Shown here: positions 1-64,000 of the stretch, one piece after another
How positions within the stretch are numbered: the stretch's first letter is position 1
Layout of the letters: each line of letters starts with the position of its first letter
Assembly (NCBI GenBank): GCA_035236585.1
Contig: CP141128.1
Span: 30,424,684-30,488,683 of the forward strand
Length of the DNA: 64,000 nt
Direction of reading: 5' to 3'
Origin: Warburgia ugandensis
Lineage: Eukaryota > Streptophyta > Magnoliopsida > Canellales > Canellaceae
Translations under genes and position numbers: made by a program
Notes under the pieces: model-generated
Database searches by the model: none
What the model was told of the DNA's origin: nothing
What the model saw: the letters and a program-made list of their open reading frames with translations, nothing else

Positions 1-2343
1 CTTGATTTTGATATAATCTAATTGATCAGCGCTTCAATTTTCATTTGATTTCGTAGATTTGATCATCAATTTTCATTAAATCATTTGATATTGTTGATCC
101 AACCACCAATTTCATTGACTCATCAAATGTTATTATTCCATCCGTTGATTTACATCAAAGCATCTTAGAACATTGATTACAATTAGGATTTCCACCATAT
201 CATCTTCCCTCATCGATCAAACAATTGATTTTCAACAAATCATTTGATCTCCACCATCCAGCTATCATATTTTTCTCAAATTATTGGATCTCATCAATCC
301 AATAATTTTTTTTCAAATTATCTGATAAGTCACAGTAATTAAATTGGTGGATATCGCCAATACAGCCATAAATTTCATTAAATTATCATATCTCACTTAT
401 CTGACTTTTGACATTTACCAAATCATTTGATTTTATTGATTTGATAGTCAATTTTCTTTGAACCGTTGAATCTCATTAATTCGACTATTGATTCTCAACA
501 AATCATTAGATCTTCTTGATTCGAATATTTCTTATCATCAAATCATTAGATCTCATGACCTTGAAAGTATGTTTAATCAAATCATTGAATCTCGTAGAAC
601 TGACCATCAATTTTAACCCAATCAATGGGTTTCATATTGAATGCTGATTTTCATCAAATCATCCAGATCTTGTTTGTCCAACCTTCGATCTTTATCTAAT
701 CATCAGGGCTCTTCAATTTAATGGTTTATTTTCATCAAACCACCATATCTTGTCAATCTGATCAATGATTTTTATCAAATCATTAGATCTCATTGTTCTA
801 AACATTGGTTTTGACCAGATGATCAAATCTCATCCATCCGACCATCAATTTTCATCAACTTTCAACAAATAATCAAATTTGGTTGGTCTAATCATTGATT
901 TTCATCAAATCATTGAAGCTCCTCTATGCAAACCTTGATTTTCATCAAATCACAAAATCTCATTGGTCCACCATACATTCTCATCCATTCATCTGATCAT
1001 GTAAATTAGACCATTGACTTTCTTCAAATCATTGGATCTCATCGATCTAACTATCAATTTCCATCAAATCATTTTATCTCGTCAACACAACCATCAATTT
1101 CCATTAGATCTTTGAATCTCATCAACTCATTGACCTTTGTAGATGTGAAGGTTGAATTTAAACAAATGATCGGAGATCATCGGTCCAATCATCATTTGCA
1201 ATGAATCTCGTAGATCTTACTACCAAATTTACTAAAATCATCAAAACTTGTCTATCCAACCCTTCATTTTCTTCAAATCAACGAATCTCATCGATCCCAA
1301 CTATGATTTTTGTATCATAGATTTGACCACCAATTTTCGTCATCTCACTACATCTCATCAATTTCACCATTGATTGTCCTTAAATCATTTGATCTCATTG
1401 ACTCGGATGTTGCTTTTGTCAAAACATCATATCTCATTGATTACACACAAATTTTTATCAAATCACCGGATCTCATTAGTTAGACCATTGATTTTCATAA
1501 AATCCGTAATATCATAGATTCGATTGTTGATCTTCATCTAATCTTTGCATCTCGTTAATCCAATCATTAGTTTCCACCAAAATCATGGATGTCATGATCT
1601 TGGTATTTATATTCACCAAATCATCATATCTCATTGATTTGACCATTGATTTTATGTAAATAAACATATTTCATTAATCCCACTATTCATTTTTGTCACA
1701 TCATTAGATCCCATCAACCTGACCACTAACTTTTATCCAAGCTCCTAGTCTTGTTGATTCAACTAATAATCTCTACGAATAATCAAATCCAATCGATTTG
1801 CCTTTTAAATTTTGCAAATTCCAGAATCCTATCATCCTTGACATCAATTCTAAGGAATAGAGGTGATGCCATCCTAAATTTAAAGAATTGAAGGTTTTCC
1901 TTTCAAAAATAAAAAAAATTGGACGTGCTCCTTGAAATTTATAGGATCAGCAATTTTCTTTTCTCAAATCAAATAAGAGTCGAGGTCATCTTCCATCAAA
2001 CCTCAAGAATCGAGTTGATCCTTTCTAAATTCTAAAAGAACGAAGCGATCTTTCATCGAATCACTGCATCTTGATGATTAAATCCACCAACCTCATCAAA
2101 TCACCAATTCTCTTCTATTCGACAATTGATTTTTTATCAAATCAGTGAATCTCATCAATGTAGCCATCAATATTCATCGAATCATCTAATTACCTTAGTT
2201 TCTAATAATCACTTCATCATATCTTTCCAAAAATGAATTTTCTTCAAATTATGGGAACTCATCAACTCAAAGGATGAAAATCATTAAATCAATGATTTCG
2301 TTGTCTTGATCATAGATTTTCATCCAAATAGAGGATGCCATTG
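1..2343 (+). repeat. HOR copy 1, with right end lost
   Basis: Begins exactly at the phase marker used to define the unit. It ends where the sequence jumps from the 'gaggatgccattg' segment straight to the segment normally found about 640 bp further on. Its length is therefore 2343 bp instead of about 2510 bp. Its second-monomer module lies at about 1800-2060. Confidence 0.8.
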
Positions 2344-4357
2344 GATCAACTATTGATTCTCATCAAATCATTGGATCTTGTTGATTAGAATATTTCTTAT
2401 AATCAAATCATTAGATCTCACCCCCTAGAAAGTTTATTTAATCAAATCATTGAATCTCGCAGGACCGACCATCAATTTTCATCCAATCAGTGGGTTTCAT
2501 ATTGGATGTTGATTTTCATCAAATCATCCAGATCATGTTGGTCCAACCTTTGTTTTTTATCTAATCATCAGATCTCTTCAATTTAATGGTTTATTTTCAT
2601 CAAATCACCATATCTTGTCAATCTGATCAATGATTTTTTATCAAATCATTGGATCTCATTGTTCCAAACATTGGTTTTTGTCAAATGATGAAATCTCATC
2701 CGTCCGACCATTAATTTTCATCAACTTTCAACAAATAATCAAATTTGGTGGATCAAATCATTGAAGCTCCTCTATGCAAACCTTGATTTTCATCAAAACA
2801 CAAAATCTCTTCGGTCGACCATATATTCTCACCCAGTCATCAGATCATGTAAATTAGACCATTGATTTTCTTCAAATCATTGGATTTCATCGATCTAACT
2901 ATTAATTTCCTTCAAGTAATTTTATCTCATCAATACAACCATCAATTTCCATTAGATCTTTGAATCTCATCACCTCATTGACTTTCGTAGACGTGAAGGC
3001 TGAATTTAAACAAATGATTGGAGATCATTGATCCAATCATATTTTCAATGAATCTCGTAGATCTAACTACCAAATTTACTGAAATCGTCAAAACTTGTCT
3101 ATCCAACTCCTCATTTTCTTCAAATCAACGGATCTCATCGATCCCAACTATGATTTTTGTATCCTAGATTTGACCACCAATTTTCATCACATCACTGCAT
3201 CTCATCAATTTCACCATTGATTGTCCTTAACTCATTTGATCTCGTTGACTCTGATGTTGCTTTTGTCAAAACATCATATCTCATTGATTGCATACAAATT
3301 TTCATCAAATCACCGGATCTCATTAGTTAGACCATTGATTTTCATAAAATCATTAATATCAATGATCCAATTGTTGATCTTTATCTAATCTTTACATCTC
3401 GTTAATCCGATCATTCATTTCCATCAAATCATGGATGTCATGATCTTACTATTTTTATTCACCAAATCATCATATCTCATTGATTTGACCATTGATTTTA
3501 TGTAAATCAACATATTTCATTAATCCCACTATTCATTTTTTGTCACATCATTAGATCCCATCAACCTGACCACTAACTTTTATCCAAGCTCCTAGTCTTG
3601 TCGATTCAACCAATAATCTCTACAAATAATCAAATCCCATTGATTTGCCATTTAAATTTTGCAAATTCCAGAATCCTATCATCCCTGACATCAATTCTAA
3701 GGAATAAAGGCGATGCCATCCTAAATTTAAAGAATTGAAGGTTTTCCTTTCAAAAATAAGAAAAAATGCATGTGCTCCTTGAAATTTATAGGATTAGCAA
3801 TATTCTTTTCTCAAATCAAATAAGATTTGAGGTCATCTTCCATCAAACCTCAAGAATTGAGTTGATCCTTTCTAAATTCTAAAAGAACGAAGAGATCTTT
3901 CATCGAATCACTGCATCTTGATGATTAAATCCACCAACCTCATCAAATCACCAATTCTCTTCTATCTGACAATTGATTTTTTATCAAGTTAATGAATCTC
4001 ATCGATCTAGCCATCAATTTTCATTGAATCATCGAATTACCTTAGTTTCTAAATAATCACTTCATCATCTCTTTACAAAAACTAATTTTCTTCAAATTAT
4101 GGGATCTCGTCAACTCAAAGGATGAAAATCTTTAAATCAATGATTTCGTTGTCTTGCTCATAGATTTTCATCCAAATAGAGGATGCCATTGATTTGGTAA
4201 TTAATTTTAATCAAAGCTCCTGATTTTGTTGATCAGATTGAATTTCCATCGGATCATTAGATCTCCAAGATCTGATCCTTGATATTAATTAGCTCATCAT
4301 ATTTTGTAAATCCAACCATCAATTTTATTCGAATCATTAGACGGCATGGGTGTAAAG
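2344..4357 (+). repeat. HOR copy 2, with left end lost
   Basis: Starts at about phase 480 of the unit because of the junction at 2343/2344 and runs to the next phase marker. Together with copy 1 it looks like the product of one unequal exchange or deletion of about 640 bp. The second-monomer module lies at about 3660-3915. Confidence 0.8.
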
Positions 4358-6867
4358 CTTGATTTTGATATAATCTAGTCAATCCGTGCTTCAATTTTCA
4401 TTGGATTGCGTACATTTGATCAATGATTTTTATTAAATCATTTGATATTGTTGATCCAACCACCGATTTTCATTGAATCATCAGATGTTATTATTCCATA
4501 CGTTGCTTTACACCAAATCATCTTAGAACATTGATTAGAATTAGGATTTTCATCATATCACCTTCTCTCATGGATCAAACAAATGATTTTCAACAAATCA
4601 ATTGATCTCCACCATCCATCAATCACATTTTTGTCAAATTACCGAATCTCATCAATCCTATAATTTTTACTTCAAATTATCTGATAAGTCACTATAATTA
4701 AATCGGTGGATATTGTCAATACCGCCATAAAGTTCATTAAATTATCGCATCCCACTTATCTAACCTTTCACTTTTACCAAAACATGTGATCTTATCGATG
4801 TGATAGTCAATTTTCTTTGAACCGTTGAATCTCATTAAATCGACTATTGATTCTCATCAAATCATTGGATCTTGTTGATTAGAATATTTCTTGTAATCAA
4901 ATCATTAGATCTCACCCCCCAAAAAGTTTATTTAATCAAATCATTGAATCTCACAGAACTGACCATCAATTTTCATCCAATCACCGGTTTAGTATTGTAC
5001 GTTGCTTTTCATCAAATCATCCAGATCTCGTTGGTCCAACCTTTGTTTTTTATCCAATCATCAGATCTCTTCCATTTAATGGTTTATTTTCATCAAATCA
5101 CTATATCTTGTCAATCTGATCAATGATTTTTATCAAATCATTGGATCTCATTGTTCCAAACATTGGTTTTGGTCAGATGATCAAATCTCATCCATCCGAC
5201 CATCAATTTTCATCAACTTTGAACAAATAATCAAATTTGGTTGATCTAATCATTGATTTTCATCAAATCATTGAAGCTCCTCTATGCAAACCTTGGTTTT
5301 CATCAAATCACAAAATCTCGTTGGTCGACCATACATTCTCATCCAGTCAATGAATCATGTAAATTAGACCATTGATTTTCTTCAAATCATTGGATCTCAT
5401 CGATCTAACTGTCAATTTTCATCAAATCATTTTATCTCGTCAATACAACCATCAATTTCCATTAGCTCTTTGAATCTCATCACCTCATTGACCCTCGTTG
5501 ACGTGAAGGCTGAATTTAAACAAATGATTGGAGATCATTGATCCAATCATCATTTTCAATGAATCTCGTAGATCTAACTGCCAAATTTTCTAAAATCATC
5601 AAAACTTGTCCATCCAACTCCTCATTTTCTTCAAATCAACGAATCTCATCGATCCCAACTACGATTTTTGTATCACAGATTTAACCACCAATTTTCGTCA
5701 TATCACTGCATCTCATCAATTTGACCATTGATTGTCCTTAAATCATTTCATCTCATTAACCCGAATGTTGGTTTTCTCAAAACATCAGATCTCATTCATT
5801 ACACATAAATATTTATCAAATTACCGGATCTCATTAGTTAGACCATTGATTTTCATAAAATCATTAATATCATTGATCCAATTGTTGATCTTTATCTAAT
5901 CTTTGCATCTAGTTAATCCAATCATTAGTTTCCATCAAATCATGGATGTCATGATCTTACTATTTATATACACCAAATCATCATATCTCATTGATTTGAC
6001 CATTGATTTTATGTAAATCAACAAATTTCATCAATCCCACTATTATTTTTTGTCACATCATTAGATCCCATCAACCTGACCATTAACTTTTATCTAAGCT
6101 CCTAGCCTTGTTGATTCAACCAATAATCATTACGAATAATAAAAAACCATTGATTTGCCATTTAAATTTTGCAAATTCCATAATCCTATCATCCCTGACA
6201 TCAATTCTAAGGCATAGAGGCTATGCCATCCTAAATTTAAAGAATTGAAGGTTTTCCATTCAAAAATAAGAAAAATTGGACGTGCTCCTTGAAATTTATA
6301 GGATCAGCAATTTTCTTTTCGCAAATCAAATAAGATTCGAGGTCATCTTCCATCAAACCTCAAGAATTGAGTTGATCCTTTCGAAATTCTAAAAGAACGA
6401 AGCTATCTTTCATTGAATCACTACATCTTGATGATTAAATCCACCAACCTTATCAAATCACCATTTCTCTTCTATCCGACAATTGTTTTTTTATCACGTC
6501 ATTCAATCTCATCGATCTAGCCATCAATATTCATCGAATCATCGAATTACCTTAGTTTCTAAATAATCACTTCATCATCTCTCTCCAATAATTAATTTTC
6601 TCCAAATTATGGGATCTCGTCAACTCAAAGGGTGAAAATCTTTAAATCAATGATTTTGTTGTCTTCCTCATAGATTTTCATCCAAACAGAGGATGCCATT
6701 GATTTGATAATTAATTTTAATCAAAGCTCCTAATCTTGTTGATCATATTGAATTTCCATCGAATTGTTGGATCTCCAAGATCTGATCTTTGATGTTAATT
6801 AGCTCATCATATTTCGTCAATCCAACCATCAATTCTATTCGAATCATTAGACCACATGGGTGTAAAG
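4358..6867 (+). repeat. HOR copy 3, complete 2510 bp unit
   Basis: A full unit between two phase markers. The segment at 4861-5126 is nearly identical to 9882-10147, two units downstream, and less like 7371-7640 in the unit between them. The second-monomer module lies at about 6170-6425. Confidence 0.88.
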
Positions 6868-9378
6868 CTTGATTTTGATATAATCTAGTCGATCCACACT
6901 TCAATTTTCATTGGATTTTGTAGAATTGATCATTGATTTTCATTAAATCATTTGATATTGTTGATCCAACCCCCAATTTTCATTGAATCATCAGATATTA
7001 TTATTCCATACATTGATTTACACCAAAGCATCTTTGAACATTGATTAGAATGAGGATTTTCATCATATCATCTTCTCTCATCGATCAAACAATTGATTTT
7101 CAACAAATCATTTGATCTCCACCATCCATCAATCATATTTTTGTCAAATTATCGGATGTCATTAATCCTATAATTTTTTCTCCAAATTATCTAATAAGTC
7201 ATTGTAATTAAATCGGTGGATATTGTTAATACACTAATAAATTTCATTAAATTATCGCATCCCATATATCTAACCTTTGAATTTTACCAAAACATGTGAT
7301 CTTATCGATTTGGTAGTCAATTTTCTTAGAACCGTTCAATCTCATTAAATCGACTATTAATTCTCATCAAATCATTAGATCTCCTTGATTAGCATATTTC
7401 TTATAATCAAATCATTAGATCTCACCCCCCAGAGAGTTTATTGAATCAAATCATTGAATCTCGCAGAACTGACCATCAATTTTCATCCAATCAGGGGGTT
7501 TCATATTGGATGTTGATTTTCATCAAATCATCCAGATCTTGTTGGTCCAACCTTTGTTTTTTATCCAATCATCGGATCTCTTCAATTTAATGGTTTATTT
7601 TCATCAAATCACCATATCTTGTCAATCTGATCAATGATTTTTATCAAATCATTGGATCTCTTTGTTCCAAACATTGGTTTTGGTCAGATGATCAAATCTC
7701 ATCCATCCGACCATCAATTTTCATCAAATTTCAACATATAATCAAATTTGATTGATCTAATCATTGATTTTCATCAAATCATTGAAGCTCCTCTATGCAA
7801 ACCTTGATTTTCATCAAATCACAAAATCTCGTTGGTCGACCATACATTCTCATCCCGTCAACGGATCATGTAAATTAGACCATTGATTTTCTTCAAATCA
7901 TTGGATCTCATCGATCTAACTGTCAATTTCCATCAAATCATTTTATCTCGTCAATACAACCATCAATTTCCATTAGATCTTTGAATCTCATCACCTCATT
8001 GACACTCATTGACGTGAAGGCTGAATTTAAACAAATGATTGGAGATCATTGATCCAATCATCATTTTCAATGAATCTCATAGATCTAACTGCCAAATTTT
8101 CTAAAATCGTCAAAACTTGTCAATCCAACTCCTCATTTTCTTCAAATCAACGAATCTCATCGATCCCAACTACGAATTTTGTATCATAGATTTGACCACC
8201 AATTTTCATCATATCACTGCATCTCATCAATTTGACCATTGATTGTCCTTAAATCATTTCATCTCGTTGACCCAGATGTTGCTTTAATCAAAACATTAGA
8301 TCTCATTGATTGCACACAAATTTTTATCAAATCACCAGATCTCATTAGTTAGACCATTGATTTTCATAAAATCATTAATATCATTGATCCAATTGTTGAT
8401 CTTTATCTAACCTTTGCATCTCGTTAATCCAATCATTAGTTTCCATCAAATCATGGATGTCAGGATCTTACTATTTATATTCACCAAATCATCATATCTC
8501 ATTGATTTGACCATTGGTTTTATGTAAATCAACATACTTCATTAATCCCACTATTCATTTTTGTGACATAATTAGATCCCATCAACCTGACCATTAACTT
8601 TTATCCAATCTCCTAGTCTTGTTGATTCAACCAATAATCTCTACAAATAATTAAATCCCATCAATTTGCCTTTTAAATTTTGCAAATTCCTGACTCCTAT
8701 CATCCCTGACATCAATTCTAAGGAATAGAGGCGATGCCATCCTAAATTTAAAGAATTGAAGGTTTTCCATTCAAAAATAAGAAAAATTGGACGTGCTCCT
8801 TGAAATTTATAGGATCAGCAATTTTCTTTTCTCAAATCAAATAAGATTCGATGTCATCTTCCATCAAACCTCCAGAATCGAGTTGATCATTTCTAAATTC
8901 TAAAAGAACGAAGCGATCTTTCATCGAATCACTACATCTTAATGATTAAATCCACCAACCTCATCAAATCACCAATTCTCTTCCATCTGACAATTGATTT
9001 TTTATCAGGTCATTGAATCTCATCGATCTAACGATCAATATTCATCAAGTCATCAAATTACCTTAGTTTCTAAATAATCACTTCATCATCTCTTTCCAAT
9101 AATTAATTTTCTTCAAATTATGGGATCTCGTCAACTCAAAGGATGAAAATCTTTAAATTAATGATTTCATTGTCTTGCTGATAGATTTTCATCCAAAGAG
9201 AGGATGCCATTGATTTGATAATTAATTTTAATCAAAGCTCCTCATCTTGTTGATTAAATTGAATTTCCATCGAATCATTGGATCTCCAAGATCTGATCTT
9301 TGATGTTAATTAGCTCATCATATTTCGTTAATCCAACCATCAATTTTATTCGAATCATTAGACGGCATGGGTGTAAAG
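6868..9378 (+). repeat. HOR copy 4, complete 2511 bp unit
   Basis: A full unit between two phase markers, very similar to its neighbours over most of its length. In some segments, for example around 7800-7870, it is closer to copy 3 than copy 5 is. In others, around 7380-7500, it is the odd one out. The second-monomer module lies at about 8680-8935. Confidence 0.88.
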
Positions 9379-11846
9379 CTTGATTTTGATATAATCTAGT
9401 CGATCCATGCTTCAATTTTCATTGGATTTCTTAGATTTGATCATTGATTTTCATTAAATCATTTGATATTGTTGATCCAACCACCGATTTTCATTGAATC
9501 ATCAGATGTTATTATTCCATTCGGTGATTTACACCAAAGCATCTTAGAACATTGATTAGAGTTAGGATTTTCATCATATCATCTTCTCTCATCGATTAAT
9601 CAATTTATTTTCAACAAATCATTTGATCTCCACCATCCATCAATCATATTTTTGTCAAATTATCGGATCTCATCAATCCTATAATTTTTTCTTCAAATTA
9701 TCTGATAAGTCACTGTAATTAAATTGGTGGATATTGTCAATACAGCCATAAATTTCATTAAATTATCATATCCCACATATCTAACCTTTGACTTTTACCA
9801 AAACATGTGATCTTATCGATTTGATAGTCAATTTTCTTTGAACCGTTGAATCTCATTAAATCGACTATTGATTCTCATCAAATCATTGGATCTTGTTGAT
9901 TAGAATATTTCTTGTAATCAAATCATTATATCTCACCCCCCAGAAAGTTTATTTAATCAAATCATTGAATCTCACAGAACTGACCATCAATTTTCATCCA
10001 ATCACCGGTTTAATATTGTATGTTGCTTTTCATCAAATCATCCAGATCTCGTTGGTCCAACCTTTGTTTTTTATCCAATCATCAGATCTCTTCAATTTAA
10101 TGGTTTATTTTCATCAAATCACCATATCTTGTCAATCTGATCAATGATTTTTATCAAATCATTGGATGTCATTGTTCCAAACATTGGTTTTGGTCAGATG
10201 ATCAAATCCAATCCATCCGAACATCAATTTTCTTGAACTTTCAACAAATAATCAAATTTGGTTTATTTAATCATTGATTTTCATCAAATCATTGAAGCTC
10301 CTCTATGCAAACCTTGATTTTCATCAAATCACAAAATGTCATTGGTCCACCATACACTCTCATCCAGTCAACGGATCATGTAAATTAGACCATTGATTTT
10401 CTTCAAATCATTGGATCTCATTGATCTAACTATCAATTTCCATCAAATCATTTTATCTCGTCAATACAACCATCAATTTCCATTATATCTTTGAATCTCA
10501 TCACCTCATTGACCTTTGTCGACGTGAGGGCTGAATTTAAACAAATGATTGGAGATCATTGATCCAATCATCATTTTCAATGAATCTCATGGATCTAACT
10601 ACCAAATTTACTCAAATCGTCAAAACTTGTCTATGGAACTCCTCATTTTCTTCAAATCAATGAATCTCATCGATCCCAACAATGATTTTGTATCATAGAT
10701 TTGACCCCCAATTTTCATCTCATCACTGGATCTCATCAATTTGACCATTGATTGTCCTTAAATCATTTGATCTCGTTGACCCAGATGTTGCTTTAATCAA
10801 AACATCAGATCGCATTGATTACACACAAATTTTTATCAAATCACCGGATCTCATTAGTAAGACCATTGATTTTCATAAAATCATTAATATCATTGATCCA
10901 ATTGTTGATCTTTATCTAACCTTTGCATCTCATTAATCCAATCATTAGTTTCCATCAAATCATGGATGTCATGATCTTACTATTTATATTCACCAAATCA
11001 TCATATCTCATTGATTTGACCATTGATTTTATGTAAATCAACATACTTCATTAATCCCTCTATTCATTTTTGTCACATCATTAGATCCCATCAACCTGAC
11101 CACTAACTTTTATCCAATCTCCTAGTCTTGTTGATTCAACCAATAATCTCTACGAATAATCAAATCCCATTGATTTGCCTTTTAAAATTTGTAAATTCTA
11201 GAATCCTATCATCCCTTACATCAATTCTAAGGAATAGAGGCGATGCCATCCTAAATTTAAAGAATTGAAGGTTTTCCTTTCAAAAATAAGAAAAATTGGA
11301 CATGCACATTGAAATTTATAGGATCAGCAATTTTCTTTTCTCAAATCAAATAAGATTCGATGTCATCTTCCATCAAACCTCAAGAATCGAGTTGATCATT
11401 TCTAAATTCTAAAAGAACGAAGTGATCTTTAATCGAATCATTGGATCTTGTTAATTAAATCATCCAACCTCATCAAATCACCAAATCTCATCCATCTCAC
11501 AATTGATTTTTTATCAAGTCATTGAACCTCATCGATGTCGCAATCAATATTCATTAAATCATCAAATTACCTTAGTTTCTAAATAATCACTTCATCATCT
11601 CCTTCGAAAAATTAATTTTCTTCAAATTATGGGATCTCGTCAACTCAAAGTATGAAAATCAATGATCTCGTTGTCTTGCTCATAGATTTTCATCCAAATA
11701 GGGGATGTCGTGGATTTGATAATTAATTTGATAATTAATTTAAATCAAATCTTTTGATCTTGTTAAACAGATTGAATTTCCATTGAATCATTGGATCTCT
11801 AGGATCTGATCTTTGATGTTAATTAGCTCATCATATTTCGTCATTC
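9379..11846 (+). repeat. HOR copy 5, nearly complete
   Basis: Runs from the phase marker to about phase 2466. There the text 'agctcatcatatttcgtc' is followed by a segment that normally lies about 990 bp earlier. The second-monomer module lies at about 11190-11440. Confidence 0.82.
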
Positions 11847-12858
11847 GTTAGACCAATGATTTTCATAAAATCATTAATATCATTGTTCCAATTGTTGACC
11901 TTTATCTGATCTTTGCATCTCGTCAATCCAATCATTAGTTTCCATCAAATCATGGATGTCATAATCTTACTATTTATATTCTACAAATCATCAAATCTTA
12001 TTGATTTAACCATTGATTTTATGTAAATCAACATATTTCATTGATCCCACTCTTCATTTTTGTCACATCATTAGATCCCATCAACCTAACCACTAACTTT
12101 TATAAAATCACATAGTCTTGTTGATTCAACCACTGATCTCTACGAATAATCAAATCCCATAGATTCACCTTTTAATTTTTGCAAATTCCAAAATCATATC
12201 TTCCCTAAAAGCAATTCTAAGGATTAAAGGTGATGCCATCTCAAATTCCAAAAGTAAGAAAAATTGGACATGATCCTTCTTCAAATTTATAGGATCAGCA
12301 ATTTTATTTTCTCAAATCAAATAAGATTTGAGGTGATCTTCCATCAAACCTGAAGAATTGTGTTGATCCTTTCTAAATTCTAAAAGAACGAAGAGATCTT
12401 TCATCGAATCACTACATCTTGTTGATTACATCCTCCATCCTCATCAAATCACCAAACCTCGTCCATTTGACAATTGATTTTTTATCAAGTCATTGAATCT
12501 CAACGATCTAGCCATCAATATTCATCAAATCATCTAATTGCCGTAGTTTCTAAATAATCACTTCATCATCTCCTTCCAAAAAATAATTTTCTTCAAATTA
12601 TGGGATCTTGTCAACTCAAAGGATGAAAATCCTTAAATAGATAATCTCATTGTCTTGCTCATATATTTTCATCCAAATAGAGGATGTCATTGATTTGATA
12701 ATTAATTTTAATCAAATCTTCTGATCTTATTGATCAGATTAAATTTCAATCGAATCATTCGATCTCCAAGATTTAATCTTTGATGTTAATTAGCTCATCA
12801 TATTTTGTCAATCCAACCATCAATTCCATCCAAATCATTAGATCGCATGGATGTAAAA
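11847..12858 (+). repeat. Partial HOR copy, internal re-start
   Basis: Repeats phases of about 1478 to 2510 of the unit directly after copy 5, giving two second-monomer modules only 990 bp apart (about 11190 and 12180). The partial copy differs at many sites from the matching part of copy 5. An unequal exchange with another, more diverged unit therefore fits better than a fresh local duplication. Confidence 0.78.
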
Positions 12859-13669
12859 CTTGTTTTTGATATAATCTAGTCGATCTGCGCTTCAATTTTC
12901 TTTGCATTTCATAGATTTGATCATCAATTATCATTAAATCATTTGATATTGTTGATCCAACCAACGATTTTCATTGAATCATCAGATGTTATTAATCCAT
13001 CCATTGATTTACACGAAAGCATCTTAGAACATTGATTAGAATTAGGATTTTCATCATATCATCTTCTCTCATGGATCAAACAATTGATTTTTAACAAATC
13101 ATTTGATCTCCACTTTCCATCTATCATATTTTTGTCAAATTATCAATCTCATCAATCCTATATATATTTTTTCAAATTATCTAATAAATCACTGTAATCA
13201 AATCAGTGGATATCATCAATAGAACCATAAATTTCATTAAATTATTAGATCTCACTTATCTGATCTTTGACTTTTACCAAATCATTTGAACTTATCGATT
13301 TGATAATCAATTTTCTTTGAACCATTGAATCTCATTAAATCGACTATTGATTCTCATCAAATCATTGGATCTTGTTGATTTGAATATTTCTTATCATCAA
13401 ATTATTAGATCTCATCGCCCAGAAAGTTTATTTAATCAAATCATTGAATCTCGCATAACTTACCATCAATTTTAATCCAATTAGTGGGTTTCATATTGAA
13501 TGCTAATTTTCATGAAATCATCTAGATCTTGTTGGTCCAACCTTTGATCTCTTCAATTTAGTGGTTTATTTTCATCAAATCACCATATCTTGTCAATTTG
13601 ATCATTGATTTTTGTCAAATCATTAGATCTCATTGATCTAAACATTGGTTTTGATCAGATGATCAAATC
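12859..13669 (+). repeat. HOR copy split by LTR1
   Basis: Starts at a slightly altered phase marker and proceeds to phase 811, where LTR1 is inserted. The unit continues at 16817 without loss, apart from the duplicated AAATC. Confidence 0.85.
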
Positions 13670-16600
13670 TGTGATGACCCGGCTTTTTAGGATGCAGTTT
13701 TAATAATAAACAGCTAGATCGATCTCTATTTTAAAATAATTTATGCAAAAGAATGCAGAGAAATTTTTTCTTTTTAAGTAAAACTTTTATGTAAAAACCC
13801 CAAGCGTCATTAACAAATCACGGTGAATGCATAAGGCCATGGCACTTTTTGGCAAATCTTTGGCAAAACATATAAATAAGTAAATATCTACTAATCCCCA
13901 AGATTGTTAATCACAACACCCAAGTCACAAATAAGCACTTGTAACCAAGTTTACACCAAATACAAAAAGGGTTGCTATGAATCTTACGTGCTTTCTTGAT
14001 TGTGACCCTATCGTTCTTTGGTGTCTCTTCTAGTTGTACTTCATTTTATCTGAAAAATAATGGATTGGGTTGAGTATTTTTCATACTTAGTAGGTGATCT
14101 GATACTACTATTTTGAAAACATAGTAGGCAACATGCATGATTCCCAGAGCTTTCCATGTAAAACATCAGTGATTCCTTTTGTGTAAGCATGCATAGTTAT
14201 GCATAAAACATAAGTTTATTGATGCAATTTCAATCATGGGATCCTTTCTCATAATTTAGTATTCAATGACAAATATGATCAAAATCATAAAATAGAAATC
14301 AATAGATTCATATACGAAGATCTGGGCAAATGCATCAAACTAGTGAGTCAAATATAATAATTATGAAACTCTTAAAGTAGTCATCATTCAAGCAGATGCT
14401 AGTATTATGCACATGAGTCTCTCGGCGTACACGTCATGCCAACTGGTCACGAGTACTCGCATACGACCATCTCTATGCTATAAGCATATTAATTACACCA
14501 AAATCATTGGACCACTACTCTCATACTCAGCATACAGCTGAAATCCACCATAGCCTCCACTGCAACTATGGATGTCCCCGAAAGGGTGCTATGAACACCT
14601 CCAGTGGTCGTCGCTGTTTACCACAGCAGTCAAGGAAGGGACAATGCCTTTTTGGCAGTGATACCATCCACCCTTTTGGTGGTAGAGGCCGAGAGGCCAA
14701 CCCCATACCTCCTCTCAGCATAGCGTCCACCAGTCTTATCAACCCGTAAAATATAAAAATCATGTCCTCTTTGGGTTCCTCACACTACCTGGCCCTCACC
14801 AGCGTCTTTTGGGCACTCCAGTGTCTTTTGGTAACTCTCAAAGTTATGCATTTAATTGAATCTCAATAATCGCAAATCATGCAATTTATGCACTTATTCA
14901 TCGTAAATAATGCAATTTATGCAATCGTTCGCAAAACATGCATGCAATGCATAAAATCTACTCATGCTGGTATCACATTCAAAGTCACAACCCTGCCTAG
15001 AAGCCTGACAGCCTTGAAGCCTGTCAGCTCTCTCTGGCCCGCTCTCATCGGCCCACCCTCATTAGCCCGCCCTCATTAGCCAAGGCTACACTTCTCAAAA
15101 CATTCTTGTATAAGAACATCATAAAAGCATACTATATGCAATGATAGGTTCAAATGCTTCAATGCTATAAATCATGCAGACAATTCCGTATGCTCGTATA
15201 AGAATATCGTATTTCAAAAGCAGTATAAAGGCAAGTAAATCACTTAGACTTTGGGATGCATTTAAAAACTGAGTAGTATAAGACTAACTACAAATCAAGT
15301 ATGTTTGGAAATGCATTAAAACGCAGTATTAGATTGCCTACAATTCAAATAATTTGGACATTTATTAAAAATGTAGCAGTATCAGATGACCTACCTTGAT
15401 TGTCGTCACTTAGCTCGTGTCCCTCTTTCAGTCTAGTCCTAAAATACCTTCATGGGGTCCTATATATCATTTACACATGAAATCTAATCATGATTTCTAG
15501 ATTCACTGGTTAACGGCTAGATCTATATGATTTAGGTTTTCTAGGAGCTGATTTACATAAGTCTTGGTCCAATCTTGGACTAAGAATGTCCTAAGGCCTC
15601 TCTTAGATTTATTCTTAAGGTCTGGCCATAATTGATTTTATGGGTTCATAAGATCTCTATGGTTTTTAGTCTATATTCTCCCTAAATAGTCTCTTTCTCC
15701 TAAATATTATTGTATAATTGGTCTGTGTTGAAATTACGGACACAACGGTCCTTTCAGATCATCATTCGGAGTTATATTGCCTCTGAAATTGGATTTTAAA
15801 GGTCGCGCCTTAATGGACGACCCAGGACCATCCACGTAGGGCCCGCATGTCGCGGCTCCCAGGACACTCGCATGCCCTGGTCAAACTAGGACCCGCACCA
15901 GTGCATCGCATGCGCCCGAAGGCTGTGCTAGGGACTGTGTTCACACGCACACGAGCATGCACGCCCAAGTGACGCGCATCTTGGATGGCATGACCTGATG
16001 CATCTTTGGTGCAGGTGCACACGTGTCACAGCTCCCAGGCGCTCGTACGTCCCGGTCGAATCAGAACCGTGTCGCACGCACAGCGTGCCTGAAGCCTGTC
16101 CCAAGAGCGCATCCTAGGCGCGCGTGCAGATCCCGCCCCAAGGAAGGCATCACGGGCATGCGTCATGCCCGTGCGTCCTCGGGGCACCCTGGTCGACGGG
16201 TTTTGGAAACTCATCTTCTCCAGCTTTTCTTCAGCATTTCCCAGTTGGGAAACACCAGATCCAGCCTGGATCTGGCCTGGCTGAGAGGGAACTTAGAGAG
16301 AGAAAAGAGTGCTTACCTGGATAGCCTGAAATGGTGACCTTGGTGGTGGGTATGGCCCCTTCCACGCTGAAACCTAGCTTGTTGGGTTTTCTGGGTGTGG
16401 GCAGCCGGAGGTAAAACAAGGAAAACGGGATCGTTAGGGGAGAGGGGGAAGTAGGCTTTATAGCTGTGCTAAGGCGGTGCTGAGAGTTCTAGAAGCAGCT
16501 GGACGGAGCTAGAGGAGGAAGACGATGGGGGGTGCCGCTATCAAAATGGCCCCCTGCGTTTTTCATCTTTTCGTTTTTATGGTTAATTTACAAAAATGCC

Positions 16601-16816
16601 CTCAATCTTTACATGCTTATAACTCCTTCATACGAACTCCATTTTTGGCGTTCTTTGAGGCGTTGAATTCTATTTTGAGTCTAGAATCTAATGGTACTGA
16701 TTTTCTCATAAATTGATTTGTTTTATATTTTTATTAATAGTAAACATCTAAACATATATATTGATTTTCAAAGTTATCCCTTTTTACAAAATAGCTTCAA
16801 AATTTGAGGCATTACA
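13670..16816 (+). mobile_element. Solo LTR1 of a Ty3/gypsy element, Del/Tekay-like
   Basis: A 3147 bp insertion that begins TGTGATGACCCGG and ends GGCATTACA, so it has the TG...CA ends of an LTR. It is flanked by the perfect 5 bp direct repeat AAATC (13665-13669 and 16817-16821). Intact satellite copies give the empty site, e.g. around 5188, where the satellite reads through without the insert. There is no primer-binding site, polypurine tract or coding core, so it is a solo LTR left by LTR-LTR recombination. The middle and 3' parts (about 14640-14840 and 16540-16700) closely match LTR5. The 15820-16540 stretch is GC- and CpG-rich. 'ctttatag' near 16455 could be a TATA box, but this is not shown. 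Assignment to Del/Tekay rests on the TGTGACGACCCGG-like and GTTACA-like termini. Open frames in it (14507-14763, 15810-16337) have no recognisable protein similarity. Confidence 0.9.
15851..16200 (+). repeat. Internal tandem duplication in LTR1
   Basis: Two diverged copies of a CpG-rich segment start near 15851 and 16027, about 176 bp apart. Each begins with a CTCCCAGG motif, followed by a 'ccctggtcaaactaggacc'-like stretch and a run of CACGC-type sequence. The same two-copy arrangement is present in LTR5 (about 61135 and 61301), so the duplication predates the insertions. Confidence 0.6.
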
Positions 16817-17779
16817 AAATCTCATCCACCCAACCATCAATTTTCATCAACTTTAAACAAATAATTAGATTTCATTAATCTAATAATTGAATCTCCTCAA
16901 TGCAAACCTTGATTTTCATCAAATCACAAAATCTCATTGGTCGACCATACCTTCTCATCCAATCATCAGATCATGTAAATTAGACCATTGATTTTCTTCA
17001 AATCATTGCATCTCATCAATCAAACTGTCAATTTTCATCAAACCATTTTATCTCATCAATACAACCATCAATTTCCATTAGATCTTTAAATCTCATCAGC
17101 TCATTGACCTTTGTAGATCTGAATGTTGAATTTAAACAAATGATCGGAGATCATCGATCCGATCATCATTTTCAATGAATCTGTAGATCTAACTACCAAA
17201 TTTACTGAAATAAGAAACTTGTCTATCCAACCCTTCATTTTCATCAAATCAAAGAATCTCATCGATCCCAAATATGATTTTAGTATCATAGATTTAACCA
17301 CAAATTTTCATCATATCACTGGATCTCATCAATCTGACCATTGATTATCCTTAAATCATTGGATCTCGTAAATCCAAATGTTACTTTTGTCAAAACATTA
17401 GATCTCATTGATTACACCAATTTTTTTTATTTTTTATTTATCAAATCACTGGATCTCATTAATTGGACCATTGATTTTCATAAAATCATTGATATCATTG
17501 ATCCGATTGTTGGTCTTTATCTAATCTTTGGATCTCGTTAATCCAATCATTAATTTTCATCAAATCATGGATGTCGTTATTCTTACTATTTATATTCAAC
17601 AAATTATCATATCTCATTGATCTGACCATTAATTTTAAGTAAATCAACTTATTTGATTGATCACACTTTTCATTTTTGTCACATCATTAGATCCCGTCAA
17701 CCGGATCCCTAATTTTTATAAAATTGCATAGTCATGTCGATTCAACCAGCAATCTCTACGAATAATCAAATCCCATAGA

Positions 17780-18040
17780 TTCACCTTTTAATTTTTGCAA
17801 ATTCCAAAATCCTATCATCCCTAAAATCAATTCTAAGGATTAAAGGTGGCCATCTCAAATTTAAAGAATCGAAGGTTTTCCTTTCAAAAATAAGAAAAAT
17901 TGGATGTGATCCTTCCTCAAATTTATAGGATCAGCAATTTTCGTTTCTCAAATTAAGTAAGATTTGAGGTGATCTTCCATTAAACTTCAAGAATCAAGTT
18001 GACCCTTTCTCAATTCTAAAAGAATGAAGCGATCATTCAT
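17780..18040 (+). repeat. Second-monomer module, about 31 bp repeats
   Basis: Within each fairly complete HOR the 40 bp pattern is replaced for about 250 bp by seven or eight shorter repeats of 29-33 bp. They begin AAAT or AATT and share the core AAAGAATCGAGGTGATCC, usually followed by TTTCTC or a variant. The strand-specific A/G-rich composition is distinct from the surrounding monomers. Other plus-orientation copies lie at about 1800-2060, 3660-3915, 6170-6425, 8680-8935, 11190-11440, 12180-12415, 22850-23100 and 33430-33670. Inverted copies lie at about 40345-40610, 47545-47800, 53720-53985 and 57700-57950. The module has a constant position in the unit and serves as a phase marker. Confidence 0.75.
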
Positions 18041-21000
18041 CAAATCATTGGATCTTGTTGATTAAATCCTCCAGCTTCATCAAATCACCAAATCTTATTG
18101 ATCTGACAATTGATTTTTTTATCAAGTCATTGAATCTCATCAATCTAGCCATCAATATTCATCAAATCATCAAATTACCTTAGTTTCTAAATAATCACTT
18201 CATCATGTCCTTCCAAAAATTAATTTTCTTCAAATTATGGGATCTTGTCAACTCAAAGGATGAAAATAATTAAATCAATGATCTCGTTGTCCTACTCATA
18301 GATTTTCATCCAATTAGAGGATGTCATTGATTTGATAATTAATTTTAATCAAATCATCTAATCTTGTTTATCAGATTCAATTTCTACGAACCCATGATTT
18401 TTATCCGCTAATCAAATATAAGTAGTCCAATGCATGATTTTCATCGAATCATAGAATCTCATCAATCCTACATTTCTTGTTAATCAAATCATTGGGTTTC
18501 AGTTATCCAATGGCTCATCTTTTCGTCAATTTACATCAAACCATTATATCTCAGCATTTCAATGCATGATTTTATTAAATTGTTAATTCCCATTGTTCTA
18601 CCCATACATTTTCATCAAATTTCTTAAATCCACCTATTGCTTTTCATCACATCTAAATAATTTTAGCCTTAAAATTTGTTAAATTATTAGAACTTATTAA
18701 TTTAATCATTGATTTTATCTAATCATCAAATGTCAAAATTGATTGTTGACTTTCATCAAATCATTGAATCTCATCGATCCAAGATTTGATTTTCATCCAA
18801 TCATTAGATATATTGATTCGAACATCAATTTACACCAAATCTTTTGGTCTCAATCATCCAATTACTAATTTTAATCAAATCATAGGAGTTTGTCTATTAG
18901 AAAATCGATTCTCATCTTGTCATCCAATCTCTTTGATGACACACTTGAATTTATTCAAGACATCATATCTGGCCTATTCAATATTCAATTTACATCAAAT
19001 CATCAGATTTTGTTGACCTAAAAATTAATTTTGATCAAATCATTGGATCACATAAATCCAATTGTTGATTTTCATCATATCATTAGAACTCATCCATCCA
19101 GCCATCAACTTTAGATAAACTATTGGACCTCTTTGATCCATTCATTGATTTTCATCAAATAATCTAATCTTATCTATCTGAACCTTGATATTTCATTGAA
19201 TCACTAGATCTCATCAGTCCACAATACATTCTCATCATGCCATCAGATTTTGTTGATTCGGCCATTAATTCTCATCAAATCAGTGGATCTCATCGATATA
19301 AATGTCAATTTCCATCGAATCATTTTATCTCGTCAATGTAATCATCAGTTTCCATTAAACCTTTAAATCTCATCAACTCAACGACCCACATAAACATGAA
19401 AGTTAAATTTAAACAAATGATTGGATCTTATCATTCCAATCATCATTTTCAATGAATCTCATAATTCTGATTCCAAAATTTAACAAAATCATCAAAACTG
19501 GTCAATCTAACTCTTCATTTTGATCAAATAAATGAATCTAGTCAATCCCAACATTAATTTTTGTCTCATAGATTTGATCATCAATTTTCATCAAATAAAT
19601 GAATTCGTCCATTGATTGTCTTTAAATCACTAAATGTCATTGATCGGATCATTACTTTTTTTTATCAAATCAATAGATCTCATTGATGAAACCCTAATTT
19701 TTGTCAAATCATCAAATATCATCAGTTCGACCATTGATTTGCATAATATCATTGAAATTGTTGATCCAATTGTCAATCTTTATCTAATCTTTAGATCTCA
19801 TCAATCCAATCATTAGTTTTTATCAAATCAATGGATGTCATTGATCTTGCTATTTATATTCAACAAATCATTAGATCTTCTTAATTCAACCATTGATTTT
19901 AAGTAAATCACCATATCCCACTATTCAAATCGTTCATTTTTTTCACATCATTGGATCTCGTCAACCAAATTGGTAATTTTTATCAAATCATCCGATCTCG
20001 TTGATTCAACTAATGATCTCTACAAGTCATTAGATCACAGATCTCATTGCTCTACTCATAGATTTTCATCCAATTAGAGGATCTCATTGATTTGACCATT
20101 GATTTTAATCAAATAATTTGATCTTGTTGATCAAATTATCAATATCCATGGAATTATCGAAACTCCTGGATCTAAGCTTTGACTTTCATCAACTCATCGA
20201 ACTTCGTCAATCTAGCCATTGATTTTGTTCGAATCATTAGATCTCTTTGATATTGATCTGCCCTATAATCTTCATTAGATTTCATCAATTTCAATGGAAT
20301 CCTTAGATATCATTGATCCAACCACCAATTTTCATTGAATCATTAGATATTGTCATTCGATTTGTTTATTTACATCAAAATATCTTATAACATTGATTTA
20401 CATTATGATTTTCATCATCACATCTTATCTCTACTATCAAACAAATGATTTTCAATGAACCATTAGATCTCACCCATCTATATATTGAATTTTTGTCAAA
20501 TTATTAGATCTCATTTATCTTATAATTTTTTTCAAATTATTTGATAATTTATTGTAATTAAATTAGTGGATATCATCGATATAGCCGTAAATTTCAACAA
20601 ATCATCAGATCGTACTTATCTAACCTTTGAATTTCATCAAATCATTTGATCTTATCGATTTGACAGCCAATTTTCATTGAATCATTGAATCCCATTAATT
20701 CAAATATTGATTTTCATCAAATCATAGGATCTCTTCTATCTGAATATTTCTTATCATCAAATCATTAGATCTCATAGTTCTGAAAGTATATTTAATCAAA
20801 TCATTGAATGTCACTGAACTGACCATCAATTTTTATCCAATTAGTGGTTTCATACTAAATGTTGATTTTCATCAAATAATCCAGATCTCGTTAGTCCAAT
20901 CCTTGATTTTTATCCAATCATCAAATGTCATCAATTTGATGGTGGATTTTCATCAAATCACCAAAACTAGTCAATTTAACTAGTGATTTTCATCAAATCA

Positions 21001-21069
21001 TTGGATCTTATTGATCCCACCATTGATTTTGGTTAGATGATCAAGTCTCATCCATCCTACCATGAATTA

Positions 21070-21985
21070 TCATCAAAATATCATATCTCATCAATTTGAT
21101 ATTGATATTCATAAAAAATATCGGATCTCAATGATCTAAATCTTGATTTTTGTGAAATCATTGGATCACATTGATCTACCCATTAAATTTTATTGAATTA
21201 TAAATCATTGGATGTCATTGAGAGGATCATCAATTTTCATCATGTCATTAGATCTCGTCAATTAAACTATTCATTTTCATCAAATCATTTAATCTTATTA
21301 ATTCAAAACTTAGTTTTAATCAAAACATACAAGCTTCTCAATTCAACTATAAATTTTCTTGCATCATCAAATCTTGTCAATTCAACCATTGATTTACAAA
21401 AGACATTGAACGTTCTCAATAGAACCTTGATTTTTGTCCAATGATTAAATTTAACTTGTCCAACACTTGATTTTCATCAAATCATTTCAATTATCTAACG
21501 GTTCATCTTTTCGTTGATCTCATCAAATGATTGTAGCTCGACAATGTAATGGTTGAATTTCTTTGAATCGCTAATTATCATTATTTTGCCCATACATTTT
21601 CCTCAAATCTCTTAAATTCATCTATTGGTTTTCATCAAGTCTCAATAATTTTATCCTTGATTTTCATCAAATTATTAGATCTCATTAATTTGATCGTTGA
21701 TTTCATCTAATCATAGGATCTCGTAATTGATCGTTGACTTTCATCAAATCATTGGATCTTGTCAATCAACCCTTAATTTTCATCCAGTTATTAGATATGT
21801 CGATTTGACTATCAATTTGTATCAAATCATCTGGTCTCAATCATAGGAGTTTGTCTATCATAATATCTATTTTCATCATGTCATCAGATCTTTTTGATGC
21901 CACACTTGAATTTATTCAAAACATCATAACTCGTACATTCAACAATCAATTTACATCATTGGATCTTGTCCATCCAGCCATCAAC
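21070..21985 (+). repeat. HOR segment absent from the 2.51 kb units
   Basis: About 0.9 kb of ordinary 40 bp monomers between 'ccatgaattatcatcaa' near 21062 and 'ccatcaactttaaacaaac' near 21979. In the left array (858, 2711, 5206, 7717, 10228) and at 16842 the two flanks are joined directly as 'tttcatcaactttcaacaa' or close variants. The shared 'catcaa' at both ends is possible microhomology for a deletion. Related material is present at about 18400-19090, 34870-35930 and in the inverted blocks. Confidence 0.65.
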
Positions 21986-24870
21986 TTTAAACAAACTATT
22001 GGATCTCTTTGATCGAATCCAAATCTTGATTTTCATCAAATCACTAGATCTCATTGGTCTACCATACATTCTCATCAACTCATTGGATGCTGTTGGTCTG
22101 ACCATTGATTTTAATTGACTCATGGGATCTCGTCAATTAAACAATCAATTTCTATAAAAAAGTTTTATATCGTCAATACAACCATCAATTTTCACAAAAT
22201 CTTCAAATCTCATCAACTCGTTGAACCTCGTAGATGGGAATGTTTAATTTAAACATATGATCAAAGCATTGATCCAATCATCATTTTCATTGTATCTTGT
22301 ATATTTGACTATTAATTTTGATGAAATTATCAAAACTCATCAAGACAAGGCTTTATTTTCATCAAATAAACATATCTCATTGATCCCAACTTGATTTTTG
22401 TCTCATAGATTTGACCATCAATTTTCATCATGTCACTGGATCTCTTTAATTCGACCATTGTTTGTTATTAAATCATTGAATCTCATCAATCTGATCATTC
22501 CCTCTTTATCAAAATATTAGATCTCATTAGTTCGACTATTGATTTTCTCAATATAATTGATATTGTTGTTGATTTTTCTATTAATTAGATCTCGTTGATC
22601 TAATCATTAGTTTTCATCAAACGATTTGATGTTATTGAACTTACTATTTATATAGAACAAATCATTAGATCTCGTTGATCCGACCACTGATTTTATGTAA
22701 ATCACCATATCTCATTGATCTAACCATTCAATTTTATCACATCATAAGATCTCGTCAACTGTCCACTAATTTTCATCAAATTGTCCAATTTCATTGATTT
22801 AACCAATTATTTGTATGAGTCATCAAATCTTATCAATTTGCCTTTCAATCTTATGTAAATTATATAATCTTGTTAACCCTAAAATTAATTCTAAGGATTA
22901 GAGAGTGAATCTTCCTCAAATTCAAAGAACTAATGGTGATCCTTTGCCAAATAAGAAAACTTGGATGTGATTTCCTTGAAATTTCAAAGATTATTGATTT
23001 TCCTTTCTCAAATCCAATAACATCGAAGGTGAACTTCTCTCAAACCCCAAGAATCGAGTTGATTGTTTCTTAAATATAAAAGAACAAAGCTATCTTTCAT
23101 CTACTCATTGGACCTTATTGATCTAACCCTAATCTTTATCAAATCTCCCAATCTCATCGATCTGACCATTGATTTTTGTCAAGTCATCAAACTTGTTCAA
23201 TATAACCATTAACATTCATCGAATCATGTTGGTTTTCACAACATCACTATATCACATCCTTCTAAAAATTAATTTTATTCAACTTATGGAATCTCATCAA
23301 TTCGACAGTTTAAAATAAAAAATTTCACTAATCTCATTGTTCTACTCTTAGATTTTCATCAAATTCGTAAATCTCATTGATTTGACCATTAATTCTAATC
23401 AAATCATCCAATCTTATTAAATCATATTGACATTTGATTTTCATTGACTCATTGGATTTTGTCAATCCAACCATCACTTTTGATCGAAGCATTAGATCTA
23501 GTTAATGTAATTAATTTTGATTTGATCTAGTCGGTCCACCCTTTAATTTTCATTGGATTTCATCAATTCAATTATCAATTTTCATCAAATCATCGGATAT
23601 CCTTTGTCCAATCACTAATTTTCATTCAATCATCATATCTTGTCATGCCATCTATTGATTTACATCAAAGCCACTTATAACAGTGATTCAAATTATGAGT
23701 TTTATTGTATCATCTTATCTCATCAATTCATCCAATGATTTTTAACATATCATCTAATCTCATCAATCTGTCTTTCAATTTCATCAAATTATCAAATCTC
23801 ATCAATCTTATAAATTTTTTTTTTTCAAATTATCTGATAATTCATTGTAATTGAATAATTGGATATCGTCAATCTGGTAGTAAATTTCATCAAATCATAG
23901 AATCTCACTTATTTGACCTTTAACTTTCATCAAATCATTTGATCATATCAATGTGATGGTCAATTTTCATTGAATCTCATTAATTTACTATTGATTTTTG
24001 TTAAATTGTTGGATCTTGTTGATTTGAATATTTCTTATAATCAAATCAATAGATCTCACTGCTTTGAAAGTATATCTAGTTAAGTCGTTGGATCTCGTTA
24101 ATTAACAATCAATTTCTAACCCATTAGTATGTCTCATACTAAATGTTGATTTTCATCAAATCATTCAGATCTCATTGGTCAAACTTTTAATTTTTATCAA
24201 ATCTAGGTCTCATCATTTTAATGGTTGATTTTCATCAAATCACCATATCTCATCAATCTTACCAATGATTTTAAGAAAATAATTAGATCTCATTGATCCA
24301 ACAATTGATTTTGTCCAAACAATTAGGTCTCATCTTTTGATCATCAATTTTCATCAAATTATCATATCTCATCAGTTCGGCAATTGATTTCCATCAAACA
24401 TATGGGATCTCATTGATCCACCAATTATTTTTTATTAAATTATAAATCATTCAATATTCTAGATTTGACCATCACTTTTTGTCATACCATTAGATCTCGT
24501 CAATCAAAAAATTATTTTACATCAAATCATCGAATATTGTCCATTCAAAACATAGGATCTCCTCAATCCAACTGTCAATTTTCTTATATCATCAGATCTT
24601 ATCAATCAAACCATTGATTTTCATAAAATCTTTGAACCAGTCATACCTTGATTTTCTATCTGGTCCATCTCGTGATTTTCATTGAATCATTGGATCTCAT
24701 CAATCCCACATTTTTTAATTATCAAATCATAATATTTCAATTATCTAATAGTTGATTCTTGTTGAATTACTTGATCTAAAGAATCATTTTGTTAATTTTT
24801 ATCAAATCATTGCACCTTGGCAATTTAGTGCATGATTTTCATTATATTGATAATTTCATTGATCTAGACA

Positions 24871-24888
24871 TATATATATATATATATT
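24871..24888. repeat. (TA)n microsatellite
   Basis: A short run of alternating T and A in one monomer of satellite block 2, apparently a slippage expansion. It has no other context. Confidence 0.8.
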
Positions 24889-25608
24889 ATCAAATCTCCT
24901 AGATTCAGCTATTGGTTTTCATCAAATTTTAATAAGTTTAGCTTTATTTTTTATCAAATTTTTATATCTCATTAATATAATCATTGATTTCATCTAATCA
25001 TCGAATTTCATAATTGATCGTTGGCTTTCATCATATCATTGGATCTCGTCAACCCGACCTTTGATTTTCATCCAGCCATCAAATATGTCAATTGACCATC
25101 AATTTCCATCAAATCATTTGGTCTCAATCATCCAACTATTAATTTTAATCAAACAATAGGAGTTTGTCTATCAAAACATCTTTCCCAACTTTGATTTTTG
25201 TCTCAAAGATATGACCATCAACTTTTGTCATATCACTAGATCTTGTCAATCTAACCATTGATTGTCATTAAATCCTAATTGATACTTTTATTAAATCCTT
25301 AGATCTCATTGGTCAGACCCTAATTTTTGTCAAATCATTGGATCTCACAAGTTCAACCATTGATTTTTATAATATCAATGATATCATTGATTCGATTGTT
25401 GATCTTCGTTTAATCTTTAAATCTCATTGATCCAATAATTAGTTTTCTTCAAATCATTGGTTGTCATTGCTCTTACTATTTATATTCAAAAAATTATTAA
25501 ATCTTGTTGATGTGACCAATGATTTTAAGTAAATCACCATTGATTTTATGTAAGGAGGAGGGTCTTGGGTCAGGTGCTAGCCTACAAGGAAGAAGTTGAA
25601 GATGATTT

Positions 25609-28600
25609 TGTGACATCCTGGGTTTTTGAAACACATTTTATAATACATTTGTTCAAAGGAAGGGCCCTTAAATGTGTAAAAAAAAAATAATTTCGCAAAC
25701 AATGCAATGGAAATTCTTTTCATTTAAATTCATTTTGAACAAAACCCAAGTCTCACTGGAAGATATATAATACACATAGCCATTTCCTACAAAATAAATT
25801 TTTATTAAATACTAGAATTCATCCAGTGGTTCACCCTTACACAGCTCTGTATTAGGTTACAACCCGTTGTCCAAAATTACATAATCCAAAATTCAAACCT
25901 CACCTTACATTAAAAACACTCAATACAATACACTCTCAAATAAGGAAAAATTACATATCTTCAAATACATACTCTGATTTTCTTATTTTCTTCAAATCTT
26001 CTACTGTCTTGCTTTTAGATCTTCAAGCTTTAATCCCTTAAGTCCTTTATGGCCTTGAGCTTCTTTCCCACCTTCTCTGTGCCTGAGGTATTGTAAACAT
26101 GGAAACATGTACAATACCTCAACAAGCTATGCTTGGTAGGGGATACAAAAATATAATATATCAATATAAGGATACTTACCTCAGTCATTAAGCCCTCATG
26201 AGTCATATCATTCTCATATATAGAGGATATACATTATTTATGTAGTACATGACAAATTAGTTAATATATTAAAGATTACTCAAAACTTGTTCCTTCCCCT
26301 GGCTATACATCCACTTAGGAGAGTAATACCTAGCCAATTCACATATAGGGGTTTTCATTCTAGGAACTCATATAATAGCATATCATTATGCCATGACATC
26401 ATACTATGCCTATAATATGTGCATCATAATGAAAAATACCTTAGGACTACTATGCTCACAGTCTCGATCCGTACAGCGCGCCCAGATAACTGTATAATCC
26501 TCCACTGATACCAACTGTGGAATAATCAATCCATGTCCTCATGGGGTGGACCATAGCTGTTAGAGTGAGGCCTTCCCATTATTGCCCCACCCAACATTTA
26601 GCCTCTCTTTAGGCATGGTATCCATCATATAAATTTCAAGAAGTGGTTGGCCAAACCCTCATAACTTCCCTAGCATAGCATCCTCAGTCTCTATCTCTGT
26701 GTAAAATAAAATTCAACAGCCTCCATACTTGTATGGAAAATACTTTGTACATATCAAACGATGTGTCTGTTTAACTAAGGCTGGAATATTATACATACCC
26801 TATTCTTAGGGTTTCCTTAATCTTCATATCTCCGTAGTTTCACCTCATTAGACTTGATCATTAAATTAGATCAAGTGGATTAGATTATGAGGTTAGATCT
26901 CTTTGTTTGATCATTTGGTTAGATCACATGTTTTGGATCACTTATTTGGATGTTTTGGATCCCTTGATTTGATCATATGTTTTGGATCCCTTAATTGAAT
27001 CATATGTTTTGGATCCCTTAATTGGATCATATGTTTTGAATCATAAGTTTTGGACCACTTGTTTGGATCATGACTATGTTAAGGTACTAAGCATACTTCT
27101 ACAATGAAGGTCTATAATTTTCGACAAATAATCATGTATGTCTACACATGAATCTCTAATATATCTTTGTATATCCACCTACCTCAAAGTAGTATCGGGT
27201 CTTGAATCAAGTTTGATCAAGGTTTTGGGTTCTCTATCTATGTTCTTCTATATATACACACTATACATACACAATATAATACTTCATTAGTATTCTTATT
27301 GTTCTTAATCATTCAAGATCCTGTGGATCTTGTTTGATCATCCTTATCTTGATTACCATTTTTATTAAGGTTAGATGATTTACTATCCTTTTATGCTCTT
27401 TATTATTATTACTTAACCATTTAATGTTTTAATGGTTGAGGGTAGTTTATTTCATTCTAAGTCTATATTGCTCCTCTTATGTCAAATTGGCTAAGGCTTA
27501 CTAGTTGAATGGTTGAACACAAAATGGCTACTTCAATCCTCATGTAAGGAGGCGTTTAGACCTCACGAATGTCAACGGAAGGTGGGGGGAGAGCATGGCT
27601 CTATTAGATAACCCCCTTAACCATTATGTTCATCATTCACTAGCTTGACCCTAACTCAACCTTTCATAAGGTTCCTATGAGTATTTAACCCTAAGTATTC
27701 TTTCTAATTGATTTTAATTAAATCCATGAATTAAAATGTCATTCATGAAGATTTATTATTCTCCTAAGTTGGACCAAGGGATTTATATTCCCTATATTAT
27801 CCTACTAACTATGGTCCTTACTATCATAAAGTCTATGTCATGTCTTTTCCTTCTAATTTCATTTAATTACAATTTCAATGAAATTTCCATTACTTAAGCA
27901 TTAAAGCATAAATTTAAAGAATAACTAAACAATTAAATAATCAATTTTATAAGTAACTCAACTAAGAAATGAAAGACAATAATGTTCAATAATTCAAATA
28001 GCAATCTAACATGCTATCATGATCCAAGGGTCTTAATTGATCCATAATCAATTTTCATTTCTTTAGGGTTTAGATCTTGATCCTTCATTTTATTTTAGAT
28101 TCAATATTTTATATTGATGTAAATTAATTATTAAATCATTAATTTATCTTATCCATTGATTTGATCTTCCTTGATCTACCCGATCAAGGAGATCTTAAGT
28201 TATCTTATAACATTTAAGGGCATAGATCTTGATGTAGCCCAAATCCTCATCATCCATTCATTAAATCCCTATGATCTTATCTCAAGATCTTAAGATTTCA
28301 GCCCGTTTTAAGGGCTGAATTTCACCTTACTGGTTGGGATTCATTTTACTGATCTAGAGACATATAATTTCTACTGTGAACATAATCCTAGAGTTTTAGG
28401 GGGTCTATAAAGACATCCATCAGTTCAGATTTGTCTTTTAAACTCATCTGGTCCATGATCTAAGATCATGGGTACTGATTTTACTAAATAACTTATGTAA
28501 ATACAAATTAAAACATGGATCTAATAAGTTCAGTACATTCTAAACACTACAAGGAGTCCATAGCATTTTTTAGATATAAAATCAGAGCTATATCAAGCTC

Positions 28601-30053
28601 TGAATTGAAGAAATAAGATTTTCAGTTAATAGAATGGGCGGCCTAGATCAGATCTAGGTTACAGGTATGGGGCGACCCGCATCCCACGCCTGTTACCTTC
28701 TATCTTGGGTGGTTGGGCAGAGATGACCGGCTACAAGCGAGACGGTCTAATTAGAACCGTCGGATCGCCTGTGGCTGGATCTCTTCCACCCATCTCCTAA
28801 TAAGGCCTAGATTTCATCTCCTGGGGTTTTGGGAGCCCAAGAAATCATTCAATAGCTCAGAAGATTCATCTGAGCCATCTGTGATGAGATCTCCACCACC
28901 CAAGCCGAATCCATCGTCTTCGACGGATCTACGGCTAGGGAGACTTCCTGATGGCCAGAAAACTAGACTACCCTAGTGGAAATGAAAGAGGGGTGCAAGT
29001 GCACCTACCTAGAAGAAGATATTCTGGATATTTGACAAAAAAACTAGAAAATCCACTCCTGGTAAGATAGGTCGCCAGAGCTTCAGTTTTCTTGTGATTT
29101 CTCCACAAACACTCCACTGATTATTGTAAACTCAAAGGGGTTTTATAGATACTAATATTCTCCAACTATCCAATGGTAAAGATTCTATTTCAATGGCTAG
29201 AAATGAACGTTTAATTCAAAAATAGTAACAGGGTGAAAACCCTTCTCATAGGGGATGATGTGTCTGTGGACGCTCCCGATATCCAGAAGAGGAATATTCC
29301 TCCTAGTGCGTCGGTGGATGCTCTAATAGGAGAAATAAAATGTAGGGAAAGGGAGGAGAATAGATGAACAAGGGGGAGGAATTTTGGGCTGAGATTTTGG
29401 TAGAGTCTAGGGAACTTTGTGGTTGATTTTTGGAATATTTTTGGGAATTTTTTTGATGTCTATTTATAGGGTTTTTGAGTGTTTTTCATCATGACACCTA
29501 ATACTTATGTTTTTTTCTTTTTAATATTTAATATTTATTTGATTCCCACTACCACCTCCTTCTCCACTAGTTGGTGGTAGTGGTTTGACCTATGATTGCA
29601 TGTGGTCTGGTCATTGGATTCCATTTTGGGTCCTTTGTGGGCCTCGTGTGGGCCCCACTTGTGTAAAAAGACCATTTTCCCCTTCATGTATTAAATTTTG
29701 AGTTTACTCCTACGAACTCGGAATTGACTATACTTAGTGACATTGGACTCATATTTTTTACTACATTCCAAATTTGATGTCTTAGACCTAGGCTAGGGTA
29801 AAATTATCATTTTACCCTTTTGTTCTTAAAATGGAGAAAATAAAGGTTTTTCACTTCGAATTCAGAATGCATTGTGCTTACAGTCATTCTGAAAGGTTCA
29901 TGGGATATGATTTCACTTATGCATGTCTTTACCCCTTATTTCTACTTCTGTAAGAAGTACGTTTTTGCTAAGCCTAATATTCCAGCTGATTTTTCCTTGA
30001 AATCTTCAATTTCACTATTATATTTTTATTACAAAAAAATTAGGGGTGTTACA
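25609..30053 (+). mobile_element. Solo LTR2, nested in the LINE
   Basis: A 4445 bp insertion starting TGTGACATCCTGGG and ending GGGGTGTTACA. It is flanked by the perfect 5 bp repeat GATTT (25604-25608 and 30054-30058). TG...CA ends, a 5 bp target duplication and no coding core indicate a solo LTR. It shares landmarks with the other LTRs here: a 'gaggtattgtaaac...caatacctcaacaag' segment near 26085 and 'cctagcatagcatcc' near 26688. It is clearly a different subfamily from LTR1 and LTR5. A minisatellite is present at about 26925-27070. Possible TATA-like strings near 29138 and 29462 are not proof of a promoter. A small open frame at 29874-30110 spans the LTR end and the LINE and is not a gene. 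Confidence 0.9.
26925..27070 (+). repeat. 27 bp minisatellite in LTR2
   Basis: At least three consecutive units of 27 bp beginning TTTTGGATCCCTT and ending GATCATATG, with degenerate units on both sides. It lies in the first half of LTR2 and is not seen in the other four LTRs. It shares GGATC and GATC words with the host satellite, but the period and full motif differ. Confidence 0.8.
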
Positions 30054-30462
30054 GATTTTGATTTTGTTACTTTTTTCCTACATGCAAATGAATATGTATT
30101 TGCATATTAGTTTATAAGTAAGAAGAGAAGATAATGAAAATCATCTCTAGCTTCTTTAAAGTATGGCAACCCTATCATGACATGAATAGAAAATTAACAT
30201 TCCCTCAAGCTAGGTCATCCCCCATAAGTGATACATTGCATCAGATCTCAGGTGCAATGAAAAATGGGCAAGGGTTGCTAGGGTGTTCCCTACGAAAGTA
30301 ACATGCTACATTAGATCCTAGGTGTGGTGAAAAATGTGCAAGGGCTACTAGAGCGTCGCCTTAGAAATGACACGTTGCATCAGAACCCAGGTGTAGTAAA
30401 GTGGGCATGGGCTCATGCGATGGAGGTCGAGAAGTGCATGGGTAAATAGGCTATCTCAAGAG
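30054..30462 (+). repeat. LINE 5' region with about 70 bp repeats
   Basis: Noncoding 5' part of the LINE after LTR2. From about 30236 it contains roughly two and a half tandem copies starting at 30236, 30304 and 30375. Each has a 'cagatctcaggtg...gtgaaaaatg.gcaagggct' pattern, then a CG-containing segment. Repeated upstream units of this kind are familiar from plant RTE elements and probably act as an internal promoter region. That role is inferred. Confidence 0.65.
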
Positions 30463-31159
30463 CATAAGATTCATATCACCACATGGAATATAGGGACATT
30501 GACAGTCAATAGTCTGGAGTTAGTAGATATGATGAAACATAGGAGAATCAACATTTCTTGTATCCAAGAAACCAAGTGGAAAGGAGTTAAAACTAGAGAA
30601 ATTGATAGGTATAAACTCTGATATGTAGGAAAGGATAATAACAAAAATGGGGTAGGAATAATAGTAGATAAAGAATTAAAGGATAAAGTTGTGGATGTTA
30701 AAAGAATCACTGATAGAATTATAATAATAGAACTTGTTCTAGGAGAGTAGATCATAAATGTTATAAGTGCATATGCATCACAAGTAGGGTTAGAAGATAT
30801 AATCAAGAAAGTTATAGATAGATATAGAGGGATTTATGCAAGAAATTTACAACACTGAGGGGATAGTTATAGGAGCAAACTTCAGTAGCCATATAGGAAA
30901 AGAAAAGGAAAGATATGATAGGATACATAGAGGGCATGGTATAGGAGAAAGAAATGAGATGGGGGAAACTATCCTCGATTTTGCTTTGGCATATAACCTT
31001 GCAATTGTAAATATATTCTTTAAGAAGAGGGACGAACACTTAATAACCATTAAAAGTGGACTCCATAAAAGCCAAATAGACTTTTTTCTTCTTAGGAACA
31101 CCAAAAGATTAATGTGTAAGGATTGTAAGGTGATACCTGGTGAGAGTTTAACCTCATAA
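30463..31159 (+). pseudogene. RTE LINE endonuclease domain, degenerate
   Basis: Encodes the N-terminal apurinic/apyrimidinic-type endonuclease that nicks target DNA for target-primed reverse transcription. The frame at 30463-30620 contains TTWNIGTLT and IQETKW, the start of the fold. After a stop it resumes with GVGIIVDKEL and ISAYASQVGL. A deletion and frameshift near 30835 lead into a frame at 30836-31159 with ERNEMG, LDFALAYNLAIVN and SQIDFFL. At 30872-30898 the motif reads GANFSSHIG where RTE proteins have G-D-F/L-N-G. The catalytic Asp and Asn are thus both replaced. SQID is retained. Several stops plus the missing residues show an inactive domain. Confidence 0.85.
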
Positions 31160-31749
31160 TGTAGGTTAATGGTTATGGATATCTATATTAAAATATGGAA
31201 GAAAGGAAATAAACTTAATAGGTATCTAAAATCTAAGTGGTGGAACTTCAAAGAAGAGAAAATAAACTCATCACAAATAAGTTGATGGTAGAAGGAAATT
31301 GAAACTATGAAATAGAAGTAAACACCATATGGACTAATATGGTTGAGTCCAATAAGAAAGTGGCAAAAGATGTCTTAGGAGTATCTACAGGTAAAAGACA
31401 ATTAATAAAGGAAACATGGTGGTGGAGTGAAATAGTGTAAAAAGTTATTAAAGAAAAATAGATGTATTTTAAAGCATAGAAGAAGATTAGAAACAATGAA
31501 AACTATGAATAGTATAAGATTGTTAAAAAGGTTGCTAAGATAATAGTAAGTGAGGCTAAACCTAAAGGCATATGATGATCTCTATAGTAGACTAGGATCA
31601 AGAGAATGTCAGAAAGATGTGTTTAAACTTGCAAAAATAAGAGAATAGAAGGGTAAGGACTTAGACCTTGTTAGGTGCATTAGAAGTGATGATCAAAGGG
31701 TACAAGTCAAAGATTAGGAGATCAAACAAAGGTAGAAAACTTACTTTAA
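31160..31749 (+). pseudogene. RTE LINE linker between endonuclease and RT
   Basis: Continuation of the LINE coding region with frequent stops and frame changes. Recognisable fragments include a KSKWWN-like string near 31220-31250 and an AKDVLGVSTGKR-like string near 31365-31400. No single frame stays open. It contributes no separate gene. Confidence 0.6.
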
Positions 31750-32580
31750 AAATTTGTTGAATGACAATGGCTTTGAGAATATAGGGATTGAAAATACTGT
31801 AAACCTAAATAACATTGGACATAATAAATATGAATGTAGGATTATAATACTTGAAGTAAAAGAGGCATTGAAAAAGATAAAATTAGGAAAGGCCATGGGG
31901 CTCAACGGTATACCAATAGAGATTTGGAAGCATATGGGAGATACTGGAGTAGTTTGGTTGACCAAGTTGTTTAATAAGATTATAAAATAAAATAAAAATG
32001 TTGGATGAATGGAGGAAAATATCTATTGTACCAATTTATGAGAATAAAGGAGATACATAGAGCTACATTAATTATTGGGTGATCAAACTTATAAGCAATA
32101 ATATTATGAAGCTTTTTGAAAGAGTGATTGAGAAGAGGTTACAGCATGAGACAAGTGTATTGGAGAACCAGTTTGGTTTCATGCCTGGGAGGTCTACCAT
32201 AAAACTATTTTCTTACTAAGATAATTGATAGAGAAAGATAGGGCGAGGAGGATAGACCTCCACATGGTCTTTATTAACATGGAGAAAGCTTATGATAGAG
32301 TCCATAGAGAGTTAATATGGAGGGTGTTGTGTGAGAAAGGAGTCTTATGAGAGTATATAGACATAATTAAAGATATGCATGAGGGTGTGGTAACAAATGT
32401 TGAAACCGCTATCGGCATTGAACCCATACCTTTCACTTTGGTTATGGATGAGTTAACAAAACATCTACACGAGAAGATTCCAAGGTGCATACTATTTGCA
32501 GATGATATAGTCTTAATTGATGAGACAAGGTAGGCCATAAAGAAAAAAGGTAGAGGTATAGAGAGAAGCATTAGAATATA
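31750..32580 (+). pseudogene. RTE LINE reverse transcriptase, internally deleted
   Basis: Reverse transcriptase domain in pieces: GKAMGLNGIPIEIWKHMG (about 31888-31941), then EWRKISIVPIYENKGD after a frameshift near 31990. These are followed by ENQFGFMPGRST (about 32164-32200), MEKAYDRVHRELIWRVL (about 32279-32330) and the catalytic box FADD at 32495-32506. The stretch between EGVVTNVE and LVMDELTK is shortened. The usual segment with the conserved glutamine-glycine motif is absent. The protein would have copied LINE RNA at the nicked target. Deletion, stops and frameshifts make it non-functional although FADD survives. Confidence 0.87.
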
Positions 32581-32599
32581 GATAATTTAAAATTAGCTG

Positions 32600-33268
32600 A
32601 ATTAAGACAAAATATATGGAATGCAATTGTAGCAAGGAGAGGAGTAGGAGAGGAACACCAATTAAGATTGATAACCAAGAAGTCCTTGTAAAAGACCACT
32701 TTCGGTACTTAGGATCAATGCTCCATGATAGTGGAGAGATTAAGAGGGAGGTTATCCAGAGAATCCATGCAAGTTGGAACAAATGGAGATGCTCATCTGG
32801 AGTTTTGTGTGATTAGTGGGTGCTACTCAAACTAAAAGAAAAAATCTATAGGATGGCCATAAAGCTGGCCATGCTCAATGGATTTGAGTGTTGGGTAGTT
32901 AAGGAACATCATGTTCATAGGATAAGTGTTGTAGAAATGATGATGTTGAGATGGATAAGTGGCACGACATGAAAGGATAGAATTAGGAATGAAAACATTA
33001 GAGGAAACTTAGGGGTAGCACAAATAGGTAACAAGATGAGAGAGATTAAACTTAGATGGTTTGGACATGTCCAAAGGAGACCAAAAGAGGCACTGGTTAG
33101 AAGGAGTGAGGCAATGCAAGTAGAAGGTTCTAAAAGGGCAAGAGGAAGGCCAAAAGAACATGGATAGAAGTGGTGAGAAAGGATTTAAAAACTTAGGGAC
33201 TAAATGAAGCCATGATACTTAATAGAGGAAAATGGAGGAATAAGATTCATGTGGTCATACCCTAATTG
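32600..33268 (+). pseudogene. RTE LINE C-terminal region
   Basis: Encodes the part downstream of the RT core found in plant RTE proteins. Recognisable strings are DHFRYLGSMLHDSGEIKREV (about 32690-32750), then after stops KLAMLNGFECWVVKEHH, LRWFGHVQRRP (about 33052-33085) and a GRPKRTWIEV-like string near 33140-33175 across a one-base shift. The frame ends just before the element's terminal GATGATG tail. It is disrupted by several stops. Confidence 0.85.
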
Positions 33269-33290
33269 GTATAAGGTCTTGATGATGATG

Positions 33291-35978
33291 GCCACATCTC
33301 ATGGATTCAACCCTTTATTTTTTCCCATCATTGGATATTGTTAATTGGTCCACTAATTTTAGTCAAATCATCCAATCTCATTGATTCAAACAATGATCAC
33401 TACTAGACATCAAATCTTATCGATCCAGCTTTCAAATTTTGCAAATTCTAGAATTCCATTGACTTCAATTTGAGGTGACTCTTTTTCAAATTCAAAGAAT
33501 AGAAGATGATTCTTTCTCAAATAAGAAAACTTGGACACAATCTTTCTTCAACTTTCTAGAATCAAAGATTTTTCCTTCTCAAACCAGATAAGAACAGAGA
33601 TGATCTTCAATTAAAACCCAAGAGTCAAGTTGACCCTTTCTCAAATTTAAAAGAACGAAGCAATGTTTCACCAAAATCATTGGATCTTGTTGATCTAATC
33701 CTCCATCTTCATCAAATCATGCAATCTCATCAATCCAACCATTTATTTTAATCATCATCATATCTCGTCAATCTAAGCATCAATATATATCAAATCATAG
33801 AATCAAGTTTGCTTTTCAAAACATCACTTTATCACGTCCTTCCAAAACTCAATTGTCTTCAAATTATAGGATCTCATCAATTTGATGGATGAAAATCTTT
33901 AAATCTTTAATCTCATTGTTCTACTTTAATATTTTCATCAAATTAACAAATCTCATTGGTTTAACTATTAATTTAAATCAAATCATCCGATCTTATTATT
34001 CGTATTGTTAATTTTCATCAAAAGATCAAGTTTATCCATCCTTTAATTTTCATTGGATTTCATCAATTCAATCATTGATTTTCATGAAATCATCAGATAT
34101 TGTTGATCCAACCACCAATTTTCTTTGAATCATTAGATCTTGTCAATACATCTGTTGATTTACACTAAAGAATTTTATAACATTAATCTGAAGTATGATT
34201 TTTATCATCTTATCTCATCAATCCAACCAATGGTTTTTAAAAAAATCTGCTGATCTCATCCACCTGTCTACCAATTTTTGTCAATTTATCGGATGTCATT
34301 ATTCCTATAATTTTTTTAAAATTGTATGATAATTCATTGTGATTAAATCACTAGATATTGTCAATCCAACCATAAATTTCATCAAATCAATGAATCTCAC
34401 TTATTTGGCCTTTGTGTTTCTTCAAATTATTTGGTCTTACCAAATTGGTAGTCAATTTTCATTAAATCATTTAATGTCATTAATTTGACTATTGATTTTT
34501 ATCAAATCATTGCATCTCGTCAATCTAAATATTTCTTATCATAAAACCGTTAGATCTCACTACTATGATAGTATATTAAATCAAATCATTGGATCTCGTT
34601 GAATTGACCATCAATTTTAGTCCAATCAGTGGGTCTTATACTGAATGGTTTTCATCCAATCATTTAGATCTCTTTGGTACAAAGCTTGATTTTTATCAAA
34701 TCATCAAATCTCGTCAATTTAATGGTTGATTTTTGTCAAATTCTCATATCTCGTCAAACTAACCAATAATCTTCATCAAATCATTGGATCCCATTGATCC
34801 AACCATTGATTTTATAGATGATCAGGTCCCATCCACCTGACAATCAATTTTCATCAAATTATCATATCTCATCAACTTGATAATTGATTTATAGAAAAAA
34901 ATAAAAGATCTTATTGGTCTAAAGCTTGTTTTTCATGAAATCACTAGATCTCATTAATCTGCCCATTAAATTTTATCAAATTACAAATCATTAGATATCA
35001 TTGATCAAGTTCTATCACATTATTAGATCTCGTAGACCAAATAATTCATTTTTATCAAATCATCGAATATTGCAATTTAAACATGGTTTTAATGAAAACA
35101 TAGGATTTCCTCAATCCAATTGTCAATTATCTTGTATCATTAAATCTCGTCAATCTAACCATTGATTTTCATAAAATATTTGAATCTCATCGATCAACCC
35201 TAAATTTTTGCCAAATGAACAAATCTAACTAGTCCAACCCTTGATTTTTATCAATTCATCGAATCTCACCAATCCCACATTTTCTATTCATCAAATCACA
35301 GTATTTCAATTAACTAACCGTTGAATTCATTAAATCATTGGCCTGAAGAATTTCCCAGTAGTTTTCTTCAAATCATTGCATCTTAGTAATCCAATGCTTG
35401 ATTTTCGGTAAATTGCTAATTGTCATTTATTTGGCCATATATTTTCATCAAATCTCTTAGATCCAACTATTGATTTATTCAAATCTCTATATAATGTCCA
35501 CCTTAATTTTTATCAAATTATTAGATCTTATTGATCTGATCATTACTTTCACGTAATCACTGGCTGTCATAACTAACCTTTAAGTTTCATCAAATCATTA
35601 GAACTTGTCAATCCAACCCTTGATTTTCATTTGATCATTAAATACATCAATTGAGCATCAATTTACATCAAATTATCTTTGTCTCAATGATCCGACTACT
35701 GATTTTAATCAAATTATAGGAGTTTAACTATCAAAATATCCATTCTCATCATGTCAGTAGATTTCTTTCATCTCACACTTGAATTTATTCAAAACATCAA
35801 GAATCATCTATCCGATAATCAACTTACATTAAGTCGTCATATCTCATTAACTTGAAATTTGATTTTGATGAAATTAGTGGATCACATAAATCCAATTGTT
35901 GATTTTCATCAATGTATTGGATCTTGTCCATCCAACGATAAACTTTCAACAAATTATAGGTCTCATTGATGATCATTG
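33291..35978 (+). repeat. Satellite block 3
   Basis: The same 40 bp satellite, plus orientation, diverged. A second-monomer module is at about 33430-33670 and a weak phase marker near 34027. The longer-unit segment is present at about 34870-35930. The block ends exactly at the 5' end of LTR3. No gene is visible. Confidence 0.9.
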
Positions 35979-38900
35979 TGTGACACCCCTAGTTTTTCAC
36001 AACAATATAATAACAATTTTTAAAATGTGTCGGGATCCCTGTTTTAAAACTTCAAATTTTAAATCAACCAAAAACAAAAACGCAGATGGAAAGCATTTCT
36101 TTCAAAATCTCAAGAGTCTTAAAACCACAAAATCATAGGTTTAATGGTAAAATGATATCCCCATTTCTACCAAAAATCTGATAGAGTCTCCTCCATATTT
36201 TGGACCATCACATATAACACATGCAATACCACAACCATCTAATAAATACAATGACATAACATGGCACTTAGGAGACTCAGTCTCCATGCCCATCCATCCA
36301 AATCAATTATAATACTCGATAAAAACATATACACCAATGATGGTTAAGAATGTCAAGATATGACAACATTGCCTAGGGTCTGTCCATACAAAGCTATCAC
36401 ATCCAACACAAATACATATCCTCACATCCAGGTCACAAAATAAATCATACTGAAGTATATTCCATAAGCCACAACCAAAGTAAGGTTTGAATAAGCCTTA
36501 TAGTTTATGAAATATCATTTATACATTGCTGGAAGCTGCCATTGACTCTGCCTGCTCTATGTGCATGTCAAACCTGCTGCTAGTCTTTGTATCTGAGGCA
36601 TTGCAAACCAAAGTAATGCCTCAACAAGCCATTGCTTGTGTAGGTGACTACATTTAATATCAATTTTAAGCATATGCAGTATGATGTATAAAGATCTAAG
36701 TTTCTGATAAAGTTCATAGATATGAATCATTTATATAAAAAGTCGAATCATCATATAATAAGAACAAAACAATGCATGAATAATACTGCATCATAATCAC
36801 TTACAAAAGCTAATGAGGATATGGTTTTGAGCATAAATATCAAAATATAATATCCAAATACCACAGCAAGCATAACAATGATTGGTAAAGCCAATTTCAA
36901 TCAAATCCATCATAATAAGGCATGAATACATATCATAAATAACAGAGCATGCAAGTCAACTATGTCCCTCTAGCGTCCCACTACACTCTCATATCTGGTC
37001 ATGAGTACTTATACTAACTCTTTGAGTCTCTCACCTATAGCTCGCCCATGAGGTAGCTCCCCCAACCCGTAGGCCTACCCACATTTGGCTGCTCATATAG
37101 GCTTCACCTTGAGTATGAGTCATCACGTTGTGTGTCCCTTTGGATATAACCATCCAGATATGTTTGTAACTATATGAGCATACAGAATAAGTGAAGAGAT
37201 TGCTATGCTGCAGTGGCAACCACTCTGGGGTATCAACCACTGCTGGCTCTAGAATGTGAGACTCCAACGCTTGTCCGCATGAGTGGGACCAGGACTGTAG
37301 CATGGACTACCCATGATACCACTCCCTACGGTGTTTGTCATCTATTGGACAGGTATTTATTATAATCACCATAAGTCAGAGGGTGAGTGGCCAACCTTAC
37401 AACCCTCCTAGCATAGCATCCATAGGGCAAAAATACCCATCATAAATCAACAAAATCACAAAATCAAGTCAATGGAGTATTTTAATGTATCAAAATCATG
37501 CATTGAAAATCAATGTATAATATCCTCAAATAATCCAATTGCATCATAGAACATATTAAGAAATAGTGTATACATCATGTACATCAACAAAAGTAATGTA
37601 CACATTAGCAATACATGTTGAAAAGTAATCTCAGAGAATCATGGGTTGTTATACAAATCCCTACATCAAACTATCCATGTGGATAAAGCCATCTAGGAAT
37701 TGATCATGATTTATAAAATCATAGAATAATGAATGTAGTCACCTACCTTAGATGAAATACCACTCGTCTGTATCTCCCAAATTAGTCGAATTCCAACTTT
37801 AGCATAGTTTGCCACAGTTCCATCACAAGGATACATCACATCCAGGTCATACTTAGAATCCAACTCATCCAACTTGGATTCTTAATTAAATAACATTATA
37901 GTTTCATATTCCAATATATCATGTTCAAGACAATCTAATGATTCCCAGCCACAGAATCTCAAGGTGGGGCCCGCCCCAATAGGTTGATATTTCAAATCAT
38001 ACTAAATCAAGCCCACTTATAACCATTTAGTCCTTCTTCTTAATTATATCATTGCATATTTCAGAGTGACTAGGTTCATATCATATCAAACTTAAGTAAT
38101 TTATCATTTAAATAAACTAATCGGGCATTATTATATGAATTTCATGTTCAATCTTTGTCTAATCATAGTCAAATTAACCCACCAAATGGTTAAGATAGTA
38201 ATCTTATCTTGTACCAATCAATTTGAATAACATCCAACTGTTTGCTTGGTCAGATTGTCCATCGATTGCCTCAACTATGCCCAATTTTAGATATCCATGC
38301 TGATTTAGTTACAATTCTTCACCTAATAGCTCGAGATCAAGGAATAGAAGGATAATTTTATTCATATAATGTAAATGATTCATTTGAACGGAATTGATCA
38401 TCAAACTCATTCCAATTCCAAACCAAAATCATTGATCAATCTCAGCCATTGATCAAGATTGGCTAGATCATCTCACCAATGTCCCAGTTCCACAATATCT
38501 CACATGGATCTTTGTAAGAGATTGTTTCCATGCCTAGAACCCATGACCTTAAGGTTATGTGATGACAACTTTGTCATTGGGCCAAGGCTGCCATTCAAAT
38601 GATTTTGGTTGATTTGTATAATACAAATCCCAATTAAAATCATTTTAACCATGCTTTAATAATCTGATTAGCTACGATGATAATCTTGCCGTTAAATTTT
38701 GCAAATCAACAGTTAGATGATCAATTGGAGCTAAAATTCACATTAATCTAAAATTTTAAATTGATTGAATAAATGATCTATTTAGATGCAAATTTAAGGG
38801 TATTATAGCTAAAATTGAACACTCAACATATCACCCAAATAGCATTTTGCTAGTCTCAAGCAAAACTAATGAAAAACCATTTTATTAAAAGTAATACAAA

Positions 38901-39304
38901 TTTCCATCTTCATAGGTACTCATGAGGGTTGCAATGAAGTTACTCACAAAATCTCAAAAATCTTTTCCAATTTAACTCCTACTTTTGTCTTAGAGAATTA
39001 TCTTCAATAAATCTATCAATTTTAGTATACTAATAAAATTTGAACAAAAAATTTGAATCCCCTATCCATATGCTAAACACATTCCAAGTAAACTCAGATC
39101 CAAGAGTGTGTATAGTTTGCATATGCAATAATCTTTATCTCTAAGTAAACTATAACTTTTGAATTCCATCTAAAATATGTTTTAAATTCAATTCTCACTA
39201 ATGGCATACACTCAAAAATAAAAGCTCTTAGAAAAAGGGTTCAAATCATATCTCTCTTTAAAATATGTGAGCTGAGTCAATTCATATCTCTCACACATAC
39301 TCAG
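35979..39304 (+). mobile_element. LTR3, 3'-truncated solo LTR
   Basis: Starts TGTGACACCCCTAG after satellite ending 'gatcattg'. The candidate left target site is CATTG (35974-35978), but no matching right copy can be found because the 3' end is lost. It aligns over most of its length with LTR4: the 'cccatttcta...attttggacca' segment (36162 versus 42938), the 'gaggcattg...gtaggtgac' segment (36593 versus 43384) and the 'cgggcattat' region (38120 versus 45118). LTR4's GC-rich and terminal parts are missing here. Satellite resumes near 39305 in the opposite orientation. The last several hundred bases (about 38500-39304) are AT-rich with no clear match elsewhere in the window. No coding core is present. 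The open frame at 37031-37303 is unrecognised. Confidence 0.8.
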
Positions 39305-42300
39305 AAAAATGATGGTCAGTTCAACGAAATCCAATAATTTGATTAAATATACTTTTAGAGTGGTGAGATCTAATGATTTGATGATAAGAAATATCCAGAT
39401 CAATGAGATCTAATGATTTGATGAAAATTAATAGTCGAATTAATAAGATTCAATGAAAATTGACTATAAGATCGATAAGATCAAATGATTTGATGAAAGT
39501 CAAAGGTTAGATAAGTGAGATCTGATGATTTGATAAAATTTATGGCAAGATTGGTAATATTGAGTGATTTACTTATAATGAATAATAAGATAATTTGAAA
39601 AAAAATGGTAGGATTAGTGAGATTCAATAATTTGACAAAAACTAATAGATAGATGGATGAGATCAAATGATTTGTTGAAATTTACAGGTTGGATCAATGA
39701 GATAAGATCATATGATGAAAATCATAAATTGGATCGTAGTTATAAGATGCTTTGATATAAATCAACAATTTCATTGATAAGATATGATGATTGAATTGAG
39801 ATATCTAATGATTTGATGAAAATCAACAAAATCCAATGAAAATATGATGAGTTGATGAAAATCAAATTAGATTAAATCAAAATCAATTATTAGATCGACG
39901 AGATCTGATAATTCAATCAAAATTAATGGTTTGATTATTGAAATCTAATGACTTGATGAAAATCAAAGGTCATATCAAGGAGATCCGATGATTCTATGGA
40001 AATTGAGTATCTGATGAATAAGATCAAATGATTTAATTAAAATTAATGGTCAAATCAATGAGATTTACTAATATGACAAAAATCTAGGAGTAGAACAATG
40101 AGATCAATGGTTTAATGATTTTGGTTCATCGAATTGACGAGATCCCATAATTTGAGGAAAATTAAAATTTGAAAATACTTGATAAAGTGATGTTTTGAAA
40201 ACCAATGTGACTCAATTATTCTATGAATATTTATGGTTAGATCAACAAGATTCGATAAGTTGATAAAAACAAAAGGTCAAATTGATGAGATTAAGTGATT
40301 TGATGGAGATGGAGGGTTTGATCAACAAGATCAATGATATCATTAAAGATCACTTTGTTCTTTTAGATTTGAGAAAAGAACAACTTGATTCTTGGTGATT
40401 GATGGAGGATCACTTCCGATCATATCTAATTTGAGAAAGAAAAATCTCTACCTAGAAATTTAAAGAAAGATCACATCCAATTTTTTTCTTTGAGAAAGAA
40501 TCACCTTTGATTCCTTGAATTTTATAAAGTGTCACCTCCAATCCTTAGAATTTACTTTAAGGTTGATAGAATTCTAAAATTTGCAAAAAATTGAAAGGAG
40601 AATCAATGAGATTTGATGACTCTTTGAGGTCATTGGTCAAATCAATTAAACTAGGTGATTTGATAAAAATTAGTGTCATGTTGATGAGATCCAATGATGT
40701 GACAAAAATGAACAATTAGATCAATGGGATATGGTGATCTACTTAAATTCAATGGTCGGATGAATGAGATTTAATGATTTGTTGAATTATTAATAGTAAG
40801 ATCAATTACATCCATTAATTTGATGAAAACTAATCATTAGATCGACAAGATCCACAGATTAGATAAAGATCAACAATTGAATCAACAATATTAATGATAT
40901 TATAAAAATTAACAGTGAAACTAATGAGATCCAATGATTTGATAAAATTAGGGTCTAATTAATGAGATCTAATGATTTCATAAAAAGTAATGATCGTTGA
41001 TTGAGGTCCTATGATTTAATGACAATCAATGGTTGGATTAACAAGATCCAGTGATATGATGAAAATTGATGGCCAAATCTATGATAGAAAATTTAAAGTT
41101 ATATCAATGAGATTATTGATTTGATAAAAATGAAGGGTTGGATCAATGTGTTTTGATGATTTTGTTAAAATCAAGAATTAGATGAGCAAGATTTAATGAA
41201 AATGATGATTAGATCAATGGACTCCAATCATTTTCTTAGATTCAACCTTTGTGTCAATGAGGGTCAATGAGTTGATGAATTTGAAGATGTAATGGAAATT
41301 GATGAGATAAAATGATTCTACAAAATTTGACAATTAGATCAATGATATTGAATGATTTGATACAAATCAATGGTTGGATCAATAGGATTTGATAACTTGA
41401 TGAGAATGTATAGTGGACCAATGAGGTCCAATGATTTGATGAAAATCAAGGTTCAAATCAATGAGATTCTATTATTTGGAGAAAATTAATGATTGGATCA
41501 ATTAGATCCGTTAATTTGTAGAAAGTTGATTGTTGGATGGCAATGATATGATGAAAATCTACAGTCAAATTTATGTGATCCAATGATTTGATTAAAATCA
41601 ATTGTCATATCAATGAGATTCGATGATTTGATGTAAAGTGATTATCAGATAGACAAGATTTGATGCTTTGAATAAATCATGTGGGATCAAAAGCATGTGA
41701 TTGCTGGACAAAAATCAATATTTTGATGGATGAACTCCTACAATTTTATTAAAATCAGTAGTTGGATCATTAAGACTAGATGATTTGATGAAAATTGATG
41801 GTTGAATCAACATATTTGATGATCGAATGAAACTCAAGAATCAGCTTGATAAGATCCAATGATTCGATCAAAGTTGCTGGCTAGTTATGAGATCCAATGA
41901 TTAAATGAAATCAACAATTGGATCATTAAGATCTAATAATTTGATGAAAATTAAGGTTAAAATTATTGACATTTGATGAAAACCAATGTCAGATCTAAGA
42001 GATTTGATGAAAATGTATGGGAAATAAATGAGAATTACAGATTTAATAAAAAATCAAATGTTGGAATCCAAAGATCTAATGATTGGATGAAAATCAATGA
42101 AAACATTCTTTAGATTCAATGATTTATTGAAAATCAACCATTATATAATTTAAATAATGTGATTTGGTGAATAGAAAATGTGAGATTATGAGATTCGACA
42201 ATTTAATGAAAATCAAGGTTGGTCTAGTTTGATTTGATCATTTGACAAAGATCAATGAGATTCAAATATTTTATGAAAATCAATTGCTGAAATCACAAGG

Positions 42301-42873
42301 TCAGATGATACAAGAAAATTTGCAATTTGATTTAGGAGATCATACGTTTTATGAAAACCAAGTTTTGAATTGACAAGATTTGATGATTTAATGAAAATGA
42401 ATAATTTGTTCGATCAGATCTAATGATATGAAGAAAATTGATGATCATATCAATGATCTCCAATGATTTATAATTTGAAAAAAATCAATGGGAAGATCAT
42501 TGAGATCCAATGACTTGATGAAAATCACGCTTTACGTTAAAGAGATTTGATATTTTTTATGGAAATCATATATCAAATCAATGAGATATTATAATTTGAG
42601 AAAAATTGATTATCAATTTGATGAGACTCAATCATCTGAACCAAATTGATGGGTGGATCAATGAGATCCAATGATTTGATGAAAATCATTTGTTAGATTG
42701 ACAACATTGGATGATTTGATGAAAATCAACCATTTAATTGATGAGATCTAATGATTTGATAAAAAAACAATGATTGGACCAATAAGATCTAGATGATTTG
42801 ATGAAAATCAACATTCAATATGAGACCCACTGATTGGATAAAAATTGATGGTTAGTTTAATGACATCCAATGA
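39305..42873 (-). repeat. Satellite block 4, inverted orientation
   Basis: The same satellite read on the minus strand: motifs appear as GATCCAATGATTTGATGAAAA on the plus strand. It contains one second-monomer module at about 40345-40610 and one weak phase marker near 39870. The unit in this orientation is about 3.5 kb, so the block is about one unit long. Both ends lie at almost the same phase of the HOR (a 'gatggtcagtt/gatggttagtt' segment at 39311 and 42848). Confidence 0.9.
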
Positions 42874-45800
42874 AAAACATTGGTTTCAAAAGCCCAGGAG
42901 TCATACAACCTGCAAAATCATGGATTTTATAGTGAAATAATCTTCCCATTTCTATAAAAAGTTTGACAGTCTCTTCTGTATTTTGGACCAACAAACATTT
43001 AACATATGCAATGCTTCAAATACCTGATAAATACAATAACACATAAATACAAAAAAGGGAGACTCATTTTCCATAAATATATAGCCTGATCATTCACAGG
43101 TTTTAATTAAAACATACATATTATTGATGAGCGACAAGTCTAAAACAATGACATAGTCCCAGGGTCTATCCATACATAGCCAACTCATCCAACATAATGG
43201 TATCCATACAGTTATGTTATAAAAGTGTAAACCATTGCGTGTGTAGTTCATAAAACAATATGCAAAGGCAAGGTTTTAACAAACCACATACATCATTGAA
43301 ATCTCCTATGTACACTGCTAAAGGTTGCCAATGCCCTTACTTGCTCTCCATCTCCTTGTCCTTCCTACTATCTCTCTCTATATTTGAGGCATTGTAAAAA
43401 ATCATAATGCCTTAGCAAGTTATGCTTTTGTAGGTGACACCAATAATAATAAAGTCACGAGATATTTGACATATAATGAATAGCTTAAGTGAACAAATCT
43501 CAAGGCATGCAATAAAAACTTTCCCATAGAAAATAGTTCTAATATGATCTCGATAATGAGTGTAATAGTGAAAAAGTAGAGCATAAACAACATGTGAAAT
43601 CAACCAAATCAACATACAATAGCCAAGGCGTCAAAGCTCATAATATTGCCGAAAGCAAGGCAATGCAACCACACCATCTGCGTGCTTCCAAATATGTACA
43701 TCTCAATCAATGCAACTTATGCCGTTTGCATGTTTGCAAATGTGTCAAATCAATTGAACATCTACGACTCATAAATATGCCAAAACCACGTTAGTTCAAA
43801 TCGTCAAAATATTTAAGAATATCTCAAATGAATAAATGAATGTAGAGAGTTAAAAACTGAAAAATATCTCAATAATGGGATATTGCAGTACTACAACAAC
43901 TATTCAATTGTGTAATGCTGTTGTGAAAAGAACACATGGATCACTATGCTACAATAGCTGTCAAATCATGGGACACCACGTGCTCAACACTAACACCAAT
44001 TGTGTGAGACTTATCATCGTCTCACATGCTAGGAGAATAGATCATATAGTGTGGTCTTTCTATGATGCCACACCCAAAGTTTATCCACTTGGACTTGGTG
44101 TTGAAATATCAACTTTGGGAAGGCAAGTGGCCAACTCTACAACCCTCCTATCATAGTGTCCATTAGGCATAAGCACCCATGTAAAATAAATTCTTAGCAA
44201 ATTAGTCATGAAAATCTAAGTACAAGTGTACCATCTATGACATATTAATTGCTTACTAATAACATAATCATATTTTAGTCATAATTTAAAATACAAATGA
44301 GATATAAAATGCAAGTCGTGCATGTTATCCAATTAGGAAGTCAAATCCATGTCATGCCTTTTAAAAATTTAAGTATAACTGTAAAATCCCCAAACCTTAC
44401 TAAAAATTCAATAGAGTTTTCCCTATTTATAAGATAGTGCACATTTAATGAATGTAATGTGTTTCATATGATAAACCACAGTTTCATATGCAAATAAAAA
44501 TGTAGACTATGTCTCCTAATTATCCCACCAATAGATAATTCAAGCTTTTTAACATATCATATAAACCATGCCAAAAATATCCTTTCAAAAGAATTATTTA
44601 ACATCTCAATAATATTGCATCACATAATTTAGGTTATAAGAATGTTATTTACACTTGCAATAAGAGTCATCAACCATATTTAGATGTAGACAAAGTAATG
44701 CATAATTGTAACTACTCTGAAAACTTAGCAACCCAAGTATCACCTACTTCAAACAAAGAATCACTCATTTGTACCTCCTAAGTCATAGTCAGACTCAACT
44801 GGAAGATTAGTACACCTCAATCCCATTACCTAGATACACATTTGATTTAGGTCTAATTTAGAATCCAAGTTATTCATCTAAGTTGGATTCTTAGTTATAA
44901 AACAAAAATTATATTTTCAGATCTTGATTCATCGTGTTTCAACATGATCCAATGGTTCATAGCCATTGGATCTTACACTAGGGCTGATAGTCCAGATCAT
45001 GTTGAATCGGGCCCACCAATAACTATTAGATTGAATCCTTACACATTTTATAATGTAATTCAAAATTATCATACTCACATTAGGCTAATTTTAGATGGTC
45101 CATCATTAAATCAACTAATAGGGCATGTTCATATGTGCATATCATAGTCAATTTTAGCTAATCACAACCAAATCCATAAATTAAATGGTTGGGATGCTAA
45201 TCCTATCTCGTGTAGGTAAATCTAAATGAAATTCAATTATATGTGCCACTGAATCATTGACTGATCATCTTGAAGGTGCCCGATTTAGGCTATCCATATT
45301 AGATACAATTTCATACCTATATCCTCAATTGATCTTAGCTGATGATCAAAATTGGCCAAATCAGTGCAATAATGCTTTGAATCAAATATCACTGCTATAG
45401 ATCTTGATCTACACGTCACGAAGATCACAATGAATAGTTTAGATAGTTAGAGATGGTCGGATCCGCCCTAGATCAGATGATCTGATGTCCAATCGATGGT
45501 CTGATAGCGATCTATGATCAGATCTTCTCTGATCAACAAATGGAAAGATTGGTCTCATTCCTCACATTGCAATGATTGTGATGGCTATCTCATATATTTG
45601 AGAGCCTTCTTAGATTTAGTAGTTGAAGAGGTCAAAGTTCAAGGGTGAGTATTAGTAGTGGGTCGCACTAGTGCAAACTCGACATGAGAGAGAGAGAGAG
45701 AGAGAGTGAAGGGATGGGGGGAGATGGTGGTGGTCGATTGTGGCTCTAGCACGGTCACTCTGATTCCAACCATGAAGAGGGAGAGGCAAAAGGGCAAGGG

Positions 45801-46696
45801 GGAAGGTTTCTTGGCACGTTGTCTTGCTTCAACAAGCATGTTAGCTTGCTTACATTAGAGCGAGAAGGCTAGTGGAAGAACAGGGGAGAAAACAGGGTAT
45901 GTGCAACTGGCTTGTGTGAACAAGCATGTTGGGCCAGCTGCAGTAATCAGGGAACAATAAGGGATGGAAAAGGAGAAATCTAGCATGGCTAGCTTGATTA
46001 GGTGAGCTCGTTGGCTAGCTACACTAGAGGAAGAGGAAACATATATAAGGAAAGTGAAGGTTCCAGCAATGACTGACAACCATGGTTTGGTCATTGCTGA
46101 GACTGGAATCGAGCAATAGAGAAGGGGGGAGGAGGAAGGGTGCTCGCACGGGACATGATAGTGTCATTGGTGGAGTGCTACAATAGAGGAGAAGGCTGGA
46201 GAGAAGGTTTCTGGGTCTGTCCGATGGTGGGGGTCTGAACGAAGGGAGCAGGTCACTAGGACTTTTCCCCTTTCCAATGTTCACCTCTTGTTTTGTTGCA
46301 TTTCAATTGTTTTCAACCAATACCTAGGGCAAGGGAGCCAGGCCAATTCATGGTGGCTAGCAGTACGAGTTTCATGCCCTCTCCTAGCATGTTGCGACCC
46401 CTGCAGTTCATAAAATAAGAAAAATGGGGGTGCCATTATCAATTTTAAACCCCCTCTAAAATTAGTAAATTTTTTTTGGTTTTTTTACCCTAATCTCTTT
46501 TTTGCACAAAATTAGTGTCCTTGAAATCATCACAATGCATACATTTCATTTTTAAAAGTTGCAAGTCCAAATTTTGAGTTTTTAAAGAGATCACATGAAT
46601 AAAATTCAGTTTTGATGGAATTCAATTCATGATTCCTTTTTTAATTAAAATATAACCTAAGTTCACAGAAAAGAACTCAAATTGAGAGTTGTTACA
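42874..46696 (+). mobile_element. LTR4, 5'-truncated solo LTR
   Basis: Ends GAGAGTTGTTACA at 46696, the expected LTR 3' terminus, but roughly the first 110 bp relative to LTR3 are missing. Comparison with the uninterrupted satellite at 49990-50150 shows that about 135 bp of satellite are also missing at the insertion site. A deletion across the 5' junction therefore removed both. It contains a (GA)n run at 45689-45706 and a GC-richer region at 45640-46400. No protein core was found. Open frames at 43412-44156, 44944-45147 and 45639-46284 resemble no known protein. Confidence 0.82.
45689..45706. repeat. (GA)n microsatellite in LTR4
   Basis: A run of alternating G and A at the edge of the GC-richer part of LTR4. 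GA-rich tracts are common in plant LTR leader regions. No function is claimed. Confidence 0.8.
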
Positions 46697-49600
46697 TAGA
46701 TCAATAATATCAAATTATTTTATGAATGTCAAAGGTTAGATAAGTGAGATACGATGATTTGATGAAATTTGTCATTGGATTAATGATATTGAGTGATTTA
46801 ATTACAATGAAATTATCAAATAATTTGAAAAAAAATTATAAGATTAATGAGATTTGATAATTTAACAAAAATGATAGATGGTTGATATCAAATGATTTGT
46901 TGAAAATCACTAGTTGGATCGATGAGATAAGATTGTAGGATGAAATCATAGTTCTAATCAATGTCATAAGATACTTTGATCTAAATCAACATACATATTA
47001 ACAAGATATGACAATTCAATGAAAATTCGTTGTTGGATCAATGTATATGATGATTGGATGAAAATTGATAATCAGATAGATGAAATTCAATGAAAATTAA
47101 AGGACAAATCAATTAGAACAAATCGAAAGCAATTGTTAGATCAACAAGATCTAATGACTCGACAAAAATTGATGAAATTCTATGAGTTGATGAAAATCAA
47201 AGGTAAGATCAAGGAGATACAATGATTCAATGGAATTTGTCAATGTGATTAATAAGATTGGATGATTAGATTAAAATTATATGAAAATCTAAGAGTAGAA
47301 CAACAAGATCATTAATTTAATGATTTCCATCCATTGAATTAACGAGATCTCATAATTTGAAGAAAATTATTTTTTTAAAAGTATGTGATAAAGTGATGTT
47401 TTGAAAACCAACGTAATTGATAATTTGATGAATATTAATGATTAGATCAACAAGATTCGATGACTTGATAAAAATCAATGTTCAGATCGAAGGGATTTAG
47501 TGAATTGACAAGGTTAGATTAAGAAAATGCAATGATTTGATAAATGATATGTTTGTTCTTTTAGATTTGAGAAAGTATCAAGTTGATCTTGGGTTTTGAC
47601 AAAAGATAACCTCAAGTATTATCTTATTTGATAAAGGAAAATCTCTAATCCTAGAATTTTGAAGAAAGATTGCATCTAAGTTTTCTTATTTGAGAAAGGA
47701 TCACCTTTGATTCCTTGAATTGGATGAAGAGTCACCTCTAATCCTTATAATTGATTTTATGGCCTATAGAATTCTTGAATTTGAAGAAAATTGAAGGTGG
47801 ATCAATGAGATTTGATGACTAATAGAGATCATTAATTGAATTAATGAGATTAGACACTTTGATAAAAATTAGTGGTCAAGTTAACAAGATCCAATGATGT
47901 TACAAAAATGAATGGTTGGATCAATGAGATATAGTGATTTAGTTTAAATCAATGTTCGGATCAACAAGATCTAATGATTTGTTGAATAAAAATAGTAAGT
48001 CAATTATATCCATTAATTTGATGAAACCTAATGATTGGATCATGAGGTCCAATGGTTAGATAAAGATCAACAATTAGATCAATGATATTATGAAAATTAA
48101 TGGTCAAACTAATGAGATCTAATGATTTGATGAAAATTTTGGTCCGATCAATGAGATCTAATGATTTGATAAAAAGTAAATATCGGATTCATGAGATCCA
48201 GCAATTTAATGACTATCAATGGTCAAATTGACATGGTCTAGTGATGTCATAAAAATTGATGGTCCAATCTGTGAGAAAAAATCAAAGTTTGGATCAATGG
48301 GATCTGCTAATTTGATGTAAATAAAGAGTTGGATAGATGAGTTTTGATGATTTTGTTAAAATTGGTAGTTATATCTACAAGATTCAATGGAAATGATGAC
48401 TAGATTGATGAGCTACAACCATTTGTTTAAATTTAACCTTCGCATCTATGAGGATAAATGAGCTTATGTGATTCGAAGATTTAATGGAAATTAATGGCTG
48501 TATTGATAAGTTAAAATGATTCCATGGAAATTGGCAACTAGATCGATGAGATCCAATGATTTTCATGAAAATCAATGGTTGAATGAACAGGATTTGATGG
48601 CTCAATGAGAATGTATGGTGGAGCGATGAGACCTAGCGATTTGATGAAAATCAAGGTTTGAAAAGACGAGATTCAATAATCTGATGAAAATCAACAATCG
48701 AATTTGTCTAATCCATTGATTTGATTATAATCGATTGTTAGGTCAATGAGATCCAATGATTTGATTTAATTTGATTATCAAATAGATAAGATCTTATGTT
48801 TTGAATAAATTCAACTATGCGATCAAACAAATTCGATGATATGATGAAAATCAATGTTCTGTTAAACAAACTTCTATGATTTGATTAAAATCAGAAGTGG
48901 GATCATTGAGACTAGATGATTTAATATAAATTGATGGTCAGATTGACATATCTCATGATTGAATAAAAATCAAGGATCGGATCTATGAGATCTAAGAATT
49001 TGATGAAAGTCAATAGTTAGTAATGAGATTTGATAATTGGATAAATCAATGATTGAATTAACGAGACCTAATAATTTGATAAAAAAAATTATGGGTGAAA
49101 TTATTAAGATTTGATAAAAAACCAGCAGCTGGATCAAAGAGAGTTCATGAAAATGTGTGGGTAGATCAATAAGAATTAGCAACTTAATGAAAATCAAGCA
49201 TTGGATTCTCGAGACAGAATGATTTAATGAAAATCAACAAAAAGGATTCTTTAGGGCTAATGATTCAATAAAAATTAACTATTAGGTAATTGAAATACCA
49301 TGATTTGATGAATAGAAAATATGGCATTGATGAGATCTGATGATTGGATGAAATTCGAGGGTAGGACTAGTTAGATTTGATCATTTGACAAAATCCAAGG
49401 GTTGATCGACAAGAACAAAGATTTATGAAAATGAATTGTTGGTTCAACAAGGTATGATGATACAAGAAAATTGACTTTTGGGTTGAGGAGATCCTAAATT
49501 TTGATTAAAACCAAGTTTTGAATTGAAAGATTTGATGATTTGTTGTTAATGAATAGTTTGATCGACGAGATTTGATGATATAATGGAAATTGACGATTGG

Positions 49601-50449
49601 ATCAATAATATCCAATGAGTTATAATTTGTAAAAACCAATGGACATATCAATGAGATTCAATGATTTCATGAAAACAAAGTTTTAGATCAACAAGATCCT
49701 ATATTTTTTAGGAAAATTAATTATCGAATCGATAAGATATGATAATCATTGAAAATTAATGGTTGGACAGATGAGGCTTGAACAAATGAAAAAAATTGAT
49801 GGTTGGATCAATGAGTTCCAATTCTTTGATGAAAATCATTAGTTAGATTGACAAGATCTAGTGAAAGTCAATCATTTAATTGATGGGATCTAATGATTTG
49901 ATAAAATAAGGGTTGGACCGACAATATTTGGATGATTTGACGAAAATCAGCATTTTGTCTGAGACCCACTGATTGGATAAAAATTGATGGCCAGTTCAAT
50001 GTGATCCAATGATTTGATTAAATATACTTTCAGAGCAGTGAGATCCAATGATTTGACAATAAAAAATATTCATATCAATGATAACCAATAATTTGATAAA
50101 AATCAATAGTCGAATTAATGAGATTCAATGAAAATTAACTATCAGATCAATAAGATCAAATGATTTGATGAAAGTCAAAGGTCAAATAAGTGAGATTCGA
50201 CAATTAGATAAAATTTATGATTGGATTGTTAATATCCAGTGATTTAGTTATAATGAAAAATCAGATATTTTTAAATTTTTTTTTATAGGATTGACTAGAT
50301 CATACAATTTCACAAATTGATAGATAGATGAACAAGATCAGATGATTTTTAGAAAATCACTCATAGGATTGATGAGATAAGATCATACAATGAAAATTAT
50401 AATGCAGAACATTGTTATATGATGTTTTGACGTGAATCAATAGACTAAT
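46697..50449 (-). repeat. Satellite block 5, inverted orientation
   Basis: Minus-orientation satellite with a second-monomer module at about 47545-47800 and a weak phase marker near 47115. The longer-unit segment is present, including a 'ttgaataaattcaac' stretch near 48803 that matches 18946, 21910 and 35782 in reverse complement. It ends at the start of the TRIM-like array. No gene is visible. Confidence 0.9.
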
Positions 50450-50796
50450 TGTGATGACTAGGGATCCCATAGTAATGATATTATCCGCTTTGGGTCCCTC
50501 ACCCCTTTCGATTTAAATTTTTCTTTTTAGGAAAAGGCTTATTACTTGGAGATACCACTTTAACCCTTATAAATGGCCTAACATTCCCTACCTACGCGAT
50601 AGGGGACTAACTCTCAAGGTCACCCCTACACAACCATCCTATAGATTGTCACCCCTATACTAAGCCACCCACTAGGACTAGCAACCCAAAGACCCCTCTT
50701 CCCCCTTAAGGAACATGCATCCTTGCATGCTGCCACGATCTAGAGCCGACATGTGGCTAGCCCACCATCATAAGGGAAACTGGCTCTAATACAAAG

Positions 50797-51582
50797 TGTG
50801 ACGGCTAGGAGTTTCACAGTAACGATATTGTCTACCTTTCAGGCTTCACCCTCACAGTTTTGTTTTTCCTTTTTAGGAAAAGGACTCGTTACTTGGAGAT
50901 ACCACACAAACCCTTATAACTTTCCTCGCTTCCCCTCCCTAGGTGATGTGGGTCTAACTCTCAAGGTCACCCCCACACAGCCATACTGTAGCTCACCACT
51001 CCTTTATCATACCGCCCACCAGGATCAGCAAGCCAGAGCCCCCTCTTCCCCATTTAAAGAACATGCGTCCCATACCAGTTTTATTTTTCCTTTTTAGGAA
51101 AAAGCCTTGTTACATGGAGGTATTACTCGAACCCTTATAACTTTCCTAGCTTCCCCTCCCTAGGTGATGTGGGTCTAACTCTCAAGGTCACCCCCACACA
51201 GCCATACTGTAGCTCACCACTCCTTTATCATACCGCCCACCACGATCAGCAAGCCAGAGCCCCCTCTTCCCCACTCAAAGAACATGCGTCCCATACCAGT
51301 TTTATTTTTCCTTTTTAGGAAAAAACCTTGTTACATGGAGGTGTTACTCGAACCCTTATAACTGGCATAGCTTCCCTCCTTAAGCGATGTGGGACTAACT
51401 CTCATGGTAACCCTTGCACAGCCATCATGTAGCTTGAAGCCCTTTATCGAGCCACCTACAAGGACCAGCAAACCAGAGTCCCCTCTTCCCCACATAAGGA
51501 ACATGAGTCACCGCGTGTTTTCAAGGCTTAGCATGCATACATCTAGCCCACTATCACGAGGGGAACTGGCTCTGATACCAAC
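50797..51582 (-). repeat. Near-identical 221 bp tandem duplication
   Basis: Within the second TRIM-like unit, a segment ending 'catgcgtcccataccag' occurs twice, with CCCATACC at 51069 and 51290, exactly 221 bp apart. The preceding 130 bp (50921-51055 versus 51141-51276) differ at very few positions. The other units of the cluster differ much more, so this duplication is recent. Confidence 0.85.
51568..51580 (-). promoter_or_regulatory. Primer-binding site for initiator tRNA-Met
   Basis: The minus strand reads TGGTATCAGAGCC two bases after the end of an LTR that finishes ...CACA. This is the standard plant LTR-retroelement site complementary to the 3' end of initiator tRNA-Met. Degenerate copies occur near 50781, 51928, 52561 and, on the plus strand, 52770. 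Confidence 0.85.
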
Positions 51583-52573
51583 TGTGACAATGGAGGGTCC
51601 CACAGTAATGATATTGTCTACTTTGGGTCCCTCATCTCTTCAGGGCTTCACCCTCACATCTTGTTTTTCCATTTTAGGAAAAGGCCTTGTTACTTTGAGA
51701 TACCACCCGAACCCTTATAACTGGCCCAACTTCCTCTCTCTAGGTGATGTGGGATTAACTCTTAGGGTCACCCCCGCATAGCCATCTTGTAGCTCACCAC
51801 CCCTTTACCGAGCCGCCACTAGGACTAGCAAGCCAAAGCCCCCTCTTCCCCCTTTAGGGAACATGATTCTCTAGTGTTGACATGACTTGGCAGCGGCGTG
51901 CAGCTAGCCCAGCATCATGAGGGAAACTAACTCTGATACCAACTATGATGACCAGGGCTCCCGCAGTAACGTTATTATTCACTTTTGGTCCCTCACTCCT
52001 TCTAGACTTCACCCTCATGATTTTGTTTTTCGTTTTTAGGAAAAGGTCTCGTTACTTGGAGATATCACCCACACCCTTATAACTAGCCTTGCTTCCCTTC
52101 CCCAGATAATGTCTGGCCCACTCTCAGGGTAATCGTGGTAGAGCCATCCTATAGCTCACCACCCCTTTACTGGGTCACCCATTAGGACTAGCAAGCTAGA
52201 GCCCCCTGTTCACTATAATGACTAGGAGTCCCATAGTAATGATATTGTTGGCTTTGGATCCCTCACCCTTCTGGCCTTTACCCTCATGGTTTTGTTTTTC
52301 CTTTTTAGGAAAAGGACTCATTACTTAGAGATACCCCCCGAACCTTTATAACTGGCCCAACTTCCCCTCCCCAGGCAATGTGGGACTAACTCTCAGGATC
52401 ACTCTCGCACAACCATCTTGTAGCTCGCAACCACTTTACTGGGTTGCCCACCAGGATTGGGAAGCCAGAGCCCCTCTTCCCCCCTTAGGGAATACATGTC
52501 CCCATGTGTTGCCATGACCTGATGCCTGTGTGTGGCTAGCTCACCATCATGGGGGGAATTGGCTCTAATACCA

Positions 52574-53131
52574 TCTGTGGCCCTGAGAATTCATTACACA
52601 TCTCTTGAGGAGGGAAAGTTGGGCCAGTTATAAGGGTTTGAATGGTATCTCCAAGTAACGAGGCCTTTTCATAGAAAGGAAAAAACAAAACCATGAAGGT
52701 GAAGCTTGGAAGGGCTAAGGGACTCAAACAAGACAATACCGATACTGTGGGACCCCCAATCATAACAATTAATATCAGAGTCAGTTCCCCTCATGATGGT
52801 GGGCTAGCCGCACATGGGCGTCAAGTCGTGGCAACACGTGAAGATGTGTATTCCCTAAGAGGATAAGAGGGGGCTCTGGCTTGCCTGTCCTAATGGGTAG
52901 ACCGGTAAAGGGTGGTGAGCTATAGGATGGGTGTGCCAAGATGACCCTGAGAGTTAGTCCCACATAGCCTGAGGAGGGGAAGTTGGTCTAGTTATAAGGG
53001 TTTGGGTGATATCTCCAAGTAATGAGGCCTTTTCCTAAAATGGAAAAACAAAACTATGAAGGTGAAGCCTAGAAGGGGTGAGGGACCTAAAACAGATAAT
53101 ATCATCACTATTGGACCCCTGATTATTAAAT
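52574..53131 (+). mobile_element. Inverted TRIM-like copy with two LTRs
   Basis: The best two-LTR unit in the cluster. The first LTR is about 52574-52767, ending with 'gtgggacccccaatcataaca'. A degenerate primer-binding site (AATATCAGAG) is near 52770. An internal region of about 160 bp follows. The second LTR runs from about 52935 to 53131, starting near 'gaccctgagagttagtccc'. Total length is about 560 bp. The strand is opposite to the units at 50450-52573. No protein is encoded. Confidence 0.72.
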
Positions 53132-56100
53132 TGATTGATAAGATCTGATCATTCAATGAGAATTTGTGGATGGATCTACAATATCCAATTATTCAATGAA
53201 AATTGATGAAGTACAATTAAAATTAAAGGGTAGATTAGCTAGATCAAATCAAAATCAATTATTAGATCAATGAGATTTGATGATTTTATCAAAATTGATG
53301 GTTGAATTGATGAGTTGATAAGAATTCGAGTTTAGATCAAGGAGATCTGCTTATTCAAGGAAAATTTATAGTCTTATCAAAAGATTGGATGATTTGATTA
53401 AAATTAATTGTCAAATCAATGAGATCTGCTAATTTCATAAAAATCTAATAGCATATCAACAAGATCCATGATTTAGTGATTTTCATCTGTCTAATTGACG
53501 AGATTCCATAATCTGAAGAAAATTAATTTTTCAAAGGACTTGATAAAGTGATGTTTTGAAAACCAACTTGATTCAATAATTTGATTGATATTGAGGTTTA
53601 GATTGATGAGATTGGATGACTTAATAAAAATCAGTAGTCAATTTGATGAGATTGGGTGATTTGATAAAGATGGAGGATTAGATCAACAAGATCAAATTAT
53701 TTGATAAAAGATCACTTTGTTTTTTTAGATTTGAGAAAGGATCAAATCGCTTCTTGGGGTTTGATAAAAGATCACTACCAATCTTATCTAATTTGAGAAA
53801 GAAAAATCTATAAACCTAGAAATTTAAAAAAAGAATACATCCAAATTTTCTTATTTGAGAAAGGGTCACCTTTAATTCTTTGAATTTGATGAAGACTCAC
53901 TTCCAATCCTTACAATTTTATTTGAAGGATGGAAGGATTCTAGAATTTACAAAAATTTGAAAGGAATGTTGATGAGATTTGACAACTTGTAGAGATCATT
54001 GGTTGAATCAATGAGATATATGATCTAATAAAAATTAGTGGTCAGGTTGATGAGATCCATGATGTGACAAAAATGAAGGGTTGGATCAATGTTATATTGA
54101 GATTTACTTAAAATCAATAGTCGGATCAACTAGATCTGATGATTTGTTGAATATACGTAGTAAGATCAGTGGCATCCAATTATTTGATGAAAATTAATGA
54201 TTGGATTAATGAGATCCAAAGATTAGGCAAAGATCAACAATAGGATAAAAAATATCAATGATATTATGAAAATCAATGGTCGAGCTAATGAGATATGATG
54301 ATTTGATGAAAATTAGGGTAAGATAATGGAGATCTAATGAATTTAATAAAAAGTAATGATTGAATTGATGAGATCTAGTGATTTAATGACAACTAATGGT
54401 TGGATTGCCGATATTAGTGATATGATGAAAATTGATGGTCAAGTTTATGAGACAACAATCAAAGTTGAGATCAATGAGATCCATTGATTTGATGAAAATG
54501 AAGGGTTGGATTGATGATTTTGGTGATTTTGTTAAAATAGGCAGTTAGATCTAGGAGATTAAATGGAAATAATGATTGCATTGATGAGCTCTAATAATTT
54601 GTTTAAATTCAACATTCGCATTTATGGCCACTAATGAGGTTTATAGATTTAATGGAAATTGATGGTTGTATTTACGAGATAAAACAATTTGACAAAAATT
54701 GACATTTAGATCGACGAGATCTAATGATTTGATTAAAATCAGTGGCTGGATCAACAAGATCTAATCACTTGATGAGAATGTATTGTGGGCCAATGAGATC
54801 GAGTGATTTGATGAAAATCAAGGTTCAGATAGATGAGATTTGATGAAAATCAATTATTGGATAAATGAGATTTGATAAAAATCAATTATTGGATCAATGA
54901 GATTTAATAATTTGTTGAAAGTTGATGGATAAATGGACAAGATCCAATGATATGATAAAAATTGAAAATTAGATTTATGTGATCCATTTATTTGACCAAA
55001 ATCAATTGTCAAGCCAATAGTTTCGATGATTTGATGTAAATTGATTTGATGACATGATGAAAATCAATGGTCACATACACAAACTCCTATGATTTGATTA
55101 AAATTAGTAGTGCAATGATTGAGACTAGATGATTTGATGTAAATTGATGGCCAAATTGATATATCTGATGATTCGATGAAAATCAAGGATAGGATCAATG
55201 AGATCCAATGATTTGATGAAAGTCAACAGTTAGTTATGAGATTCAATGATTAGATGAAAGTCAATAGTTAGTTATGTGATTCAATGATTAGATGAAAGCA
55301 ACGATCAAATCAATGAGATCTAATAATTTGATGATAATTGAAGCTAAAATTATAAAGAGTTGGGGAAAACTAACAATTAGATCTAAGAGATTAATGAAAA
55401 TGTATGGGCAAATCAATGAGAATTAGTGATTTAATGAAATCAAGCAATGGATTGTCGTGATGCAATGATTTGATAAAAATCAGAAAAAAGATTATTCTAA
55501 TACAATTATTTAATGAAAATCAACTATTAGATTATTGAAATTCTATGATTTGATTAATAGGAAATGTGGGAATTGATGAGATCCATTGATTTGATGAAAA
55601 TCAAGGGTTGCACTAATTACATTTGTTCATTTCACAAAAATTAAGGAACGATAAACGAGATTTAAAGATTTTATGAAAATCAATGGTCAGATTGACTAGG
55701 TCTGTTTATATAGGAAAATTGACTATTGGATTGAGGAGATCAAGGGTTGCACTAATTAGATTTGTTCATTTCACAAAAATCAAGGAACGATAAATGAGAT
55801 TTAAAGATTTTATGAAAATCAATGGTCCGATCGACGAGGTCTGTTGATATAGGAAAATTGACTATTGGATTGAGGAGATCCTATCTTTTGATTAAAACTA
55901 AGTTTGAATTGACTAAATTTTATGAGCTTATGAAAATGAATAGTTTGATTGGCGAGATCTAATGATATAATGAAAATTGACAATCCAATCAATGATATTG
56001 AATGATCATAATTCGAAAAAAATCTATGGGTGGATCATTGACGTCAAATGATTTCATGAAAATTTATCTTTAGATCAACGAGATTTGATATTTTTTATGG

Positions 56101-56851
56101 AATTCAATCATCAAATCGATGAGATATGATAATTTGATGGAAATTGAAAGTCAAATTGATGAGACTAGATCATTAAAACAAAGCTAGGGTTGGATCAATG
56201 AGATCTAATGATGTGATGAAAAATCATTTGTTAGATTGATGCGATTTGGTTATTTGATGAATGTTGACCATTTAATTGATGAGATCTGATGAGTTGATAA
56301 ATATTAAGGGTTGGACCGATGAAGTGATGAAAATCAACAGTCAGTATAAGACGCACTAATTGGATAAAAATTGATGGTTAGTTCAAAGAGATCCAATGAT
56401 TTGATTAAATTTACTTTTCAAAGCGGTGAGATCCAATGATTTACTAATAAGAAATATTTAAAACTACAAGATCCAATGATTTATTTAAAGTCAAATGTTA
56501 GATAAGTGAGATTCGATGATTTGATGAAATTTACAACTTGACTGACTATATCCATTGATTTAATTACAATGAATTATCAAATAATTTGACAAAAATTGAT
56601 AGATAGATGGATGAGACCAGATGAATTTGATGTAAATCATTGGTTGGATTGATGAGATATGATGAAAATCATAATTCAGATCAATGTTATAAGATGCTTT
56701 GATGCAAATTAACACATTGATACAGAAGATCTGATGATTCAATGAAAATTGGTGGTTGGATCGACAATATTCAATTATCTGATCAAAATTGATAATCAAA
56801 TTGATGAAATCCAATGAAAATTGAAGGGTGGATCAAGTAGATCAAATCAAA
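53132..56851 (-). repeat. Satellite block 6, inverted orientation
   Basis: Minus-orientation satellite with a second-monomer module at about 53720-53985 and a weak phase marker near 53245. The next phase marker, near 56840, gives a unit of about 3.6 kb with no insertion. A local duplication of about 140 bp is visible: 'gggttgcactaatta' at 55604 and 55743, each followed by the same 'aaggaacgataaa' segment. No gene is visible. Confidence 0.9.
55604..55880 (-). repeat. Local tandem duplication of about 140 bp in satellite
   Basis: Two almost identical adjacent copies begin with 'gggttgcactaatta' at 55604 and 55743 and continue through 'ttgactattggattgaggag'. The spacing of 139 bp is about three and a half monomers. 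This shows recent unequal exchange below the HOR scale. Confidence 0.8.
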
Positions 56852-57239
56852 TATTCTAACACTCTCGGCATATTGTTTACTTTGGACGAAGCCTCATGGT
56901 TTTGTTCTTCCTTGTAGGGAAAATGTGCACTTCCTATGATTAGAGTCCACAATAGAGTATATTGTCCTCTTTGGGTCCTATGCCCTAATGGGGGGCTTAC
57001 TTGGGATGACACCTGGCCCCTCAAGGCCTTGTTTTCTTCAGAATGTGATGAGCTTCCCATAAACATCCCTTAGAACACATACACACTGAGAAGGATACCC
57101 AAGTCTTATAATTAGCCTGGTTCCCTCTCCCCAAGCAATGTGGAACTAACTCTTAGTAACACCTCCATCTACATACCTCCAACTACGTGCCTCAAACACC
57201 AATCTTAAGATACTAACCTTAAGGCTCCCTCAACCACTC
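56852..57239 (-). mobile_element. TRIM-related fragment
   Basis: Non-satellite insertion of about 390 bp between 'agatcaaatcaaa' and 'ttgttagatcaacaag', which are contiguous in other satellite copies (e.g. near 47120). It contains 'ctttgggtcctat' and 'caatgtggaactaactctta'-type segments matching the TRIM-like LTRs at 50450-53131, but is more diverged and rearranged. No coding capacity was recognised. The open frame at 56842-57066 is incidental. Confidence 0.65.
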
Positions 57240-58301
57240 AATTGTTAGATCAACAAGATTGGATGATTAGACAAAAAATGATGGTTCAATTGATGAAATT
57301 TGATGAATTGATGAAAATCAAAGGTTAGATCAAGGTGATCCAATGATTTGATGGAAATTGACAACCTAATTGATATGATCGGATGATTCGATTAAAATTA
57401 AAGCTTAAATAAATGAAATCTACTAATTGAATGAAAATCTAAAGAAAAACAACAAGATCAATGATTTAATGATTTTCATTCGTTGAATTGATAGATCCTA
57501 TCATTTGGAAATTTTTAGTTTTTTGAAGGACGCGATAAAGTAATGTTTTAAAAACAAACATGATTTGATGAATATTAATGGTTAGATTGATGAGATTTGA
57601 TGACTTGATTAAAATCAATTGCTGGATGGACAAGATAAGGTGATTTGATGAAGATCGAGGGTTAGATCAACCAAATTTAATGATTTGATGAAAGATCTCT
57701 TTGTTCCTTTAGATTCAAGAAAGGATCAACTTAATTTTTGGGATTTGATAGAAGATTACCTCTGATCTTATTGATTTGAGAAAGAAAAATCTCAAGTTGT
57801 AGAAATTTGAAGAAAGACTAGGTCCAATTTTTCTTATTTGATAAAGGATCACCTTTGATTCTTTGAATTTGTGGAAGAGTCACCTCCAATCGATAGAATT
57901 GATTTTAGGGTCAATAGTATTCTAGAATTTACAAAAATTGAAAGGCAGATTGATGAGATTTGCTGATTTGCAGAGATCATTGGTTGAATCAAAGATATTG
58001 GAAGATTTGATAAAAATAAAAATAGTGGTCAAGTTGACAAGATCCAATGATTCAATGAAAACTAATGCTTAGAATGAAGAGATTTAAAGGTTAGCTAAAG
58101 ATTAATAATCTGATCAACAATATCAATGATAGTACGAAAATCAATGGTCAAACTAATAAGATCTGATGATTTCATGTAACTTATGTTGTGATCAATGTGA
58201 TCTAATGATTTGATAAAAAGTAAAGACTGGATCTATGAGATCCTAATATTTAATGACTATTAATGGTTAGATTGAATAGATCTACTGACATGATAAAAAT
58301 T
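57240..58301 (-). repeat. Satellite block 7, inverted orientation
   Basis: Last satellite block in the window, minus orientation, with a second-monomer module at about 57700-57950. It ends at the broken 3' side of the gypsy remnant. Satellite is not seen again before position 64000, so the array edge may be here or the array may continue beyond the gypsy copy. Confidence 0.88.
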
Positions 58302-59583
58302 GTTTACTTCTGCAAGCTGCGGTTGTAATGCTAATTTGTATGCTACTATGTCAATCCTCTTTAAGATCTTGAAAGGGCCAATCAACCTAGTACTTAATTT
58401 GCCCTTCATGCCAAATCTTAGGAAACCTCTTGTAGGTGAGATCTTCAAAAAGGCATGATCTCCAACTAAAAATTCCAAATCTCTGTGTCTATGATCAGCA
58501 TTGCTCTCTTCTTACAATTGTGAGTGGACAGCAACAATTTCTTGATAAGTTTGACCTTTTGTACACACTGCTCTACTAGTTCAAACTTCAAAAACTTCTT
58601 TTTGCTACATCACTCCAACACATAGGTGACTGACATAGCCATCTATATAGTGCTTCATATGGTTCCATGCCAATACTTACATGAAAACTATTGTTGTAAT
58701 CATATTCAGCCAGTGGAAGGTTTTCATCCCAATTTCCATTCTAGTCTAATGCACATGCTCTCAACATGTCTTCTTAAGTTTGTATAGTTATCTATGATTG
58801 ACCATCTATCTATGGATGAAAGACTGTATTTAATCTTAATAACAAACCTAAAGCTTCATACATTGTTCCATCATTTAGATGTAAAGCTGCCATCATTTCT
58901 AATTAGTGGTATGCCATGGAGACTTCCAATTTCCTTTACATATAATTTAGCTAAACTGTTGACAAATTGTGCCTATTTACTAGGAAGGAAAAGTGCAAAT
59001 TTAGTCAACTAATCTACAATCACCCATATCTTATTGTTGCCACTCTGTGCTTTAGGTAGTCCTAAAATAAAATCCATGGTGATGTGATCCTACTTCCACT
59101 ATGGTAGCTCAAGTACCTGTAACATTCCCGCTCCTCTTTGATGTTCAGCCTTCACTTGTTGACAAGTCAAGCATCTCACTACAAACTCACCAAGATCTTG
59201 TTTCCTTTGATCCCGCCAAAAGTTTCTTTTTAAATCTTGGTACATTTTTGTACTGTGAGGATGAATGGTATACAATTCGTCATGTGCCTCATGTAGTAGG
59301 TCTCATCTCAATTCTATGACAGCTGAAACTACAAGACTCCTTTGAAAGTGTACACTACCATCTCTTTCCTTAGTAAAATTGGCTTCTGACTAGAGCCAAT
59401 GTTTGCTAATCATCATGTTGTGCTTGTATAGCTCTCTCCACAAACAATGATCTAACTGACAAATTTTCCCTCAGCCCATGCATCTTCCTTCTCAAAGCAT
59501 CCACTGCCTTATTTGCCTTCCTAGGATGATAGTGAATGGAAAAGTCATAATCTTTAAGATACTCCATCCACCTCCTTTATTTC
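58302..59583 (-). pseudogene. Gypsy integrase, degenerate, C-terminus truncated
   Basis: Integrase joins element DNA to host DNA. Reading from 59583 down: an RNase H-integrase linker with a '[13 protein letters not shown]'-like string around 59500-59540 in a shifted frame, then an intact HHCC zinc-binding segment at about 59130-59320 (HEAHDE, IHPHSTKMY, RCLTCQQVK). Next is MDFILGLPKAQSGNN near 59040-59095, with the first catalytic Asp. The second catalytic region (LIRNDGSFTS, about 58880-58920) is altered from the usual SDRD pattern. [13 protein letters not shown] follows near 58690-58720. The GPY/F-type module, FLKISPTRG...LIGPFKIL, lies at 58340-58460 and ends at HVS. Several stops interrupt it. 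The following chromodomain region is absent. Confidence 0.85.
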
Positions 59584-62252
59584 TGTGACGACCTGGGTTT
59601 TCCCATGCATTTTTAAATGCAATATCTAATTCTTAAGGCAGGATGCATCCCTATTTGAAAACCATGCAATGCAGCGAAAAATCTTTGGTTTTAAACTCAT
59701 TTTGAAAACCCCGAGTGTCATTTGCTTTCACAACAATCAAAGTGGTTTTTGAAAAGCATCAGAAATCATAAATGTTTTCCCCCAGGTCTATCTAGTCACA
59801 GCACACAGTTCAACTGTAAATAAATGCAAATACATGTCCAAAGGGTAGAGTGCTTACTTACATGTATAATTGTCTCCTTTTGATTTTCCTTGCTCGTAGC
59901 ACTAACATAGGTGTCCTTTACTCGTGGATGGAACTATCCTGAAAAATGTTGAGGATAGGGTGAGTATATACTATACTCAGTAGGAGTCTATCACTACTAG
60001 TTTTACAATGCATGCTATCTTTAAAATCATATGCTCTTTCAAACATGTGCTTGTTCGAACAATCATGTTCAATATTAATATTAAAATCCACTGTCGAATT
60101 GGAATACTAATGACGTAAAGAAATAGCATAATCCAAGTCAAAAGTATCATATATCATAAACATAATGATATGCATACGATGCTCCACTGAATCCAACTCA
60201 TGGATATATGGTATGGTCGACCAACCTCATGTCATGCCATATGCAATGCAAGTAAATCATCAAACCATAGGGTCTAACTATGCCCACGACCTCGCCACCG
60301 TGTGGTCCCTGGGTACCTGAGGACACTCGGTCATAGCCTCAACGGGGCGTATGACATGTCGACCCAGTGCCATGACACTAGTGGTAGCCCCCTGTACCAC
60401 ATGCAGTCGACGTAGGGACGTTGCCCTTTTTGGGCGTGGTACCCATCCATTAATAGTGGTAGAGGATGGAGGCCAACCCAAACCTCTCGGCATAGCACCC
60501 ACGAGCTTATTAGCCCAAATCATATCAGATCAAACAAGTGAAAACCTCTTTTTCAGAACCTGTCCTCTTTGGGTCCCTCACAACTGCCTGGCCCTCACAA
60601 CTGCCTACCCAGCGTCTTTTGGGCACTCCAGCGTCTTTTGGTAACCCTCAAGGACATGCAATCTTTCAAAAACTCAATGCTCACAAATCATACAATGTAA
60701 GCAATTGTTTGCAAAACATATCTATGCTTAATGTATATGCAATTGTTTGCAAAACATATCTATGCATAAAGCATTTATTATATGTACGCTAAATTAAGTC
60801 ATGCTAAACATGCATTCTCAAAATAATCATGGCTCTTTTAAAAAGTCTAGTAGCGATAGAGCACCTACCTCAAAGTCTCCTGGAGTCGCGTCCTTTATCA
60901 CTTCAACCCGTCCCTGGGTCTCATTTATAAACTCCTGGGTATGAATGGATACAAGGAGTCCTTATTAATTTCAATCCATTTAGACATTAGATCGCTAGCT
61001 CTACCTATTGGGTCCATGGTCCTTGCCTAATTCATTCGCCAGGCTGGATCCTATGATGTGGATCTACTATTCCATAGCTAACTTTGTAAATTGTCCCCTA
61101 ATCCTAGCTTTATAGTCTTATTGGGTCTGCGTGTCCCAGTTCCCAGGACACCAGTGCATCCTGGTTGAACTGCGACCACCTCACATGAGTACGAGCCTAA
61201 AGGCCGTGCCAGGGACCGCATTTTGCACGCACACATGCATGCTCAAGTGACGCACTATGATGCTCATCATCGCACGGACACACCTTGTAGCATGGCGCGT
61301 CTCAACTCCCAGGGCACCCCGTGCATCCTAGTCAAGCCAGGACCTATGCCCTATGTCACACGCACACCTGAAGGCCACACCTGGGATAGTGTACACACTG
61401 TCGTATGCCCAGAGCCCATCCCTGGGACGCCTGGCTCGTGCAAGGTTGTCTGAACCGGTTTGGGGACGTTTTTCGGCCAGGAAATCCTACTGGAAAACGA
61501 CTGAGAATGCTAGATCCAGCCTGGATCTAGCCTGAAAGGGGAAGAACCAAGAGAGAGAGAGAAGAACAGGCTTACCTGGGCAGCCTGGGGACACCCATTG
61601 CCGATGGTGGAACCCCATTTCCATCTGGAACCCCATCATGCCGAAATTCTGTGTTTGTCCGAACCCACGAAGGGGAAAACCCCAATGTCAGACCGGAATA
61701 AGAGGAGAGAGGGGAATGGAAGAATGGCCGGCTCGACTAGGGCCTGGCCGTTGCCGGAAATTGCAGGGAACTAGGTTTCCGTTTCTAGCCAAAAACCCTA
61801 GCCCCAATGACTGGAAACCACATTTTTGGAGGGGGGGAGATGGGGTTTTTATAGAGGGGAGAAGACGGTGCCCCTCAATGGCGGTGCCGCCCTTTACCCT
61901 GGGGTTTTCTGGAGAAATCATGAAAAACTGGTTTCTGGAGGGGTCTAGAGGTTGAAGACGACAGGGGGTGCCGTTATCAAAATGGCCCCCTACGTTTTTC
62001 ATCCTTTTTCGTTTTAAACGTTTTCTATTTAAATTCTAGAAATACCCCTATCTTTAAACGGCTGTAACTTCTTCATACGAACTCCGTTTTGGGTGAATTT
62101 TGAGGCGTTGGATTCCATTTTTCAAGTAGAATCTAATGGTACTAAGTTTCCTTGCAAATTCCTTCATTTACTATTTTAAATAAAGTGAAACATTTAACAT
62201 AGTTCATGTCCTATAGACTGTCCTAAATAGCGTAAATTGCTCGGGCGTTACA
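59584..62252 (+). mobile_element. Solo LTR5, nested in the gypsy remnant
   Basis: A 2669 bp insertion starting TGTGACGACCTGGG and ending GGGCGTTACA, flanked by the perfect 5 bp repeat ATTTC (59579-59583 and 62253-62257). It lies between the RNase H and integrase parts of the gypsy polyprotein and in the opposite orientation. It is the closest relative of LTR1. Shared segments include the 'tttttgggcgtggtacccatcc' region (60425), the 'cagcgtcttttgggcactcc' region (60610) and the 3' part 'aatggccccct...' (61979-62145). The 60280-62000 region is GC- and CpG-rich. A possible TATA string (GTTTTTATAGAGG) is near 61846. Open frames at 60278-60792 and 61223-62002 have no recognisable similarity. Confidence 0.9.
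61135..61450 (+). repeat. Internal tandem duplication in LTR5
   Basis: Two diverged copies of a CpG-rich segment begin near 61135 and 61301, about 166 bp apart, each with a TCCCAGG motif and a 'gcatcctggtt/gcatcctagtc' stretch. It is the counterpart of the LTR1 duplication at 15851 and 16027. Confidence 0.6.
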
Positions 62253-62700
62253 ATTTCATGTTTAGGTTGTTCTATGAGAAGATATATTTGAGTCTCTTAT
62301 GATCAGTAAAAGTGTCAAATTTCTCTCCCTACAGCTAATGCTTCCATATTTTCAATACAAAAACTACAATTGCTAACTCTAAATTATGAGTAGGGTAGCT
62401 CACTTCATGTGTCTTCAACTATTAAGATGCATAGGCAATTACCTTTTTATGTTGCATTAATACACAACCCAAACCTTTCACCAATGAATCATTGTAATAA
62501 ACAAAGCATCTACTTCCCAATGATAAAGCTAATACAGGTGTAGTAGTGAGTCTCCTTTTCAATTCTTGAAAACACTTTTCATAAGCATCATTCCATACAA
62601 ATTTCCTACTCTTACGGGTCAAAGTTGTCAATGATATAGCCAGGCATGAAAACCCTTTCAATAAATCTATGATAATTGAGATAACTCGAGAAAACTACAT
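62253..62700 (-). pseudogene. Gypsy RNase H domain, degenerate
   Basis: RNase H removes element RNA during reverse transcription. The open segment at 62422-62661 reads FVWNDAYEKCFQELKRRL, then TTTPVLALSLG and a YYNDS-LVKGLGCVLMQ motif, where the Asp corresponds to the first catalytic residue, followed by KKVIAYAS. After a stop the domain continues as HEVSYPTHNLELAIVVFVLK and FTDHKRLKYIF (about 62265-62410). LTR5 interrupts it just after LNMK. Overall homology is clear, but the frame is broken by stops. Confidence 0.87.
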
Positions 62701-62799
62701 ATTTCTGTCACTATCACTGGTCGATCTCATTTCATCACTGCTACAACTTTAGTTGCATCCATTGAGACAACTTCCTTAGAAATAACATAGCCCAAAAAG

Positions 62800-63370
62800 T
62801 TAACTCACTCAAGGCAGAACTTACTGTGCTAAACTTAGCATACAAACGATGATTCTGGAGGTACTCAACATTATCCATAGATGTTCTCTGTGCTCTTCTT
62901 GGCTCATGGAGCAAATCAAAATATTACCCATAAATACAATAACAAATTTGTCTAAATATGTTCTAAACACTTGGTTCATGAGATCCATGAAATTTGTTGG
63001 CATGTTCGTCAATCCGAACTGCATGAATAAGAATTCATAATGCCAATATCTACTTCGAAATGCTATTTAGAGACATCTTCATCTCTCATTCTCAATTGAT
63101 GGTACCCAAACGTCAAGTTAATTTTGGAGAATACTTTTGATGGCTATAATTTATCGAAGAGTTTATCTATACATGGTAGAGGATACCAATTCTTTACAAT
63201 GACTCAATTCAACATTTGATAATCAACGCATAACCTCATCGACCCATCCTTCTTTTTGGCAAAGAGGATTAGTGCTCCCTATTGTGACACACTAGGCTTG
63301 ATAAATCCTCTATCCATAAATTCCTAGAGTTGAATCTTCACTTCTTTTAGTTCTACTGGAGCCATCTTGC
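62800..63370 (-). pseudogene. Gypsy reverse transcriptase, catalytic motif lost
   Basis: Copies element RNA into DNA. From 63365 down: MAPVELKEVKIQL, then FMDRGFIKPSVSQ, FAKKKDGSMRLCVDYQMLN (about 63195-63255), NWYPLPCIDKLF, SKINLTFGYHQLRMRDEDV (about 63080-63140), [17 protein letters not shown] and [15 protein letters not shown]. At 62917-62934 the catalytic box reads FMGNIL instead of F-I/V-DDIL, so both essential Asp residues are gone. At least four stops or frame changes occur. The domain order is otherwise complete. Confidence 0.9.
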
Positions 63371-63686
63371 AAGATGTGCCTTGGAGAAAGGAGTTGTACC
63401 CAGCACAAGCTTGATGCTAAAATCAATCTCTCCTTGGTTGTAATCCCATTAGTTCTTCAGGAAAAATATCTTAAAAGTCCCAACCTATTTGCAGCTCTTC
63501 TATCTTTGGTTTTCCACATCCATAGTCACAATACAAAAATGCCTGACATCCTTTAGAGATGTGTTTTGCCACCTTCATGGCTGAAATAATGCAAGTTCCT
63601 AAAAATTCTTTCCTCCATTGATATGAAATTACCATTTTGCTTGCTTGATTGAACACAACCTTCTTTCTATGACAATACATAACTAA
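63371..63686 (-). pseudogene. Gypsy protease-RT linker
   Basis: Region between protease and reverse transcriptase. It shows an IFPEELMGLQPRRD-like string near 63430-63475, the conserved segment that precedes the RT core in Ty3/gypsy proteins, then a degenerate GYNSF...TSCKMAP passage. The 63471-63680 segment is open but too diverged for a domain call. Confidence 0.75.
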
Positions 63687-63975
63687 TCAATTTGATGCTA
63701 ACCAATCCATTCTTAAAATTACGTCCAAGTCTGTCATGTCTAGGAGGATTAAATCAGCATCCATTAGTTTACCAGATATGAAAATGGGAACTTGATACAA
63801 AAACTTTTGAGCATATATTGGTACTACTATAGGAGTAGTTACATCTAAACAAAATCCCAAATCTTGTGTAGGCCAATGCAATTCAGCAGCAAATGGGTAT
63901 GAAATGAAAGAGTATGATACACCTAAATCAAATAAGACTTTGCCATGTTGATCTGAAACAAGGAGGCTACCTTTA
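63687..63975 (-). pseudogene. Gypsy aspartic protease, altered active site
   Basis: Retroelement aspartic protease that cuts the Gag-Pol polyprotein. Reading from about 63965 down: HGKVLFDLGVSYSFIS, then PFAAELHW, and at the far end a DADLILLDMTDLDVILRMDWLASN passage, which matches the usual D-F-D-V-I-L-G-M-D-W-L signature. The active-site triad reads DLG (63921-63929) instead of DSG or DTG. The open segment itself has no stop between 63960 and 63687. The N-terminal side and gag continue beyond the window. Confidence 0.85.
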
Positions 63976-64000
63976 AGTACAACATTTAATGATTTTTCTT

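Follow-up and report, generated by a model that had tools for sequence, protein, structure and literature searches.

The repeats described here probably belong to a low-abundance, non-coding plant satellite that is now mostly a relic: a 3.5-kb higher-order repeat (HOR) that spread early, ceased to be homogenised, decayed while methylated and underwent a single local re-amplification. Within the window, by which we mean the whole 64,000-bp stretch of DNA analysed, a 40-bp monomer and a module of ~201 bp occur in fixed order within one HOR, and the left and right arrays are forms of this one unit. Given that its share of the genome is ~0.1% or less, the satellite looks like a decayed, methylated relic and not like the main centromere DNA.

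Monomer, module and higher-order repeat

The window contains 730 near-complete copies of the 40-bp monomer. In 1-14,000, self-identity was 0.434 at lag 40, compared with a median of 0.292 (sd 0.010), and lag 40 was also the best short lag in 18,000-26,500, 34,000-38,000, 38,000-42,500, 47,000-50,500 and 53,500-58,300; the signal was weak in 42,500-47,500, which is mostly insertion, and absent from 26,500-34,000 and 58,300-64,000. Lags 18 and 22 were raised as well, and therefore the 40-mer holds an internal repeat of 18+22. Under a two-strand cyclic Viterbi model, 34.1 kb was assigned to the 40-mer, on the + strand up to 35,978 and on the - strand from 39,304 to 58,302, apart from one isolated 36-bp call within an insertion. 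A 22-base piece of the monomer matched the window 86 times at up to 2 mismatches and did not match any of 100 dinucleotide shuffles. These results bear out the 40-bp monomer proposed in the first-pass annotation, and the monomers are head-to-tail members of one family. Exact matches were found neither for a 30-base pattern in IMG/VR nor for a 22-base pattern in GTDB, and literal monomer words looked for in paper texts gave no hits.

The second repeat had been annotated as a 31-bp monomer module of about 250 bp; a periodic module is indeed present, but its length is ~201 bp, with a period of 30-31 bp. Self-identity of its consensus at lags 31, 62 and 93 was 0.46, 0.49 and 0.50, against maxima of 0.37, 0.40 and 0.40 in 500 shuffles, and lag 30 scored higher than lag 31 in the six left copies. 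Thirteen copies lie in the window: on the + strand at 1,850-2,050, 3,697-3,897, 6,207-6,407, 8,718-8,918, 11,227-11,427, 12,180-12,398 (rearranged), 17,833-18,035, 22,891-23,094 and 33,463-33,665, and on the - strand at 40,348-40,548, 47,545-47,778, 53,710-53,968 and 57,694-57,896. As to whether the module derives from the 40-mer, the two aligned with a score of 58 (random 43.5, sd 11.5, maximum 84).

Alignment of the HORs revealed an order common to the left and right arrays. The two HORs of the first-pass annotation are both present as lengths, but they are a single unit, with an older form of 3.4-3.6 kb and a 2.51-kb deletion derivative, on the left, that lacks ~1.06 kb. The full HOR of ~3.5 kb comprises ~83 diverged monomers and one module (3,509 bp minus the module, divided by 40), which supports the claim that numerous short monomers, along with a second type in fixed phase, make up a complex HOR. 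The proposed left length of 2.51 kb is confirmed by self-identity at lags 2,511 (0.455) and 5,021 (0.463), by blastn alignment of 2,339-9,328 with 4,833-11,841 at 92.5%, and by module-to-module spacings of 2,510, 2,511 and 2,509 bp, with a fourth of 2,507 bp once an insert is subtracted; two left units have been reduced to 1,847 and 953 bp. Spacings in mid-window were 2,825 bp (minus an insert) and 5,058 bp, the latter representing two units, one without its module. On the right, subtraction of insertions left 3,373, 3,500 and 3,600 bp, in agreement with the ~3.3-3.6 kb first read there. In all 36 of the HOR copy pairs compared, monomers at the same position were more alike (0.738-0.930) than monomers at different positions (0.580-0.613), and neighbouring monomers were not more similar than far-apart ones. 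Of 44 junctions listed, 39 could be scored (the other 5 had no phase), and 20 of these kept the 40-bp phase within 2 bp; we set in-phase recombination junctions aside because the tally includes shared junctions more than once and the aligner is biased towards phase.

The array runs on the + strand to 35,968 and on the - strand from 39,304 to 58,302 and is interrupted by retroelement insertions, such that the satellite, first thought to cover all of 1-58,301, amounts to ~37.2 kb, the remainder being insertions. The young 2.51-kb sub-array (1-13,670, +) comprises copies L0-L5, with L1 and L5 internally shortened, and the start of L6, which is interrupted by a solo-LTR-like 3.1-kb element (13,670-16,816, + as read) with TG...CA ends and a 5-bp AAATC flanking duplication read by eye. 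The remainder of L6 and the older HORs M1a, M1b (module lost) and M2 follow at 16,817-25,540 (+, HOR alignment). A LINE-like remnant at 25,541-33,287 (+) carries reverse-transcriptase-like pieces on the + strand, with an RVT_1 match (E 0.0095, 16.1 bits) under the cut-off of 29.6, and encloses a nested 4.4-kb solo-LTR-like element flanked by GATTT (25,609-30,053). The + array ends with the older HOR M3 (33,288-35,968, HOR alignment), and the orientation switch point (35,969-39,303) is occupied by an LTR-like fragment whose start, TGTGACACCCC, lies at 35,979. On the - strand, HOR alignment placed the older copies R0 and part of R1 at 39,304-42,873, the rest of R1 and part of R2 at 46,698-50,461, and the rest of R2 with R3 at 53,127-56,851; the end of R3 and a partial R4 (57,236-58,302, -) form the satellite's right edge in the window. 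Between these lie an insertion with a fragment related to 35,969-39,303 (42,874-46,697; 67% over 573 bp), an insertion in which several similar blocks recur in both direct and inverted order (50,462-53,126) and, by HOR alignment, a short insertion within R3 (56,852-57,235).

Several candidate functions were considered and rejected. A protein-coding satellite is contradicted by a monomer length that is no multiple of three and by stop-to-stop frames of at least 100 aa, 0 of 12 of which lie in satellite. Screens for structural RNA found neither a tRNA nor, at gathering scores, an Rfam match. The consensus 40-mer contains a 7-bp inverted repeat (TTAGATC TCATT GATCTAA) that was equalled in 140 of 5,000 shuffles, and a maintained hairpin was rejected after 14 copy-by-repeat pairing tests, one at p 0.032 and 13 above 0.1. 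A/T phasing at 10 bp gave no peak at 10 or 20. A protein-binding module was likewise rejected, as the module is conserved no better than the rest of the HOR; no conserved island was seen among the M and R copies (module bins 0.78-0.79, other bins 0.72-0.83).

Divergence, distribution and mutation spectrum

Mean identity was 0.904 among left copies (21 pairs), 0.777 among M and R copies (33 pairs) and 0.768 between the two groups, which indicates star-like divergence apart from the left copies; these alignments were fitted to a profile, which raises identities, and old copies are 70-76% identical when aligned by plain blastn. In a tree, the left copies nest with L2-L4 innermost, followed outward by L1, L0, L5, L6, M1a and M1b, with supports of 0.89-1.00 except for the L3-L4 pair (0.026), while splits among the R copies, M2 and M3 have supports of 0.07-0.85. 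HOR identity within the chromosome that holds the window, C3, equals that between chromosomes (0.780 in 36 pairs and 0.780 in 47 pairs), in a comparison that keeps 83 of 105 pairs, includes one young copy (L3) and relies, outside C3, on short loci from five chromosomes. This equality argues for one ancient spread followed by decay. Of the best 40 of 147 module matches, which were scored, nine were 84-100% identical, all in C3:30,421,531-30,442,730, and the remaining 31 reached at most 79%. Among scored matches, recent amplification is therefore confined to this locus, with nine module-bearing copies over ~21 kb; as the genome DNA searches scored the best 40 of 326, of 147 and of 445 candidates, another young sub-array could be missed. 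Leftward, the young array extends ~3.5 kb beyond the window and stops at an inversion.

Genome-wide, the 22-base marker matched 2,041 times and its reversed control not at all. Extrapolation from this one marker at one window's density (86 matches per 37.2 kb of satellite), assuming an assembly without collapsed arrays, puts the family at ~0.9 Mb, or ~0.08% of the genome (1.12 Gb, 14 contigs). Confinement to a single locus, an outcome that the first-pass annotation had named as counting against it, was looked for and is not the case: the satellite occurs as scattered interstitial blocks on several chromosomes, and blocks sharing a chromosome can be separated by as much as 24 Mb. C2, C3 and C11 each carry several blocks, those on C11 at 28.1, 35.5-35.8 and 52.0-52.2 Mb; C6 has a block at 80.9-81.0 of 84.2 Mb, and C4, C7, C8 and C9 gave no exact marker matches. 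Long homogenised arrays with a large genome share were not found (~0.9 Mb in total, compared copies ~78% alike except in the ~21-kb sub-array), a verdict that covers the best 40 candidates per search and the assembly as given.

CHG methylation is typical of plants, and CCG is a weaker target. Among the young copies, C>T or G>A changes were present in 49 of 78 CG columns and 35 of 61 CHG columns, against 94 of 623 CHH columns, and transversions did not differ between these contexts. Within CHG, CAG and CTG were each changed in 16 of 25 columns and CCG in 3 of 11, such that the mutation spectrum combines a C>T excess at CG and CHG with a CCG rate, from 11 columns, below those of CAG and CTG. C>T was raised at C..G distances of 1 and 2 but not at 3 or more; the reverse-order G..C control was only roughly flat (0.05-0.15 in L1-L4, 0.10-0.23 in L0-L6). 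Overall transition/transversion ratios were low (1.05-1.30), and CpG observed/expected was 0.67 and 0.53 in satellite versus 0.66 and 0.42 in neighbouring elements, a depletion no stronger in the satellite. We regard the CG/CHG excess as a new finding; judged from the letters of the DNA, it would be a scar of plant-type methylation and points to silent heterochromatin. A limited literature search found no earlier case in which mutation spectra had been used to read the methylation of a satellite. The spectrum suggests that a satellite's past germline methylation can be read from its letters alone; where a genome has no epigenomic data, this could be of use in telling silent arrays from those of CENH3 type.

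Origin and the centromere question

We propose that a single early episode of recombination-based amplification, possibly through unequal exchange or re-insertion of circular DNA, both multiplied the 3.5-kb block and dispersed it, and that homogenisation would then have ceased. The blocks would since have persisted as CG/CHG-methylated silent heterochromatin, gathering retroelements and inversions. At this locus, a derivative without ~1.06 kb was re-amplified to ~nine module-bearing copies. The satellite most likely has no sequence-specific function, its effect being that of passive heterochromatin. It offers a readable record of tiered build-up (18+22, 40 bp, 3.5 kb, 2.51 kb), spread, end of homogenisation and decay. 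Because copies on one chromosome have diverged as much as copies on different ones, it also allows a test of the common assumption that concerted evolution is ongoing.

Centromeric satellites commonly show HOR architecture, AT-richness, transposable element insertions and switches of orientation. These features fit the suggestion, made in the first-pass annotation, of a major centromeric or pericentromeric satellite; on such a reading the left 2.51-kb array would be the young core. The C3 blocks also sit in a stretch of lower GC: across 20 samples, values were 0.33-0.35 at 21-37 Mb (satellite sample omitted), compared with 0.36-0.40 at 1-17 Mb and with 0.34-0.38 at 41-65 Mb. We nevertheless judge this role improbable, given a share of ~0.08% of the genome, the separate blocks on C11 and the position of that on C6, the missing exact marker on four chromosomes, the lack of homogenisation in compared copies outside this locus, and a young array that is small and ends at an inversion. 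Furthermore, CHG-type deamination is strong here, whereas Arabidopsis CENH3 regions are described, in the excerpt cited, as CHG-hypomethylated (PMC10804481). Some of the blocks may be pericentromeric in position. That the satellite is instead the fossil of a former centromeric satellite, with scattered blocks marking ancient or shifted centromeres, is unlikely: its spread over several chromosomes, its HOR, its equal between-chromosome divergence and the lack of current homogenisation in compared copies are the remains expected, yet no evidence connects the blocks with former centromere sites, and several lie on one chromosome. A related conjecture, which we hold only tentatively and consider unlikely, is that the ~83-monomer HOR and its second repeat were once chromosome-wide (perhaps centromeric), fell out of use at all sites more or less simultaneously, and now form a fossil layer in which one locus is re-expanding a deletion derivative.

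Tandem repeats of retrotransposons are reported, in the portion of the literature cited (PMC7004042), to be a frequent source of plant satellites, and retroelement pieces are interleaved with the array. However, birth of the 40-mer array inside a transposable element that carried it about is quite unlikely, since the element at 13,670-16,816 must be later than the HOR, its own flanking duplication sitting inside it, and no coding remnant was found in the satellite. An assembly artefact of duplicated or mis-joined reads, for which there is nothing beyond the general risk with repeats, is extremely improbable: copies differ by 7-13% (young) or 20-25% (old), with private indels and insertions, and the HOR order is found again on other contigs. 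We favour an early-spread satellite, mostly relic, with one local re-amplification.

Comparison with known satellites

The first-pass annotation had called such complex HORs uncommon in plants, and what stands is that their kilobase scale is unusual, because the plant HORs of 38-40-bp monomers described in the excerpts cited reach 159-332 bp (PMC8259371, PMC2543021, PMC6429384). Likened by description only, carrot CentDc is also a plant satellite of ~40-bp monomers grouped in an HOR; it has a 159-bp HOR of typically four 39-40-bp monomers and is a dominant centromeric repeat (PMC8259371), whereas here ~58-83 monomers and a module form a satellite of low abundance. Similarly, and again by description only, Chenopodium CficCl-61-40 is a short-monomer plant satellite with HORs (monomer ~40 bp, derived units up to 332 bp) and is reported to show stepwise HOR formation and non-concerted evolution (PMC6429384), but its HOR is ~ten times shorter. 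In the VG-V subfamily of Vicia grandiflora VicTR-B, with a 38-bp monomer and a 186-bp HOR, HOR copies resemble each other more than monomers do (89% versus 78%), as they do here, and circular DNA occurs in HOR multiples (PMC2543021); its HOR is a pentamer, in contrast to the kilobase HOR and older decay of the present satellite.

Outside plants, the cattle Y centromere combines a short monomer (73 bp) with an HOR of near-equal length (3.7 kb) and more diverged copies outside, yet its 364 copies, in a mammal, are 95-98% identical and CENP-A enriched (PMC11436988). Human DYZ1 / HSat3, with a pentamer-derived 3.6-kb unit (PMC4022460), likewise presents a simple unit that diverged and was then amplified as a ~3.6-kb block, although from a 5-bp ancestor and in a multi-megabase Y-chromosome array. 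Finally, the macro-dyad satellite arrays of Tribolium, as excerpted, consist of adjoining sub-arrays oppositely oriented over tens of kilobases (PMC13081366), an arrangement matched by the window, except that here the arms are old (~71-76% alike by blastn) and an LTR-like fragment fills the switch point.

A single unit order in two lengths

All three features proposed in the first-pass annotation were borne out: a 40-bp period, a 31-bp-type module and a HOR. We aligned every base of the window against a reference HOR of 3,509 bp taken from the right side. The repeat model placed 951 whole and partial monomers in the window and the array holds 13 module copies, each of ~201 bp; 730 monomers are near-complete, with exactly 40 bp in 461 of the 730 and a mean identity to the 40-bp consensus of 71.7%. 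The two HOR lengths given in that annotation are likewise real, but they are not separate HORs, since copies on both strands show an identical unit order when aligned to the reference. Left copies comprise reference positions 1-1,536, a short piece resembling 669-713, and 2,597-3,509, and are without about 1.06 kb of the reference HOR. Copies from window position 853 to 16,885 share this deletion, which therefore predates the left amplification. Some older copies (window 19,085-19,147 and 54,868-54,934, and L018, a further HOR locus) carry a similar short piece before 2,597-2,627, so this piece is probably part of the HOR unit and absent from the reference only.

Monomers within one HOR are 58-62% alike, adjacent ones being no closer than distant ones, and same-position monomers reach 92-93% among left copies L2-L4, against 76-79% when older copies are compared with each other and 74-79% when they are compared with left copies. 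Inside an old HOR, a 139-bp tandem duplication (55,600-55,880; 95% matches) is a recent small expansion amid ~78% identical material.

A young island among older copies and insertions

Mean pairwise identity, excluding pairs with <300 shared columns, was 0.904 among the 2.51-kb left copies L0-L6 (n=21), 0.777 among the older middle and right copies, M and R (n=33), and 0.768 between the two groups (n=62). A 15-copy tree has L2-L4 innermost, followed outward by L1, L0, L5, L6, M1a and M1b, with weak splits among the R copies, M2 and M3. Along the left array the youngest copies are thus central, with older ones on either side, L0 at the left end and L5-L6 and M1 to the right. Beyond the window's left edge (neighbouring piece L042), the 2.51-kb form continues for ~3.5 kb and then gives way to HOR copies in opposite orientation; the young array, about nine module-bearing copies at C3:30,421,531-30,442,730, is therefore a local island rather than the margin of an extensive homogenised core.

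Three solo-LTR-like elements have 5-bp flanking duplications, recognized by eye: 13,670-16,816 (AAATC); 25,609-30,053 (GATTT), which lies inside a LINE-like remnant; and 59,584-62,252 (2.7 kb; ATTTC), which sits beyond the satellite within a broken Ty3-type element and is related to the first (76% over 270 bp). LTR-like fragments occupy 35,969-39,303, at the orientation switch, and 42,874-46,697. Ty3-type retroelement domains (Tf2-1-like SH3, H2C2 integrase and RVP_2) were found among ten fragments, six of which have a Pfam family. Together with the length and 5-bp duplications of the solo-LTR-like elements and the CHG mutation signature described below, these domains are consistent with a plant genome. 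A further 2.7-kb insertion (50,462-53,126) is assembled from several blocks that resemble one another, some direct and some inverted, and includes three tandem copies of a 221-bp repeat (88% matches).

Distribution in the genome and at contig ends

The window occupies C3:30,424,684-30,488,683 of an assembly of 1.1225 Gb (14 contigs of 54.9-106.1 Mb). Across that assembly, a 22-base marker from the 40-bp monomer has 118 exact sites and 2,041 with at most two mismatches (reversed control, 0). Scaling by the window's density at that tolerance (86 sites in 37.2 kb of satellite) gives a satellite total of ~0.88 Mb, or 0.08% of the genome. Among the matches listed, blocks lie on contigs C1 (75.3 Mb), C2 (20.1 and 30.97-31.2 Mb), C3 (23.6, 28.07-28.30, 29.87-30.57 and 31.3-31.5 Mb), C6 (80.9-81.0 Mb), C10 (35.87-36.13 Mb), C11 (28.1, 35.5-35.8 and 52.0-52.2 Mb), C12 (38.1 and 43.4 Mb) and C13 (16.8 Mb), with single sites elsewhere on C1, C2, C5, C10 and C12. 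Among 115 of the 118 exact sites, none falls on C4, C7, C8, C9 or C14, although C14 could hold some of the remaining three. Along C3, only one of twenty 10-kb samples, at 30.0 Mb, contained the marker.

Relatives of the segment that the young form lacks were scored at 72-81% on C2, C3, C6, C10, C11, C12 and C13 (best 40 of 445 candidates), and the long HOR is therefore widespread in the genome. When pieces from C1, C2, C6, C10, C11, three other places on C3 and six window copies were compared, HOR identity was 0.780 both between chromosomes (47 pairs) and within C3 (36 pairs), after 22 of 105 pairs with <250 shared columns, including all with C5, were dropped. Marker strand changes along C3:29.88-30.57 Mb (-, +, -, +, -), demonstrating repeated inversions.

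Degenerate 7-mer arrays occur at 8 of 14 sampled 300-base contig ends, as CCACAGA at starts (L036, L039, L040, L041) and TCTGTGG at ends (L043, L045, L046, L048), interspersed with the variants CCCTAA/TTAGGG and GGTTCAG(T)GG; CCCTAAA was found in none of the 14. The arrays are oriented as telomeric repeats would be, and they are either TTTAGGG repeats misread in base calling or a degenerate telomere of an unusual kind; the matches listed included no relevant literature on this motif. By eye, four other contig ends (L037, L044, L047, L049) resemble AT-rich TTTTAATTTAATT-type simple repeats.

Mutation spectrum, function and known satellites

Mutual information between monomer columns peaks at adjacent pairs in which TG and CA alternate, as expected from CG decay on either strand. 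In L0-L6, C>T or G>A changes affect 49/78 consensus CG, 35/61 CHG and 94/623 CHH columns (excess over CHH, p 1.7e-18 for CG and 1.4e-12 for CHG; by triplet, CAG 16/25, CTG 16/25, CCG 3/11), and transversions do not differ among these contexts (11/78, 14/61 and 103/623). In L1-L4 alone, the rates are 36/82 at a C..G distance of 1, 16/56 at distance 2 and 49/626 beyond, with a roughly flat reverse-order G..C control (0.05-0.15); the corresponding counts in old copies are 71/80 and 52/59 vs 403/867. We read this spectrum as suggestive of lasting germline CG and CHG methylation. Counter to this reading, however, the transition/transversion ratio is low when pooled (1.05-1.30), and the satellite is no more depleted of CpG than neighbouring elements are. 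According to the portions consulted of one study, Arabidopsis CENH3 regions are CG-methylated and relatively depleted of CHG methylation, and the low-recombination zones around them are methylated in all contexts (PMC10804481). By analogy with this one species, the combined CG and CHG signal favours ordinary heterochromatin.

Scored in 100-bp bins, neither the module nor any other part of the HOR is conspicuously conserved (M/R bins 0.72-0.83), and we found no maintained hairpin in the monomer, no known RNA family and no coding in the satellite. We therefore favour the view that the satellite is a passive relic.

Among the matches listed, the open-access literature, as far as its excerpts extend, yielded no plant kilobase HOR built from short monomers. 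A 2013 survey, in the part available, left out monomers <50 bp (PMC4053949), and satellites like this one may therefore be under-reported. In the excerpts of the plant reports, monomers of the 38-40-bp class form HORs of 159 bp in carrot (PMC8259371), 186 bp in Vicia (PMC2543021) and up to 332 bp in Chenopodium (PMC6429384), and the long-monomer satellites of Vicia faba are described as free of internal subrepeats, save irregular ones in VfSat8. The alternation of satellite strand several times over 0.7 Mb of C3 is roughly reminiscent of the macro-dyad arrays of Tribolium, as outlined in the text consulted (PMC13081366). In mammals, kilobase HORs from short monomers are described, in the corresponding excerpts, for the cattle Y (PMC11436988) and human DYZ1 (PMC4022460).
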